DNA from: Tricholoma matsutake
Lineage: Eukaryota; Basidiomycota; Agaricomycetes; Agaricales; Tricholomataceae
Length of the DNA: 64,000 bases
Reading direction: 5' to 3'
Assembly (NCBI GenBank): GCA_026075535.2
Contig: AP026544.2
Span: 558,001-622,000, forward strand
How positions within the stretch are numbered: the stretch's first letter is position 1; each line of letters begins with the position of its first letter. Below the pieces are notes generated by a model, which searched no databases, was not told the origin of the DNA, and saw only the letters and a program-made list of their open reading frames with translations. This document shows, one piece after another, positions 1-64,000 of the stretch. A program made the position numbers and the translations under genes.

Positions 1-384
1 GAACACATTCGCACATTGCATGGATACCAGGAGGAATTACACAACCTGGGACAGGAATTAAAGGATGGTGAATGTTCCATCATCCTACTCACATCATTGC
101 CAGATAGTTGGAATAATTATATTTCATCTATTGACACTACTACTCTCGATGATGCATCAAAACTGATTGCTTGGATCCTTGAGCATGACCGCTGCTTACA
201 GATCCAAACCTGTGATGATATGGCCCTGGCAGCCAAAAATGGAAAGAAGAAATACACTCCTTGCACTAGGACCACCATCATGGTGTCTGGTGCCTGGCCT
301 CTACAAGGCACAGGGAGACTAGTACCTTTGGGGAAGCAAACAGGACATCCTCTGCTAATCTTAGTAGGGGTTAACAGGATCTAG
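1..384 (+). pseudogene. Ty1/copia-type Gag fragment, cut by the window edge
   Basis: The reading frame shows a copia-type Gag segment with the run LLTSLPDSWNNYISSID followed by an L..A..LEHDR helix, which resembles the UBN2/retrotransposon-gag domain of fungal copia elements. Gag would coat the element RNA in virus-like particles. The N-terminus lies outside the window. After about residue 80 the frame becomes Pro/Thr/Gly-rich and the expected CCHC zinc knuckle is missing, so the 3' part is probably frameshifted or lost. No protease, integrase or RT follows, because a LINE remnant begins within 300-500 bp. I read it as a truncated relic. Confidence 0.6.
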
Positions 385-905
385 ACCCTTCAATGACGCC
401 TGAGTCCAACATGGGCCACCATGCCTACATACACCTAGAGCATTAGCACAATACCACACCTAGACCTGACTAGCCAACTGGATAACCCCCAATAGAACCC
501 TACTTCCCCCACCTAGCCTGAAGGCCCAACTCTGTAACATCAATCCATGCTACTACCCAACCTGCTAAGAGCCACCTGCTGAGCCACTCCCTCACTTCTG
601 AGCCACTCAATGAGTCACCCACGTTACCCTGCCCTAAACTTGAAAACAAGCAACAACGCATTCCTTTGAATGATCAAAGGAAACAAAGGAAGACACAGCT
701 TAAAACCATCAACGGATCCCAAGACACTCCCCCTCCCACACCCAATCCTCTATGCCCACACTGGCATCTGCACGCACTGACCCGCCAGATAACCCCTCCC
801 CCATGATTGGCAAGAGGAAACATCTAGACAACACCAGAGTTATGACAGACTTGCCAATGGACAAAGTACGTACCGCATCCCCCACATAGACAAAGCACTT
901 ACTAT
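385..905. other. No intact gene; probable degenerate N-terminal region of the LINE ORF1
   Basis: No long open frame is visible. Around 803-890 a plus-strand frame reads KRKHLDNTRVMTDLPMDKVR and then hits TAG. It resembles the basic N-terminal leader of basidiomycete LINE ORF1 proteins, but it is in a different frame from the ORF1 body that follows, so a frameshift is likely. Nothing recognisable is seen in 385-650. Confidence 0.35.
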
Positions 906-2235
906 ATGCCACAGCTCCAGAACTACAGCGATACCGACGCTTCACCACATAGAACAGATACAGCCAAAGACCATCCCACACAGCAGATGACTGTACCAGA
1001 CAATGTTACAGCGCATGCCCAAACAGATTCTCAGAATCCCCCTGACATGACCCCACACCACGCCGGACAAAACAAGGCTGACCCCACTGCTGTCAATCCC
1101 CACCTCCAAACAAACCAGAGAGGGATGGAACTGACCACCCCACCAGCCTCCAGTATCCCCTTCACCTCCGCAGTCTTCCCCCAAGCAGTGATCCCATATC
1201 ACACCCTCTTTGGGAATATTAACGATGAAACCACAGAAGCCATTAAAAGCAACCCAAACACTTTCCTTGCAATTGTCCCCTACAGTGGTGGAAAATGACT
1301 CCTGGAGGAGAACCCCTCACTTGCGAGAGACATTGAATGCTTTATCCGATCCTTCGGATACGCCAACTCTGAAAACATATGAGTTGCCATGCCAAAGGCC
1401 AAACACCCCCCCTCTGATGACTTCAGAAAACCCCACATTTTGCTCCTCACAAACCCCCCCAGCAAGCTGACTGCATACCTCATATACCAGCAGACCTTTG
1501 CCTTTGAAATGAGTAAAGAGGAGGGCCTGAAGAAAATTGCTTTCCATGTCCTCCCCTTTGATGAGTCTGTACAATCTTGGATAATCATGGACATATGAGG
1601 TGATTTTGTTGCGAACGACAAATATGCTAAAATGTCCACCCTAGCTATGATCAAGTCTACTCTCAGTCATGATCGCAACTTCCAAAATATAGTTGACCAC
1701 TGCTATGCTGAGGCTGGAAGCACCCTAGACCTCAATGGCTGGGTAGAAGATGCACTACTCTCTTTTCACCTAACAATGACCATGCTCCAACAACAAGGAA
1801 AAGAAGAATGTGTTATATGGCAACTAATGGCAAAACCAATCTCAGCCAGCCACAACCACCAAAACAAATGGACCCTATCCATCTGGAAAGTCTCCTACCT
1901 TGTTGACCATCTTTTCTCTCTCAACACACACTGAGTTATCAAGTGCTGCAATTTCTGCAAAAATGAAACACACCCCCATTACATGTGTCCCTACCCGCTC
2001 ATCAAAGGATGGAAGGGACCTACACCTGAAGTAGTTCTTAGTGCACATGACTCCCAAGAAATACACTGCCCCTGAACCAACACCCGAGGCAGTGGAAGAG
2101 GGGGTAGAGGAGGCAGAGGAGGCAGAGGAGGCCAAGGAGGCAGGGGAAGCTGAGGCCATGGAACTGGCTCCCCTTCTGCTGTCAACTATGGTTCCCCAAA
2201 ATGCTCCAGACCATACTAGCCTTATCCCTCATAAC
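906..2235 (+). pseudogene. LINE (Tad1-like) ORF1, Gag-like RNA-binding protein, decayed
   Basis: One continuous frame runs from 906 to about 2230, broken only by TGA codons near 1296, 1380, 1596, 1932, 2073 and 2151. Blocks such as NPSLARDIECFIRSFG, FHVLPFDESVQSWIIMDI and EAGSTLDLNGWVEDALLSFHLTM match my recollection of the ORF1 protein of basidiomycete non-LTR retrotransposons. Near the C-terminus a zinc-knuckle-like CNFCKNETHPHYMC (C-x2-C-x5-H-x3-C) precedes an RGG-type stretch of repeated GRGG. Both fit RNA binding in the LINE ribonucleoprotein. The endonuclease/RT ORF2 that should follow is absent, because the frame ends at the junction with a minus-strand Ty3 element near 2236. At least two stops (GK*LLEEN, NI*VAMP) sit where Arg would fit, consistent with CGA-to-TGA changes. 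Confidence 0.7.
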
Positions 2236-5200
2236 CTTAACTAGAACTTTGTACTCTGGAGTGCACACTCGAGTATGATCCGCATGTTGCATCATGTCAT
2301 GATGTGCTTTCTTCAATGCTGCCTCTGCTGCCTCTTGTACCTTTTGCATCTTAGATACAAAGTCTTCTACTGACTGTACTTTGACTTCCCTTCTGGGTTC
2401 TACTCCCATGTGAGGATGATATCCATAATTCACAAAAAAGGGTGACATACGAGTAGCCAAATGGAATTTGTTGTTGTGAGAAAATTCAGCAATTGCCAGC
2501 CATTCAGGCCAGTTGGTTTGTCAGTAGTTGACAAACATATATAGGTACTGCTCCAACTCCTGGTTCATTCTCTCTGTCTGCCCATCAGTCTGTGGGTGAT
2601 ATGCCATAGATAGTTTAGTTTGAATTCCCAATATGTTGTTCAGTTCTTGCATAAATGTGGAAGCAAATTGTGGTCCATGATCGGAGATAATGGTATCAGG
2701 TAACCCATGTAACTGCCATACCTGATTTAGATAGAGGCATGCCAAGCCCAATGATGAGGTTTCTGTAGTAGTAGGAATAATATGGACTCCTTTGTGAAGT
2801 GGTTGCATACTACAAATATTGCATTGTACCCTTGAGCCTTGGGTAATCCAGTAATAAAATCCACAGATATATCTTGCCACAGCACTTTAGGTATAGGGTT
2901 CGGCATTAATTTTCCTGCAGGTTTCTCTGGAAATTTCTTCCCCCTCATGCACATATCACATCTATCCACATATCCCAACACATACTTCAAAATTCAGGGC
3001 CACCAATAATTTCTCATTACTAATTCCAACATCTTCCATCTTCCTGGGTGTCCAGCAGTCGGCGTATTATGATGTAACCAGACAATCTCCCTTTGCAAAT
3101 CCTGATCCTTCAGTACATACACTTTTCCTTGAAACAACACCAACCCTTGTTCTTCAGCCCATTCATCTCCTTTAATATTACCTTTCTTCTCTCCCTTCAG
3201 AGCTTTCATGGCTTCCACTACTTCATCGTCCATTTCTGAACATTGTCTAATTTTAGACAACATTTCCATTTCTGAGCTATCTATTAATAGATGCCCTTGA
3301 TGCATAGCGCAAATGCAAAAGTATTTGGGTTTGAGTAAGGTAACATTCTTATTGTCCTCCTCCACCCCCCTTTTATGATCAATACATCTGGATAATGCAT
3401 CTGCTTTCCTTATTAAACTTCCTGCTTTGTGGACCAAGTGAAAATTGAAATGCAATAGGAATAGTGCCCAATGTGCTTGCCGGTGATTAAGCTTTTTAGT
3501 GGACATGAAGTATTGCAGATTTTGATGATCTGTCCAGATCTTGGACTGATGCATACATCCCTCCAAATAATGCCTTCACACCTCCAACACTTGTATTATC
3601 CCCAACATCTCTTTGTCATGCACATCATAATTCCTCTCCACATCATTCAACCCTCAGGACAAATATGCACAAGGATGCCATTTGTCATCTTTGCACAGCA
3701 TTGATAATACCACTCCAGTAGCAAAGTCGGATGCATCTGATTCCACTCACAAAGGGCATGTGAAATCTACTGGGGCTAATATTGGTCCCTCCACAAACTT
3801 TCTCTTCAACTCCTCAAATGCTGTCTGCTGCTGCTCTCCCCACCTCCATACTACTCCCTTTCACATAAGGTTATGTAAGGGTGCGGCAATTTTAGAAAGA
3901 TTGTGCACAAAGCAACAATAATAATTTGCAAGTCCCAAGAAGGCTTGACCCTCCTTGACATGGGTGGGCACAGGCCAATCTGTGATTGCCTGTACCTTGA
4001 TCAGATCCATTTTGATCCTGTCAGGGCTGATCAATAATCCTAGGAATTCAATCTTGCTTGCCCCAAACACACACTTCTCTGGTTTCAAACATAGATCATT
4101 CTCCACTAACCTCTGTTGCACCTCCTGCACTATCACCTCATGATTTCTTCATCCTCTGTGAATATCAGAATGTCGTCAATAAATATTATTACCATGCCTT
4201 TGTCTATTACATCCTTGAAAATGTTGTTCATCATATTTTGAAAGGTTGGGGGACTATTAGTCATCCCGAAAAACATGACAAGCTGCTCGAAGGATCCTCA
4301 ATGTGTGGCAAATGCGGCCTTCCACTCATCTCCTTTCTTTATTTGTACATTGTTGTATCCCCATTGTAAATCCAATTTTGTAAAGACCTTGGCTTTTCCC
4401 ACCTTGTCAATTATTTCTGAGATCAATGGCAGGGGGTATGTGTTCTTCACTGTCCACTCATTCAGATACCCATAATCTGTACACATCCTCTTTCTTTGGT
4501 CTTTCTTTGGCATGAAGAATATTGGTGATGTCTGTGGTGATTTCAAAGGTCATATGTATCCTTTGTGCAATTGCTCCTTCAGGAACGCATCCACTTCTTC
4601 TTGTTCCATTGGAGATAACGGATATACCTTCGACTTCTTCAGCACAAACCCTGGCTTCATCTTGATTGCATGATCCCATGGCTTCTGCACCAGCATTCAC
4701 TCAGACTCCTTCTTCTGGAACACTGACAGATATTCATGATACACTTTTGGCACCCACTCCTCCACTGGCTTCTCCACTTTCACGATATTCTTTTCCCATG
4801 ACTGTCCTCCATGAATTGCTCTAAAGGTTTGCTTCTGCTCTTCTTTCTTGATCATGACCAGAACTTCCTCATTTGGCATTTCCTCATCCTCCACTTCCTC
4901 CATTGTAACAGAATACTTCCTTGGACATTCTTTCTCTTTCTTTTTCCTTTTCTCCTTCTTCATCTTCCTCCCATACACATTACATTCCTTAGGGCAATGA
5001 GTCATTTGTGCTTTCCCAGTTTTCCAATCAATTTCAGGATTATGCTTCTGTAACCATGGACATCCTATTATTAGATTGGTTTTCCCAAGATTGCACACTT
5101 CGAATACAGCTCGCTCCTGATGCTCTTGATACTTTAGTACCATAGTCACCTCCTCCTTGATAGTTCCTCCACAATTGATTGTTCTGTCAATATTGTACAC

Positions 5201-5575
5201 CATTATAGGTTGCGCCAGCTTGTGTGTGTTAATACCGTTTCTGGTAATTAAGGACTGATTAATGAATAATCCTGTAGCACCACTATCAAGCAACACTTCC
5301 ACATCAATCGCTGCATGTGTGTCCACTGTCTTCAGTCCCACAGTCAAGGTGATTTCGGGTTCTATTCATGTAGAGCAAATAAAGAATTTAGGGGTTTTTG
5401 GAAATGACACATGGCAATTTTCTTTGTCATGTGATTGACAACAGTTGTACTCCTCTTTGTCACGTGATTCAAAATGGTTGTACTCCTCCTCAATTTCTTT
5501 TTCTGGTTTGCTCTGGGTTTCCTCAGATACTAATACATTGTAATGATTCTGGGTCACCAATGGGGAAACCTTCAC
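2236..5575 (-). pseudogene. Ty3/gypsy element A, Pol (protease-RT-RNase H-integrase), 3'-truncated
   Basis: Reading down the minus strand, the aspartic protease shows LLDSGATGLFIN (near 5280) and the RT shows [33 protein letters not shown] and FIDDILIF. FIDD replaces the usual YLDD. RNase H follows (VESDASDFATG, DKEMLGII, WTDHQNLQYF). The integrase has the zinc region HHNTPTAGHPGRWK/CDMCMRGK and a catalytic core with VDFITGLP, ISDHGPQFA and NQELEQY. The frame ends at EYKVLVK near 2236, before any chromodomain or 3' LTR, and abuts the LINE ORF1 relic. The disrupting stops I could place are TGA. Pol overlaps the Gag stop in another frame, as in Ty3-X. The element is inactive. Confidence 0.85.
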
Positions 5576-6669
5576 TGGGACTCTTCCACAAAATTCTTCT
5601 GCCTGCCTTCCTCCGGCTTCACTTCCTTAATTGTAGCTTCCCTAATCTTTCTTTTCTGCCTACAATTCCTAGAAATGTGTCCTAACTGCCCACAGTTAAA
5701 ACATTTAAGTGGGGCTTGTCTCCCTGCTTGATCAACCTCCATTGCCTCTGCTGGTGCTGCTGACTCCATAACTATAGGTGTCACTGCCATGGCCTGTGGC
5801 TGTGCCCTCAGAGCTTGCACCTGAGACACCTTTCCTTTCTCGGACTTTCCTCCTCATGACTTTCCAAATTTACTACTTCCATACATCAACTTTGACTCTG
5901 CCTGTTCCTGCCGATATTGCTGGTCAAGGTGCATTGCCCAATTATACCACTCATCCAACTTCTCTGGCATGGAAGGTAGTCAGTAGATAGACTTGAATAA
6001 AGAGGGATTTAATCCTGCTTTCAAAAACTCTACCAACATGGCTTCTCCCATATCCATTTGCAAAGCTTCTGCTTTGAACTGCAAAATAAATTCATCTGCC
6101 ATTAGGGAACCTTGGCGCATGGTCTTTAATTTAGCATTGGCTGTTGCCTTTGGATTAGGGTCTCCAAACTGTGCCTCCAATCTCTCCAGAAATTCCTTGA
6201 AGGTTGCAAATGGTTTATTTCCTGCGGCAATTTGATTAATAGCCTCATTTCTCCAGAACTGTGCTTTCCCCCCCTGAATATATGAGAGAGCAAACATAAT
6301 CCTAGACTCGGCTGTATGAAACTCTGGCTTCCTCCCATGGATGTACAATACTATAGAGCTGATGAAGGATTTTGTATTCTCCATGGTACCATCAAAGATT
6401 TGTGGGGGTGTATACTTAGGTAAGTGCACTTTTCCATTTCCAGATTTCTCCACCGTCTCATCCTCCTGTGACATCCACTCCACCATCTCCTCCATCTCAT
6501 CATCTCTTTCTACTGTTGTCTCTGGCTGTACTTCCGCTTGTCTGGGCTGTGATGCTGCCAACACTGACACTAATTGGGACATTTGCACTGTAAGCACATC
6601 AATTTTTGCCTCTAGTGCTGGTGTGGGAACAGGATTAGGGCCAGGATTAGAAGTTGAAGGTTTGGACAT
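5572..6669 (-). pseudogene. Ty3/gypsy element A, Gag with CCHC zinc knuckle
   Basis: The ATG at 6669 opens a frame with a Ser/Pro/Thr-rich N-terminus. It then shows the retrotransposon-gag core (LPKYTPPQIFDGTMENTKSF, ALSYIQGGKAQFWRNEA, FKEFLERLEAQFGDPN, MDMGEAMLVEFLKAGLNPSL). A second part after a TGA stop near 5980 carries the nucleocapsid knuckle CFNCGQLGHISRNC (C-x2-C-x4-H-x4-C) and a basic tail. Another TGA follows FGKS. The natural Gag stop at 5572-5574 overlaps the first codons of the protease-Pol frame, which suggests frameshift-type expression of Pol. This is the capsid/nucleocapsid precursor of element A and is non-functional as it stands. Confidence 0.8.
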
Positions 6670-7563
6670 AATTGTAAAATCTGTGATGAATCACTTCTTT
6701 GACAAATTCAAGATTTGTTCTTCAGGATCTCTCCAAATGTTTATGGGTGATCATTCATCGATCATTCATCAATGGTTCATCAATGGTTCATCGTTTGTTG
6801 GGTGCCTAATTTGACACATCGGATCAATAACCCTTCCAACAGTGCCTGATCTCAGAGATAACACTGAATTTGGCTTGTAACTAAAATAGTTATCTGAATA
6901 GAGTGATGTAAATCGTAACTAAACCAGATATAATCAGTTGTCTGGTTGCAGCTGTCCTAATGACGAGTGCTGCCTCTCGATCACTGGCAGTCTCAATGTA
7001 AGGCGAGGCCTGGTGTCAGCTTATGAAAGAAAAGGTAGATTACATATATACAAGTACTTCCGGCTTGTGCTGAAAGGATGAGTAATTGGATGTGGTGCAG
7101 TGAAACAATGATGTATGCGCAAGTAAGAGAAGGCACACTGATATGGGTAGTTGTGTTCTTCTGTTAGGGTGACATCCACTATCTGCTAGCTAAGATTGTG
7201 TGGGTTCTCTCTACAAGAAGGGGTTGGGATCCACGTGTGTGATGGGGGAACTGATGGTTTTGATGCGAGGGGTTATTAATAGGTGGGTTTGTTGAGATAG
7301 GCCATTCACACCACAAGCATAGGTGGAATACCTAAGAGAACACAACTTGGGTCCCCTAGGCATATATTTAGGGTTTATATACTATGTTACATATGTTGTA
7401 CATTGTTGTTACTGATGCACTCATACATGCATGTACATATTGATGTGTGCGAAATAAAATTCTCATGCTATCAAAGTGTAGTGTCATTTGGTGTCATGTA
7501 GCATAATTTGACATAATAAAATAAAAATGAAATTTTATTAGATAATGGGGTGGTTTCCTAACA
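6670..7563 (-). repeat. Probable 5' leader and 5' LTR of Ty3 element A
   Basis: Upstream of the element A Gag there is about 0.9 kb without coding potential. On the minus strand a candidate LTR begins at 7563 with TGTTAGGAAACC, the TG start usual for LTRs. The inner LTR edge and the primer-binding site could not be placed. A direct cluster of TCATTCATC/TCAATGGTTCATC repeats lies at 6751-6795, just upstream of Gag. No second copy exists in the window because the 3' end of the element has been lost, so the LTR assignment is by position only. Confidence 0.4.
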
Positions 7564-8098
7564 CCTATGGAATAAACTCCTTTTCATCTTCATAGACTTG
7601 ACCTTGCTCTTGGAAGGGCCCAGACTTCATAAGGGGATAAATAATACCTGTTATAATTGTCACATGCCTTGCATCAATCACATGACATTGATGCCACATC
7701 GCAACACAATGTGATGCAACAGCTTTGGGAGGGTGTGTTGTCATGCATGAGTGTGCTCAACATGTAAAAGATAGACACCTCACATTTTTACCAGCTATAT
7801 AAACAACATTGATCATAATTTACTTCAGTTACATGCTTCCAGTTAAACTCAAAACCATAGGCACCCCCCCCCCAAAAAAAAATACACACAAAGCCAAATC
7901 ACAACTTCTTGATTGCCAAGGGCTTTTCAAGAAAAAAAATTGCATGCAAAGCTTTCAGATGTTGAAAATAGGCCAGAACTGAGAGTAGTATGCCCTGTGT
8001 GTATTTTCTCAAGAGTGGCCTATTTCAAGTTGATGAGCTTAATATTTAACTTTGATCTCACAGTGGACAGGGACTCCAACTGACCACCCAAAAAGTTG
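7564..8098. other. Intergenic stretch, no gene recognised
   Basis: No convincing reading frame is present. The stretch contains a C-run followed by an A-run at about 7863-7881. Its right edge is the 8-bp target duplication AAAAGTTG at 8091-8098 that borders the T1 element. Confidence 0.5.
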
Positions 8099-8187
8099 GA
8101 GGTCTTCATCCTCCCCCATGTATTCCTGGCGGAATCCTGGAGGATTATTGGGAACCAATGTTCCAGCCATTTGTGACTCAAGTATAT

Positions 8188-9732
8188 TTTTTTTTTTTTT
8201 TTTTTAATGTCATTTTTTCGACCTCTCAGGGCATGCCCTACAATGGTCTTTACGTATTAGAGTGTCTACACTAGGCCCCTTTGCCTTCCCTCGCCCTAGT
8301 CCTTGCCCCTCAGACAGCATGCCCTAGGCAATCGCTCCCCCTGAGGTCTGGTTTCTTTAGCCGTTTAGGACTATGGGACCTTCGTCGACCTCTCCTTTCC
8401 TTTTCTCCTCGTAAGTTGCTTTTGTTCGGTATGCATCTGTTATTTGCCTGACCACATAGTGGAAGGCACAGTGTGAACAGTGTAGGTGTATGTGTTTTTG
8501 TACTCGGCTGCTTTTTGACTGTAAACCTCTTGTAGTTTAGCATAGTTCTCTGTGTCACAGGTAGTAATTTTTGGTTTTTGGGATTGTGTTTTCGCGAATC
8601 AATATGGTGTTGCGCACATGTGTTCGCGTGTAGTCCTGGAGGGGTTTATCTCTGTGGGGTTTATGTGCAAGAGTCTGTCCTTCATGAGATTGGGTATTCA
8701 CCTTTGTGGGGGCGTAAATGTCCTGTCTTATTCACGTAGTTTGTTAGCACTTCGACTCCCTTCCTGGAACTTAGTAGCGCTGTCAAATCCCTGGAGTCTC
8801 TCCTCATCTGATTGTCCAGTTCGTGTCTTTCCCTTGCGTAGGCTCCGCACTCAAATAGATAGTGCCTGATCATCTCTTTGGCCAGTGGGCCCTGTCCCTG
8901 GCATGCATCGCAATTACTTGACTCCCTCTTTTTGATGCGGTGTAGGTAGAAGTTCAGTGGGATGTGGCCTGTGTGGATTTGTGTTAGAATGCAGACCTGT
9001 CGTCGCTTTAAGTTATCCTGTAGTTCTGCATATCTGCCATATGTAAAATCGGGGTTGATGTGGCTTAGCTTTGGCTGATGAGGTGACGCCACCCATATGC
9101 CCTTCCATCTGTCCCTCAACTCTCTCTGAAATTCCTGTCTTAGTGCTGCGATACTTTTCGGCAGTTCCCCTTGCAGTATCAGAGGGAGTCTGTGTGGCGG
9201 ACTAGACTCGCCCCTTGCTGCCCTTTTTGCCTCTTCATCTACCCTTTCATTTCCCTGTACCCCACTATGTCCTGAGATCCACACTAAGTGAAACTTTGTC
9301 AAGTTCGTGCTTGCATTGTCTGTGTTAATGTTATTTGCTGCATTTAGTAGGTCTTTGATTAGATATTGTGTGGTCATTGCCCTGTGCGACTGGGTTCTCT
9401 TGATTAGTGATTGGCTGTCTGTCAGTATTGAAATCGGTAAGTGCCCTGCTATATGTTCTGTTCTGATTAGCCATATTCCCAGAGTTGCTCCTACCGCTTC
9501 CACTTCAAATGATGTGTAGTTTTTCGCGCTCCCTAGATGATACCTTAATATTTTGGAAGGTGTGGTTCTCCCTTTCCTATACATCACCGCCACTGCTCCT
9601 ATTTTTCTGTCCGCTCCCAACCCATCCATGAAAATCTTGATCTTGGGTGTACTTTCCTTTTCTCTGTGTATGGACATGTTGCGATCTTGAGCTATCTCTG
9701 TGGTGAACGTTGTGGGATTGAGTGTCGTGGAG
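8188..9732 (-). mobile_element. 5'-truncated LINE insertion with poly(A) tail and 16-bp target duplication
   Basis: TGTGACTCAAGTATAT occurs at 8172-8187 and 9733-9748 as an exact 16-bp direct repeat bracketing the insert. The insert begins on the plus strand with a T-run of about 18 nt (8188-8205), which is the poly(A) tail of a minus-strand transcript. The remaining content is only the RNase H end of a LINE Pol plus about 0.5 kb of 3' UTR. This is the standard product of target-primed reverse transcription with 5' truncation. It lies in the left arm of T1 and so is younger than T1. Confidence 0.88.
8682..9732 (-). pseudogene. LINE Pol C-terminal fragment: RNase H domain and tail
   Basis: The frame is open from the insertion edge down to a stop at 8682. 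RNase H type I motifs are visible in order: IFMDGLGADRKIGAVAVMY (first Asp), SFEVEAVGATLGIWLI (Glu), ISILTDSQSLI (Asp) and VWISGHSGVQGNERVDEEAK (His and final Asp). A C-terminal region with CDACQGQGPLAKEMIRHYLFEC resembles the cysteine/histidine tail after RNase H in fungal LINEs. The RNase H removes template RNA during reverse transcription. The RT and endonuclease are missing through 5' truncation. The frame has no internal stops, which fits a fairly recent insertion. Confidence 0.85.
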
Positions 9733-9950
9733 TGTGACTCAAGTATATATTCCTGGCTCTTCCCATTCCAGGGGGATTCCAGGTTGATTCCTGGTAAATT
9801 ACACTCTTCCAGGAGGAATTCCTGGAATTCCCCAGGACTCTGGTACCAGGAATCCACCAGGACTCTACCAGGACTCTACCAGGAATCCACCGGGACTCCA
9901 CTGGGATTTAACCAGGAGTCTTTATTACTACTAAGTAATAAAATAAATGT

Positions 9951-10027
9951 CATGAGCCAGAATTGAACCCTCGGCATTAGATGACAACATTATAGCACAG
10001 CCAATATAAGTACTACACCACATGGAT
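9951..10027 (-). other. tRNA-like sequence, left end of T1, facing outwards
   Basis: On the minus strand a box-A-like GTGGTGTAGTACTTA is followed about 50 nt later by a box-B-like GGGTTCAATTC. The spacing and sequence resemble an internal Pol III promoter of a tRNA gene. I could not fold a full cloverleaf with confidence, so it is called tRNA-like. Its counterpart at the other end of T1 points the other way, and the same outward arrangement is seen in T2 and T3. Confidence 0.45.
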
Positions 10028-11206
10028 TTACAATATATATCCACTAACTGTTCTAGGTACCATTGGGGCAGCTGTGCATGACAAAGCACACAGCTGCGTC
10101 ATCAACACTGCCAGCTCATCATCCACATCACCACCACTCTCAATGACGATGCCACCTCCCTTCCACCACCTCCCCTCCATCAACACCTGTCGCCACTGCT
10201 CCTATGGCCACCACCACATCGTCTAATGCTGCCAATGGCTGTATTTGAACCACCTCAGGCCCAAATGATGATGGATGTTGTTTGGGGCCCAGGTAATGTT
10301 TTTTACTTTTTTTTTATTGAATTAACTAATATTTTCTTTCCTTCTTTAGGTTCTAACTATATCATGACAACAAGACAACACCAAATGACAAATGACAAAT
10401 GACAAATGAGCAACAGATGACAGATGACAAGCAACAAATGACAAACAACAAGCGAGTGACAGATGAACGACGAATGAAGAAATGGAGAACGACGATGCAG
10501 AGAGGGAGGGCTTGCAAAGGGCCCAAGAGACGTCGATGACATCTCTTGGGCTGTAAGTAAGTTTTTTTCTCTTATTTTTTTGGTCACTGACAAAACTTTT
10601 TAAGTACTAGCTACTGACTACGATGAGACTGGATGGGCCCTACATAATTTTATTTTGTTTGCTTTTTGTTTTTATAAACTAACTAACTTGTTTCTTTTGT
10701 TTTATAGGTTCTACTCTACTGGTAACAATGGCCGGATGCGAGACAACCCAACACACCCACCCCATGCTTGTGAGCCTCTGCTCATAGGGTGGATCATGAG
10801 TGTGTGCAGTCGATGACAACAACAACGCCACCACCTACCAGCACCAGAACCCCAAGAACACAGAGCATGGCTGGCAACCATGACAGATGATGACAACAGG
10901 GCCAATGACACACCACCCGCCTCCAGCCCCATGAGCCACTGCTCATGGGGTGGATTGCAGGTGGAATGGCGATGACAGCCACCACCACACAGCAGGAGAT
11001 GGCCAGGACAGCAATGATGACCAGGAAGGGCACAGCGACCAGGAGCAGCATGGAAACGATGCCCAGGATGGCAACAATGAGGACAGCAACAACGAAGGCC
11101 TGGCACCCAGGACAACAGGGACAGGACAACAGGGACAACTCACCAGGCTGCCCCCACATTTTGCATGAGGTGGTTTTTTTTCATTTTTTATTTATGGTAA
11201 TACCTT

Positions 11207-11402
11207 CCCACTCGCCCACATTTTATGTGGGTGAGGGTTTTTCTTTCTTTTTCTTTATAATTGTAGTGCTCCCCTCGCGTTTAATGCAAGGGGAGATTAG
11301 TTTTATATGTATATATTTGTAGGACTCCCCCTTGCACCTTGTGTGGGGGAGGTTTTTTTTATGTAATTAATGGTGTATCCCTCGCATCCAACGTGAGGGA
11401 TG
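11207..11402. repeat. Array of four G/C hairpins in T1
   Basis: Four short inverted repeats follow each other at about 11209-11237, 11269-11292, 11325-11352 and 11380-11402. Each has a CCCTC- or CTCCCC-type arm, a short loop and the matching GGGAG arm, separated by 30-60 bp of T-rich spacer. Similar arrays occur in T2 (15224-15305), T3 (19529-19684) and the 12559 element (12713-12873). They resemble the CTCCCCC core of the element ends, so they may be degenerate internal copies of the terminal repeat. Confidence 0.55.
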
Positions 11403-11504
11403 TAGTTAATAAATTTTATTTGATCTTAATTGTGAGCTTTGAGAGAGAAATACCTAAGTTTGAGTTTGAGGGTATAAATACACTTTATATTGGCAGCTAA
11501 TAAT

Positions 11505-11592
11505 TCACCTGTGGCTCAACTGGTTAAGCACTTGTTTGGTTTGTCATGTGATTCTTGATCATGAGTTCTAGAGTTCAATCTCTGCTCTGAAC
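11505..11592 (+). other. tRNA-like sequence, right end of T1, facing outwards
   Basis: GTGGCTCAACTGGTTAAGCA matches the A box of tRNA genes (TGGCNNAGTGG type), and GAGTTCAATCTC about 50 nt later matches the B box. The same tRNA-like head occurs inverted at the left ends of T2 (14991-15077) and T3 (19323-19411). It reads toward the nearby end of T1. Whether it is a usable Pol III promoter is unknown. Confidence 0.5.
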
Positions 11593-11818
11593 AAGTTTAT
11601 TTTGTAGGTACTTTGTGAAATTCATGAAGTCTGAAGCACTTGAAACTCATATAAGATATCTCAAATTGACTTTCCATTATGGTATGACTTTAGGGTACTG
11701 AGTCCTGCTAGATTCCTGGTGAGTCCCACTGGATTCCTCCAGGACTCTGTGGGGGAGTGTAAAGTTCAGAAAAGTTGCCAAAAAAGACTAATTGAGCTTG
11801 TAAATAATGAGTTCTGTT

Positions 11819-12165
11819 TAGTATTGCCATGGCTCAGCCACATTGTTTTGCTACTTGGGGAAATAAAATAGCTAAAATTCTGAAAATATTTGAGGACCTA
11901 GATCACATGATAAGCCGAGGGGTCCTCTGCCAACTCTAAGTGATCTGACCACTGGTTCCCATGTTATTTAAGCGGCTTGGATGGTGGCTTGCTAAGCTGC
12001 ATTTTAAGCCACTTACATAATGTGGGAACCGGTGATCGGATCGCTTAGAGTTGGCAGAGGACCCCTCGGCTTATCATGTGATCTAGGTCCTCAAATATTT
12101 TCGGAATTTTAGCTATTTTATTTCCCAAAGTAGCAAAAAACGCGGCTGAGCCATGGCAACACTAG
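11819..12165. mobile_element. Fold-back MITE
   Basis: Two arms of about 150 bp are near-perfect inverted copies of each other and leave only a short spacer around 11965-12010. The outer edges are TAGTATTGCCATGGCTC on the left and its counterpart GAGCCATGGCAACACTA on the right. CTGTT flanks both sides (11814-11818 and 12166-12170) and may be the target duplication, although 8 bp would be expected if the TAG start means hAT. There is no coding capacity. The whole unit could fold into one long hairpin. Confidence 0.75.
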
Positions 12166-12364
12166 CTGTTAATTACATACAGACCATGGTTGGAACTGAA
12201 CAATTTTTGCTGCTCAACCCCTCAAAAGGGGTGTATAATGTTGCGAAAAATGACCCAAAAAATTTGGCCACCCTAAAACATCATGGAAAAAACTTTGGAA
12301 ATAGGGTTTTCAACATATTTTGATGAGCTGAATTTGATTCTGAAGTCTGTTTGTCCCAGAAAAT

Positions 12365-12558
12365 TCCTGATCATGAGATATCCACCTGATAATACCACCA
12401 ATCACCTCTTATGAGAGGTGGAATAGGGTGTGCCATCCCTCTCTAACACAAGTGTACATGCCTCTTTCAATAAACCTTGAATTAATACTACATAGACTCA
12501 ATCATATCTCTAAGACATCTACGGCATGTGCCAGACATCAGTACCTGCCATCAATGTC
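12365..12558 (+). repeat. Dispersed repeat R, copy 1, left part
   Basis: This segment begins near TGAGATATCCACCTGATAA and contains a small AATCACCTCTTATGAGAGGTGG palindromic stretch. It closely matches R copy 2, whose two halves now lie at 43772-43866 and, inverted, at 24105-24427. Copy 1 is interrupted at TCAATGTC by the 12559-23647 element and resumes at 23656. R has the size of a solo LTR (about 0.4 kb) but its ends and family could not be fixed. Confidence 0.6.
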
Positions 12559-13642
12559 TAGCATTTGAAGGTCCAGTCTGACCTGGTTTTTTTCCATTTT
12601 TGGATCAAACCAGAACCAGAACCAGTTCCATTACATTTGAAAAGTCAATACAACTGGTTGTGGCTAGTTTGGACGACAACCGACTAGCGTTATATATATA
12701 ATATTAATCTAAAAGCCCCTCACAGGCAGGGGCCTGTGAGTGAGCATGTATGTAGTGTAATGTATAAAAATGATACACCCCCTACCTCACAGGATGTGCA
12801 AGGGAGGGGGTCAGTTAGCAAATGTATCAAAAGAAATATAAAAAGCCCTCCCACACTTGAAGTGGGAAGGGGGTGTTGTCATCCACTGTTGCTGTCATCA
12901 TTGTTGATGTCTCCCATCATCCCTTGTCATTGTTGTCATCCACCATCACTGTCATCGTCCACTGTTGCCATCATTCATCATTGTCATCCACCATAGCCAT
13001 CATTGTCCACCATTTCCATGGTGCCGTTCATTGTCAGCACCTCCATTGCCCCCTACAAGCAGTGGCTCACAGGTGGGGTGGTGGCACTGTCTGACGTGGC
13101 ATCCTGGCATTGTTATTCATCATTGTCATCATTGTCAACATTGGTAGTAGGCAGTTGTGATGTGGCAGCAGCGCCACATCATTGTATTCATTGTCATTGT
13201 CATTGTCGTCAACATTGGTGGTAGGTGGTTGTGATGTGGCACTGCCACATTGACGAGACCTCAGTGGATGCAAAGCAGGTGGGCAGGGCATCTTGGTATG
13301 GTCTCATTAACATTGTTATAAACATAATTAGAACCTAGAAAAGAAAAGAAAAGTTTGGTTTAGTTAATTGAAAAAGAACATTAAAAGAAAATACCTGGGG
13401 CACAAATGACATCTGTCATCATTTGCACCTGATGTGTTTCATTTGTGGCATTTGGCAGCACTATCTGATGTGGGGGATGTGGGCATAGTGGCAGGTGTTG
13501 ACAGAGTGGTGGTGGTGGTGGAAGGAGGCAAAGTGGTGGTGGCAGTGTCAAGGGTTGTGTTGATGGTTTGGCAGCCGTGAGAATGGTGAACAAGTGGCAC
13601 CACTTTTTTTGTTTGTGTGCAAACATGACCAAGTGGTCTGTG

Positions 13643-14390
13643 TGTTGGGATAATCAATCCTAGCACATCATGTTAGTGCATCCCAAGCACAACACTAGCA
13701 CATCACATATAAATAGTCTTTCAAGGTCCACTTGCAGCAACTGCAAAAAACTGCAACCCAACTGAACTGCAACTGGTGGCAACTGGACTTTTCAGTTGCA
13801 GTTGCTGGGTTTTCATAATGAGCAACTGCAGTTGTACAACTGGTTGCAACCAGTTGCAACATGTGGCTGTGCAGTAGCATAATCATGCATGTTTTCTTAT
13901 TAAAATAAGCCTAAAATCATCAAAAATGGTCAAGAAATAAGCAAGTTATGATCAAAACAATGATTCTACTCATAATATACCTTAGCTTTGGTTGTTTTAC
14001 TTGATTTTTATATATATTACAAGGCACAGATACATGACAATTCATTTTCTGCACCTGAAAGTGCTAGTTATAATTGGTTGTAACCAGTTTAAACCAGTTA
14101 CAACTGAAGTCTAGTTGCAAATGGTTGCAACCAGTTGTGACCAGTTGCAGTTGCAGTTGTTGACAATTGCCTTGTCTTGCAACCAGTTGCAGTTGCAGTT
14201 GCTCCAAATATGGTCCACAACTGCAACCCAACTGGACCTTCAAAGACTACATATAAAAATAGAACATGATGTATTTATAGATCACAACATATGTACATCG
14301 TAGTATAGGAGAATACAAGATGTTCTACCTTGCTCTGAACACCCATTATAAAATCCCTACAAACTTCTACTCCACACCATAATCCCAATA
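13643..14390 (+). repeat. copia-1 5' LTR, interrupted by a MITE
   Basis: The LTR matches the 203-bp 3' LTR at 23148-23350 apart from a 536-bp insert plus its 8-bp duplication. It ends at CCCAATA (14390), directly followed by the primer-binding site. Without the insert it is about 204 bp. Confidence 0.88.
13714..14249. mobile_element. hAT-like MITE with 17-bp terminal inverted repeats
   Basis: The ends TAGTCTTTCAAGGTCCA and TGGACCTTCAAAGACTA are inverted repeats with one mismatch. CATATAAA flanks the element at 13706-13713 and 14250-14257, an exact 8-bp target duplication typical of hAT elements. The interior is rich in short inverted and direct copies of a GCAACTGGTTGCAACCAGTTG-like motif. 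There is no coding capacity. It sits in the copia-1 5' LTR and is therefore younger than that element. Confidence 0.9.
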
Positions 14391-14405
14391 GGTTATGGGC
14401 CCTGG
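14391..14405 (+). promoter_or_regulatory. copia-1 primer-binding site, half-tRNA-iMet type
   Basis: GGTTATGGGCCCTGG follows the 5' LTR without a gap. Its complement GGGCCCATAACC is the conserved anticodon arm of eukaryotic initiator tRNA-Met, including the CAU anticodon. Priming by a cleaved initiator-tRNA half is the mechanism known for Drosophila copia. The same 15 bases follow the copia-2 LTR at 44082. Confidence 0.8.
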
Positions 14406-14448
14406 CCTTTTTCATATTTAAATAACTTGTTCTCAACTTGGACACAAT

Positions 14449-14728
14449 ATGTCAGATCAACTCGATGGCCTGGAAGAGCCTGAGGGGGGTGCACCCTCAG
14501 CCCCTATTCAAGCTAGTAAGGTCTATATCTCTAACACTGCTCGACAATGGCAACAAGCCACAGCTCAACCAACAATTGAATTAATATGGATGAAAGAATA
14601 TTCAAATGTGAACAGAATCACCAAATGCAATCACTTAACAGATGAAAATTGGCATGAATGGAAGGAAAGAATGAAAAGGGTATTTATCAATTGTGATATA
14701 ACTGGATATACTACTGGCAGTGTGAAAC
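14449..14728 (+). pseudogene. copia-1 Gag, N-terminal part, cut by T2
   Basis: The ATG at 14449 starts a frame with an acidic leader (MSDQLDGLEEPEGG), then KEYSNVNRITKCNHLTDENW and WKERMKRVFINCDITGY. The copia-2 Gag at 44125 has the matching KEYSNVNRITDRNHLTDGNW. The frame ends in the T2 element at 14729. After T2, 17111-17135 realigns with Gag for a few codons (TGTGAAATGACCAGATGAA, with TGA where copia-2 has a Cys codon) and then loses similarity. Confidence 0.8.
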
Positions 14729-14990
14729 CAGTACTTTACACTCCCCCACATATTCCTATCAGACTCCTAGGAGTCCAAGTTTTCCAATAGGAGTCCTACT
14801 ATTCTGATACTAGTCCAAGGAGTCTGATAGGAATCCAATCAGAATGTATCTTGATGAGCATGTACTGTTATTTCCAAGAAATTCCTAGTAAATTCCGAGT
14901 AAAGTCCTATGCAATTCCAACAGGTAGTTGGAATACCACCATTTGGGAAGACTTAAATTGGTGATCACCAAGTGCTTAGAAAATAAATGG

Positions 14991-15077
14991 GCAGAGCAGG
15001 GATTGAACTGAACCATGGACCCTGGGATGTAAGTCATATGACCACCAAACAAGTGCTCAACCAGCTGAGCCACAGGA
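14991..15077 (-). other. tRNA-like sequence, left end of T2, facing outwards
   Basis: On the minus strand the A box is GTGGCTCAGCTGGTTGAGCA and the B-box-like sequence is CAGTTCAATCCCTG. It is clearly related to the T1 right-end and T3 left-end copies. Confidence 0.5.
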
Positions 15078-16395
15078 GAATTAACAAATATGTAATATAA
15101 TGTCCATTTAAAGCACTTAGGGATAGATCACTTATTTTTTAACCTCACAAGAGCTCATAAAAAAATTGGTTGCCCTTGCAAAGATGTGAGGGAGTAATAT
15201 AATTAATATAGATCAAAAAAAAAACCCCACCACACAAATGCAGGGGGGGACAATTAATTATACTATTTAATTATACTATTTACCCCACAAAATGGGGGGG
15301 AGGGGGTGGTGGTGCATCGCATCACTGCTGCTTCATCGTCACCCTTTCCTCTCCTCCCTCATCTTGCCTCCCTCACCTGCATCGTTTCCTCCTCCATCGT
15401 CATGCTGTTTCCCCCCCTCCCCATTGTCATTCCACCCACCATCCACCCCATGAGCAGTTGCTCGTGAGGCTGGAGGTGGGTGGTGCATTGTTTGGGTTCC
15501 CCTTGTCTGGTCATCCCCAGCCCCTTGTCTCGTCTCGTCTCTCCCCCCTGGTCATTTTGTGCCCCTCATCTCCTGCTCCCCCCTCTCATTGCTGTTGTCT
15601 CGTGCCCCCCTCCCTCCTCTCTCCCTCTGTCATTTCCCCTCCCCCTTGTGCCTGTTGTTTCCACACTCTTGCACCCCACATTCACCCTGTGAGCAGTTGC
15701 TCACAGTGGCAGTGGGGGGTCCGGGGTGTTGTGGGTTGGCATAGGTTCCCCCTCCCCTCCCCATTGTCTCCCATCCCCATCGTTGTTCCACCCATCAACC
15801 ACCCCATGAGCAGTTGCTCATGAGGCTGGGGGTGGGTGGTGTGCCATCATGACATGGCGGTGTTGGCATGGGGTTGTCTCGCATCCATCCCTTGTTATGA
15901 GAACCTTAAAAACAAAACAAATACATTAGTTAGTTTATGAAAAGAAATGAAAGAAAAAAACTTACTGTGGCTCAAACAATGCAATTGTGTTGTTTGGGCC
16001 TGGATGATGTGGCACTGTTGGGTGCACATCATTAGGTGCCATCGACCATTGTTACCAGTAGATTTGAACCTGAAAAAGAAGAAATACAATTAGTCAGATT
16101 ACAAAAACAAGAAATAAAACAAAAAAACTTACTATTGGCCCAAACAACAATTCATGTCATTTGGGCTGCATTGTGTGTCAGGTGGCTTGTTTGCAGAGGT
16201 GGTTGTCATCGTGGGAGTGTCAGGGTGATGTGGTTGGGGTTGTGGGAAGAGGGAAGGGGGGGAGGCCATGGTCGCCGTTGATGGTGGTGGTGGGGAGTGA
16301 TGAGCTGGCAAGGTGTGGTGACACAGCTATGTGCTTTGTCATCACACCCATGGGAACAGTATGTAGTGCAGTAAGAGCAGTTACCTGCAATGGAT

Positions 16396-16475
16396 GCTTA
16401 GTGTAGTGGTATTCTTGTCACTGTGTCCTTATGTAATCATGTTAGAGGTCCAGGGTTCAATTCTGCCATGCATGT
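16396..16475 (+). other. tRNA-like sequence, right end of T2, facing outwards
   Basis: TTAGTGTAGTGGTATTC resembles the D-arm region (A box) of Gly/Glu-type tRNAs, and GGGTTCAATTC about 45 nt later matches the B box. It is of the same type as the left-end copy in T1 but not the same as the left-end copy in T2. Confidence 0.45.
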
Positions 16476-17118
16476 TTACTTTTTCTACTATTAATTACTA
16501 AGCAAGGCTGCTATCATTCCTAAGGTAGGGGCAATTCATATGCATCCAATGTTAGCTGTTGTGACTGATGTGTGACAAGACCTTAGCATGCACTAAATTG
16601 ATCACATGTTTGTTTCACTTGGACACTGTAGAATCTCTTGAAAACACATATCATTTATTCATGCTGATATCTCAAAAATGTACAACCACCAAAAACTCAT
16701 GAAGTGGAAATAAAACTTTTTGGTGGTGGCAGATTGCTTGAAATTTATGTGCTTTCTTTGATATGTGAATTTTTGCACTTTTGTCATGTTCATCACACCA
16801 AATCAGGTGACACTGGATGCATATGGATTTCCTCTACCTTATTGGAATCCTACGTTGTCCAATGTCTCTGCATAACATCAGAATATTCCTGTGTGATTCC
16901 TATGGTTGGAAATTCCTAGGAAATTCTGATGATCTGATCAGATTCTGATCAGACTGCATTGGACTGGACTAGGACTGAACCTGCCATTTCATGTCATTTT
17001 GGCTGGTGAAAATGACATTGGAATATGGTCAGATTCTGATTGGAGTCCAATCAGAATCATCGGAATCATTGGATTCTGATAGGAATACATGGGGGAGTGT
17101 AAAGACCTCATGTGAAAT

Positions 17119-18298
17119 GACCAGATGAAACCAAAGATCCTGTTGATATGACTGCATACTGTTCTGCACACACGCTATGGTATTTTTCATGATTCTACTA
17201 AAACATTCATAAGATGTTCTGATCATCTGGCACACTATGCTACAAGCTGCATTCTGCACTTCCCTTCATGGCTTCTCTACAAATGGCCTTATACACTGGA
17301 CTATGGTTCCAATCCACTGTTCGAGCAACTTGGTATCTTACGAGGTCATTCTCCACACCCTTCCACATCAGCGATCTGTGTTTGCCAAATGCGCCTTTTT
17401 GCGCCTTTTTGTGCCTTTGGCGCCTTTTGCAGTTTCGATAGCATCATACATTGGCAACTCATTCCAGTCACTCTGACAGTTGGAACGATGATATAATCAA
17501 TATTCATTAATGACATCAGGTGTTCCTACTGCATAGCGCTATGGTTCACAAGAACTCCAAGAAGCGTGAAGCACATCAATGAAGGTGCACCAAATATGGT
17601 AACCATTTGTGATCCAACATTATATTCATTTTGTCCTCTTTTATCTTCTTATCAAGGCAATTGTTTTTATGGGTGGAACTTGCGATCTGAGAGTTTGCGC
17701 TTTGTCATCTAACTCCTTTTACTTTAATTTTTGTAGCATAAAACAGTCTTGTAAAATAGTGCCTAGAAGAAGAGGAGAATCATACATTAAACTCATTCCC
17801 TCTCCCTCTTGCATAGTGCTCATTTTTCAAAATTCTACATCGTCCTGCTCTCGAATTGCAGCGTTGCGCCTTTGTCTTATTGCACATTATCATATCACAT
17901 TGCGCATTTCAGTTGTGCTTATCATATTGTCGTACTGTGGCTTCATATTATTAAATCTTTTGCATCCATGTTTGCTTTCCGCATTGTTCTGCATAATTGT
18001 GTTTTCTCGACTATCACTATTATTCTTATATCAGGTTCAGTTGTATTTTGAAGGACGAATCAAGACCCTCTAGCTGAATCTTCACAATTAGAATGCACCT
18101 GCAGTTGTAGAGTTTGTGTTTTATTGGTGTTAAACTCAGTATCGAGTTTCACCAAAAGTCATCACCGTTAGCATGAATAACTGGGACAAAAATGACTGAA
18201 TAAGGTTAACAACCACTTATACAAGATGGAGTTAACTGTATGTGACTGACACCTGACACTTACAATAGAAGCCACCAATCACTGATCATTCATCAATA
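17119..18298. other. Unassigned segment where copia-1 Gag end and protease should be
   Basis: Between the resumed Gag codons (17111-17135) and the pre-integrase region (18299) lie about 1.2 kb without recognisable copia coding. A tandem of CGCCTTTTTG/TGCCTTTGGCGCC repeats occurs at 17390-17428. Open frames exist on both strands but none resembles a known protein. It may be an additional insertion, or a replaced region of copia-1. No target duplication was found. Confidence 0.4.
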
Positions 18299-19073
18299 AT
18301 GATGCAGTGCCCAATTGGGAAACTTGGCACAGGTGCTTCAGGCACATCGGGTATTCTGGCTTACAGAAATTATTGGATAGGAATTTGGTCGATGGATTTA
18401 ATGTTGATAAACATAGTCCCAAACCAGACTGTATTGCATGTACAGAGGCAAAGCAATACATAAAACCCTTTCCTGAAATATCCACATGACAAACCGAACC
18501 TGGAGAATTGATGCATATTGACTTATGGGGAAAATATGTGATCAAATCTATAAATGGAAATCAATACTACTTGTTATGTGTGGACGATGCAAAATGCTAT
18601 ATAACTGTCCAGTGTTTGAAGGAAAACTTGGACTCAACACAAGCAGTAATAAATTATTTGGCACATCTAATAACTCAAGGTCAAAAACTGAAGGAGATCC
18701 AAATTGATTGCGGAAAGGAATTCATAAACAAGAAGTTGGAGAAATGGTGTAATGAACGCAGTATAGAAGTAAGACTAACTGTGCCATACTCACCTTCACA
18801 GAATGGCATCACAGAGCAGATGAATAGAACTCTTGTTGAACTATCACGCGCCATGATAACTGCCAGCCAACTTTCCAAATTTCTTTGGGAATATGCAGTT
18901 TTACATGCCGCTTACCTTCATAACTGATCATTTATGAAACATCTCCCGAAATCAACACCTTATGAAGGATGGCACAAAATAAAACCCAATGTATCTCATT
19001 TATGAGAATTTGGAAGCCATGTATGGATATTACTACAAGGCCAAAAGAAACCCCAAAAAATGCTACCAAAATC
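18299..19073 (+). pseudogene. copia-1 Pol, pre-integrase and integrase part
   Basis: The GAG-pre-integrase segment shows NWETWHRCFRHIGYSGLQKLL and a CIACTEAK motif, which completes the integrase zinc region. The core continues with LMHIDLWGKYV (first Asp), VDDAKCYITVQC, QIDCGKEFINKKL (second Asp; C replaces the usual N or G) and SPSQNGITEQMNRTLVELSRAM (Glu). TGA stops follow STEIST-like and LHN segments. The frame runs into T3 at about 19074 and resumes at 21055. It would integrate element cDNA, but it is inactive here. Confidence 0.85.
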
Positions 19074-19322
19074 ACTGTAATTTACACTCCCCCACCTATT
19101 CCAATTGGACTCTCTAGAATCCAGTCATTCCAACCAGATTCCACTGGAGTCTGGGTATTCTGACTGGATTCCAGTTATTCTGACTGGATTCCGACTGGAC
19201 TCCAGTTATTCCAGACTCCAAGTTATGCATGTATAATTAACTTACAGTATACAACAGTGGAAAGTCAAGTCAAGTCAAACTTCAAGTTCTGAAGTTCTGA
19301 AGTTGCCTACAAAATTAATTTG

Positions 19323-19411
19323 TGCAGAGCAAGGATTGAACTCAAGGCCTCATCATAAAGTCATCATGTGACAAACCAAACACTTTGCTCAACCAGTTGA
19401 GCCACAGGAGA
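19323..19411 (-). other. tRNA-like sequence, left end of T3, facing outwards
   Basis: The minus strand carries GTGGCTCAACTGGTTGAGCA (A box) and GAGTTCAATCC (B box), about 55 nt apart. It is closely related to 14991-15077 and 11505-11592. Confidence 0.5.
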
Positions 19412-20717
19412 ATTATTAGCTAGCTATTATAAAGTTGATTTCTGACACTCAAACTCATAACTTCATTTTTTCAAAGTAGATAATGAAGATGAAATTGTTT
19501 TAAATTTGATTATATATATACATAAACTAACCCCTCGCATTCAGCGTGAGGGGGGAGGTAAAAACATCAAGAAAAAAAAACCCTCCCCCACAGACAAAAT
19601 GGGGGAGGGGGAGGTGTAATAATATTAAATAATTAAAACTACAAAAAAACCCTCCCCATGCAAAATGCAGGGGAGGGGGAGGGGATGCAGCCCCACCATC
19701 CTTGGGGTGTCATGTTGCACACATTGTCCTTCCCTGTTGCTTACTTGTTGTTGTTGTTCCACCCATGATCCACCACACGAGCAGTTGCTTGTGAGGCTGG
19801 GGGCAGGTGGTGTGTCATTGTCATCTCCTGTCCCTGTGCCTGGGCATCGTTCCACCCATGTTCCACCCAACGAGCAGTTGCTTGTGAGGCTGGGGGGGGT
19901 GGCTTGTTGTCATTGTCATTCCACCCACAATGCAACCCATGAGCAGGCTGGGGGCAGGTGGCTTGTTGTTGTCTCCTGTCCCTGCGCCTGGGCATCATTC
20001 CACCCACAATCCACCTCACGAGCAGTTGCTCGTGAGACTGGGGGTGGGTGGCTTGTCATCATTCGTTGCTGTCATCCCCCATTTGGATTTCTGTCTTTTT
20101 TTTTGGGGGGGGGGGAGAGGGGTTTGGGCATGTCAGTGCAACATGGCACATGTATGGGGGTTGGTGGGTGCTTACTAGGCAGGTATCCCCCTTCTGGGGT
20201 CTCCTGGCATCCCTCAGCACCCTCCTAGCCCACTTTGACAGCCTCACATCCCATTTGAATGGGGAGGAGGGGATCAGGTGGGTGTGGGTGTGGGTTGCAC
20301 GTTTTTCATCATGGCAGGTCATCCCCAGTAGTATACAGCCTAAAAAGCAATAAAATACAATTAGTTGATTGATAAAACAAAAAGAAAAAAAAGAAAAAAA
20401 AAGAAAAACTTGTCTATAGCCCAAACAACAGTTGCTGTCGTTTGGGCCCACATTCTGTCCAGTCAGCTCATTTGAGGGTGGGGGTGATGGTGGGAGTGGG
20501 CATGGGAGTGCTGGTGGCAGGTGCACATGCAGTGGTGGTGGTAGAGTGGAGAGGAGGAGGAGGCAGCATTGATGATGGTGGTGGTGATGGTTGTGAGCTG
20601 GCAGTCATGTGTCACATGTCATGCAATATGGATGTATGCATATTCCGTTAATGGCTGCAGTTAACTACGCACCTTGGTTGGGTAATAAAGGTATTAAATG
20701 TATGTAGACGAATAATT

Positions 20718-20794
20718 ACTTTGTAGCTCAGTGGTTAAGCATGCTGTTATGTGTGCAGACCCAAGGTCGAGTGTTCAATTCTTGTTGTATGTCA
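20718..20794 (+). other. tRNA-like sequence, right end of T3, facing outwards
   Basis: TTGTAGCTCAGTGGTTAAGC is a good A-box/D-arm match, and GTGTTCAATTC follows as a B box. The anticodon region is not convincing, so a functional tRNA gene is unlikely. Confidence 0.5.
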
Positions 20795-21054
20795 AACTTT
20801 TATTTGGGAAAGCACATGCATTCTGGTTATTCTGGTTAGTCCAGTTAGTCCAGTTAGTCCAGTTGTGATGAGTCCAGTCAGGTTCCGGGGATTCTGGGTA
20901 TAAATTTGATGATTATTCCAACTGGAATCATGCTGCATAGGGAGAACTACATACAAAAAAAATTCCACTGGATTCCAGAAATTCCAGAGATTCCAGCTGG
21001 ACAAACTGGAATCCAACAGGAATAGGTGGGGGAGTGTAAAGTACTCCAAAATCA

Positions 21055-22990
21055 AGGCGCCGAGCATATGTTGGCTATGATGATGGCACTAGGGCAGTAA
21101 CATATTACAATGCAGAAACTCGCAAAGTACTCACCTCCCACAACTTCCAGAATATTACACCTACAGAAAAACCATCTTCCAACCATATGGAAATTATACC
21201 CAATTTACCACATGAGGGGGAGTCTGCAGGTAGCATGCCGCCAATGGGTGTAACAGATTCTGATGATACAACTCGGAACCTTGTGCCCAGGAAGCAAAAA
21301 TGGAATGAAATACAGGAAGATACAAATATTGATGAACTGTGGAAGACGCATGGAATTTGTACTGATTATAGACACCTTCAGGATCCTTTTACATATGAGG
21401 AAGAGGACAATCTCTTATCACAAGAAGTCTACGCAATTGTTGCTGGAGATGAACTTACAAGTCTCAAAGATGCAAAGAACTCCCTAGATATGGCAAAAGG
21501 CCATGAAAACTGAATTAGATTTATTTTCAGAGAAGGGGACTTGGGAACTCATCCAAAAACATCACAATGCAATAACAATTAGAAATAAATGGATCTTTGT
21601 CAGGAAGCACAATAAAGAAGGGGAAGTAGTAAGGATCAAGCAAGACTAGTGGTGAAGGGATATGCACAATGACCCAGATTTGATTATAGGGAAACATTTT
21701 CACTGGTGGTCAGGATGGATACATTACATGCAATACTAGCACTCGTACCTGAAAAGGGACTCAAGTTACAACAAATGGATGTAAAGGGCACATATTTAAA
21801 TTGCAATTTGCAAGAGGAAATATATATGCAACAGCCCAAAGGATGTGAAGATGGAATGGGTTGAGTATGCAGGTTAGTCAAAACACTTTATGGTTTAAAA
21901 CAGGCAGGCTGAGAGTGGAATAACAAACTTGATGCCAAACTCAAAGTTCATGGCTATGTGCACTTACTTTCTGATCCATGCGCGTATATATGATGCAATG
22001 GAGATGACTTCAGAATAATGGCTATCTGGGTGGACGACTCACTACTTTTTGCTTCATCTGATAAAATGATGGATCATATGAAAGAAACACTCTGCTCAGA
22101 ATGGGAAGTAACAGATCTTGGAGAGCCGAGTAAAATTGTTGGCATTGAAGTTACACAAACCAAGAATGCAATAACTATATCTCAATGGAGATATATTGAA
22201 AATATTCTACGTAACAAAGGAATAGCTGACACAAATCCTACAGGTATACCCATGGACCCAAATATAAAGCTTGGACTGAATCTGGATGATAATGAACCCA
22301 ATCAAAGCAATTCATACATATGCACAATTATTAGGGAGTCTGCAATTTTTGGCAAATTCCACAAGACAGGATATAAGCTATACAGTTAATAAACTGGCCA
22401 CCTACACCACAAACCCAGGTTTAAAACACCATGGTGCAATAAAGCAGATACTCAGATACCTGGTGGGTATGAAAACTCTAGGGATAACATATAGAACATC
22501 CCAAGATGAAACTGGAACCAGAAACCTCTTCCATGGATATGCAGATGCTGCATATGCAAATGCTGATGACCTCAAATCCACAACTGGCTACATTTTTTTA
22601 GAAGCAGGTGGAGCAATCACATGGAAATCAAAGAAACAAACTGTGATAGCATTGTCCTCTATGGAGGCAGAATATGTAGCACTGTTGGAGGCTGGACACA
22701 AGGTGGCGTGGCTGAGAAATTTGTACAGTGAGCTTGGATTCCCACAAAGCTCACAACAGAAATTAAAGGTGAAAATGAAGGATCCATAATATTGACACAT
22801 AACCCTCAATTTCACCAGTGATCAAAACATATCGCAATTCACCATCACTGGGTCTGAACACTAGTAACTGACAAAATACTCGATATACCAAACTGTCGAG
22901 ACCTGGAACAAACAGCAGACATGTTAACAAAGGCATTACCAAAGCCAAAATATATACAACATAGGGCAGAGATGGGAATCCAGTCAATGT
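21055..22990 (+). pseudogene. copia-1 Pol, reverse transcriptase and RNase H part
   Basis: Pol resumes after T3 with RRRAYVGYDDGTRAVTYYN. An acidic linker leads to RT blocks with KLQQMDVKGTYLN (first catalytic Asp), KTLYGLKQAG and IWVDDSLLFASSD, the WVDD form of the copia YVDD box, which is intact. RNase H follows with GYADAAYANADDLKSTTGY, TVIALSSMEAEYVAL and a decayed C-terminus. Stops at MG*VCR, AG*EWN and YI*CNG are all TGA, and a frameshift separates RT from RNase H near 22290-22385. It is non-functional. Confidence 0.87.
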
Positions 22991-23138
22991 GCAAACTCAG
23001 TAGCTTTCCTCACATGTGAATTGGTTTTTCCCATGGGGTTTTCTGCCACATAGAGGTTTTAATGCACCTGAAAGGTGAGAAATTTAACTTTTCAATTATT
23101 TATTTAACCATTCCTATGGACTCAACCATGCTAGGCTT

Positions 23139-23147
23139 GAGGGGGAG
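23139..23147 (+). promoter_or_regulatory. copia-1 polypurine tract
   Basis: GAGGGGGAG lies directly before the 3' LTR start TGTTGGG. This is the expected plus-strand primer. The copia-2 LTR at 24642 has an equivalent AAGGGGAG on the minus strand. Confidence 0.75.
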
Positions 23148-23350
23148 TGTTGGGATAGTCAATCCTAGCACATCACATTAGCACATCACAAGCACAACAC
23201 TAGTGCATCACATCTAAAAATAGAACATGATGTATATATAGATCACAACATATGTACATTGTAGTATAGGAAAATATGAGAAGTTCTACCTTGCTCTGAA
23301 CACCATTATAAAATCCCTATGAACTTTCACTCCACACTATAATCTCAATA
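23148..23350 (+). repeat. copia-1 3' LTR
   Basis: This 203-bp LTR starts TGTTGGGATAGTC and ends TCTCAATA, followed by the CTGTG target duplication. It differs from the 5' LTR by several substitutions and small indels, so the insertion is not very recent. Confidence 0.88.
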
Positions 23351-23655
23351 CTGTGCACAGCCCCAAGGTATATAAACCCTCACTTTTGTTAGTCATTCCT
23401 CGGGCATGTCCCCAGTTTAATTATATTTGTTAGTATATAGTTAGTATATGTAAGGTATACTATAGATTGGTTACAACCAGTTCAAACTGACTTTTGTTGG
23501 TTCAAAGTAAATATACAATTTGAGAAACCACGACTGACCACATAAACAAACTAAGGCAACCGCAACCACAAAAAAGACTGGACTGTGGTTCGGTCCAGTT
23601 CGACTTCAGTTTTTTTCTGGTTCAATGAACCAGACCTTCAAACACTATCAATGTT

Positions 23656-23880
23656 GTACTGTCCTGAACACTTGCTCACATGCCATCAAAGCCATCAATC
23701 TCTCCCATCACTGTCTGCTTATGTCTGCCCATGTCGGCTAATGTTGTGCTCACTGCCTCTGACAGTGAGCTCACTATTTCCTTCATTCTGCCCTGTTTCC
23801 CTTGGTTTCTTTTGCTTACATTGACTACACATGTACATAGAATGACTACCTGCTATCCTTTCCACTTTACCTGCCCTTGA
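23656..23880 (+). repeat. Dispersed repeat R, copy 1, right part
   Basis: It continues R copy 1 after the 12559-23647 element and ends near CTTTACCTGCCC. The same sequence occurs inverted at 24105-24360 (R copy 2). The two copies face each other across a spacer of about 225 bp (23881-24104), making a long imperfect inverted repeat. Confidence 0.6.
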
Positions 23881-24104
23881 TCCACATGCCAGCTCAGCAG
23901 TGGGTACCCTCTCCTCCTCCCCTACATTTTCGCTTTTTTTCCACTGTAGTCACTGCCTTATGGCTAAAGTACTTACTTATCCCCATCATGTACATAGACA
24001 TAGACATGATTTCATTGGCCTGGACATCAAGGGAGAGCCTCATACATAAGTACAGTAATCTCTTATTCTCACTTCAAGAAGGTAGTGCTCTAGTAGGCTT
24101 ATAA

Positions 24105-24427
24105 GGGCAGGTAAAGCGGAAGGGATGGCAGGTAGTCATTCTATGTACATGTGTAGTCAATGTACACAAGAGAAACCAAGGGAAACAGGGAAGAATGAAG
24201 GAAATAGTGAGCTCACTGTCAGAGGCAGTGAGCACGACATTAGCTGACATGGGCAGACATAACCCGACAGTGATGGGAGAGATTGATGGCTTTGATGGCA
24301 TGTGAGCAAGTGTTTGGGACAGTAGCCAATGACATTGATGGCAGGTACTGATGTCCAGCACATGCCATAGATGTCTTAGAGATATGACTGAGTCTAAGTA
24401 TGTAGTATTTATTCAAGGTTTATTGAA
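24105..24427 (-). repeat. Dispersed repeat R, copy 2, right part (inverted)
   Basis: On the minus strand this reads from the copia-2 target duplication (CCTCT, 24428-24432) through the CAATAAACCTTGAA region to CTTTACCTGCCCTTATA. Its left part is at 43772-43866 on the plus strand, next to the copia-2 5' LTR, because of the inversion described in the findings. Confidence 0.65.
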
Positions 24428-24432
24428 AGAGG

Positions 24433-24642
24433 TATTGGAAATCAGGCTGGGAAATGAACAGAGAAGAGATAATTCTCTTAGAGACAAGTGGGGGAAATGA
24501 GACAAGGAACTTATTATTCTTTCTCCTATACTATGGCTGTATGTAACTGTGCTATAAATAGAACAGGCATCAAAACAGCCACTCTATTAATAATATCCAG
24601 CATCTGGCCTCAGACCACGAGCTTGGATTGCCTATCTCAACA
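24433..24642 (-). repeat. copia-2 3' LTR
   Basis: This 210-bp minus-strand LTR starts TGTTGAGATAGGCAATCC and ends TTTCCAATA. AGAGG (24428-24432) on the plus strand is the CCTCT target duplication. Its partner 5' LTR is at 43872-44081 in the opposite orientation. Confidence 0.88.
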
Positions 24643-24776
24643 CTCCCCTTCAAGCCAAGGATGGTTTGAGTTATTAGGAATGGTTAACTGAATTATCTTT
24701 CAGGTGCATTAAAACCTCTGTGTGGTGGAAAACCCTGTGGGTAAAAACCAACTCACACACGAGGAAAGCTACTGAG

Positions 24777-27756
24777 TTACTTAATCAACTTTATTCCCAT
24801 CTCCACCCTATGTTGCATAAATTTGGGCCTCGGTAGTGCCTTTGTTAATGTGTCCACTGTTTGTTCCGGGTCGCGACAATTTTGAATATCGAGTATTTTA
24901 TCGGTTATGAGATCTTGGACCCAATGATGACATAAGGCAATGTGTTTTGATCGCTGATGGAATTGCGGGTTGTGGGTTAATATGACAGAACCGTCATTGT
25001 TGCCTTTAATAATAGTTGGATAATTTTGAGGAAATCTGAGTTCACTGTACAAATTTCTGAGCCATGTTGCTTCATGTCCAGCCTCTGAGAGAGCTACATA
25101 TTCTGCTTCTGTGGAGGAAAGTGCAATCATGGTTTGCTTCTTTGATTTCCATGTGATCACTCCTCCTGATCCTAGGAAGACATAGCCAGTAGTAGATTTA
25201 TGGTCATCAGCATTTGCAAAAGCAGCATCAGCATAACCATGGAAATTAGTTTCATTGGGGGTTTTTCTATAAGTTATCCCCAGAGTTTTTGTACCTGCTA
25301 GGTACCTCAGTATCCACTTTATTGCACCGTGGTGTTGAAGACCCGGGTTAGCGGTGTAAGCGGCTCGTTTGTTGACTGCAAAGCTGATATCTGGTCTTGT
25401 GGAATGTGAGATGAATTGTAAACACCCCAGCAGAAATGGAAATAGAATCGTCAGTACACATTACTTCAATGCCGATGATCTTGTGTGATTCCCCTAGATC
25501 CATAACTTCCCATTCTGAGCTTAGCGGATTCTTCATGTGATCCATCATTTGATCTGATGATGCAAATAGAAGCGAGTTGTCAACCCAGACAGTTAGAATA
25601 CCATAGTCACCGCCATCTCGTTGAATATATGCACATGGATCCAATGTCAAGCATTGATAATCATGATTCTTGAGTTTCCCATCAAGTTCATTGTCCATTT
25701 GCATCCAGCTTGCTTTAATCCATATAATGGTTTGACCAGCTTACAAACTCAGCCCGTTCCATCTTCATATCCTTCAGGTTGCCACATGTAGATAGTTTCA
25801 TGTAATGTGCCACTGAGATATGTGCCTTTGACATCCATTTGTTGCAATTTAAGGTTTTGCATCAGTACTAAAGCCAGAATTGTGCACAGAGTGTCCATTC
25901 TAACCACAGGCGAAATGTTTCCATATAATCGTACCCTGGATGCTGCACGCATCCTTTGGCCATGAGTCTTGCTCTGTACCTGATTACTTTTCCTTGTTTG
26001 TCACGCTTCTTGATGAATACCCATTTATTAGTGATTTGGATTGCATCAGGTGGTTTTTCAACAGATTCCCAAGTCCTCTTCTCTTTTAGTAAGTCGAGTT
26101 TGGCTTGTATGGCATTTTCCCATTCTGGTCAATTGGGGGAATTCTTGGCATCCTTGAGGCTCGTCATCTCATCTCCAGCAATTATTGCATAAATTTCTTC
26201 CATTGTAAGAAAGTTGTCTTCCTTTTCTTCTACTGAATAAGGATCTTGAAGGTTTTTATAATTGATATGAATTCCACGAGTCTTCTGTGGAGCATTTATG
26301 TCTATATCATCCTCCAATAAATTTCTTTTATGCTTTTTGCTGCCAGGATCAAGAGTCAGAGTTATATCATCTGAGCCTGTTACACCCATAGGCGGTGTGT
26401 CCCCCACAGACTCCCCCTTGCATTGATTATTGGGTGTGATGTTGATGCCCTCAGGGATTGGAGTCAATTCTGGAAGTGTCATCTGCTTGAAATTGCTTGA
26501 GGTGAGGACATTGCACATTTTGGCATTATAATATTTTATGGCCCCAGCACCATCTTCAAAACCAATGTAAATGCGCTGTTTGGATTTTGCCTGCATTTTT
26601 CAATCCACATTTTGTCCCTGTAATAAAATCCATACAGGTGCACCAAATTCACATAAATGAGAGACATTTGGTCTTTTATTATACCAGCCTTCATATGGTG
26701 TAGATCTCAGCAAATGTTTGGTGAATGATTGATTATGGAGATAAGCGGCATGCAGGACTGCATATTCCCAGAGAAATTCGGGAAGGTCATTGGCGATTAT
26801 CATTGCTCGAGAGAGTTCAACCAGTGTACAGTTCATCCGTTTGGCAATACCATTCTGTGAAGGTGAATATGGTGCAGTGTAACAAATTTCCATACTGCGT
26901 TCCTTGCACCAACCCCTCAACTTCTCGTTTACAAATTCTTTCCCATTGTCAATTTGAATACCCTTTGGATTCCTCCCTTGAGTCTTCAAATGTGCCAAAT
27001 AATTTATTATGGCTTGTGTTGCATCAGATTTCTGCTTGACACATTTGATGGTTGCAAATCTCTTGGCATCATCCACAAATAACAAGTAGTATTGATTGCT
27101 GTTGATTGATCAGATCACATACTTTCCCCATAAGTCAATATGTGTTAATTCACTGGGTTCAGTTTTTCTGATTGATGATTTTGGGAATGGTTTGATGTGT
27201 TGTTTCACCTCTGTACACACAATGCAATTGGGCTTGGGGGAGTCCTCATCCTCAATAATCTGTCAACCATTTTTCCATCCAATAATTTTTGAAGCCTGGT
27301 ATATCCAACATGTCCAAAGTGTCGATGCCATGTTTCCCATGTAGGTAGCATATTATTTCTGACAAATGTTTGATGAGGTTGGATTATATTGCATCGTGTG
27401 TGAGGTCTAATAACCATCTTCATGTGATATAGATGTTTGCATATTTTTGTTCCTTACACTACCGGCATTCCATCTTTTGTGATGAGTGTAATTATTCCAT
27501 TCCTGCCATTGTAGTGTCCACCAGCTGCATCCCATCACCCCAAGGAAATTAAATTACTTTGTGTTCCAGGCACATGAAGAATGTTCTGCAAATGCAGAAT
27601 ATATTCAGTGCTGTTGCATGTTGATTTTAATTCAACAGTTCTGTGCCCTGAAATTAATGCTTCTTTACCGCCTACACCTGTTACAGAAATATTCCTCATA
27701 GGTGTGTAATCGGTAAATGCTTCTCTCTGATGCATAACATGAGATGTTGTTGCCAT
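24777..27756 (-). pseudogene. copia-2 Pol (protease region to RNase H)
   Basis: From 27756 down, the minus strand shows a protease-like region (MATTSHVMHQREAF, LQNILHVPGTQSNLISLG), the pre-integrase WETWHRHFGHVGYTRLQKLL, an integrase core (FVDDAKRFATIKC, QIDNGKEFVNEKL, SPSQNGIAKRMNCTLVEL), RT (LQQMDVKGTYLSG, VWVDNSLLFASSDQ) and RNase H (TMIALSSTEAEYVALSEAGH). The RT box is WVDN instead of WVDD, so a metal-binding Asp is lost. Several frames and stops break the coding. The C-terminal 127 residues are open. This is the same element family as copia-1 but with a different LTR. Confidence 0.85.
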
Positions 27757-28193
27757 GCCTGCTAATCAATCATAATAGATCAATCACTCATCATTCACAT
27801 CAGCATTACAAGCATCATAGGTATCGAAGTTGTACTGCTCTTCATTTGCTTGGAATGTAATATATTCTTCTGCCACATTTGTTTCTTCTGCATCTTTCTT
27901 TTTCTTCTTTGCCTTGTCCTTTACCTTCTTCTTACTCCAGCATTTATCTGCTTGATGTCCAATCTTTCCACAGTTCCCACATTTGTTCCCTTCAAATTTA
28001 CGGCATTTGGTTGTCCAGTGTCCAGCACATTTACAATGATCACAATAAGGCTGTAAGGAGGATTTTCAATCAGAGATTTGACCTTCTAGGGATTCACTAG
28101 CACTGTTAGCATTCTGGGTTTTCACCAGATTTATGCTCCCCATAGTACCATTTTTATTATTCCCATTGTTAGATCTGGTCAACCATATCTTGT
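27757..28193 (-). pseudogene. copia-2 Gag, C-terminal part with two zinc knuckles
   Basis: Downstream of the hAT insertion the frame reads EYKIWLTRSNNGNNKNGTMG and then two CCHC-type knuckles, CDHCKCAGHWTTKC and CGNCGKIGHQADKC, followed by a Lys-rich stretch. The N-terminal part of the same Gag is at 44125-44893 on the plus strand. The two parts share the 8-bp sequence GGAGGAAT, the target duplication of the hAT element that separates them. Confidence 0.82.
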
Positions 28194-28201
28194 ATTCCTC
28201 C

Positions 28202-31200
28202 TAAGGCTCCAACCATATAGTATATATATATGGCCAATGGTGTAAATATACAGATATAGTTATTTATACACTATTTACTGTATATATACAGTTATATTGT
28301 TAGGGTATATGGTTGTTGATAGTGATCAAACAGATCCATGTTTTTTACACTTCACGATCGGCTTGTTTACATCCAGCATGCCACTTTGAATCCATAGCTT
28401 TGTCAAGAGTGCTTGTGAGATGGTCTCCACCTTCAATGAGCTATGCAGGTCCATGCAGATGTGCCGAGATTTTGAAAACACATGCCCGACTGAAACACTT
28501 GTTGCTGGGATTGTGAGAAAGTCTTGAGCCATGCGCATGATGGTTGGGAAGGAAGCACCATGTTTCTATCAAAAGAAGATACTTCAGTGAGTCACGGTTG
28601 AGTAACAAAGAGCCAGCACAAACCTTCCACCAAGCCAAGGGATTCTGGAGTTTGCCACAACCACCTTCAAAGTTTAAGTACCACCGAGTCTCCTCTTTGA
28701 AAAGATCTTCTGACTGGGTGACAGGTGTCATTGTCAAGGGCTCAAACTCACAGATTTTGGCAAGCCACGCATCTGAGTCTCGTGAAATTGGATTTGATAC
28801 TTGGGTAGCTGATGGGGTCTCAGATAGTAATGGATTTTTGTAGTATGTTTGCGCAACATGGAGAAATAGGGACTCGGCCCTTTCAATTGCATTCCTTCAT
28901 GCCTGGACTATGTTGGCAGGGCTTCCTGTCTGTGGTGCCCTTGTCTTGAACCACTCGGCTCGTAGATATGGATGTAGAACTAATGGGAAAACACCAGTCA
29001 GTAAGCCTGAAAAAGATTGCTGATTCGAGACATACTAGTGCCAAGGATGTAGTACTGATTTGTCACTGTGAGGGCCTTATACTTCAACAGCTTTTCTCTT
29101 CCAGCTGATGCAGCACATTGAATTTTGATTGGCAGGCTGGGATTGTGGGAGGTGCTTGATAGATGAGCATCCATCTGCTCGTACACAGGCAAGACAAAGG
29201 GAATAGTAGGTTGAGATGTGTGTGACATCTGAAGGGTGACTTTTGTGAAAATCTGATACTGACATTATGCATGATGAATGAATATTGTAGACAGTCTACT
29301 TACCTTGAGGAGATCCGCAATCTTCCCAAGAAGCTGCCAATCACCCAATCTAAGCATAAAGCCATGAAGCTCAGGTGTTTTGAACGTCCATTGATCAATA
29401 GCCTAGCCACCTAAATAGTGAGAATAATTTATATCTTATATAAAAAGGTTACTGACATCTTGCAACAACTGAGCATGTCGAATCATTGTGTGAGTGTAGT
29501 TCCAGTGTGTCTGGACATCCCACACAACCATGAGTTTTGCAAGATCTGCTGTGGAAGGTTGGTTGCTGTACTTGAGCAGGCAATTTTGTGGAACTTCACA
29601 CGACACTGTGGTGATGAAACAATTTTTGTAGTAATGAAATGCAGCTGTAGCTGAATGTAAAATGAAAACCAAGGTTTCAAAAATGTTAACATACTTGTTT
29701 AAGTGCACTTTGATCTGCTAAGCTCATTTCTTCATCATCAAGGACCATCTTGTCATCTTCTTCCATCACATCTTCATTGAACTCCTCCTTTTCCAAGTCA
29801 ATCTGGTCCTCATCCTTCTCCACATCATAGTGTAGTGGTGTATCCTTTGTAGAAGTGAAGTAATCCTCTTCATCTAGATTGTCAGCTTCATCTAACTCGT
29901 GCAGGAGAGCTTGTACAACCAGGTTGACTACATGAGCAATACATCAGATGTGCATGTCAGGAGAGAATGGGATGCTATACTGTGCTAACAGACACCATGC
30001 AGCAGTATGAACGAGAACATCATTGACAGACGCATTGTCGGTAGATAAGCTTATGAAGTAATAGAGGCAGTGATGGGTCAGTTACATAAATCTGAGTATA
30101 TCCAAAGAATTGACTCATCTTATTAAGCCCACCACGTTTCCTTGCACCATCAACAAAGGCTTTACCAGTGTATAAACCCTCATGTTCCTTATCTTCAAGT
30201 GGCTTAAAATCGACAACACGCTCAATTAACTCCCAATCCTCATTGATGAATGAGCCGACTGTGCAGGCAAATGTGAAGACCATCTGCTTTGTCATCCAGG
30301 TATCTGTTGCATATGGTATTTTTGACTTGACATTCTATTATATCTTGTTCAGATGCAGCAACCAATTTTTGTGTGCACCAACTTACTGTGAATGTCCTGA
30401 CAACCTTTGCATGGAGTTCTGCAAATATCTTTGCCAGCTGATTACAGACAGTAGTGTCACTCAGTAGGATAAATTTGATTTTGAGATACTTGAATAAGAT
30501 ATGCAGTGATGGTGCTTCTCCTGTTGTCCATGGGAGACTTTCATTGAGTATCCATGCTGAAAATAGATGCAAGAAACCTTTCTGGGTTGGTTCGATTGTG
30601 GAATTCAGCTCTCCGTTTTTCAGGTACAATGCCATAATGTCAGCACTCTGCTTGAGATTCAGTCCTTCAGACAGGTGCTCAGCCTGAGTTGGTAGGCTCA
30701 AATCCTTCTTCTTGCACTCGGAAACATGACTTGCAAGGTTGTTAAGCTTGGGGAGAAGAGGTTCATCATCAAATTTCATTCCTGGCTTATTGATTGTGCA
30801 TGAAAAGGAATGAGAACTAGAGGTACATTCAACAAAACGATAACATTATCCACTTGACACACACTTACCTACTGCATGAACGGCATTTAAATTCCCAGTG
30901 CATAGCCCCATGATTATCATGAACAGGTACAGGGTCATGAAAGTATTGCATACTGCTGTTCACAGGACCACAATGTGCACCTTGAGATTGTTCCTTCTCT
31001 TTGACATCTCTCAATGCCGATTGTCCATCAGATTCTTCACCTGAATCTATGTCCATCGGATCAACTGCAGTTCCTCTCTCTTTATCCTGGTTCAAGTGGT
31101 CAGTTAGTAAACTGGTAAAATTTATGGTGTCAAGATGATGTACTTGGTTCACTTTTTTTGCTTTCTTCTTCCCAGATTGTTTCACAGGTGCTTCAGTCTG

Positions 31201-31763
31201 GGCCAGTCCTGTGCACTTTTTGGTGTGCTTTTTCTTCTGGGGATCAATAATTAGTTAGTAGCAAACTTGATAGATGTATTTTGTGACTCACCAAAGCTTC
31301 TCCCTGCTTGGTGTCTTCTATGTTCTCCTCCCCATCAGTGCCAAAAACTGAGCTTGGGGAGGGAGGCTCTGGATGTGCTCTTCTGGGAGGAGTGTAGTCG
31401 TTATTGTCATCTTCACCTGAGCCATCAGTCATGGTCTTAGCAGCTGGTTTGCGCTTTTCAGCTGTTTTTTTTGATGCATCATATGGGCTTGAACTTCTGC
31501 ATATCAGTATACACTTTAGCAGAGCAGTAGTATGGCCAAATACATGAGAAATTGTAGTTCTTTCACAAGTCGCTCAATCTTCGGCATTGCTGCATCCACA
31601 AGAAGCTCTCCAGTTGCCGTCGCTTCTTCAATATATTGTACAACCATGTCCATACCAAAGGGACCTCGCATGATATGTTGCAGGCAGCCATCGCTATTGT
31701 GCACATTTTCACCAAAAAGGATATCTAAGTGGCAGTTGAATGTTTGCCAATGTTGCTCGCCGC
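28202..31763 (-). pseudogene. hAT transposase element, main part
   Basis: The right end is TAAGGCTCCAACCATATAG (read from 28202), bordered by ATTCCTCC (28194-28201), the complement of GGAGGAAT. On the minus strand the transposase shows an acidic/Ser-rich leader, a possible BED-type zinc segment (FKCRSC), ATDTWMTKQMVF (first catalytic Asp), SLSTDNASVND (second Asp region), CIAHVVNLVVQALL, VVWDVQTHWNYT and the C-terminal dimerisation block FLTIPATSVSVGHVFSKSRH. R in the usual RCIAH motif is a TGA stop. Several introns or frameshifts separate the blocks. The N-terminal coding part is now at 58905-59591, and Ty3-X has inserted at 31764. Confidence 0.85.
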
Positions 31764-32189
31764 TGTAAGGGGACTAGGGGGGTGCCCTGTGTGTTTTTCC
31801 TATTTTTTATGTTCGTCCCATATTTTTCCCCACCTCATTTCCTTCTATTCTTCATTTTCTATGATTTTTCCGGATTTTATTACTAATTTTCCCTTGCTAT
31901 CATGTTTGTATATGTTGACACTTTTATATTTAGAGGCGGAGTACCCCTTCCGACACATACCCCTTGGTATGATGTCATTCGGCGGCCTTGATCCGCCTAT
32001 CTCCGCCTTTTTCTATTTTTAGGTTATATTTGATTTTTGTCGTCTTCACATATACTGGGCATCAGCAAGGGGATCCTTAGAGTTTTCTCTTCGGATTTCC
32101 CTTTGCTAGGTGCGCCCCCAATCCCTGTATTATGTAGCATAATTTTAACTTCGGATTTCCCTTTGCTAGAGGCTTAGGTTGCCCTTATA
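31764..32189 (+). repeat. Ty3-X 5' LTR (426 bp)
   Basis: The LTR starts TGTAAGGGGACTAGGGGG and ends TTGCCCTTATA. Near its end it carries two direct copies of CTTCGGATTTCCCTTTGCTAG about 60 bp apart. GCCGC (31759-31763) precedes it; its matching duplication is GCGGC at 59587-59591. Confidence 0.9.
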
Positions 32190-32355
32190 GTAGAAAACTC
32201 TCCCCTAAGGCCCGAAAATCGCGAACGCGCTGCCCAAAATAGGCAGGTACGGACTGGACGACGCTTCCCAAAGCTCCACAGAGTCCCTACACACCGTTCC
32301 AGATACTCTCGCCTTTATCACGCCGCCATTTTCGCCAAATGCGCTCCCTAGCGAC

Positions 32356-33474
32356 ATGGACGCATCAGAACGCTTCCACGCGCTTGAAAGTGACGTTTCC
32401 GGAATGCGCGTGCAAATCGACTCGCTTAAATCTACGATTGAAAACTTCGTTAGGACCCTCCAGGCTAACCCTACGACTAATAGTTCCCCCTTCACGACTC
32501 CAAGCGCACCCAACAACGACGTTTTGCCAAACGCGTCCACTAAGGAACGCGCCCAGATCAAACCGTCCCCCCCTGCCGAATTTAATGGTGCACGTGCGCA
32601 GGGACGTGCATTCCTTAATTCCTGTGAGTTATACATTAGTCTCCAGTCGCATCAATTCATCGATGAGGCTGCAAAAATTTATTGGGCCTTCACATACATG
32701 AAATCTGAACGCACCTATCTCTATGTGGACCGTATCCTACGTCAAACTAAAGAACTCGGTTCTCTACATTTCTCCACTTGGGGTGACTTTTGAGCTGAGT
32801 TTGTACGCCACTTCTGCCCCCTCAATGAACGCCACTGAGCAGTGACACGACTTGAGTCATCCACTTACCACCAGGGACGTCGATCCGTGGACGACTATAT
32901 CGATGAGTTCAAGGATTTGGTGGACATGGCAGGGTATGGGAGTGGGTTACCAGTGGTGGTGAAGTTCCGACGGGGGCTCAACCGAGAAATTCAGGACCAG
33001 ATTGCACAGATGTTGGAAGGGCGCCCAGCGGATGATGATATCCTTGCTTGGTATGAAGCTGCTTCACTCTGTGACGAGAACCGACTCACAAATGCGGCGT
33101 TTAATGCTGCATTCCGTGCTCCAACTACCACTCATACACCCTACACCTTCAATCGAAGCCTCCCCCGCCGGAACCCCATTCCTGCTCGTCAAACTCCCAC
33201 ACCAGCCATCAATGTCCCAGTACCAATGGATGTTGATGCAGCCCGCAGCCGTGCACGTAAGTTGGATCTCTGCTACCGTTGTGGGGAACCTGGACACAGG
33301 GCTGGAGCATGTCCCCATCGTCAGGATATCCGCATGCTCACCCCCGAGGGACGAGACGAACTCCTGCAAGATTTGTTGGCACTTGTAGATGTTGAGGAAG
33401 CGAAGGATCAAGTTGCAGAGGAGGTTAAGCTGGAAGTTGTAGAGGAGCAGGATTTTCCTATTCACAGCGAGTGA
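32356..33474 (+). pseudogene. Ty3-X Gag
   Basis: From the ATG at 32356 the frame has a predicted helical/coiled N-terminus (ALESDVSGMRVQIDSLKSTI), then the Gag core (PPAEFNGARAQGRAFLNSCE, FTYMKSERTYLYVDRIL, SVDDYIDEFKDLVDMAGYGS) and a zinc knuckle CYRCGEPGHRAGAC. Two TGA stops (near 32791 and 32836) interrupt it in the middle. The last TGA at 33472-33474 overlaps the Pol frame, which starts one base earlier at 33471, so Pol would need a -1 type shift or reinitiation. Confidence 0.85.
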
Positions 33475-34637
33475 ATCGTACGCCCTCACTGCCTGTCCAT
33501 AACCGCTTTGAAGTCTTGTCAGTTGAATCCCCGGAGAATGAATCCATTTCTGTGACTGCTCCCCTCTCTGACCCTTCGAAGTTGGCTAAAGACGTACCTG
33601 CTCTCCCCATCTCTCCTTCTACTCCACGTCCCAAAATTAAATCATGGGAGCGTAAACTACCACGCAAGTATATTGTGGCATCCACTCCCTCTGCACATTC
33701 CTTAAACCTAGCCATCGAACTGCAGACGACCGACACTGGACAGATACTCGGTGTCTCTGCGCTCCTGGACTCTGGTGCGACTGGTCTCTTCATCGATTCC
33801 CATCTGGTACAACAACATCGTCTAAATACTCGCTCACTCTCACGTCTGATACCTGTATATAACGTGGATGGATCCCCAAATGAAGCTGGTGCCATCCGAG
33901 AGGTTGCAGACCTGGTTCTCCGTTACAAAGATCATAGTGAGCATGCCCTTTTTGCTGTCACTCAATTAGGAAAGCAAAAGGCGATTTTGGGATATCCATG
34001 GCTTCGAGACCATAACCCAGAGGTCGACTGGCGCACCGGGGAGGTTACCATGAGCCGATGTCCATCCCGCTGTCGGACATGTTTCACAGAAGCCAGGCAA
34101 GAACGTTGTGGACAGAAGGCGGCAATACGATGAACTCAGAAGTGTCATGCTGGACCCCTGCCTATACCTGAAGTGGAATTGGAAGGGGTTCCTGATCTAA
34201 TGCCGGACTCGGATGATGATGATGAGGACCCAGAGGAAGTGGAGGAGGGTGATCGGATCTTCTACACTGCGATTCGCTCATCGCATGAGGTGTGTGCCAC
34301 ATCGAACATATCCCAATGCCTCGCCGAGGCCTTCCACAAAAACAACGCTGCTAAATCCTCTACTAACTCCTTACTCCCTCATCTCCATGAGTTTGAAGAC
34401 GTGTTCTCCAAGGAGTCATTTGACTCTCTTCCTGCGCGTAAGCCATGGGATCACGCGATCGAACTCACCCCCGGCGCAACCCCTTCATCCTGCAAGGTCT
34501 ATCCTCTCTCTCCGGAGGAACAACGGCAGCTTGACCAGTTCATCGACGAGCACCTGGCCTCTGGACGTATTCGACCATCGAAGTCACCCATGGCCTCTCC
34601 CTTTTTCTTTGTCAAGAAGAAGGATGGCTCACTTTGA
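33471..34637 (+). pseudogene. Ty3-X protease and RT N-terminus
   Basis: The retroviral-type aspartic protease shows SALLDSGATGLFID with the catalytic Asp intact, and AILGYPWLRDHNPEVDW. After a TGA near 34131 the frame continues with an acidic linker (a run of Asp/Glu) into the RT start, PWDHAIELTPG and [21 protein letters not shown] then replaces the expected Arg of the SLRPVQDYR motif (SL*PVQDYRRLN). Confidence 0.85.
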
Positions 34638-37373
34638 CCAGTTCAAGACTACAGAAGACTCAACAACATCACGGTCAAAAATCGCTACCCACTACCCCTC
34701 ATCTCCAAACTCATAAACCAGCTCCATGGAGCCCGATACTTCACCAAGCTCAATGTCCATTGGGGCTATAATAATGTGAGGATAAAGGAGGGAGATGAGT
34801 GGAAGGCAGCCTTTCGTACCAACCGTGGTCTTTTTGAACCGCTTGTCATGTTCTTTGGCCTTACTAATAGCCCTGCCACCTTTCAGACCATGATGAACGA
34901 CATCTTCCATGACCTCATCCTCGAAGGCGTTGTCTGCATCTATCTCGACGACATCCTCATCTTCACTCGCACGGTTGAAGAGCACCGTCGCATCATGCGC
35001 CTCGTCCTAGAGCGACTTCGACGGTACAAACTCTACCTTCGTCAGGACAAATGCAAGTTCGAAAGGACCAAGATCGAGTACCTTGGCCTGATTATCTTGG
35101 AGGGTCAAGTGGAGATGGATCGTATCAAGGTAAATGGGGTCACAGCTTGGCCGACGCCCACGAACAAGAAGGAGGTGCAGTCTTTCCTGGGCTTCATCAA
35201 TTTTTATCGGCATTTTATCAAGGATTTCTCACATCATGCACGACCACTGTTCGACTTGACAGGAAAGGAGGCATGGAGGTGGGATAATGCACAACAGGAG
35301 GCATTCGAAAAGCTTAAGGAGATGGTCACTTCCGCTCCGATCCTTACCTTTGCTGACGATTCGCGTCCTTTTCGTGTAGAAGCCGACAGTTCTGACTTTG
35401 CGACGGGCACTGTGTTGTCTCAGCAGTCTCTGGAGGACCAGAAGTGGCATCCTGTTGCGTTCTACTCCAAAAGCCTTAGTGCTGTAGAGAGAAACTACGA
35501 GATCCATGACAAGGAGATGTTGGCGATAATGCGTGCGCTTGAGGAGTGGCGACACTTCCTTGAGGGTGCCCAACACAAGGTGGAAATTTGGACGGATCAC
35601 AAGAACCTTGAGTACTTCATGACGGCCAAGAAATTGAACTGTCGTCAAGCTCGTTGGTCCCTGTATCTATCTAGATTCGACTTCTCCTTGCACCACCGTC
35701 CAGGTCGCAGCATGGGGAAGACCGATGCCCTATCCCGACGTGCAGACCATGGGGATGGCAGCGGTGACAACCAAAACATTGTGCTGTTGCAGCCAGACAT
35801 GTTCACCATTCGGGCACTGGAAGGCATCGTACCCCAGGGCGAGGAGCGGGACATTCTACGTGACATTCGTCATGCAAACCGTAGTGGTTTACATGAGGAT
35901 GTTGTCGCCCGCGCTGTTAAAGAACTGAGGAAGGGATCGACCCTTTCCTTACGTGCGGCAGAGTGGGCTGAAAAGGAGGACTTGTTGTATTTCAGGGATC
36001 GCATCTATGTTCCCAATGACCCAGACCTTTGCCGGCGCATCATATCCCAACACCATGACTCGCAGATTGCTGGCCACCCCGGACGCTGGAAGACCTTGGA
36101 GCTCACCTCACGGAACTATTGGTGGCCACAAATGTCACGGCTCATTGGTCAGTATTGTTGCACTTGTGACCTTTGCTTACGCACCAAGGTCCCTCGTCAC
36201 AAGCCTATTGGTGAGCTACACCCTCTTCCTGTTCCAGAGAGTCGTTGGGATGTCGTCAGCGTCGACTTTGTGGTGGAATTGCCAGAGTCAAACGGGTTTG
36301 ATGCAGTGATGTGCACAGTTGACTCAGTGGGAAAATGCGCTCACTTCATTCCCACTCACACCACTGTCAGTGCCCTAGGTGCTGCTCGACTCTACCTCCA
36401 CCACGTGTGGAAATTACATGGACTTCCTGGTGCCTTCCTCTCGGATCGTGGCCCTCAGTTCATGGCAGAGTTCACTCGTGAGCTGTACCGACTCCTGGGC
36501 ATCAAACTCCTCGCTTCAACTGCTTATCACCTGCAAACTGATGGCCAGACGGAGCGAGTCAACCAGGAACTGGAGCAGTACATCCGCCTCTTTGTCAATG
36601 AACGCCAGGACGATTGGGATGATCTCCTTCCTTTGGCCGAGTTCGGGTACAACAACCATGTCCATGCTTCCACTCAACAGACCCCTTTCCTCTTAGACAC
36701 TGGACGACATCCACGCATGGGATTTGAACCTCGCCAAACTCCCTCACACATCGAGACAGTGAATGAGTTCACAGAACGCATGAGGGATAGCTTGGAGGAG
36801 GCAAGGGCAGCCTTAGCAAAGGCGAAGGACGACATGGCGCGATTTTACAACCAGCGCCACTCCCCAACCCCTCAGTACAAGGTTGGTGATCGAGTTTATC
36901 TTGACTCCAGTGACATCTCCACTACACGTCCATCCAAGAAACTCGCTCATCGCTTCTTGGGACCTTTCCCCATTGTCAAGTGCATTGGAACACATGCCTA
37001 TCGTCTACGCCTCCCAGCCTCCATGTCCAGACTCCATCCCATCTTCCATGTCGTCAAATTGCTTCCAGCTCCCCCAGATCTGTTCCCGGGACGCCATTCA
37101 CACCCACCACCACCATCTACAGTGATCGAGGGAGAACCCCAATATGAAGTCGAGTCAATCTTGGACAGCCGTTTGCGTCAAGGAAAACTCCAGTATTTGG
37201 TACATTGGAAGGGTTATGGGTATGAGGAGAACTCATGGGTCGAAGAGTCTGACGTAAATGCCCCTCGGTTAATCAAGGAATTCCACCGACGGCACACTGC
37301 TGCACCGCGTCGCATTCAAGTCATGGACTTTGGTCGTATACGATTTCGAATGCATCGGGGCGATGCATCTTAG
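34638..37373 (+). pseudogene. Ty3-X Pol: RT, RNase H, integrase, chromodomain (open frame 34776-37373)
   Basis: RT motifs are VQDYRRLNNITVKNRYPLPL, FGLTNSPATFQTMMNDIFHD and VCIYLDDILIFTR, the active YLDD box. FTKLNVHWGYNN has Asn where Asp is usual, so the first catalytic Asp is lost. RNase H shows VEADSSDFATG, DKEMLAIMRAL and WTDHKNLEYF. Integrase has HHDSQIAGHPGRWK/CCTCDLCLRTK and the core Asp-Asp-Glu in VDFVVELP, LSDRGPQFM and VNQELEQY. A GPF/Y-type module (HRFLGPFPIVK) and a chromodomain (YEVESILD, YLVHWKGYGYEENSWVEES) follow, the latter guiding integration in chromoviruses. The stop is at 37371-37373. Confidence 0.92.
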
Positions 37374-37384
37374 AGAGGGGGTGA

Positions 37385-37750
37385 TGTAAGGGGACTAGGG
37401 GGGTGCCCTGTGTGTTTTTCCTATTTTTTATGTTCGTCCCATATTTTTCCCCACCTCATTTCCTTCTATTCTTCATTTTCTATGATTTTTCCGGATTTTA
37501 TTACTAATTTTCCCTTGCTATCATGTTTGTATATGTTGACACTTTTATATTTAGAGGCGGAGTACCCCTTCCGACACATACCCCTTGGTATGATGTCATT
37601 CGGCGGCCTTGATCCGCCTATCTCCGCCTTTTTCTATTTTTAGGTTATATTTGATTTTTGTCGTCTTCACATATACTGGGCATCAGCAAGGGGATCCTTA
37701 GAGTTTTCTCTTCGGATTTCCCTTTGCTAGAGGCTTAGGTTGCCCTTATA
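37385..37750 (+). repeat. Ty3-X 3' LTR, recombinant junction (366 bp)
   Basis: It matches the 5' LTR except for a 60-bp deletion that removes one of the two CTTCGGATTTCCC repeats and the spacer between them. It is followed by ATTAT (37751-37755) instead of GCCGC. This is the left junction of the inversion. Confidence 0.88.
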
Positions 37751-38647
37751 ATTATAGTAAATACAGCATCATATGCACAGCTGTTATTACTCCATATTAA
37801 ACCAGAAGGAGGTGAAATCTGAAATTTTGTACTACCAGATGCCATGTGAGTTGAGTTGTGACTGGTTTTTGCTTTTTTCCTCAGATTTTCAGTTGTGGAT
37901 CATACTGATTTTTCTTTTTAAGGATTTACTTGAAGCAGAAGTGGGATTAGCTTTTGCAGGAGTAGCTGCACCATGCTTCTTCTGTTTTTCTACAATTTTC
38001 CATCTGACATCTTCTATTTCAGGTTCTAATAAAGGATCTCTGGAATTCCACCTAATTGCTTTGTGTACAGTTGATGGTACATGATGCATTCCTTTCCATT
38101 GTCTAAAAGCCATGATTAGCATATTTCTCTGTTCACCAACCACACTTCTGTGCAATTTTCCATTATACCTCAAGTCAGTAATCTCATCAAGCAACTCTAG
38201 CTCTCTGAATTCTTGTCTTAAGGCACCAGAAGCACCACCTGTAATTTTCTGAGGATGAAATGTCTGTGTTATTAATGTACCAGGTGCAGTTGCACTATGT
38301 GACAATGCTGTATAATAAGACTGATGAGAATGATTGTCATTAAGGTTTACCACATTATAAGGCCTAGTTTTACCTTGAGAAGCATAATCTGTCATAGAAA
38401 AGTTGGGAAGAACATCTATCTGGGTTCTTGACACATGTACCTTGGAATCATCAGGCAAAGAACAGTAAATTGGATTTGTAGTTTTGTATAATGGTACAAC
38501 ATTTTCAGGAAGTCCATCGAATTTAACATTAGAAGGAGGATTGGTCAATTTGACAAAAAGTGTTTCCAAGGTTGGTTGACCATGTTGGCCAGGAGATACA
38601 TACTGTAGCTTCTTGACCTTTTGTAATACAAAGTTCTGTTGCACCAT
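37751..38647 (-). pseudogene. Pif1-like helicase C-terminus plus first part of a USP-like peptidase
   Basis: The minus strand from 38647 shows the C-terminal helicase region ERTQ-like VSRTQIDVLPNFSMTDYAS, QGKTRPYNVVNL and SHQSYYTALSHSATAPGTLI, which resemble Pif1-type superfamily 1B helicases seen in basidiomycete mobile elements. After a tail ending SLKRKISMIHN the frame shifts, and near 37760-37800 another frame reads GLIWSNNSCAYDAVF, the Cys box of ubiquitin-specific-protease-like domains. The frame then breaks at the Ty3-X LTR. The rest of the domain, starting YSLWRNNPTHW, is at 60018 on the plus strand. The helicase N-terminus (Walker motifs) is absent. Confidence 0.72.
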
Positions 38648-38659
38648 TATATCTTATCA

Positions 38660-40845
38660 TTACAGGTAAGCCTTTACACAAGGAAAATGATTATTATCAT
38701 TATGAGAGCAATAGAAATTATGTGATAAGGAGATCACAGACAGGGAGTTGAGCAGTAGAGAATATGAGAGAAGCACACAGTGAGATGAGAACAGATAGAG
38801 GAGAGTGCATGAGAAAATAATAAGGAGAGTGATATGAAGCATCATGCAGGAAGCAAGAGAGGAGAATGAGATGTCAGAGAGACATACAATTTCAGCGATG
38901 TCAGTTGCTTTCCCCCAGCGCATGGGATAGTCATCTGAATTGATCTCGTCGTTGATGGAGGATTGAGCCTTTCCCTTGTAAGAGAGGTGTTGGCATACAC
39001 GGTATTTAGTCGGCTCACCAGGAGCACCTTCTTCTGTAGCCACCTGTAGTGGCAACGAGCAAAAAGGTCCAATCTTGTGCTCAAGTTCCTCTTGAGTGAA
39101 GGGACCAGATAACCGGCCAAGACAGAGTTCTTCAGCAATGTACACATGGATTGTGTCAGCATGAAGATTCGCACCAGGAAGATTGGGGGGTGCGAAGGTC
39201 TGATTGAGTGGAGCGAGATTGACAATGGGAAAGCCATTTGTGAGCTTGAAAGGGAGTTCTGGGTAGCAGGAGAGAAGTTGTGTGTGTTCGAGAAAAATCT
39301 GGAAGTGAAGGGCCAAATATGGTGTTTGTATTTTTGTGTAGTCATGATCATTGTCATATGATGAGGGTTCTTCTGTTTGAAGGTTGTCAAAGTAGACATG
39401 ATGCACTGGAACATTCGAGTCTGCATCAAGAAGCAGAGATTGCCAGTCTCTGTAAAATGGAGTCAATGCAAGAGGCATTTCCAAGAGGTGTTTAGGTGTC
39501 GACAACACCTCAAAGACACCTTCGTGTGCAGGCTCCATGATCAGTGGAGCCACACCACGAACAGGCATGTTGAGAGGGGTGGTCGATCTTGCAATGACGC
39601 TTGGCAGAATTGAGCTGGAAGGTGATACAGAAGATGATTGCGGGATTGCTGCAGAGGGTGAGCTTCCCATCAAGGTATTTCGAGTACATTGGAATGCCCG
39701 CTGGCGTCACATCTTCACAACAGTCACTGAATTTGTGTAGTTCATTTGCAATATAAGCAGAGGGGAGCAGAGGGGGTGCCTTCAGACTTGGGATCTCGGT
39801 CGTGAAAGGATAATTTGGAGTCCATGGGTGCGGGACGAAATTTGCTGGTCTCACGATTATAAGGTTGATATTGGGCCTTGGAGGTGGAAGAGGACTGAGG
39901 ATCCTGCCCGAGTTCTCGCGTTGCATTCCAGACATCCGCTGACATTACCTCAAGCTTGACCAATTCGAGGTGTCACAGGTAAGCATCCTTGTTGAATGCC
40001 TGAGGATTGATGCAGTAACGGGTCTGTTCTGCAATGTCAAATCAAAGAATCACTGGAAAGTTGAGATGAAAGTCATCATGCATGGAAAGAAGCAGATAAT
40101 GCTCTCTCCACCTGGTAGTGACCTCCGTGTCAGAGTATGTATCTTGGAACATCATATAACGCTGCCATGCCTCGTGCCACTCTACACTCTCAATTTTGAG
40201 CTCTTCCGGAAATTGTGAGAGATCGAGTATATGACACTTGACACCTGATGAGTTGTAGACAGTGTTCTATTTGAGGGAAGTGGCTTCTGTATGCAGCCTT
40301 CTAGTAGCATCGAGGTGAACAGTGTTAATGGAATGTGGACTTTGTTCTTTGCTAAAGTAATGATGAAAGGATGGATGCCATAGCTGAAGTCAATGGAGGA
40401 GGAAAGTGTGGGAAGCTCGTGTGAGGCAGAGAATAAAAATTTTGATGGTAAAATGGGAGCGGATGTATTGTTGATTAGGTTCAAAGCCTGGCTCTGGGAG
40501 TTTGGTGAAAATTGGGAGAATGCAGAAGCAAATTGTATAAGATTGGAACTATGAGAGGTAACCGTGGTGAGAGGTAACCGTGGGGAGAGGAGTTGTAATA
40601 CGAGAGTTTGTAGAAAGCATGGGCTCATCATTCGGAACATTCAACTCACCGGCATCACGCCGGATACGTAATGCATCGTTACGTGTGGTGCGTAAAAGAT
40701 TTTCGGCATCGATTTGGGTCTGAGTGAGGTTGTTGACGGATGTGGGGGCGTTAGCTGCTATTGTCGCTGGTGTCGTGGAAGATCCAGAAGAGATCGCGGA
40801 CTGGTCTTTATTGGTAGCAGCGGGTGGAGGCCCTGTGTTCGTCAT
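38660..40845 (-). pseudogene. Ngaro/DIRS-like retrotransposon fragment: Gag and RT N-terminus
   Basis: An ATG at 40845 starts a Ser/Thr/Ala-rich Gag-like protein. Further down the minus strand are WHEAWQRYMMFQDTYSD (near 40150), the zinc-knuckle-like HACSWCGSTDHGACTRRC (near 39530) and, in another frame, an RT N-terminus with LHADTIHVYIAEELCLGRLS, IGPFCSLPLQVAT and INDEINSDDYPMRWGKATDIAEI. The last block resembles the RT of basidiomycete tyrosine-recombinase retrotransposons. It ends at a GTATGT that could be a splice donor, and the rest of RT is missing. A 16-nt tandem duplication at 40553-40584 shifts the Gag frame. No recombinase is present. Confidence 0.62.
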
Positions 40846-41272
40846 TGTGAAGATTTCGAAGGAATCAGAGAAGATCTGAGGATGTTGATGAAAAACTGGA
40901 CAGACGGCGTCTGTCAAAGTGAGGGGATGAGGAAGAGGAAGGAAGGACGTGTTTCTTCTTCTTGCCCTTCTTGACCTTCGTCGTGCACAGACCCCCAATG
41001 ACGCTAGACGTCAAAACACGTTGGGGAAATGTCAAAATCACGTCGTGCTTACAAAGCCCGGACACAACTTTTTCGGCCAAGCTCGCAAGCTCGCCTAGCC
41101 TATCGTTGAGTCACCATCAACGTACGGTGCACCAGCTACTTAGCTCGCTTTCCCACGTGTAGAAGCCAGACAAATACAATACTTATGGAATGAAAATTGC
41201 GGTGGGAACCAAGTGGGAACGGCAGGGCAAGGGGGTGATACATTGCATAGGCTAGATAAAAGTAACGATACT
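40846..41272. other. Region between the Ngaro-like fragment and the P450 stop codon
   Basis: This holds the upstream part of the Ngaro-like unit and the P450 3' flank. No gene, hairpin or terminal repeat was recognised. Confidence 0.4.
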
Positions 41273-43417
41273 TCAAGACTCGGTAGTCGCTTCCTCAATC
41301 AGTTTGACCGCATTCTGATCTCTTACAGTCACCACACAAGGGAACGGGTCAGGTTTCCTGAGAAAAAAATGAATCTGACGTTTGCTATTGAGACTACAAT
41401 GAAAAAAACGCACCCGACAAAGCCAGGATAATTGGGTACAGGAGTGATCTCCCTCCCAAATTCATCTGTCGCTTTCTTTATATCAAACGTCGCAATCAAG
41501 CATGCGACTGTCAACCAGATCTGTTGGTCCGCAAAGAACTGACCGACGCAGACCCGACGACCAAAACCGAAGATCATATTTCTAGGGTCTATCTTTTTCG
41601 CTTTCTCCGGATCTAAGCCTAAGAATCGTTCGGGTTTGAAGTTGAATGGGTCTGGATAAACGTCTTCGTTGTGCGTCATCGACCATATATTCGGATGAAG
41701 GATCGTTCCAGCAGGGATTAGGTAGCCGTTGTACACATCATCAACCAAGATTTGATGCGAAGGTGCTAAAGGGCGTGGATTGTGAGACGGTCTGTACGAA
41801 ATGATCGATGGGACACTTACACAGCGGAGCAGCAGGATTCCATCGGAAAAGTTCTTTCACCATGGCATCGACGTAAGGCAAGGATTCCCTCTCTGTAAAA
41901 GTAGGAAGACGATCAAGCCCAACGACACGGTCTATCTCCTCTCTGGCCTTCTTCACAGTTTCGGGGTAAATAATACTTGCCAAAAAGAACGAGTTGATGA
42001 TGGAGTACGTCTGACGCCAGAAAATGGTTATTTTACAAAGCGTCCAGAATAACCTAGTGCGACCCACCGAATCCGTCCCAGCTTTGAGAATAAATGGTCA
42101 GGTCCTAAACAGAGGTAGAAGGAAGCGTCGTTGCTTACCCGCATATAATACAGCAGAAGTCTCCTTGACGACCTGTTCCTTGTCCTTGGGCACTTCATTG
42201 CCTCCGAATTCGTCTAGCAGACGAGTCACATAAGAATTTGGCGCTTTTCCGGCAAGCTATTGAAGAAATGAGGTGGAATATAGTAGACAAAAATGTAATA
42301 CTTGCCCAGAGATCCTTAGCGTTTTTGAATGGTTCCTCCAAAATTTGTTCGCAGTACGGTCGTCCTTCCTCTGCGAATCTCTTGAAGCGAGCGCCAGGGA
42401 ACCAAGATGGCACTGGCGAAGCAAACAGATAATTACCACAGGTTAATGGATAAACAATGCGGCCACTAACCATATTTCACTGTTAACATGCGTTGTTAAG
42501 TGCAGAGAAGGAACATAATCGAGTTGGAGCATACAGATAGGAAGCTTGTCCACCATGAAACCGATTCCCTGGGATGTGGTCAAGACCTCGACAGCTTTTT
42601 TGATCACTGGCATGTATTCGTCTTTCTCCTTCAGATCATAACCATAGGTGCTGGTGCGCAGAGAAGGATTGTCCAGATTGCTTGTATCGCGTTCGGCATA
42701 TTCACTCACAACTTCATGATGGCTGATCCGGTGAGACTTTGTCATACCAGTCAGTTTGTCTGTCAAAAGGTGGGAACCCGTGACGGAATAACGCACTGTT
42801 CAATTTGATAGAGCCAATCATCTGGATTGATGATGAGCTTCTTCAGGAACTTGCGTATAGCATCTTGCTGCGTCTGACGCCATTCACGAACGGCGCGATT
42901 GTTGAGGTTCTGATGCATGACACGTCGATGTTCCTTCCATCTCGTGCCGTAGTTGAAGAATGTCATGTTAAATCCCCATCCGAGCCTTTAGAAACATTTC
43001 GTTAACTGTATCAAATCAAGGGAATGTATGCTTACAAATCTAACATGACGCTCCTTGGCCTATCAGAATAGAGATGTGAACGCTTATCCAGGAGCTCAAA
43101 TGCAATGTTATAGTCGTTGATGACGATAAATTTCGTCTGGAAGATTGTGAAATAGATTAGGCCACCTAATGTTTCGTTAGTCTGATTGAACAATAAGTAG
43201 TGCGAGATCACTCACCATATTTCTGGCTCCACTTATGGAATTCAATCCATGGCTTTTTATGCGGGATATCACTGGCATTGCCGTAGATAAACCAAGGTTT
43301 GGGCCCAGGGGGCAAAGCCAAGCTCTTGCGAGAGCTTCGAAAAGCACCGTACAGAAACAAGGATGTCGCTGCAAGTGCGGCCGCCGTAACTGTAAAGGAT
43401 AGTGGATAGTCCGACAT
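41273..43417 (-). CDS. Cytochrome P450 monooxygenase, 11 exons, apparently intact
   Basis: A consistent model has exons 43417-43216, 43165-43036, 42985-42797, 42736-42710, 42650-42535, 42412-42306, 42256-42139, 42081-42068, 42010-41821, 41765-41414 and 41357-41273. They sum to 1530 nt, 509 codons plus stop. Introns are 49-122 nt with GT-AG ends, apart from one GC-AG intron (42305-42257). Exon 8 is only 14 nt. The N-terminus has a hydrophobic anchor (LSFTVTAAALAATSLFLYG) and the Pro-rich hinge LPPGPKPW. Later motifs are TYGYD, AAGTDS (I-helix, oxygen-binding), KELFRW (ExxR), FKPERF and the heme loop FGFGRRVCVG with its Cys ligand. It resembles agaricomycete P450s often labelled O-methylsterigmatocystin oxidoreductase-like. 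The substrate is unknown. It is an ER-bound enzyme needing a P450 reductase. It lies inside the inverted segment and is the only host-type gene seen. Confidence 0.9.
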
Positions 43418-43771
43418 CTCTGAAAGCTACTTAGCAAAATCAAAATGGACTAAGAAAAGGTCTGAGAAGAACCGCTCACAAATATATGCCGTAGGGTACC
43501 ATCCCGAGTGCGGTGAGAATTTCGACGTTCGGTGGCACTTCACAATTTGTTAGATCGGCCGTAAGTCGACGGTCGTTCGATATCCGCGGAGTCTTGGGTG
43601 GTGGATCATGCTTCGTGGTAAAAATAGCAAGGTGTGTTGACACGGTCTATTACACCGGAATAACTGGACTTCAACCGGAACCTTGCATAATAATCCGGAG
43701 CAATCACAAAATTTCTTGTTTGGTTGGCTTTGTCTTCACCTATAGTTGCGGACAAACTGTCAAACAAACAT
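43418..43771 (-). promoter_or_regulatory. P450 upstream region with a possible TATA box
   Basis: No coding is seen. On the minus strand GGCATATATTTG (complement of 43480-43491) lies about 65-75 bp upstream of the P450 ATG and could be a TATA element. Repeat R begins at about 43772, so the native upstream sequence is at most about 350 bp before transposon-derived DNA. Confidence 0.4.
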
Positions 43772-43866
43772 GATATCTCCACCTGATAATCCCACCAATC
43801 ACCTCTTATTAGAGGTGGAATAGGGTATGCTGTCCCTCTCTAACGAGTTAGTTTAATGTGTACACG
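43772..43866 (+). repeat. Dispersed repeat R, copy 2, left part
   Basis: TGATATCTCCACCTGATAA and the AATCACCTCTTATTAGAGG palindrome match R copy 1 at 12365. The repeat is cut at GCCTCT by copia-2 and its other part is at 24105-24427 in inverted orientation. Confidence 0.6.
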
Positions 43867-43871
43867 CCTCT

Positions 43872-44081
43872 TGTTGAGATAGGCAATCCAAGCCCGTGGT
43901 CTGAGGCCAGATGCCGGATATTATTAATAGAGCAGCTGTTTTGATGCGTGTTCTATTTATAGCACAGTTACATACAGCCATAGTATAGGAGAAAGAATAA
44001 TAAGTTCCTTGTCTCGTTTCCCCCACTTGTCTCTAAGAGAATTATCTCTTCTCTGTTCATTTCCCAGCCTGATTTCCAATA
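43872..44081 (+). repeat. copia-2 5' LTR
   Basis: This 210-bp LTR starts TGTTGAGATAGGC and ends TTTCCAATA. CCTCT (43867-43871) precedes it. The same 5 bp follow the copia-2 3' LTR on the minus strand at 24428-24432, so the two LTRs are ends of one insertion. Confidence 0.88.
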
Positions 44082-44096
44082 GGTTATGGGCCCTGG
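44082..44096 (+). promoter_or_regulatory. copia-2 primer-binding site, half-tRNA-iMet type
   Basis: GGTTATGGGCCCTGG directly follows the LTR, identical to the copia-1 site at 14391. It is complementary to the anticodon arm of initiator tRNA-Met. Confidence 0.8.
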
Positions 44097-44124
44097 CAGA
44101 TTTTTCTAGGCAACAATTACTACT

Positions 44125-44893
44125 ATGACAAATACTCCTGATGTCGAGGAGCAAGGGGAACAACAACAAGAGGAAGAATATTATATGCCTCCTAAATGTA
44201 CAAAAAGGGTCTATCACAGCAGTACCAATGTGCCCACTGGAGAACTCAATGAAGATGAAGATTTACCATCTATCAAACCAATTCGTACCAAAGAATATTC
44301 GAACGTAAACAGAATCACTGATCGCAACCACTTGACGGACGGGAACTGGCACGAATGGAAAGAGAGAATGAAGAGGGTATTTTTCAATTGTGATATTACT
44401 GGGTATGTTAGAGGGGATGTCGAATGCCCTAATGAGAGTATCGATCCCAAAGGCGCACACAACTGGTACAAGAATGATTCTTGGGTGCAACAAATTATTA
44501 TTCATAACATCACCTCCTTGCAAATGAACCACATCGGGTCCAAAAACTCTGCAAAAGAAATGTACTCTGCACTCTTGGTAACTCACAAAAATAAGGCACA
44601 TCAAACTGTTAATCATATTCAATACCTATTATACAAGACCAAATTACTCGATGCTGATGACCTCCTAAAACATCTGGATGTTCTCAAATCATATCGTGAC
44701 TGCATCAACAGATTTCCTAATGAGGAATTTCATGTCTCTGACACATGCTTTAAAGCAATCATATCTGCATCCTTACCTTCATCATGGCATACCTATGTTG
44801 AACCTTATAATGGGAACACCAATGATCCAAATGATCCTGACCCTAAATGGCGCTTAACCTCTGATGCATTTATTGGACTGTTATGGGAGGAAT
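44125..44893 (+). pseudogene. copia-2 Gag, N-terminal part, cut by the hAT element
   Basis: The ATG at 44125 opens a frame with an acidic Gln/Glu-rich leader, KEYSNVNRITDRNHLTDGNW, WVQQIIIHNITSLQMNHIG, SAKEMYSALLVTHKNKAHQT and a C-terminal helix region ending FIGLLWEE. There are no internal stops. The frame is broken by the hAT terminal repeat TAAGACTCCAACC at 44894. The remaining Gag with its zinc knuckles is at 27757-28193 on the other strand. Confidence 0.85.
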
Positions 44894-44949
44894 TAAGACT
44901 CCAACCATACTATATATATACTGTATATATATGTATATGTATATGTATA
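44894..44949 (+). mobile_element. hAT element, 5' terminal inverted repeat and AT-rich end
   Basis: TAAGACTCCAACCATACTA is the inverted partner of the end at 28202 (TAAGGCTCCAACCATATAG). GGAGGAAT at 44886-44893 is the 8-bp target duplication shared with 28194-28201. A (TATATG)-type low-complexity run follows and is cut by the Ty3-B LTR at 44950. The sequence continues at 58905. Confidence 0.8.
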
Positions 44950-45185
44950 TGTAAGCTTACCTCAGATAGAGATGAGCTTCACTGGGTCTGACAGCACAGA
45001 ATAGGACCAGAATATACACGGAGCGAGAGTCTAAGGGAGAGGTACAACAGTGAACAGTGGTGTATGTAAAAAATGGGAGAAAAAAAGGAAGGAATCTGAT
45101 CTCGAGCTGTAAGTATATATATATATATGGGGAAAGTGACAGATGTGCAAATATGAGCATTGGATGAGTAAGCATCAGGATTACA
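44950..45185 (-). repeat. Ty3-B 3' LTR
   Basis: This 236-bp LTR is nearly identical to 58666-58899, including a (TA)n tract of slightly different length. Such similarity suggests a fairly recent insertion. Confidence 0.88.
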
Positions 45186-45345
45186 CCCTCCCCCCCTCTG
45201 AAAAATTTCATATCATCTGCAATCAACCAGAGAGGGAAAAAAATACATAAGTATCGTAAAACTGCTCATCGGGTGCATCAAAAACCCCATAGGGAAAAGC
45301 TACCATCGGCAGGGACATGGTGAAAGTGAACAGAACATGATGCCA

Positions 45346-45749
45346 TCACCTTGGTCCTGCCAACCAGTCCTCGAGAGCTGCATTACCCACAAGTTCCGAT
45401 CCTGCGAGCCATTCGTCTTCTTCGGGCCCATAACCAAGCCACCAAATGAGGTATTGCATTCCTCTTCCATGTTTGCGTGCATCGATTATCTTGTCAATGT
45501 AGTATTCTTCAACTCCATTTTCCGTGATGATCGAGCTGGGTCGAGTGAGCTTTTGTGAAGGGAAAAGGGTGCAGTCGTTTTTGTTGTACGGAAGGATTTC
45601 GGATGTGTGATATGTTGGACACCATTTTGATGTTGCAGGCAAATTCAGCGTTACCGTCAAGGCATCATGGTTGATGTCTGCGATGATGTACGGGCCGTCA
45701 AACCTAGGCATAAATTTAGCTACTTGTTTCTCACCTTTTGCAGTGTATT
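45346..45749 (-). pseudogene. Ty3-B Pol, C-terminal part with chromodomain
   Basis: On the minus strand after the Ty3-C insertion the frame reads KYTAKGEKQVAKFMPRFDGP, a GPF/Y-type module, then LPATSKWCPTYHTSEILPY. A chromodomain-like segment follows (VEEYYIDKIIDARKHGRGMQ, YLIWWLGYGPEEDEWLAGSE). It ends with a stop at 45346. The preceding residues (LSTKNCRQQY) are at 53854 and up, on the other side of Ty3-C, and both sides carry the GTATT target duplication. Confidence 0.85.
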
Positions 45750-46404
45750 TGTTACAATTTTCCTTGTAACTCATGGAACCCAACGCACCTGACGATCCCC
45801 TCCAGACAGGAGGCACCCCTTGATTCATGCCTAGGGCATGTCCTTGACATCAGACACACACATGATGGATGACGACTGCATGCATTTGATCCCCTTCCCA
45901 TGGGAGGCACCCTTGATGCATGGTGACTCCATGCACCCAAACCCACTCCCACAGATGCTGTGATACGACAGCCCCTTGACATGAGGTCCATGATGTCGAA
46001 CTCTCACGATCGACATGCTGCACCGCAGCACTCCATGACATCAGATGCCTCATGCAAGGCATGAGGCCTATTGTTTCTATTTTTACTTGATATGCATCTA
46101 CCTTTCCGATTGGATGATAAGGACCTCCCTTCTAGTATAAGTACTGCGACTTGTAGTAGGGATGTCCTTAGTTTAGATCTAGGCAATTAACAGTCTTAAC
46201 TTGCAACTCGCGAACTTACTCGAAACCACTAAGGAAGCCCCTTAGTGCGTGAACCTGAACGACTCTATGCAGAAGCCCTGCTAGAGTGTACTACCTATCT
46301 TACGTCAGATGCTCCGAGTAAGACTAGTGCCGAATGACTCATCGAGGAAGCACCTCGTTGAACGACATCAACTAGATCGAGTGGTTGAGGCTTCGCCCTT
46401 AACA
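45750..46404 (+). repeat. Ty3-C 5' LTR (655 bp)
   Basis: It starts TGTTACAATTTTCCTTG and ends CGCCCTTAACA. It contains a run of short direct/inverted motifs such as TTGATTCATGCC/TTGATGCATGGTG and a TATA-like TATAAGTACTG at about 46137. Relative to the 3' LTR it has about 45 bp extra near 46000-46050. Confidence 0.88.
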
Positions 46405-46711
46405 TAAGATCTAAACTATCTGCTAGCCCACCTACCTAGGTGTAGGCAATACGTCTTGATACACACCACAGCGACCTGGGTCTAGACAAACCCCAGACCA
46501 ACCACCAAGAGAAGCAGAACCACAGTCAGGTTCATCTTGTTACCAATACAACGGAAGACTAGTCCATTACTCGACCCCAGCACAGCGTTGGTTCTACAGA
46601 TCAACTGACAGACAACGAGGAGATTTCCTCACCGATGAAGACTTTGAACAACTGCACACACCCCCACCCAAAACATCCACCCACTTCTTAACAGACAAAA
46701 CCGACGACCTC
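46405..46711 (+). other. Ty3-C leader between 5' LTR and Gag
   Basis: About 300 bp without coding. A standard TGG-type primer-binding site is not obvious after the LTR (ATAAGATCTAAACTATC). Confidence 0.45.
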
Positions 46712-46719
46712 TACAATGA

Positions 46720-47617
46720 GATGTCCAAACCCACAACCGCACCAACGATGTCCATGAAGGACATTTGAATCCGATCACCCACAGACTTCTCAGGAGAGCG
46801 GTCCAAGACCACCAAGTTCCTGCAAGAGATAGACCTGTACTTGCAAATCAATGATCAGGTCTATGACACGAATCACAAGAAGATCATCTTCATGCTGTCC
46901 TTCATGAATGGAGGGACAGCAGCTGCCTGGGCGCAGGCATTCGTCAACCAACACCAGTCCGAGGGACTCAGTGAATATGCAGACTTCCAACAGAAGGTCC
47001 TAGAGGCCTTCTCACCGATCGACGACGCCGGAATGGCAAAGACAGAGATTAAGAATCTCAAACAAGGTTCAGGGAACCTCGAAGAATATGTGGCGAACTT
47101 CCGCATCCTGAAAGACAGGATGGGAATCACAGAAGATGCAGCCATGATCGAGTACTTCATGGACAGACTGCATCCCGAATTACTGAAGAGGGTACACACA
47201 ATGGAGACAGTGCCCAACACGCTTGAAGGCTGGATAAAGGCAGCTTTGAAATATGAAGGCCAATGGAAACAGGCCATGGCAATCCTGGGGAAGACCAGGC
47301 AAAACCAGATGACAAAAGAAACGATGAAGAAAGGACAGCCCTCTCTCAACATCAACCGACTGATGAACCAAGAACGCATGGAACACCTCTGAAAGGGATT
47401 GTGTTTCATCTGCCACCAACCAGGACACAGATCGTCTGACCACAGGGATGGAAAGAACCCCACTCAGACGGGGTCAGCGCCTCCTCCCTACCAAAACTGC
47501 TTCACCCAGAAGAAGACTGGGGTGGACACCTACCAGAAGATCTGCACGATGCTGGATGAACTAGACGAAGAAGAAAAGGAACGAACCCTCAACCTCATGG
47601 AGGAATCGGGTTTTTAG
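46720..47617 (+). pseudogene. Ty3-C Gag
   Basis: A frame from about 46720 has SPTDFSGERSKTTKFLQEID after a TGA. It then reads the Gag core with FMLSFMNGGTAAAWAQAFVN, EYADFQQKVLEAFSPIDDA, IKNLKQGSGNLEEYVANF and YFMDRLHPELLKRV, and after a second TGA (47391) the zinc knuckle CFICHQPGHRSSDH. The last position of the knuckle is H or D instead of C, so zinc binding may be impaired. The final part is acidic (ELDEEEKERTLNLMEESGF) and ends in TAG at 47615-47617. Confidence 0.82.
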
Positions 47618-47682
47618 AACAGCGGCCTGATACGACGCCAGTCACCGCTGTAGTCTCCCTAGGGTCTGTACTCCTAGCTACC

Positions 47683-48063
47683 ATGAATAGACAATCTATG
47701 CACCTGTCTATTTGGGTAGCTGAGTCAGACAATGGGAAAGACGTCGCAACAAACGCGCTCCTTGTCTCTGGAGCAGGAGGAGTCTTTATTGACTCAAACT
47801 TTGTCGAACAAGAAGGGATCAGAACATATCCCTTAGGCCGCACCATCCAGGCCACGAATGTAGACGGGACCCTGAACAAGGAGGGAACGATCACCAGATG
47901 TGTGAAAGGAAGACTCCACATCAATGGAAGGAGCTACCTGATAGAATACCTAGTCGCCAGACTAGGCAAAGAATCAGTAATCCTGGGCCTGCCATGGCTG
48001 CGGGAGATAAACCCGATCATCAATTGGAAGAAGGGAACCTTTGAGTTCCAGGATGAAGAATGA
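47683..48063 (+). pseudogene. Ty3-C protease with a lost catalytic Asp
   Basis: The fold is clear from NALLVSGAGGVFIDSNFVEQ, TNVDGTLNKEGTI, RLGKESVILGLPWLREINP and INWKKGTFEF. The active-site triad that should be Asp-Ser/Thr-Gly reads Val-Ser-Gly (GTC in place of GAC), so the catalytic aspartate is gone. It ends with TGA at 48061-48063. The protease would process Gag-Pol. Confidence 0.82.
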
Positions 48064-48942
48064 CGGGCTCAGATCAAACGAATCTTGGAGAAGACAAGAA
48101 GAGCTGAATGGGCCCTCTTGAACACCCTAAACCTTCCTAGGGTAGACGCCGAAGGGGAGGTGCCAAATGACAGAATGGCACGAATTCGACACATCGTGGC
48201 CAAAACAAGAAAAAGACTCTCTGAAGAGAAGGAGAGAAACCTTGCCCGAGCATGACTAGCCGTGGCAAAGATGAGAGAAAGGCTCGCTGAAGAAAAAGAG
48301 AGGAGCCTTGCCTGAGCCTGATTGGCCATGGCAAAAACAAGAGAAAGGCTTTCTGAAAAGAAAGCCAAAGAACTGAATTCTGCCCAGATAGCTGTCACAA
48401 AGACCAGGAGTAGCAACACCCCTAAACAAGCCAGAGGCCTTGAAGCAGCACGACGTGCTGTCGCCAAGACCCGAGAAAACCAGAAGAAGAAACAACTGGA
48501 AAAGGGCAAAAACAAGGAATGCGACAGGGCACAATGAATTGTGCAAAGGATGAAGGAATTGCTAACCTCCACAGGGCAGGGAAGCACTGGCAAAAGGAAC
48601 ATGAAAACAACACTACAAAACAGGATAAACTACCCTCGACAACAGACTACCCCGACCCATGATTATAGGACTCCAGATTGCAGTACCATCAACGCTGAAA
48701 TACCTATGCCCAGGGAGACCCCCCCTCAGGTAAAGGTCAAAGAGGTACCCGATGAAGAACTACTGGGAGATACCGGCATGGAAATACGAGCGATGGAACC
48801 GACCCCTGAACGAGATGTAATTGAGGATGACTCTATACTGATTGCATACATACGAGGTGAACCAGTCATCGGCCTATTTGGACCAGCCATAGAACTGCCC
48901 CTGACAGAGGAACATCGAGAACCAACACACAGATACATCTGA
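48064..48942 (+). pseudogene. Ty3-C charged coiled-coil-like repeat region between protease and RT
   Basis: A unit like AKTRERLSEEKERNLARA is repeated about three to five times between 48130 and 48540 (KTRKRLSEEKERN, KMRERLAEEKERS, KTRERLSEKKAKE, KTRENQKKKQLEK). The units are separated by TGA codons where Arg would fit. The composition (Arg, Lys, Glu, Ala, Leu) predicts a long helix or coiled coil. A linker then leads to RT (EVPDEELLGDTGMEIRAME). Such an insert between protease and RT is unusual for Ty3 elements. Its function is unknown. Confidence 0.6.
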
Positions 48943-51900
48943 AAAACGAACATGATCAGCAGGCTCACAAAAGGCAAGGGCTCCCCACAGTACCTACTCA
49001 ACTCGGACATATGGATCAGAGCAAAGACATCCATATCCCAATGACTAGCGCACAAGCAAGAGGAGGGAAAGGAGACTAGCCAACAGACCCTGGACGATTT
49101 ACTGCCACTGGAATACCAGAAGTACAGACAGGTATTTGAGAAAGCCACATCCGAATGATTCCCGGAATCAAGACCATGGGATCACACGATCGACCTGAAG
49201 GAAGGCTTTGTACCAAAGGATTGCAAAGTCTACCCATTGACACCGAAAGAACAAGAGAAACTCAATGAGTTTCTAGATGAAAACCTAGAGAAAGGATACA
49301 TCTGACCATCAAAATCACCCATGGCATCCCCGTTCTTCTTCGTGTCGAAGAAGGACTCCGACACTCTACGACCTTGCCAAGACTATCGCTATCTGAACGA
49401 AGAAACAATCTGGAACAACTACCCCCTGCCACTGATCGGAGACCTCTTGGACAAGCTGAAGGGAGCAAGATTTTTCACGAAACTTGATATTCGATGGGAT
49501 ATCATAACGTACAGATAAAGAAAGGAGACAAGTGGAAGGCAGCATTCAAGACTAACCAGGGGCTATTCGAGCCAATGGTGATGTTCTTTGGGCTGTGCAA
49601 CTCACCAGCAACATTCCAGGCCATGATGAACAATCTCTTCCGAGATATGCTAGATGAAGGATGGCTCGTCATCTATATGGACAACATCCTGATCTTCTCG
49701 AAGACGGAAGAAGAACACTGGATAAGGACCGAAAGGGTCCTCGAACGACTATGACAATGTGATCTCTACCTGAAAGTAGAGAAGTGCAAATTCAATGTAC
49801 AGGAAGTCGAGTTCCTGGGCATGATCGTCAGACCCAATGAACTTGCAATGGACAACATGAAACTGGCTGGGATCAAGGACTGGCCCATGCCAAGGACAGT
49901 GAAGGATGTAAGATCCTTCCTAGAATTCGGAAACTTCTATTGACGATTCATCGGACACTTCACAGATCTGGCCAGACCGCTGAATGACTTGATGAAGAAG
50001 AACCAGAAATTTGAATGGACGAACGACTGCCAGCAGTTGTTTGATGTGCTAAAAAGGAAATTCAACGAAACCCCAGTACTGCTGATGCCAAATGCAACGA
50101 AACCATTTGTGGTAGAATCTGATGCCTCAAAATTTGCGACAGGCACAGTACTCAGACAACAGGATGCCAACGGAGACTGGCACCCATGCAGATACATCTC
50201 ACATTCTTTCAACGAAGTGGAAAGAAATTACGAGATATACAACCGAGAACTATTGGGAGTGATCCGAGCGCTAGAAACATGGAGACACTACCTACAGGGG
50301 ACGCCGTTCCCTGTGACGGTATTGTCTGATCACAAGAACCTGACGTACTTCCATCAGCCACAGAAACTGAACCGACGACAGGCTAGATGGGCCATCTACC
50401 TGTCACAATTTGACCTGAAGCTACAACATGTACCCAGATCACAGATGGTACAATCTGATGCCCTATCAAGGAGAGCAGATCACATAGCCGAAGAAGACAC
50501 CAATAACAAGGACAAGACCATCCTCGCTGATGAACTGTTCGTCAAAACGATTGACACTGAGCTCCAGGGAGCCCTGGTCTCAGCAATAATGAAGGACGAC
50601 CTTGTAAATGATGCTTTACGAGCCCTGAAAAACAATGGAACTCCCCCAATCAAGTCTGCATTGGAGGACTGGAAATTCGAAGATGGCCTGCTCTTTTTCA
50701 AAGACAGATGCTACGTGCCACAGGACGAAACCCTCCGCCGAGCGATCATATGAAAATACCATGATAGCATCACGACAGGACACCCTGGACAATGGCAGAT
50801 GATCGAACTGATCCGACAAGACTACTGGTGGCCAGGAATGGCCAACTTCATCAAGAAGTACATCGAAGGCTGCGCAAAGTGCCAGCAAATGAAAGTTAAT
50901 ACACACCCGACGACCCCACCACCGACACCAATATCATCCGACACCAGCAGACCATTCGAGCTGGTAACAACAGACTTTATCACGGATTTGCCCGTGATAA
51001 ATGGATTTGACTCAATCATGGTCGTGGTAGACCATGGTCTTACGAAGGGGGTAATTTTTATCCCTTGCGCAAAGACGATCGACGCACTTGGCGCTGCAGA
51101 CCTTTACCTGCGCCATGTATACACAAGATTTGGACTCCCTGGAAGAATCATCTCAGACAGAGACCCTCAATTTGCATCCAAACTCTTCCGAGAACTCGGA
51201 CGACTGCTCAGGATTAAGCTATCCATGAGCACTGCCTATCACCCCCAGACCGACGGAGAAACAGAGCGAGTAAACCAAGAGCTAGAGGTTTACCTCCACA
51301 TGTTCTGTTCGAACAAACCTGAGGATTGGGAGCGTTATCTCCCAACAGCAGAATTTGCGCACAACCAGAAGACACACTCCACAGTAAAACATTCACCATT
51401 TTACTTGATGATGGGATATCAGCCATGCGCTATCCCCACCCCTTACGAAAAGATGAATGTGCTGGCCGCCAAACAGAGAATCCAAGAACTTCTCTCTGCG
51501 AGAAGGGAAGCTCTTGCTGCACATGAACTAGCCAGACAGACTATGGCTGCCCAAACAAAAGGGCGATATGAACCGTTCAAGGTTGGAGAACAAGTATGGC
51601 TTGACTCCAAGAACCTGAAGATTGGCTACCCAACAAGAAAACTGGCGCCAAAACGAGAAGGGCCCTTCATGATTGAAGATGCCTTGTTGAGAATGACATA
51701 TGGATTGAAACTGCCACCGAGATGGAGGATCCACCCGGTATTCCATGCGGCTTTACTCACGCGATACCATGAGAATGACACTCATGGACAGAACTTCCTG
51801 ACTCCACCACCTGACCTCGTGGAAGGAGAAAACGAATACGAAGTGGAAGCGATCATCACACACAAGAAGCACGGCAAGACACGCTGTTAGCTTGTGAAAT

Positions 51901-52002
51901 GGGTTGACTACCCGACCTCCGAAAACACATGGGAACCTGAATCGAACTTAAAGCATGCCCCCGAGATCCTGACGGCATATAAGAAGAGGTACCATCTCTG
52001 AT
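48943..52002 (+). pseudogene. Ty3-C Pol: RT, RNase H, integrase, chromodomain
   Basis: RT shows [46 protein letters not shown] and FFTKLDIRW, a frameshift at about 49497, then MFFGLCNSPATFQAMMNNLF and VIYMDNILIFSK. The YxDD box is YMDN, so one catalytic Asp is lost. RNase H has VESDASKFATG, NRELLGVIRAL and LSDHKNLTYF. Integrase has KYHDSITTGHPGQW/CAKCQQMK, TTDFITDLP, ISDRDPQFA and VNQELEVY. A chromodomain-like end (YEVEAIITHKKHGK, LVKWVDYPTSENTWEPES) closes Pol near 52002. Stops are TGA except one TAG (51888). Confidence 0.88.
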
Positions 52003-52184
52003 GAGAACCCAAGAAACCCCCACTATCTGAACCAAACAACACCCCTGATACCCCCTAAACGACGATTGACCCACTGAACGTTGACGCCCTTCCCATTCAC
52101 TCCCACCCCCACCCCCTTTTGATAAAGAACAAATACGAGAAGAACATGGCAACTGGATGACAAGTCATTGACCAGTCACCAAGA

Positions 52185-52625
52185 ATGAACAGACTGCTGG
52201 GGCAACCCTCTTGGGAATGCCCGCACGGAATCACATTCTGGATAAACAGAGATGACTGGATAAAGAGAATATCCTTGACTTGCCCAACATGCTGCCTCTA
52301 TGCGCGAAGGAGCACAAAAATGGATTTGACCTGGGTAAAAGCACAATTTGAGGAGTGGTGCTTTGAAGAAGAGTTAGACGGTGGAGACTATCTCCCCGAA
52401 CAATTTGTTGTCGACCGCAATGGTCTGACCCCAGGCAGGAGACCACTAGTGGGGATTTGCCCACTACTGTGGAATGACCTTCAGTGGAACACCCACTACG
52501 ATGAAGAAAGCGGATTTGAGCTGGCAAGGCAGCTCTTATTTGGATGGCATGGAGAACTGGGGACATTGCTGCGTTCCAGCCAACACCCCCATACACCCAC
52601 ACCCCAGACCACTGAGCACAACTAG
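52185..52625 (+). CDS. Accessory ORF between pol and 3' LTR of Ty3-C, unknown function
   Basis: A 146-codon frame from ATG 52185 to TAG 52625 has no internal stop, although the neighbouring pol is riddled with TGA. It contains a CPTCC motif near residue 31, an acidic amphipathic segment (AQFEEWCFEEELDGGDYLPE) and a Trp/Leu-rich C-terminal half (GICPLLWNDLQW, ELARQLLFGWHGELGTLL). I do not recognise a family. It is on the same strand as Gag-Pol, 180 bp after the Pol stop, so it could be a third element-encoded protein. Chance openness over 441 bp is possible but less likely in this stop-rich context. Confidence 0.5.
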   Translation: MNRLLGQPSWECPHGITFWINRDDWIKRISLTCPTCCLYARRSTKMDLTWVKAQFEEWCFEEELDGGDYLPEQFVVDRNGLTPGRRPLVGICPLLWNDLQWNTHYDEESGFELARQLLFGWHGELGTLLRSSQHPHTPTPQTTEHN

Positions 52626-52639
52626 GTGTGAACTGATCA

Positions 52640-53000
52640 TCCACAAAGATGTTAAACTACCGATTGTCCACAAAGACGATAAAACTACCGATTGTCCGCA
52701 AAGATGTTAAACTACCAATTATAAGCTCTAAATATAAAAGTGTCAACATGTACAAACATGATAGCAAGGGAAAATTAGTAATAAAATCCGGAAAAATCAT
52801 AGAAAATGAAGAATAGAAGGAAATGAGGTGGGGAAAAACATAGGACAAACATAAAAAATAGGAAAAACACACAGGGCACCCCCCTAGTCCCCTTACACCG
52901 ATCGTCCGCAAAGACGTTAAATTAGCGACCGTCTGCAGAGATGATAAACTACCGATCATCCACAGAAGATGTAAAACTACGACGATTTCCCTTGACACCA
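52640..53000. repeat. Minisatellite in the Ty3-C 3' untranslated region
   Basis: A unit of about 28 bp, roughly TTAAACTACCGATTGTCC plus GCAAAGATG, is repeated about six times on both sides of a solo LTR fragment (52720-52897). Units differ by a few substitutions. It lies between the accessory ORF and the 3' LTR. Confidence 0.7.
52720..52897 (-). repeat. Solo LTR of the Ty3-X family, internally deleted
   Basis: On the minus strand it starts TGTAAGGGGACTAGGGGG like the X LTR, continues to CTTTTATATTTAGAG and then jumps to the terminal CTTATA. It has lost about 248 of 426 bp. The flanks CCAAT (52715-52719) and CCGAT (52898-52902) look like a 5-bp target duplication of the minisatellite's CCGAT with one change. 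Confidence 0.8.
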
Positions 53001-53238
53001 CACAAACCTACAAGACCCCTCCCCTTCCAATGACACCACCGACTCCTTGACACCACTACCTAGGGCAGCGCAAACCAGAAGAACCTGATCATGGTCCGAG
53101 TTCGGACATGAATTATTCCTCCATCGTACCCCTTGACCCTGACCTACCCACATAACCAGACCACGCCCGATCAGACCACAAAGGAGAGATGAGGATTTGG
53201 GTCGAAGTGTGGAACTTTTGACCATAGCAAGGGGGTAA

Positions 53239-53848
53239 TGTTACAATTTTCCTTGTAACTCATGGAACCCGATGCACCCGACAATCCCCTCCAAAGAGGA
53301 GGCACCCCTTGATTCATGCCTAGGGCATGTCCTTGACATCAGACACACACATGACGCATGCCGACTGCATGCATTCGATCCCCTTCCCATGGGAGGCACC
53401 CTTGATGCATGGTGACTCCATGCACCCAAACCCACTCCCACACATGCTGTGATACGACAGCCCCTTGACATGAGGTCCGTGACATTGGACGCCTCATGCT
53501 AGGCATGAGGCCTATTGTTTCTATTCTTACTTGATACACATCTACCTTTCTGATTGGATGATAAGGACCTCCCTTCTAGTATAAGTACTGTGACTTGTAG
53601 TAGGGATGTCCTTAGTTTAGATCTAGGCAATTAACAGCCTTAACTTGCAACTCGTGAACTTACTCGAAACCACTAAGGAAGCCCCTTAGTGCGTGAACCT
53701 GAACGACTCTATGCAGAAGCCCTGCTAGAGTGTACTACCTATCTTATGTCGGATGCTCTGAGTAAGACTAGTGCTGAACGACTCGTCGAGGAAGCACCTT
53801 GTCGAACGACATCGACTAGATCGAGTGGTTGAGGCTTCACCCTTAACA
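53239..53848 (+). repeat. Ty3-C 3' LTR (610 bp)
   Basis: It matches 45750-46404 with scattered substitutions and a gap of about 45 bp. It is preceded by a purine-rich AGCAAGGGGGTAA, the probable polypurine tract, and followed by GTATT. Confidence 0.88.
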
Positions 53849-53853
53849 GTATT

Positions 53854-56800
53854 GTTGTCGACAATTCTTGGTGGACAGCATGACACAGTCCCCTATGTCC
53901 AGTTCAAAGTCAGGTCCATGCGTGAGGTTCGCATAAGCAGCTTGAGAGATCTTTGCTTTCAGTAGGTTGTCCTGTGCTTCTAATACATCCAGATGGAGTT
54001 TGTCAATCAGTTCCCATGCCCATGTCTCTTCTGGTGTGGTGGGTACCACCAGGGTGATTAAGGGAGGGATCAGTCGTGGGCTTTGGCCAAGCTGCAATTG
54101 GAAGGGCGAGAAGCCTGTCAATTTGTTAATGGTGTTCATGAGATCAAAACGTACATGTGGCAATGCTCGTGCCCATCCTTGCTGATTCTGGGCTACATGA
54201 TACCGTAGTGCTTGGTTAACGGTCTTGTTTGTTTGCTCACTAGCACCATCCATTTGTGGATGGTATGATGATGACATCTTCAGTTTTATGCCTGTTAGCT
54301 TGTGTAACGCTGTCCAGAATTTCGACATGAAGAGTTTGTCACCATCAGAGATGATTCCCAGTGGTAGTCCATTCTCACAGTACCATCGATCAAAGAAGAT
54401 GGCTGTGAGATCCGTTGCTGTGATATCTGTCCTGGTTGGAACAATCTGGATATCAGCATTGAGGTGGTTGGTCATTGTTAAGATGCAATTAAAACCATTG
54501 TCTTCCGGTAATGGTGCAATGAAATCCATTGCAACAGAGTCTCTGCATTGGTCTGGAATGGGTAATGGATGGAGAGGCCCAGCAGGTTTAGATGTTTTCA
54601 ATTTGTTTCTCTGGCAGTCGGAGCAGCTGGGGACATACACGGTGTCGAGGTCTCTCTGCATATTTGGCCAGTAGTAAGAGTTATGCAAGGAACTGTAAGA
54701 TTTTTCGAAACTGAAATATCCCAGCGTGTCATGTGCAAGCCAGAACAGGGATTCTTGTACGCTGCCAGCTGCAGGTATAACAAGTCGTTCACTGATGAAC
54801 ATGAGGTCTTCTTTTTCTTGGACGATGGGCATGCCAGGCGCTGCACTGCACATCTTCTTGCACCAGGGGTCAGTATCATATCTGCTGATGATCACAGTAT
54901 GTAGTTGGGGGTCTTGCAATATTGACAGCACAGCCATCACTGCTTGTGTGGATGCAATGTTGGTTTCAGCCAGTGCATGTGCAGCAAAGAGGGGGCAAGC
55001 ATGTGTTGCCAGGAGGATGGTGTTCACAGCCACAGAGTTCTCTTTGTCATCATCTGGGCAGAATTCATAAGGAGATTTGGCAGACAGTACAGCAGATTCA
55101 CTAGAGGTACAGAGATTTACCGGCAGTTGAGAGAGTGCATCTGTGACAGTGTTTTCTCCTCCTTTGATGTACATGATTTTGGCATCAAATTGCAACATGA
55201 ATTCCATCCAGCATGCTTGACGTTGTGATAAGTCGGGCTGGGTATCGAAGTTCTCAAGTGTTTTGTGGTTGGTGAAGATGGTGAAGGGTGAGCCCACAAG
55301 GTCTGCTTGCCATTTCCACAACGCACGAATGATAGCTAGCATTTCTTTTTCATGAACTGGGTAGTTGAGTTCCGCACCTTTGAATGTCATGGAATCGAAC
55401 GCGATGGGATGGGCTGTTTCCCATGTTTCGCCGAATGACAGTACAGCTCCAGATCGGAAATCACTGGTGTCAGTGGTAACGAAAATCTTCTTCGTGGTGT
55501 CAGAGTGGTCAATGGTTGTTAGGCAGTCATGGCTGATGATGATGGCCTTGATAGCTCCAAAAGCAAACTGATGCTCACTTGTCCATGTTGGGAATGAGCG
55601 GTTCGCTTCTGCGGTGGTCAGTGGTGTTAGCATCGCGGTTTGTGTAGCCAGGTTCAGCAGGAAAGACATGAGATAATGGACAAGTCCCAGAAAACGTCGG
55701 ACATCTGTGGCCGATTGAGGTTGTGGCCATGACAGGATGCGGTCCACTTTTTGTGAGTCTGCCTCAATACCTTTCGTGGAAGTCTGGTGTCCTAGGAAAT
55801 CAATTGATGTGCAGTACAAGCATGTTTTCTTAGGGTTACAGTACAGTCGGGCAGCCTGAAGAGCAGTCAGGATGGTCTGCACATTGCGGTGGTGCTCATC
55901 GATGGAGTTTGACCAAATGACGATATCATCGAGATAGACATGGCAGATTTTGCCAATGTATTCCTAAAGTGCGACAGCCACCCGGCGTTGGTGGATCGCG
56001 GGTGCATTTCGGAGGCCCATGGGCATAATGAGCCATTCATACAGCCCGAACGGTGTGGAGACAGCAGTCAAAGGTATGTCATCTGGGTGCATCTTCGTCT
56101 GGAGAAAACTGTCAGTCATATCAATGGTTGCCCAGATTTTTCCTTTTGCACAGTTGTTCAAGATATTGTCCACCCGTCGTAGAGGGTGGGAGTCAATGAC
56201 CGTATTTGTGTTCAATTGTCTGTAGTTGTTCACCCAGCATGGAAGTACCATGGGGTCTGCCTTCAGGATAATGACAGCAGGGGATGCCCATGATGACAAT
56301 GATGGCCTGATTCGTCCAGCATCCAGATGTTTTTGTATCAAGATACCCCAAGCTTCACGGAATTTCCGGGGGCATTGGTACGTTCTTGTTTTGATGGTTT
56401 GCTCGGCATTTTTCAGTTTGATACGTGCTTGTACATCTGTTGGCAGTTCATTGACGTGTGGTATCGGTTCAAAAATTTCATGAAACTCAGCTTTCAATAG
56501 GTCCTCATGGTGCATCAATTCAGCGAGGTGTGTGAGTGTTTCAACACATTGGTTGATAGCTCCCACAATGTCGATGGGCTTGACGTAATCAAATGACATC
56601 AATTGTTGTCAAGCATGTAGCACATATTTGAGCTCTGCCAGCATTAGCTTATGGTCAGCTCGAACTTGTTTGAGCTGTTTTTTCAATTTCGGTTTGGCGT
56701 GTTTTGGCAACGGTGCAGGTTCAGGATTTAACAGATCATAATTATTATGTTTGTCCATACAGGTGCGTGCAGAGTGGTCGGTGACTATGAAGTTATGCAA

Positions 56801-57000
56801 TAAGAATGGTAGTCCAAGTATAACAGAAGTGCAGAGGTGTGGGGCAACAAGGGCGCATACAGTACGAGAGGTCCATTGCCCATCTTGGGACATTACAGAA
56901 AGTTTAACCCATTTGGTGAGGGTCGTTCAAGACAGTGACTTTGAAGATTTGACAGCAACATCTACAGTTTCAGGTTTAGGCAGCAGGCGGCGACAGAGAC
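53854..57000 (-). pseudogene. Ty3-B Pol: RT, RNase H and integrase
   Basis: On the minus strand RT shows GRIRPSLSSWASPAVIILKA, IWATIDMTDSFLQTKMHPDD, LIMPMGLRNAPAIHQRRV and ICHVYLDDIVIWSNSIDEHH with an intact YLDD. The first stop in RT (VAL*EYIG) is TAG. RNase H has VTTDTSDFRSGAVLS, EKEMLAIIRALWKW and TNHKTLENF. Integrase shows CSDCQRNKLKTSKPAGPLHP, SVAMDFIAPLPED, IISDGDKLFMSKF and SEQTNKTVNQAL. From 55882 down to the Ty3-C insertion the frame is open for about 676 codons. The frame ends at LSTKNCRQQY and continues at 45749. Confidence 0.9.
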
Positions 57001-58657
57001 CAAGCTTGGTAACTAGGTCTGTGTGGATAAGTACAATGTGAGCTCTGTTGTCTAGCAGCATCGGTACAGTAACAGGAACAGTTGTGTCAGGCCTGCATCA
57101 GCAGGCCTGCCACCAGAGGTGTGGGGATCGGAAAGGAGCACTCACATCATCATTGTATTCATCCTCGGTGTCCAACCCATCCCCCAGAGCGGACGACGCT
57201 GCAGGGAAGGTAGCAGTGGTTTCATCTGCCCATGAACCGACAGCGGCGACAGGGTGGGTTTGATTTCGGTTGTGCAACAACGAGCCTCCTGAGCTAGGCC
57301 CTGCAGTGGGCACAGTGGTGGTGGTACTGGTAGTGTTAGGGACATTGTTTGTGGTGGGTGGAGGAGGGTGAAGGGGGTGGTTGATAAGGCCGGTGTAGGT
57401 AGCCGCATTGGGGAAACCATTTGGGCAGTTTTTAGATATGTGGTATACGTTCAGATGGCAACATTTACGGCAACCATTGTTGTTATCAAGTTGTTCACAT
57501 TCAGCATCAGTGAGGGCCGCCAAGCATTGGATGGTGCCTGCGATAGCAGCAGCGGTTGCGGTGCCAGGGTTTGCAGTGAAATTGGCGGCGTTGGAGGTGT
57601 TGCTTGAGCTATTGTTTGCACAACGACATTTCCCATTGTCTTCACACCTGTTGAAGACTTCTTCGGTGACCTCCCTGGCACGCTTTAGATCAGCCTGTCA
57701 ATTCTCGTCGTGGCGCTTGACCTCAAGAGCCCATGGTCACAACACCAAAATTTTGTTGACTTTGTTTGCGTTACAGCGGCATGTGAGTTCTGGGTCAAGG
57801 CCAGCCTCAAGTTTTTCATGAAGAGAAGCATCCGAGAAATGGGAGGGAGTATTGGCAAGTAAAGAGTTCAGGGACTGCTTGTGAGAGAACCAATCCCAGA
57901 ATGATTGGTTTTGTTTTAATGTTGTGGCAAGGATGCGATGGCGGATGGTGGGTTCCCAATCAGGATCAAGGTAGTTAGCTCATAGCTCAGTCATGAAATC
58001 TGCGAAGGAAAGAGTTAAAAGTCTGTTGCAGTCCCCATTAATCCAGTCATGGATTCTAGTATCTCTGAAGCACCCAAGTATTTTGCGAACTTGGTCGCCC
58101 TGTTTGATTTCCTTGCAGTCGAAGAAGTCGAGGCAGCCGAGTTCAAAAGTTCGCATGACAGCCGGGTTGATTTCCCCTGCTAAGAGAACAGGAGATTTGG
58201 ACTGATGAATATGTTCAATGACAGCGAGTTGATTGGGGATGAAGGACATGGCAAGCAAGGTGCAAGTAGTGTAGGAAACAGGGTAATCAAAATCAGAAGA
58301 CGAGTCAGAGTCAAGTTGTCAATGGTGAGGTGATGTGACTGGGGTAGGTGTATGCGCAGCAGTTGCTGGTACAACAGATGTTTGTAGATCATTGTCGTCA
58401 GCTTCTGTGATAGGCATTAACATTGATACAGTTACTGGTGAGCCAGGCGGGGTGGAAGCTGTGCCTGACATGCCGGCTGGGGTTTGGCGTGTGCCCGGTC
58501 TGTTGGGTGCAGAAATGGTAGTCCGCAGACGCATGGAGATGTGCGTCGCAGGGGTGAGAGTCTTTCTTTGCGACAGTTTGGAATGTAAGGAACAGTGGGC
58601 AGCTAGTTGTAGTACACAGTAAGGACAGGGCGGTTGGCAGTTCTGATCAGTATTCAA
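57001..58657 (-). pseudogene. Ty3-B Gag and protease-like region
   Basis: From near 58650 down, the minus strand shows a Cys-rich N-terminus (CPYCVLQLAAHCSLHSKLS), a Pro/Thr-rich region and a Gag core (PAVMRTFELGCLDFFDCKEI, KILGCFRDTRIHDWINGDCN, LTLSFADFMTEL). Further down are KLEAGLDPELTCRCNANKVN and a variant zinc finger CRKCCHLNVYHISKNC. A protease-like VPMLLDNRAHIVLIHTDLV follows near 57040, in which the usual Asp-x-Gly triad reads Asp-Asn-Arg. TGA and TAG stops interrupt it. This Gag is unlike those of Ty3-A, X and C, so Ty3-B is a separate lineage. Confidence 0.78.
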
Positions 58658-58665
58658 AAAAAATG

Positions 58666-58899
58666 TGTAAGCTTACCTCAGATAGAGATGAGCTTCACTG
58701 GGTCTGACAGCACAGAATAGGACCAGAATATATATGGAGTGAGAGTCTAAGGGAGAGGTACAACAGTGAACAGTGGTGTATGTAAAAAATGGGAGAAAAA
58801 AAGGAAGGAATCTGATCTCGAGCTGTAAGTATATATATATATGGGGAAAGTGACAGATGTGCAAATATGAGCATCAGATGAGTAAGCATCAGGATTACA
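58666..58899 (-). repeat. Ty3-B 5' LTR
   Basis: This is a 234-bp LTR; see the 3' partner at 44950-45185. It is followed on the plus strand by GTATA (58900-58904), the target duplication. Confidence 0.88.
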
Positions 58900-58904
58900 G
58901 TATA

Positions 58905-59591
58905 GGGCTTATCATACAATGTCGGTGTACAGTAAATATACAGTATATAGATAGTTATATGGTTAGTAGTAGTATGATTGTGAACCAAAGTTTCGGGCTG
59001 TAATTTGGCAATAATCCAGCAATCTGGATTTATTAGTTATTGGATCTGACTCCTAGTCGGAGCTCAGCAACTGTAAAGATGTTTAAGCTCAGATCGATGC
59101 AGATCGATGCCACTCTTGTCTGACATTGTTGTCGCCAGACTCACCACACACATCTTTCAATGCATGCCTGTTCTACATTGGTTCTTGGAGGACTGCCACT
59201 GGCCCCACCTAATGCTACTGTCACTCATGTTATTGACTGTCTGGAAGCCTATATACTTACTGGATCCATCAATTACTCACTAGTTTGTTCCTCCAATATA
59301 TGATCAAAAACTTTTCTGTGCCACTAGGATGAATGTTATACCACTGTCAATTACCAGCATGGCCACCACAGGAACAGGGGAGAAATTATAAGTAATGGCC
59401 CCACCTGAATTCAAGCAGTCACATGTCATTATGGCTTCACCAGATTCTTGCTTGCTTTATTTATCAAACAAACCTGCTTCTTGAAAACCCTCACCTCAGT
59501 GCTACCCAACACAGTTCAGCTGGCTACAGAGACTGATATCATCCACCAGGTCTTTACAAAATGCCCAGTACCCCAAAATGGTGCCAGCGGC
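58905..59591 (+). pseudogene. hAT element, N-terminal coding part
   Basis: The first about 80 bp are AT-rich and continue the terminal region from 44949. In the last 200 bp a frame reads HYGFTRFLLALFIKQTCFLK, TLTSVLPNTVQL and ATETDIIHQVFTKCPVPQNG and runs to the X-family LTR at 59592. Joined on paper to the minus strand at 31763 it continues in frame (ASGEQHWQTFNCHLDILFG), which supports a common origin. I do not recognise a domain in this part. It has GCGGC at its edge, the complement of the GCCGC at 31759. Confidence 0.7.
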
Positions 59592-60017
59592 TATAAGGGC
59601 AACCTAAGCCTCTAGCAAAGGGAAATCCGAAGTTAAAATTATGCTACATAATACAGGGATTGGGGGCGCACCTAGCAAAGGGAAATCCGAAGAGAAAACT
59701 CTAAGGATCCCCTTGCTGATGCCCAGTATATGTGAAGACGACAAAAATCAAATATAACCTAAAAATAGAAAAAGGCGGAGATAGGCGGATCAAGGCCGCC
59801 GAATGACATCATACCAAGGGGTATGTGTCGGAAGGGGTACTCCGCCTCTAAATATAAAAGTGTCAACATATACAAACATGATAGCAAGGGAAAATTAGTA
59901 ATAAAATCCGGAAAAATCATAGAAAATGAAGAATAGAAGGAAATGAGGTGGGGAAAAATATGGGACGAACATAAAAAATAGGAAAAACACACAGGGCACC
60001 CCCCTAGTCCCCTTACA
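59592..60017 (-). repeat. Ty3-X family LTR, second inversion junction (426 bp)
   Basis: It matches the Ty3-X 5' LTR closely over the full 426 bp, in the opposite orientation, and retains both CTTCGGATTTCCC repeats. The flanks are GCGGC on the left (59587-59591) and ATAAT on the right (60018-60022), which do not match each other but match the flanks of Ty3-X at 31759 and 37751. Confidence 0.9.
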
Positions 60018-60746
60018 ATAATATACTCACTTTGGAGAAATAATCCAACACACTGGAAACAATTCTTTTATCACATGAACTGTGACTTGCGAGAAGAGAT
60101 CTGTAATGGATTTAATGATCAATCTTATAGTCAAACTTCATTAGAATCTGTTTGAGACACATTTAGAATGGCTTTAGATGATTTGCAATTAGCTGGCTTA
60201 TGCTGGGGCAGATATACATCTGTGGTCAGACTATTGGAGTACATGTTTAAAGCACCTACAGAGATGGTGTCTTCCCAGCTTACCTGTAGTGAGGGACATC
60301 CCATCATCCATAGCCAATGCCACTCTATTTATTCATATGTTTTGTCTGCTGGCACAAATCCTTATGTGTCAACAACAGACTGGATTCAGAATTACAAAGA
60401 AGATTCATGCCTTTTGTGTGAACAATGCAATTAGTGCCTTCAGCGCACATACTCATTTTCAAGAATTCCAGATTTAATTGTATTTGAGTTTGAAGGCAAG
60501 GATATAAGTATAGATCCAGAGGTAACAATTACCTGTAGAGATAATCAATCTCACACTATGAAATTACAGGGTGTTATATATTATGGAGAATTGCATTACA
60601 CTTCATGTGTTATGATTAATGAAGAGATATGGTTTCATGATGGCATTTCTACTGGTGCCAACATGTTATATGATGGACAATTACTACCCACTACAGATCT
60701 TCAACATTGCAGAGGAAAACAGGCAAACATTGCAATTTATGCCTAG
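60018..60746 (+). pseudogene. USP-like peptidase domain, C-terminal part
   Basis: From the LTR edge the frame reads YSLWRNNPTHWKQFFYHMNC, CDLREEICNGF, then CSEGHPIIHS and CLLCEQC (a likely zinc ribbon) and the His box YYGELHYTSCVM, followed by WFHDGISTGANM. These are features of ubiquitin-specific-protease-like folds. TGA (about 60151) and TAG (about 60432) stops interrupt it. The active-site Cys part is at 37760-37800 on the minus strand. In basidiomycetes I recall such domains fused behind Pif1-like helicases in mobile-element proteins. The substrate is unknown. Confidence 0.68.
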
Positions 60747-61204
60747 TGTTATACAGTATTGGTTTTCAAAATTGCTTCATTAGTCAATCTTGTTACTTGC
60801 TTCATATCCTAATTCATGCATCACCTTCTTTATTTTATTCTGTGCCACTTTGATTCACTTTACATTATATTGATACTTACCTGTACCTATTACATGGTAG
60901 CACCATGATGTGTGATTTTCAAGTACATTATTTGAAGCTGGTTAGTAGATCTTATACCACAATTGTATATAATATGTGCCATATGGCCTTGCATCAAAAG
61001 AAAGTAAATGCAGACTAAAGGAAAAATTTCCTGAAGTGAGGACTTGTTCATGCCAGGCATAGCCATGGCCCAACCTGACAAGTGCTATTCTACTTGTAAT
61101 AATACATGCATTTACTTGTAGTTAGCTGAACAATAATATGATGTGCTTGTGTTTTTTTCAAAACAATCCCTGCAGTGCAAGACATAGGGATGCTGCTTGG
61201 ATGC
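60747..61204. other. No gene recognised
   Basis: An AT-rich stretch follows the peptidase stop. No coding, repeat ends or tRNA-like sequence were found. Confidence 0.45.
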
Positions 61205-61534
61205 TGCAGTCTGGTTCTGAACCAAAGTTCAAACCTGAACTTTTCAGAACTGGACCTTTGAAAGTTCAGTCCAAGGTTCCATCAGGAAAATGACAGATCT
61301 CTTATGGCTCTTATTCATCTGAGAAGTGTCTTAATCACATCTGGTACCTTATATTTGTCTTAGAATCCCCAAATTGTCCGACTTTTATTTTCCATAAGAC
61401 ATTGCTTTAATTCTTAAGTGCATAAGAGGGGTAATACTCATAAGATCTTGAGAAATCTGCAAGTTGCTAATGATACAGGCATGTCATTTAAGACTGCATT
61501 TCAGATGGTTGGTCAACCAGTCAAAATAAACAAT

Positions 61535-61630
61535 TCATGATCAGGAATTGAACCAAGGACCTTGTGAGTCATGTACGCAATCTTCAACAGACAAATTTGA
61601 CACAAAGCCACTGAGCCATACAAGCTCATT
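61535..61630 (-). other. tRNA-like sequence in T4, facing outwards
   Basis: On the minus strand TATGGCTCAGTGGCTTTG is a good A box, and TTGGTTCAATTCCTG is the best B box in the family (consensus GGTTCGANTCC). A cloverleaf is not evident. Confidence 0.5.
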
Positions 61631-63127
61631 AATATGTGCTCATACTGAAACACTTAAGCTATGGGGACATGCTACATTTAATAGTTTGAAAAAACTCTCT
61701 AAGTCCCTTGTTGATTGTTTGTTTTGCACCATGTGACATGTTGAAGTTTCATTTTTGGTAACTTCCACTGAACTTGACGTTCCCTCCAGTGATTACCATC
61801 CAATGACCTTTCTACTGAGCTCCCACCAGGCAGCCAAACACACCATTCCCCAACCCACCCAAATGCTCCCAGTTTTCCTATTCATTATTGACACATCTTG
61901 ACAAAAATGCGATGCACTCATTAGTCTGAGTCTCGTCCACCTTATGCCCTTACAGGCCTTGTGAGTTGTAATCTTTTTTCTTTCAATTGCCTAACTTCCA
62001 ACAGCATGGCTAGGTGAACCACGATGGGTTTGTTTGGGGCTAGACTGACTCAGGGAGGTGCCATGAGACCCATGTAGTGGGAATACAGTGAGGTATGCAC
62101 CCATTCTCATGCACCCACTACCACTAACTCCCTTGGGCCAGATGACAATGAAAATGTTGACCCCAACAATGCCCAATGACCTGCCACCACCACTGTGAGC
62201 AACTACTCGCAGGGTGAGTACTAGCAGCCAATCATGAGGGACAGGACAGGGAATGATGGATGATGGACAGGGGTGGGAGGGAAGAACAACAGGGTTGGGG
62301 GACACCTGGACAATGACAACAACAACACCAACAGAGCCCATGATGGGGATGGACGACCTAGCTACTACTTGTAGGTATTCCTTTTTTTTCTCTTCATTTC
62401 ATTGTTACTAGCTAATGTTTTTTGATGTTAATAGATGACAACAACATGGGGGACCACATGGCCACTACCACCACCACCATAGCAACCCCAACTACTGCTG
62501 CGAGCACCTGCTCATGGGGTAGAAACAGGAAGCATCAAGAAAAGGACCATGAGGACCGCAACCATGGGGTGCATGACAATGATGGGAAGACTACAATGAT
62601 GATGATGAGCAGGACAACAGGATGACAATGACAGGACAGGGATGTCTCAAGAGCAAGAACAAGAACAACCTATGGCAGCAGCTAAGGTGGTGTTTTTGGG
62701 AAGAGCAGCATTGTGCAGCAGGAGAATGAGTTCCAGAAGGGTGCAGTCTGGGGAGTAGTGCATGTTAATTTATTGAGTACATGTAACACATAGTAGTTAG
62801 TTCAGTGTGTTTCATGATGAATCCAAAAAGTTTTATCCCTGCTCATACCTGTCTTATTGAGTTTTAAAATGTGTGAAATGTCTGCCTCAAGTTTTCATAA
62901 GGCCAATTTAAGCTATGGACAAGACCAATCTAAGCTATTATAAGGCAACTGTAAGATAAAAAGTGCCTTACTCAGAAAGGTACATAGCTTAATTAAGACA
63001 TGAGGTCTTACTTGTTGTATGCCTTACAGCAGTCTTACAGTGCCTTACGGCCTTATGTAAGACACATAAGACAAATGTTATTTTCCTGATGTCTGGTGGA
63101 TGGGTAGAACTGGACCACAAGTTTGGT

Positions 63128-63176
63128 CTTAGGTTTGGGCAAGGTTCAAAATCTCTGAACCTTGCCCAAACCTAAG
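63128..63176. repeat. Perfect 21-bp-stem hairpin
   Basis: CTTAGGTTTGGGCAAGGTTC plus A (63128-63148) and its exact complement (63156-63176) enclose the 7-nt loop AAATCTC. It sits at the right end of the possible T4 element and may be a palindromic subterminal structure. Confidence 0.8.
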
Positions 63177-63195
63177 TAGTTTGAACTGTTGGGAC

Positions 63196-64000
63196 TGGCA
63201 ACCCGAGCATAGCCTGGTGATCTAAATATAGTATACTACTGTACCAATGCAATCACTATGTGTGTTTTATCATTGGGCTGGAAAGCAAGCACATCTATAC
63301 TAAATACTAGTATACCACTTGAGACAAGCTGACATTCTGCAGGAAAGCATGGCTAAAGCTCATGGAGAATGCACAGATTACTGAGATTGTGTCAAATATG
63401 AGTCATTATATTTGGGGCAAAGATCCTTCCATTCTTCTGCAGAATCCAGATGTTGTGTTCATTCATATCACTTTGGACTAACAATTGTGAAAACTCATAC
63501 CCATTACAGGATTCTGTTTTGCAACATCTGGAATATCCTCAGCAAAGACAATTGCAAGACCCCTGTCAATGTCAAATATGGTAAGCAGGATAAAGGACGG
63601 GAATGTTGTGATGATGTACAGCTTCAGATGCTAATCAATATGACTAGTAGAGACAATGCAATACTGAGTGTTAAGATACAGGGTGAAGACAGACATAGCT
63701 TACCAGTGCAAGAGCCAGGGTCCTGCATTATCAGTCATGAAGCAAATGGTTGCATTACTCCCATTTAGCCCTATACTGACAGTGTCTCGACGTACAGGAT
63801 CCACAAAATTATATCATATGCATGACTATCTGCACTGCGGATAACAGAGAATGAATGCTTGTATAGAGTTTAGAATTCCAGACACATAGTAGAGTTTCAA
63901 GACATATGCCATGCAGATGGAAGGGATGCTAGGAGAAGTGGTGGATGAGCAGTCCATCCACAATGATACCGATCCTTTAAGTGCTCACACATCAGAAATG
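63196..64000. other. Unassigned; no gene recognised
   Basis: An open plus-strand frame at 63412-63768 (about 118 codons) has no similarity I recognise. Another frame contains ENAQITEIVSNMSHYIWGKD near 63370-63430, which could be the end of a mobile-element protein, but this is not firm. The window ends here. Confidence 0.3.

Follow-up and report, generated by a model that had tools for sequence, protein, structure and literature searches.

The window analyzed here is a 64,000-nucleotide stretch, 558,001-622,000 of chromosome 7, in the T2T assembly of Tricholoma matsutake. It contains two oppositely oriented copies of one LTR retrotransposon, a full element and a solo LTR (Table 1), with homologous sequence running forward at 31764-32189 and 37385-37750 and in reverse at 59592-60017. 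The full element, called Ty3-X in the original prediction, fits the marY1 type by its lengths and its Ty3-type polyprotein. In the sections covered of the assembly report (PMC10211490), the marY1 reference measures 6,047 bp with 426-bp LTRs, and the matsutake genome is credited with 683 copies and 3,240 LTRs. The element in the window would also measure 6,047 bp given a full 426-bp 3′ LTR. A 60-bp stretch is missing from its 3′ LTR, between two 21-bp direct-repeat copies; the 3′ LTR is otherwise identical to the 5′ LTR, this length variant being the only difference among the LTRs of the window. The 3′ LTR and the solo LTR, described beforehand as nearly identical, thus agree throughout their shared sequence but not in length. 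The 366-bp form is common, with 320 pattern matches in the genome (up to 2 mismatches), and nine further LTRs outside the window tie for the top score at 100% identity.

Table 1. Features of the locus, numbered from the first nucleotide of the window
Feature	Positions	Strand	Remarks
J1 left half, putative pre-inversion target site	30072-31763	+	Partner half 59159-59591, opposite strand
GCCGC, target-duplication half of the left insertion	31759-31763	+	Directly before 5′ LTR
Full marY1-type element	31764-37750	+	5,987 bp; flanks GCCGC / ATTAT
5′ LTR of full element	31764-32189	+	426 bp, TGTAAGGGG...CCCTTATA
Element interior	32190-37384	+	pol and putative gag frames
3′ LTR of full element	37385-37750	+	366 bp
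ATTAT, half of the other insertion's target duplication	37751-37755	+	Probably displaced by inversion
Predicted minimum inverted segment	37751-59591	.	21,841 bp
J2 half, multicopy repeat	37751-38689	-	Putative pre-inversion target site
Candidate cytochrome P450 gene pieces	41329-43426	-	Inside inverted segment; best piece 41329-41856
J1 right half, present position probably inverted	59159-59591	-	Continuous with 30072-31763 in paralogues
GCGGC, reverse complement of GCCGC	59587-59591	+	Probably displaced by inversion
Solo LTR, opposite orientation	59592-60017	-	426 bp, 100% identical to 5′ LTR
ATAAT, reverse complement of ATTAT	60018-60022	+	Directly after solo LTR
J2 other half	60018-60759	+	Continuous with 37751-38689 (opposite strand) in paralogues

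Pfam searches of a 911-aa ORF at 34638-37373 returned, in order, RVT_1, RT_RNaseH, Integrase_H2C2, SH3_Tf2-1, and Chromo; the integrase core profile PF00665 was absent from the matches listed for this ORF at E values up to 0.001. Two in-frame stops precede the terminal stop in each of two frames, pol (33429-37373) and one upstream of it (32209-33474) called gag by its position. Between the two retrotransposon copies, at 41.3-43.4 kb, lie eight ORF pieces, four of which match the Pfam P450 profile at E values up to 0.1 and two of which clear Pfam's own cutoff. The original prediction's claim that the P450 is the only intact host-type gene goes beyond what these matches show.

The Two Insertions Carry Swapped Target Duplications

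The full element is bordered by GCCGC and ATTAT, and the inverted solo LTR carries the same two 5-mers swapped. The coordinates and 5-mers given in the original prediction, including GCGGC and ATAAT at the inverted LTR, proved right in every case. By base composition, chance agreement of both 5-mers has a probability of ∼9 × 10−7. Genome-wide, two exact LTR ends are followed by GCCGC and three exact LTR starts are preceded by ATTAT; the window solo LTR alone has both 5-mers among exact LTR ends, the only ends that these patterns catch, LTRs with altered ends escaping them.

We surveyed target duplications at 29 full elements, a nonrandom set made up of the first 20 of 46 with a 366-type 5′ LTR and 9 of 99 with a 426-type one, four of these nine having been picked for unequal LTRs. 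Both ends could be read in 24, of which 21 have identical 5-bp duplications; among other solo LTRs, eight of nine have matching duplications and one is off by a single base. When all 35 surveyed insertions were paired, a swapped arrangement was present in 1 of 595 pairs, that of the window.

No second swapped pair was established among the three further readable full elements with nonmatching duplications. The 3′ 5-mer of L059 (C1:18041370) adjoins none of the exact LTR starts; on visual inspection, this element continues at its 3′ end into additional element sequence, followed by its 5′ 5-mer again. The sole exact LTR start with the 3′ 5-mer of L065 (C2:6082123), on C6, is an ordinary matched solo LTR, and of the four LTR ends listed for its 5′ 5-mer, one belongs to the matched element L057. 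For the locus at C4:2792706 (L078/L079), one of two LTR starts, on C8, belongs to a matched solo LTR; the other, on C11, belongs to the 5′ LTR of a longer element, the far end of which was not seen in the fetched sequence.

The Restored Junctions Are Continuous in Paralogues

As had been predicted, flipping 37751-59591 restores a matching duplication at each insertion. It also yields two junctions, J1 and J2, that are continuous in paralogues located elsewhere in this genome, which serve here as un-inverted empty sites in place of alleles. J1 is uninterrupted in both fetched paralogues, C3:7117385-7117764 and C12:1467303-1467679. Specifically, the alignment of the flipped left junction is unbroken over 2,157 bp with the C3 locus (91.1% identity) and over 1,084 bp with the C12 locus (90.6%); near the junction, the former is gap-free and the latter has one 3-bp gap, 5 bp before the 5-mer. 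The flipped right junction, J2, is aligned through in all 10 fetched paralogues over varying lengths, and within ∼105 bases around it 8 of the 10 are gap-free and 2 have one gap. In a genome search in which 40 of 46 candidates were scored, J2 was spanned in 32 of 41 nonwindow rows. Of the nine rows that failed to span it, six pair up as halves of three loci; at the three nonspanning loci inspected, different sequence sets in no more than a few bases from that site.

Controls in the present order, compared with the same 12 loci, gave alignments that end at most 11 bases from the boundary, and their two halves match two different repeat families. Because the flipped-back junctions are continuous in paralogues and the present-order controls stop at the boundary, the present order is very probably the derived one. 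Each restored junction is crossed by an open frame. Among seven target-repeat ORFs from L009 and L013 searched against Pfam, one has an integrase zinc domain and six have no match.

Which Stretch Crossed Over

The original prediction placed a 21.8-kb inversion between two LTRs. The inversion is upheld by these data, but its end points are not unique: 21,841 bp is a minimum only, because an identical footprint would result from a crossover at the 5′ LTR or between two full elements. Involvement of the 5′ LTR would extend the inverted segment to 32190-59591, 27.4 kb with the element interior included, and the footprint is equally compatible with inversions of 21.8 kb and 27.4 kb.

An exchange between the 3′ LTR and the solo LTR, flipping 21.8 kb, is a tentative first choice. 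An exchange between the 5′ LTR and the solo LTR, flipping 27.4 kb, is nearly as likely; the full element would then originally have stood in J2, and the identity of the solo LTR with the 5′ LTR over the full 426 bp agrees with this version. Less likely is an exchange in the interiors of two full elements, one of which was later reduced to a solo LTR. Considered jointly, the latter two exchange points are slightly more likely than not, as a variant contained within the preferred reading of crossing-over between inverted copies: undoing either restores the same two duplications, and nothing specific speaks against them.

LTR identity is uninformative on the exchange point, because the nine outside LTRs also reach 100%. 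The 366/426-bp length difference was considered as a crossover marker and rejected, as unequal LTRs occur within elements whose duplications are intact. They were present in 11 of the 21 duplication-matched elements, three of the 11 having been picked for this property (7 of 13 in one batch; 4 of 8 in the other, where three of the four were picked as mixed). Since length varies within single matched elements, the 60-bp difference cannot decide the exchange point. When the element interior was compared with 20 fetched copies in eight pieces of ∼650 bases, the nearest copy was L062 or L063 for every piece; an interior switch may nevertheless have occurred, 20 copies being too small a sample of several hundred.

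Discussion

The arrangement is best explained by crossing-over between inverted marY1 copies, which we consider very probable from the sequence comparisons. Chromosome 7 would once have carried two oppositely directed marY1-type Ty3 insertions separated by ∼22 kb, the one in J1 flanked on each side by GCCGC and the one in J2 by ATAAT. When these homologous copies crossed over, everything between the exchange points would have been flipped, leaving each insertion with one half of the other's target duplication. We infer that homologous recombination was responsible, with the crossover falling inside element sequence common to both copies. Ectopic recombination between opposite LTR copies, the mechanism originally proposed, is favored by the swapped duplications and, independently, by the uninterrupted paralogues of both junctions.

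Two misjoins at repeats could have produced a false inversion during assembly, and the composition of the assembly (71.6% repeats) and its source, degraded DNA from a heterozygous sample (PMC10211490), lend some weight to such an artefact. However, it requires a pair of matching misjoins, including one at a 426-bp repeat, and the window sequence contains no N. Moreover, the HiFi reads, deposited as DRA014434 and with an N50 of 10-11 kb (PMC10211490), should by their length easily cross the 426-bp solo LTR and often the 6-kb element. An assembly error is therefore very unlikely. That no inversion took place, two unrelated insertions each having lost or mutated one duplication and matching by coincidence, we regard as extremely improbable. 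Loss does happen, as the three nonmatching elements among the 24 readable ones attest, but the chance probability of both 5-mers agreeing is minute; coincidence also leaves the continuity of both flipped junctions elsewhere unexplained and is contradicted by the empty-site comparison.

Crossing-over between the inverted copies would provide a case, resolved to the base and checked independently, in which an LTR retrotransposon reversed a gene-bearing segment of a mushroom genome. Swapped duplications combined with paralogous empty sites make a cheap single-genome test, applicable to all marY1 copies. It is conceivable, if unlikely, that the inversion is unfixed, the inverted marY1 copies still flipping the P450-bearing segment, with its orientation differing between the two nuclei of a dikaryon or between sectors of a long-lived shiro. 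If so, marY1 LTRs would continually generate structural differences between matsutake strains and also between T. matsutake and T. bakamatsutake. Multiple inversions distinguish these two species, the break-point mechanism being unnamed in the section and passages covered of the report (PMC10627285). Among the matches listed in the open-licence literature, no paper described a marY1-mediated inversion.

Ectopic recombination between inverted transposon copies is a classical mechanism. In plants, inter-element unequal recombination of LTR retrotransposons likewise leaves intact elements and solo LTRs without matching duplications, but that work, in whose main text "inversion" and "inverted" are absent, concerns element removal (PMC7251063, as covered). 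Dispersed Ty1 copies in Saccharomyces cerevisiae also recombine and rearrange chromosomes; those events, in the portions covered of two reports, were induced or laboratory-selected (PMC3102749, PMC9879454), whereas the matsutake arrangement is a natural footprint in a basidiomycete. The Galileo inversion 2z3 of Drosophila buzzatii, as given in the parts covered of its report (PMC2775673), likewise has two opposite transposon copies at the break points with exchanged target duplications, and non-inverted chromosomes carry a single target copy; ectopic recombination was inferred there from the exchanged duplications and the non-inverted state. That study compared non-inverted chromosomes and dealt with a DNA transposon, whereas the matsutake case involves an LTR retrotransposon, paralogous junctions, and an event of ∼22 kb.

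Target Duplications Are Swapped between a Full marY1-Type Element and a Solo LTR

The analyzed sequence occupies positions 558,001–622,000 of contig C7 in a genome of 161,040,721 bases and 13 contigs. The full Ty3 element (Ty3-X) has 426-bp LTRs and totals 6,047 bp when its shortened 3′ LTR is counted at full length. These lengths agree with those given for marY1 in the Tricholoma matsutake telomere-to-telomere assembly (6,047 bp, LTRs of 426 bp; PMC10211490), and we therefore take Ty3-X to be marY1, for which that source reports 683 copies and 3,240 LTRs. Within 32209–37373, the pol frame of the element and the frame assigned to gag by position are each broken by two in-frame stops, yet the LTRs of the element are identical except for 60 bp; thus, it may have been mobilized in trans.

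The original prediction held that a 21.8-kb segment had inverted between two Ty3-X LTRs, leaving swapped target duplications as its footprint. Its coordinates and 5-mers were exact on re-reading, and the swap was borne out. Specifically, the full element is flanked by GCCGC on the left and ATTAT on the right, and the solo LTR, in its own reading direction, has ATTAT upstream and GCCGC downstream. Chance agreement of both 5-mers, computed from the base composition of the window, is ∼9e-7.

Repeat features in the window
Feature	Position	Description
5′ LTR, full element	31764–32189	426 bp, identical to the solo LTR throughout
3′ LTR, full element	37385–37750	366 bp; 60 bp absent between two 21-bp direct repeats, remainder identical
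Solo LTR, inverted	59592–60017	426 bp, complete identity with the 5′ LTR
marY1 LTR fragment inside segment	52726–52897	172 bp
Direct repeats	45750–46331 / 53239–53775	95%, ∼7.4 kb apart
Close inverted repeats	23657–23878 / 24103–24324	94%, foldback-like
Close inverted repeats	11846–11978 / 12006–12138	92%, foldback-like

Pieces of a cytochrome P450 gene lie on the minus strand of the inverted segment (eight ORF pieces, four matching PF00067 at E ≤0.1 and two above its own cut-off; best E 2.9e-26), along with further Ty3 and copia remnants. The original prediction's description of the P450 as the only intact host-type gene goes beyond these matches. The direct repeats enclose capsid, RNase H, and integrase domains of Ty3 type and are the probable LTRs of another, larger Ty3 element within the segment.

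Restored Junctions Recreate Natural Sequences

If the segment was inverted, reversing the flip ought to recreate two natural sequences, and it does so at both the left (J1, GCCGC) and right (J2, ATAAT) restored junctions. J1 is present without interruption in two paralogues, C3:7117385–7117764 (93%) and C12:1467303–1467679 (92%), the remaining matches being solely the two window halves. With longer flanks, alignment across the junction extended to 2,157 bp for the C3 copy (91.1%) and 1,084 bp for the C12 copy (90.6%); near the junction the former is gap-free and the latter has a 3-bp gap 5 bp ahead of the 5-mer. J2 is a multicopy repeat, its junction spanned by 32 of 41 non-window rows (40 of 46 candidates scored); all 10 fetched copies align across it, 8 gap-free over ∼105 bases. 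Once restored, J1 and J2 alike are crossed by an open frame. As present-order controls, the left flank plus the DNA right of the element, and the solo LTR's two present flanks, were tested on the same 12 loci. Neither aligned across its boundary at any of them, the halves stopping ≤11 bases away and matching two different repeat families. That both flipped-back junctions are continuous in paralogues and the present-order controls are not upholds the predicted inversion and shows that the present order is derived.

Three J2 paralogues (L096, C1:19056870; L097, C1:4186640; L098, C13:669200) have other sequence adjoining within a few bases of the marY1 insertion site. By appearance rather than mutual alignment, these sequences seem unlike one another, and the site is possibly an insertion hot spot.

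Sporocarps are dikaryotic. The assembly derives from sporocarps, heterozygous at 1.05%, and from HiFi reads with an N50 of 10–11 kb (PMC10211490). The 426-bp repeat is short relative to 10-kb HiFi reads, and a misjoin at the solo LTR is therefore unlikely; a false inversion would also require a second, matching misjoin, and the window contains no N bases.

Swapped Duplications Are Exceptional among the marY1 Insertions Surveyed

We surveyed a non-random sample of 29 other full elements: 20 fetched whole, being the first 20 of 46 exact 366-type 5′ LTR junctions, and 9 read at their ends only, drawn from 99 listed 426-type junctions excluding the window's (148 in the genome), 4 of these 9 picked for unequal LTRs. 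Both ends were readable in 24, with identical 5-bp duplications in 21 and unmatched ones in 3. One of the three (L059, C1:18041370, minus strand) has apparent additional element sequence before the expected 5-mer, by eye a polypurine-like stretch and the opening bases of another LTR after the 3′ LTR, and is apparently an aberrant integration end. For the others (L065, C2:6082123; L078/L079, C4:2792706), no reciprocal partner was established among the candidates checked; they are possible products of other rearrangements.

Nine other solo LTRs were examined, eight from genome LTR searches and one fetched as a candidate swap partner; duplications matched in eight and differed by a single base in one. 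Two solo 366-bp LTRs (L039, C2:1021798; L049, C2:6416949) have flanks resembling, by eye, marY1 interior and an oppositely directed marY1 LTR, and look like nested insertions creating new inverted pairs.

Among 595 pairs from 35 insertions (the window's two included), only the window pair had swapped duplications. Genome-wide, exact LTR ends were followed by GCCGC at two places and exact LTR starts directly preceded by ATTAT at three; the window solo LTR alone had both.

Mechanism and Extent of the Inversion

Orientation, duplication swap, and empty sites are observed directly, and we infer homologous exchange as the event. Crossing-over between inverted homologous copies, the simplest such event, would turn the segment round and exchange the duplications. 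Exchange between the 3′ LTR and the solo LTR would flip 37751–59591 (21,841 bp), the full element having been in J1 all along; exchange between the 5′ LTR and the solo LTR would flip 32190–59591 (27,402 bp), the element having come from J2. Two full elements could also have exchanged at any point over 6 kb, one then collapsing to a solo LTR, with the same outcome. The predicted inversion stands, but 21.8 kb is not its unique extent, as 27,402 bp also fits the footprint.

Across the genome, marY1 LTRs are either 426 bp or 366 bp long, a 60-bp difference that falls between 21-bp direct repeats; the 366-bp form gave 320 pattern matches. Among duplication-matched elements, LTRs were unequal in 7 of 13 fetched whole and in 4 of 8 read at the ends, 3 of those 4 preselected. 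Because unequal LTRs are this common in elements with intact duplications, the 60-bp variant does not mark the exchange point; their frequency suggests that slippage, either in the course of reverse transcription or later, is frequent.

Multiple inversions are reported between Tricholoma bakamatsutake and T. matsutake, and the sections covered of that source give no break-point mechanism (PMC10627285). Swapped target duplications are established evidence of ectopic recombination, as described for Galileo in Drosophila (PMC2775673), and yeast Ty1 provides known cases of rearrangement by LTR elements. The kind of event is known, and this well-resolved instance is new.
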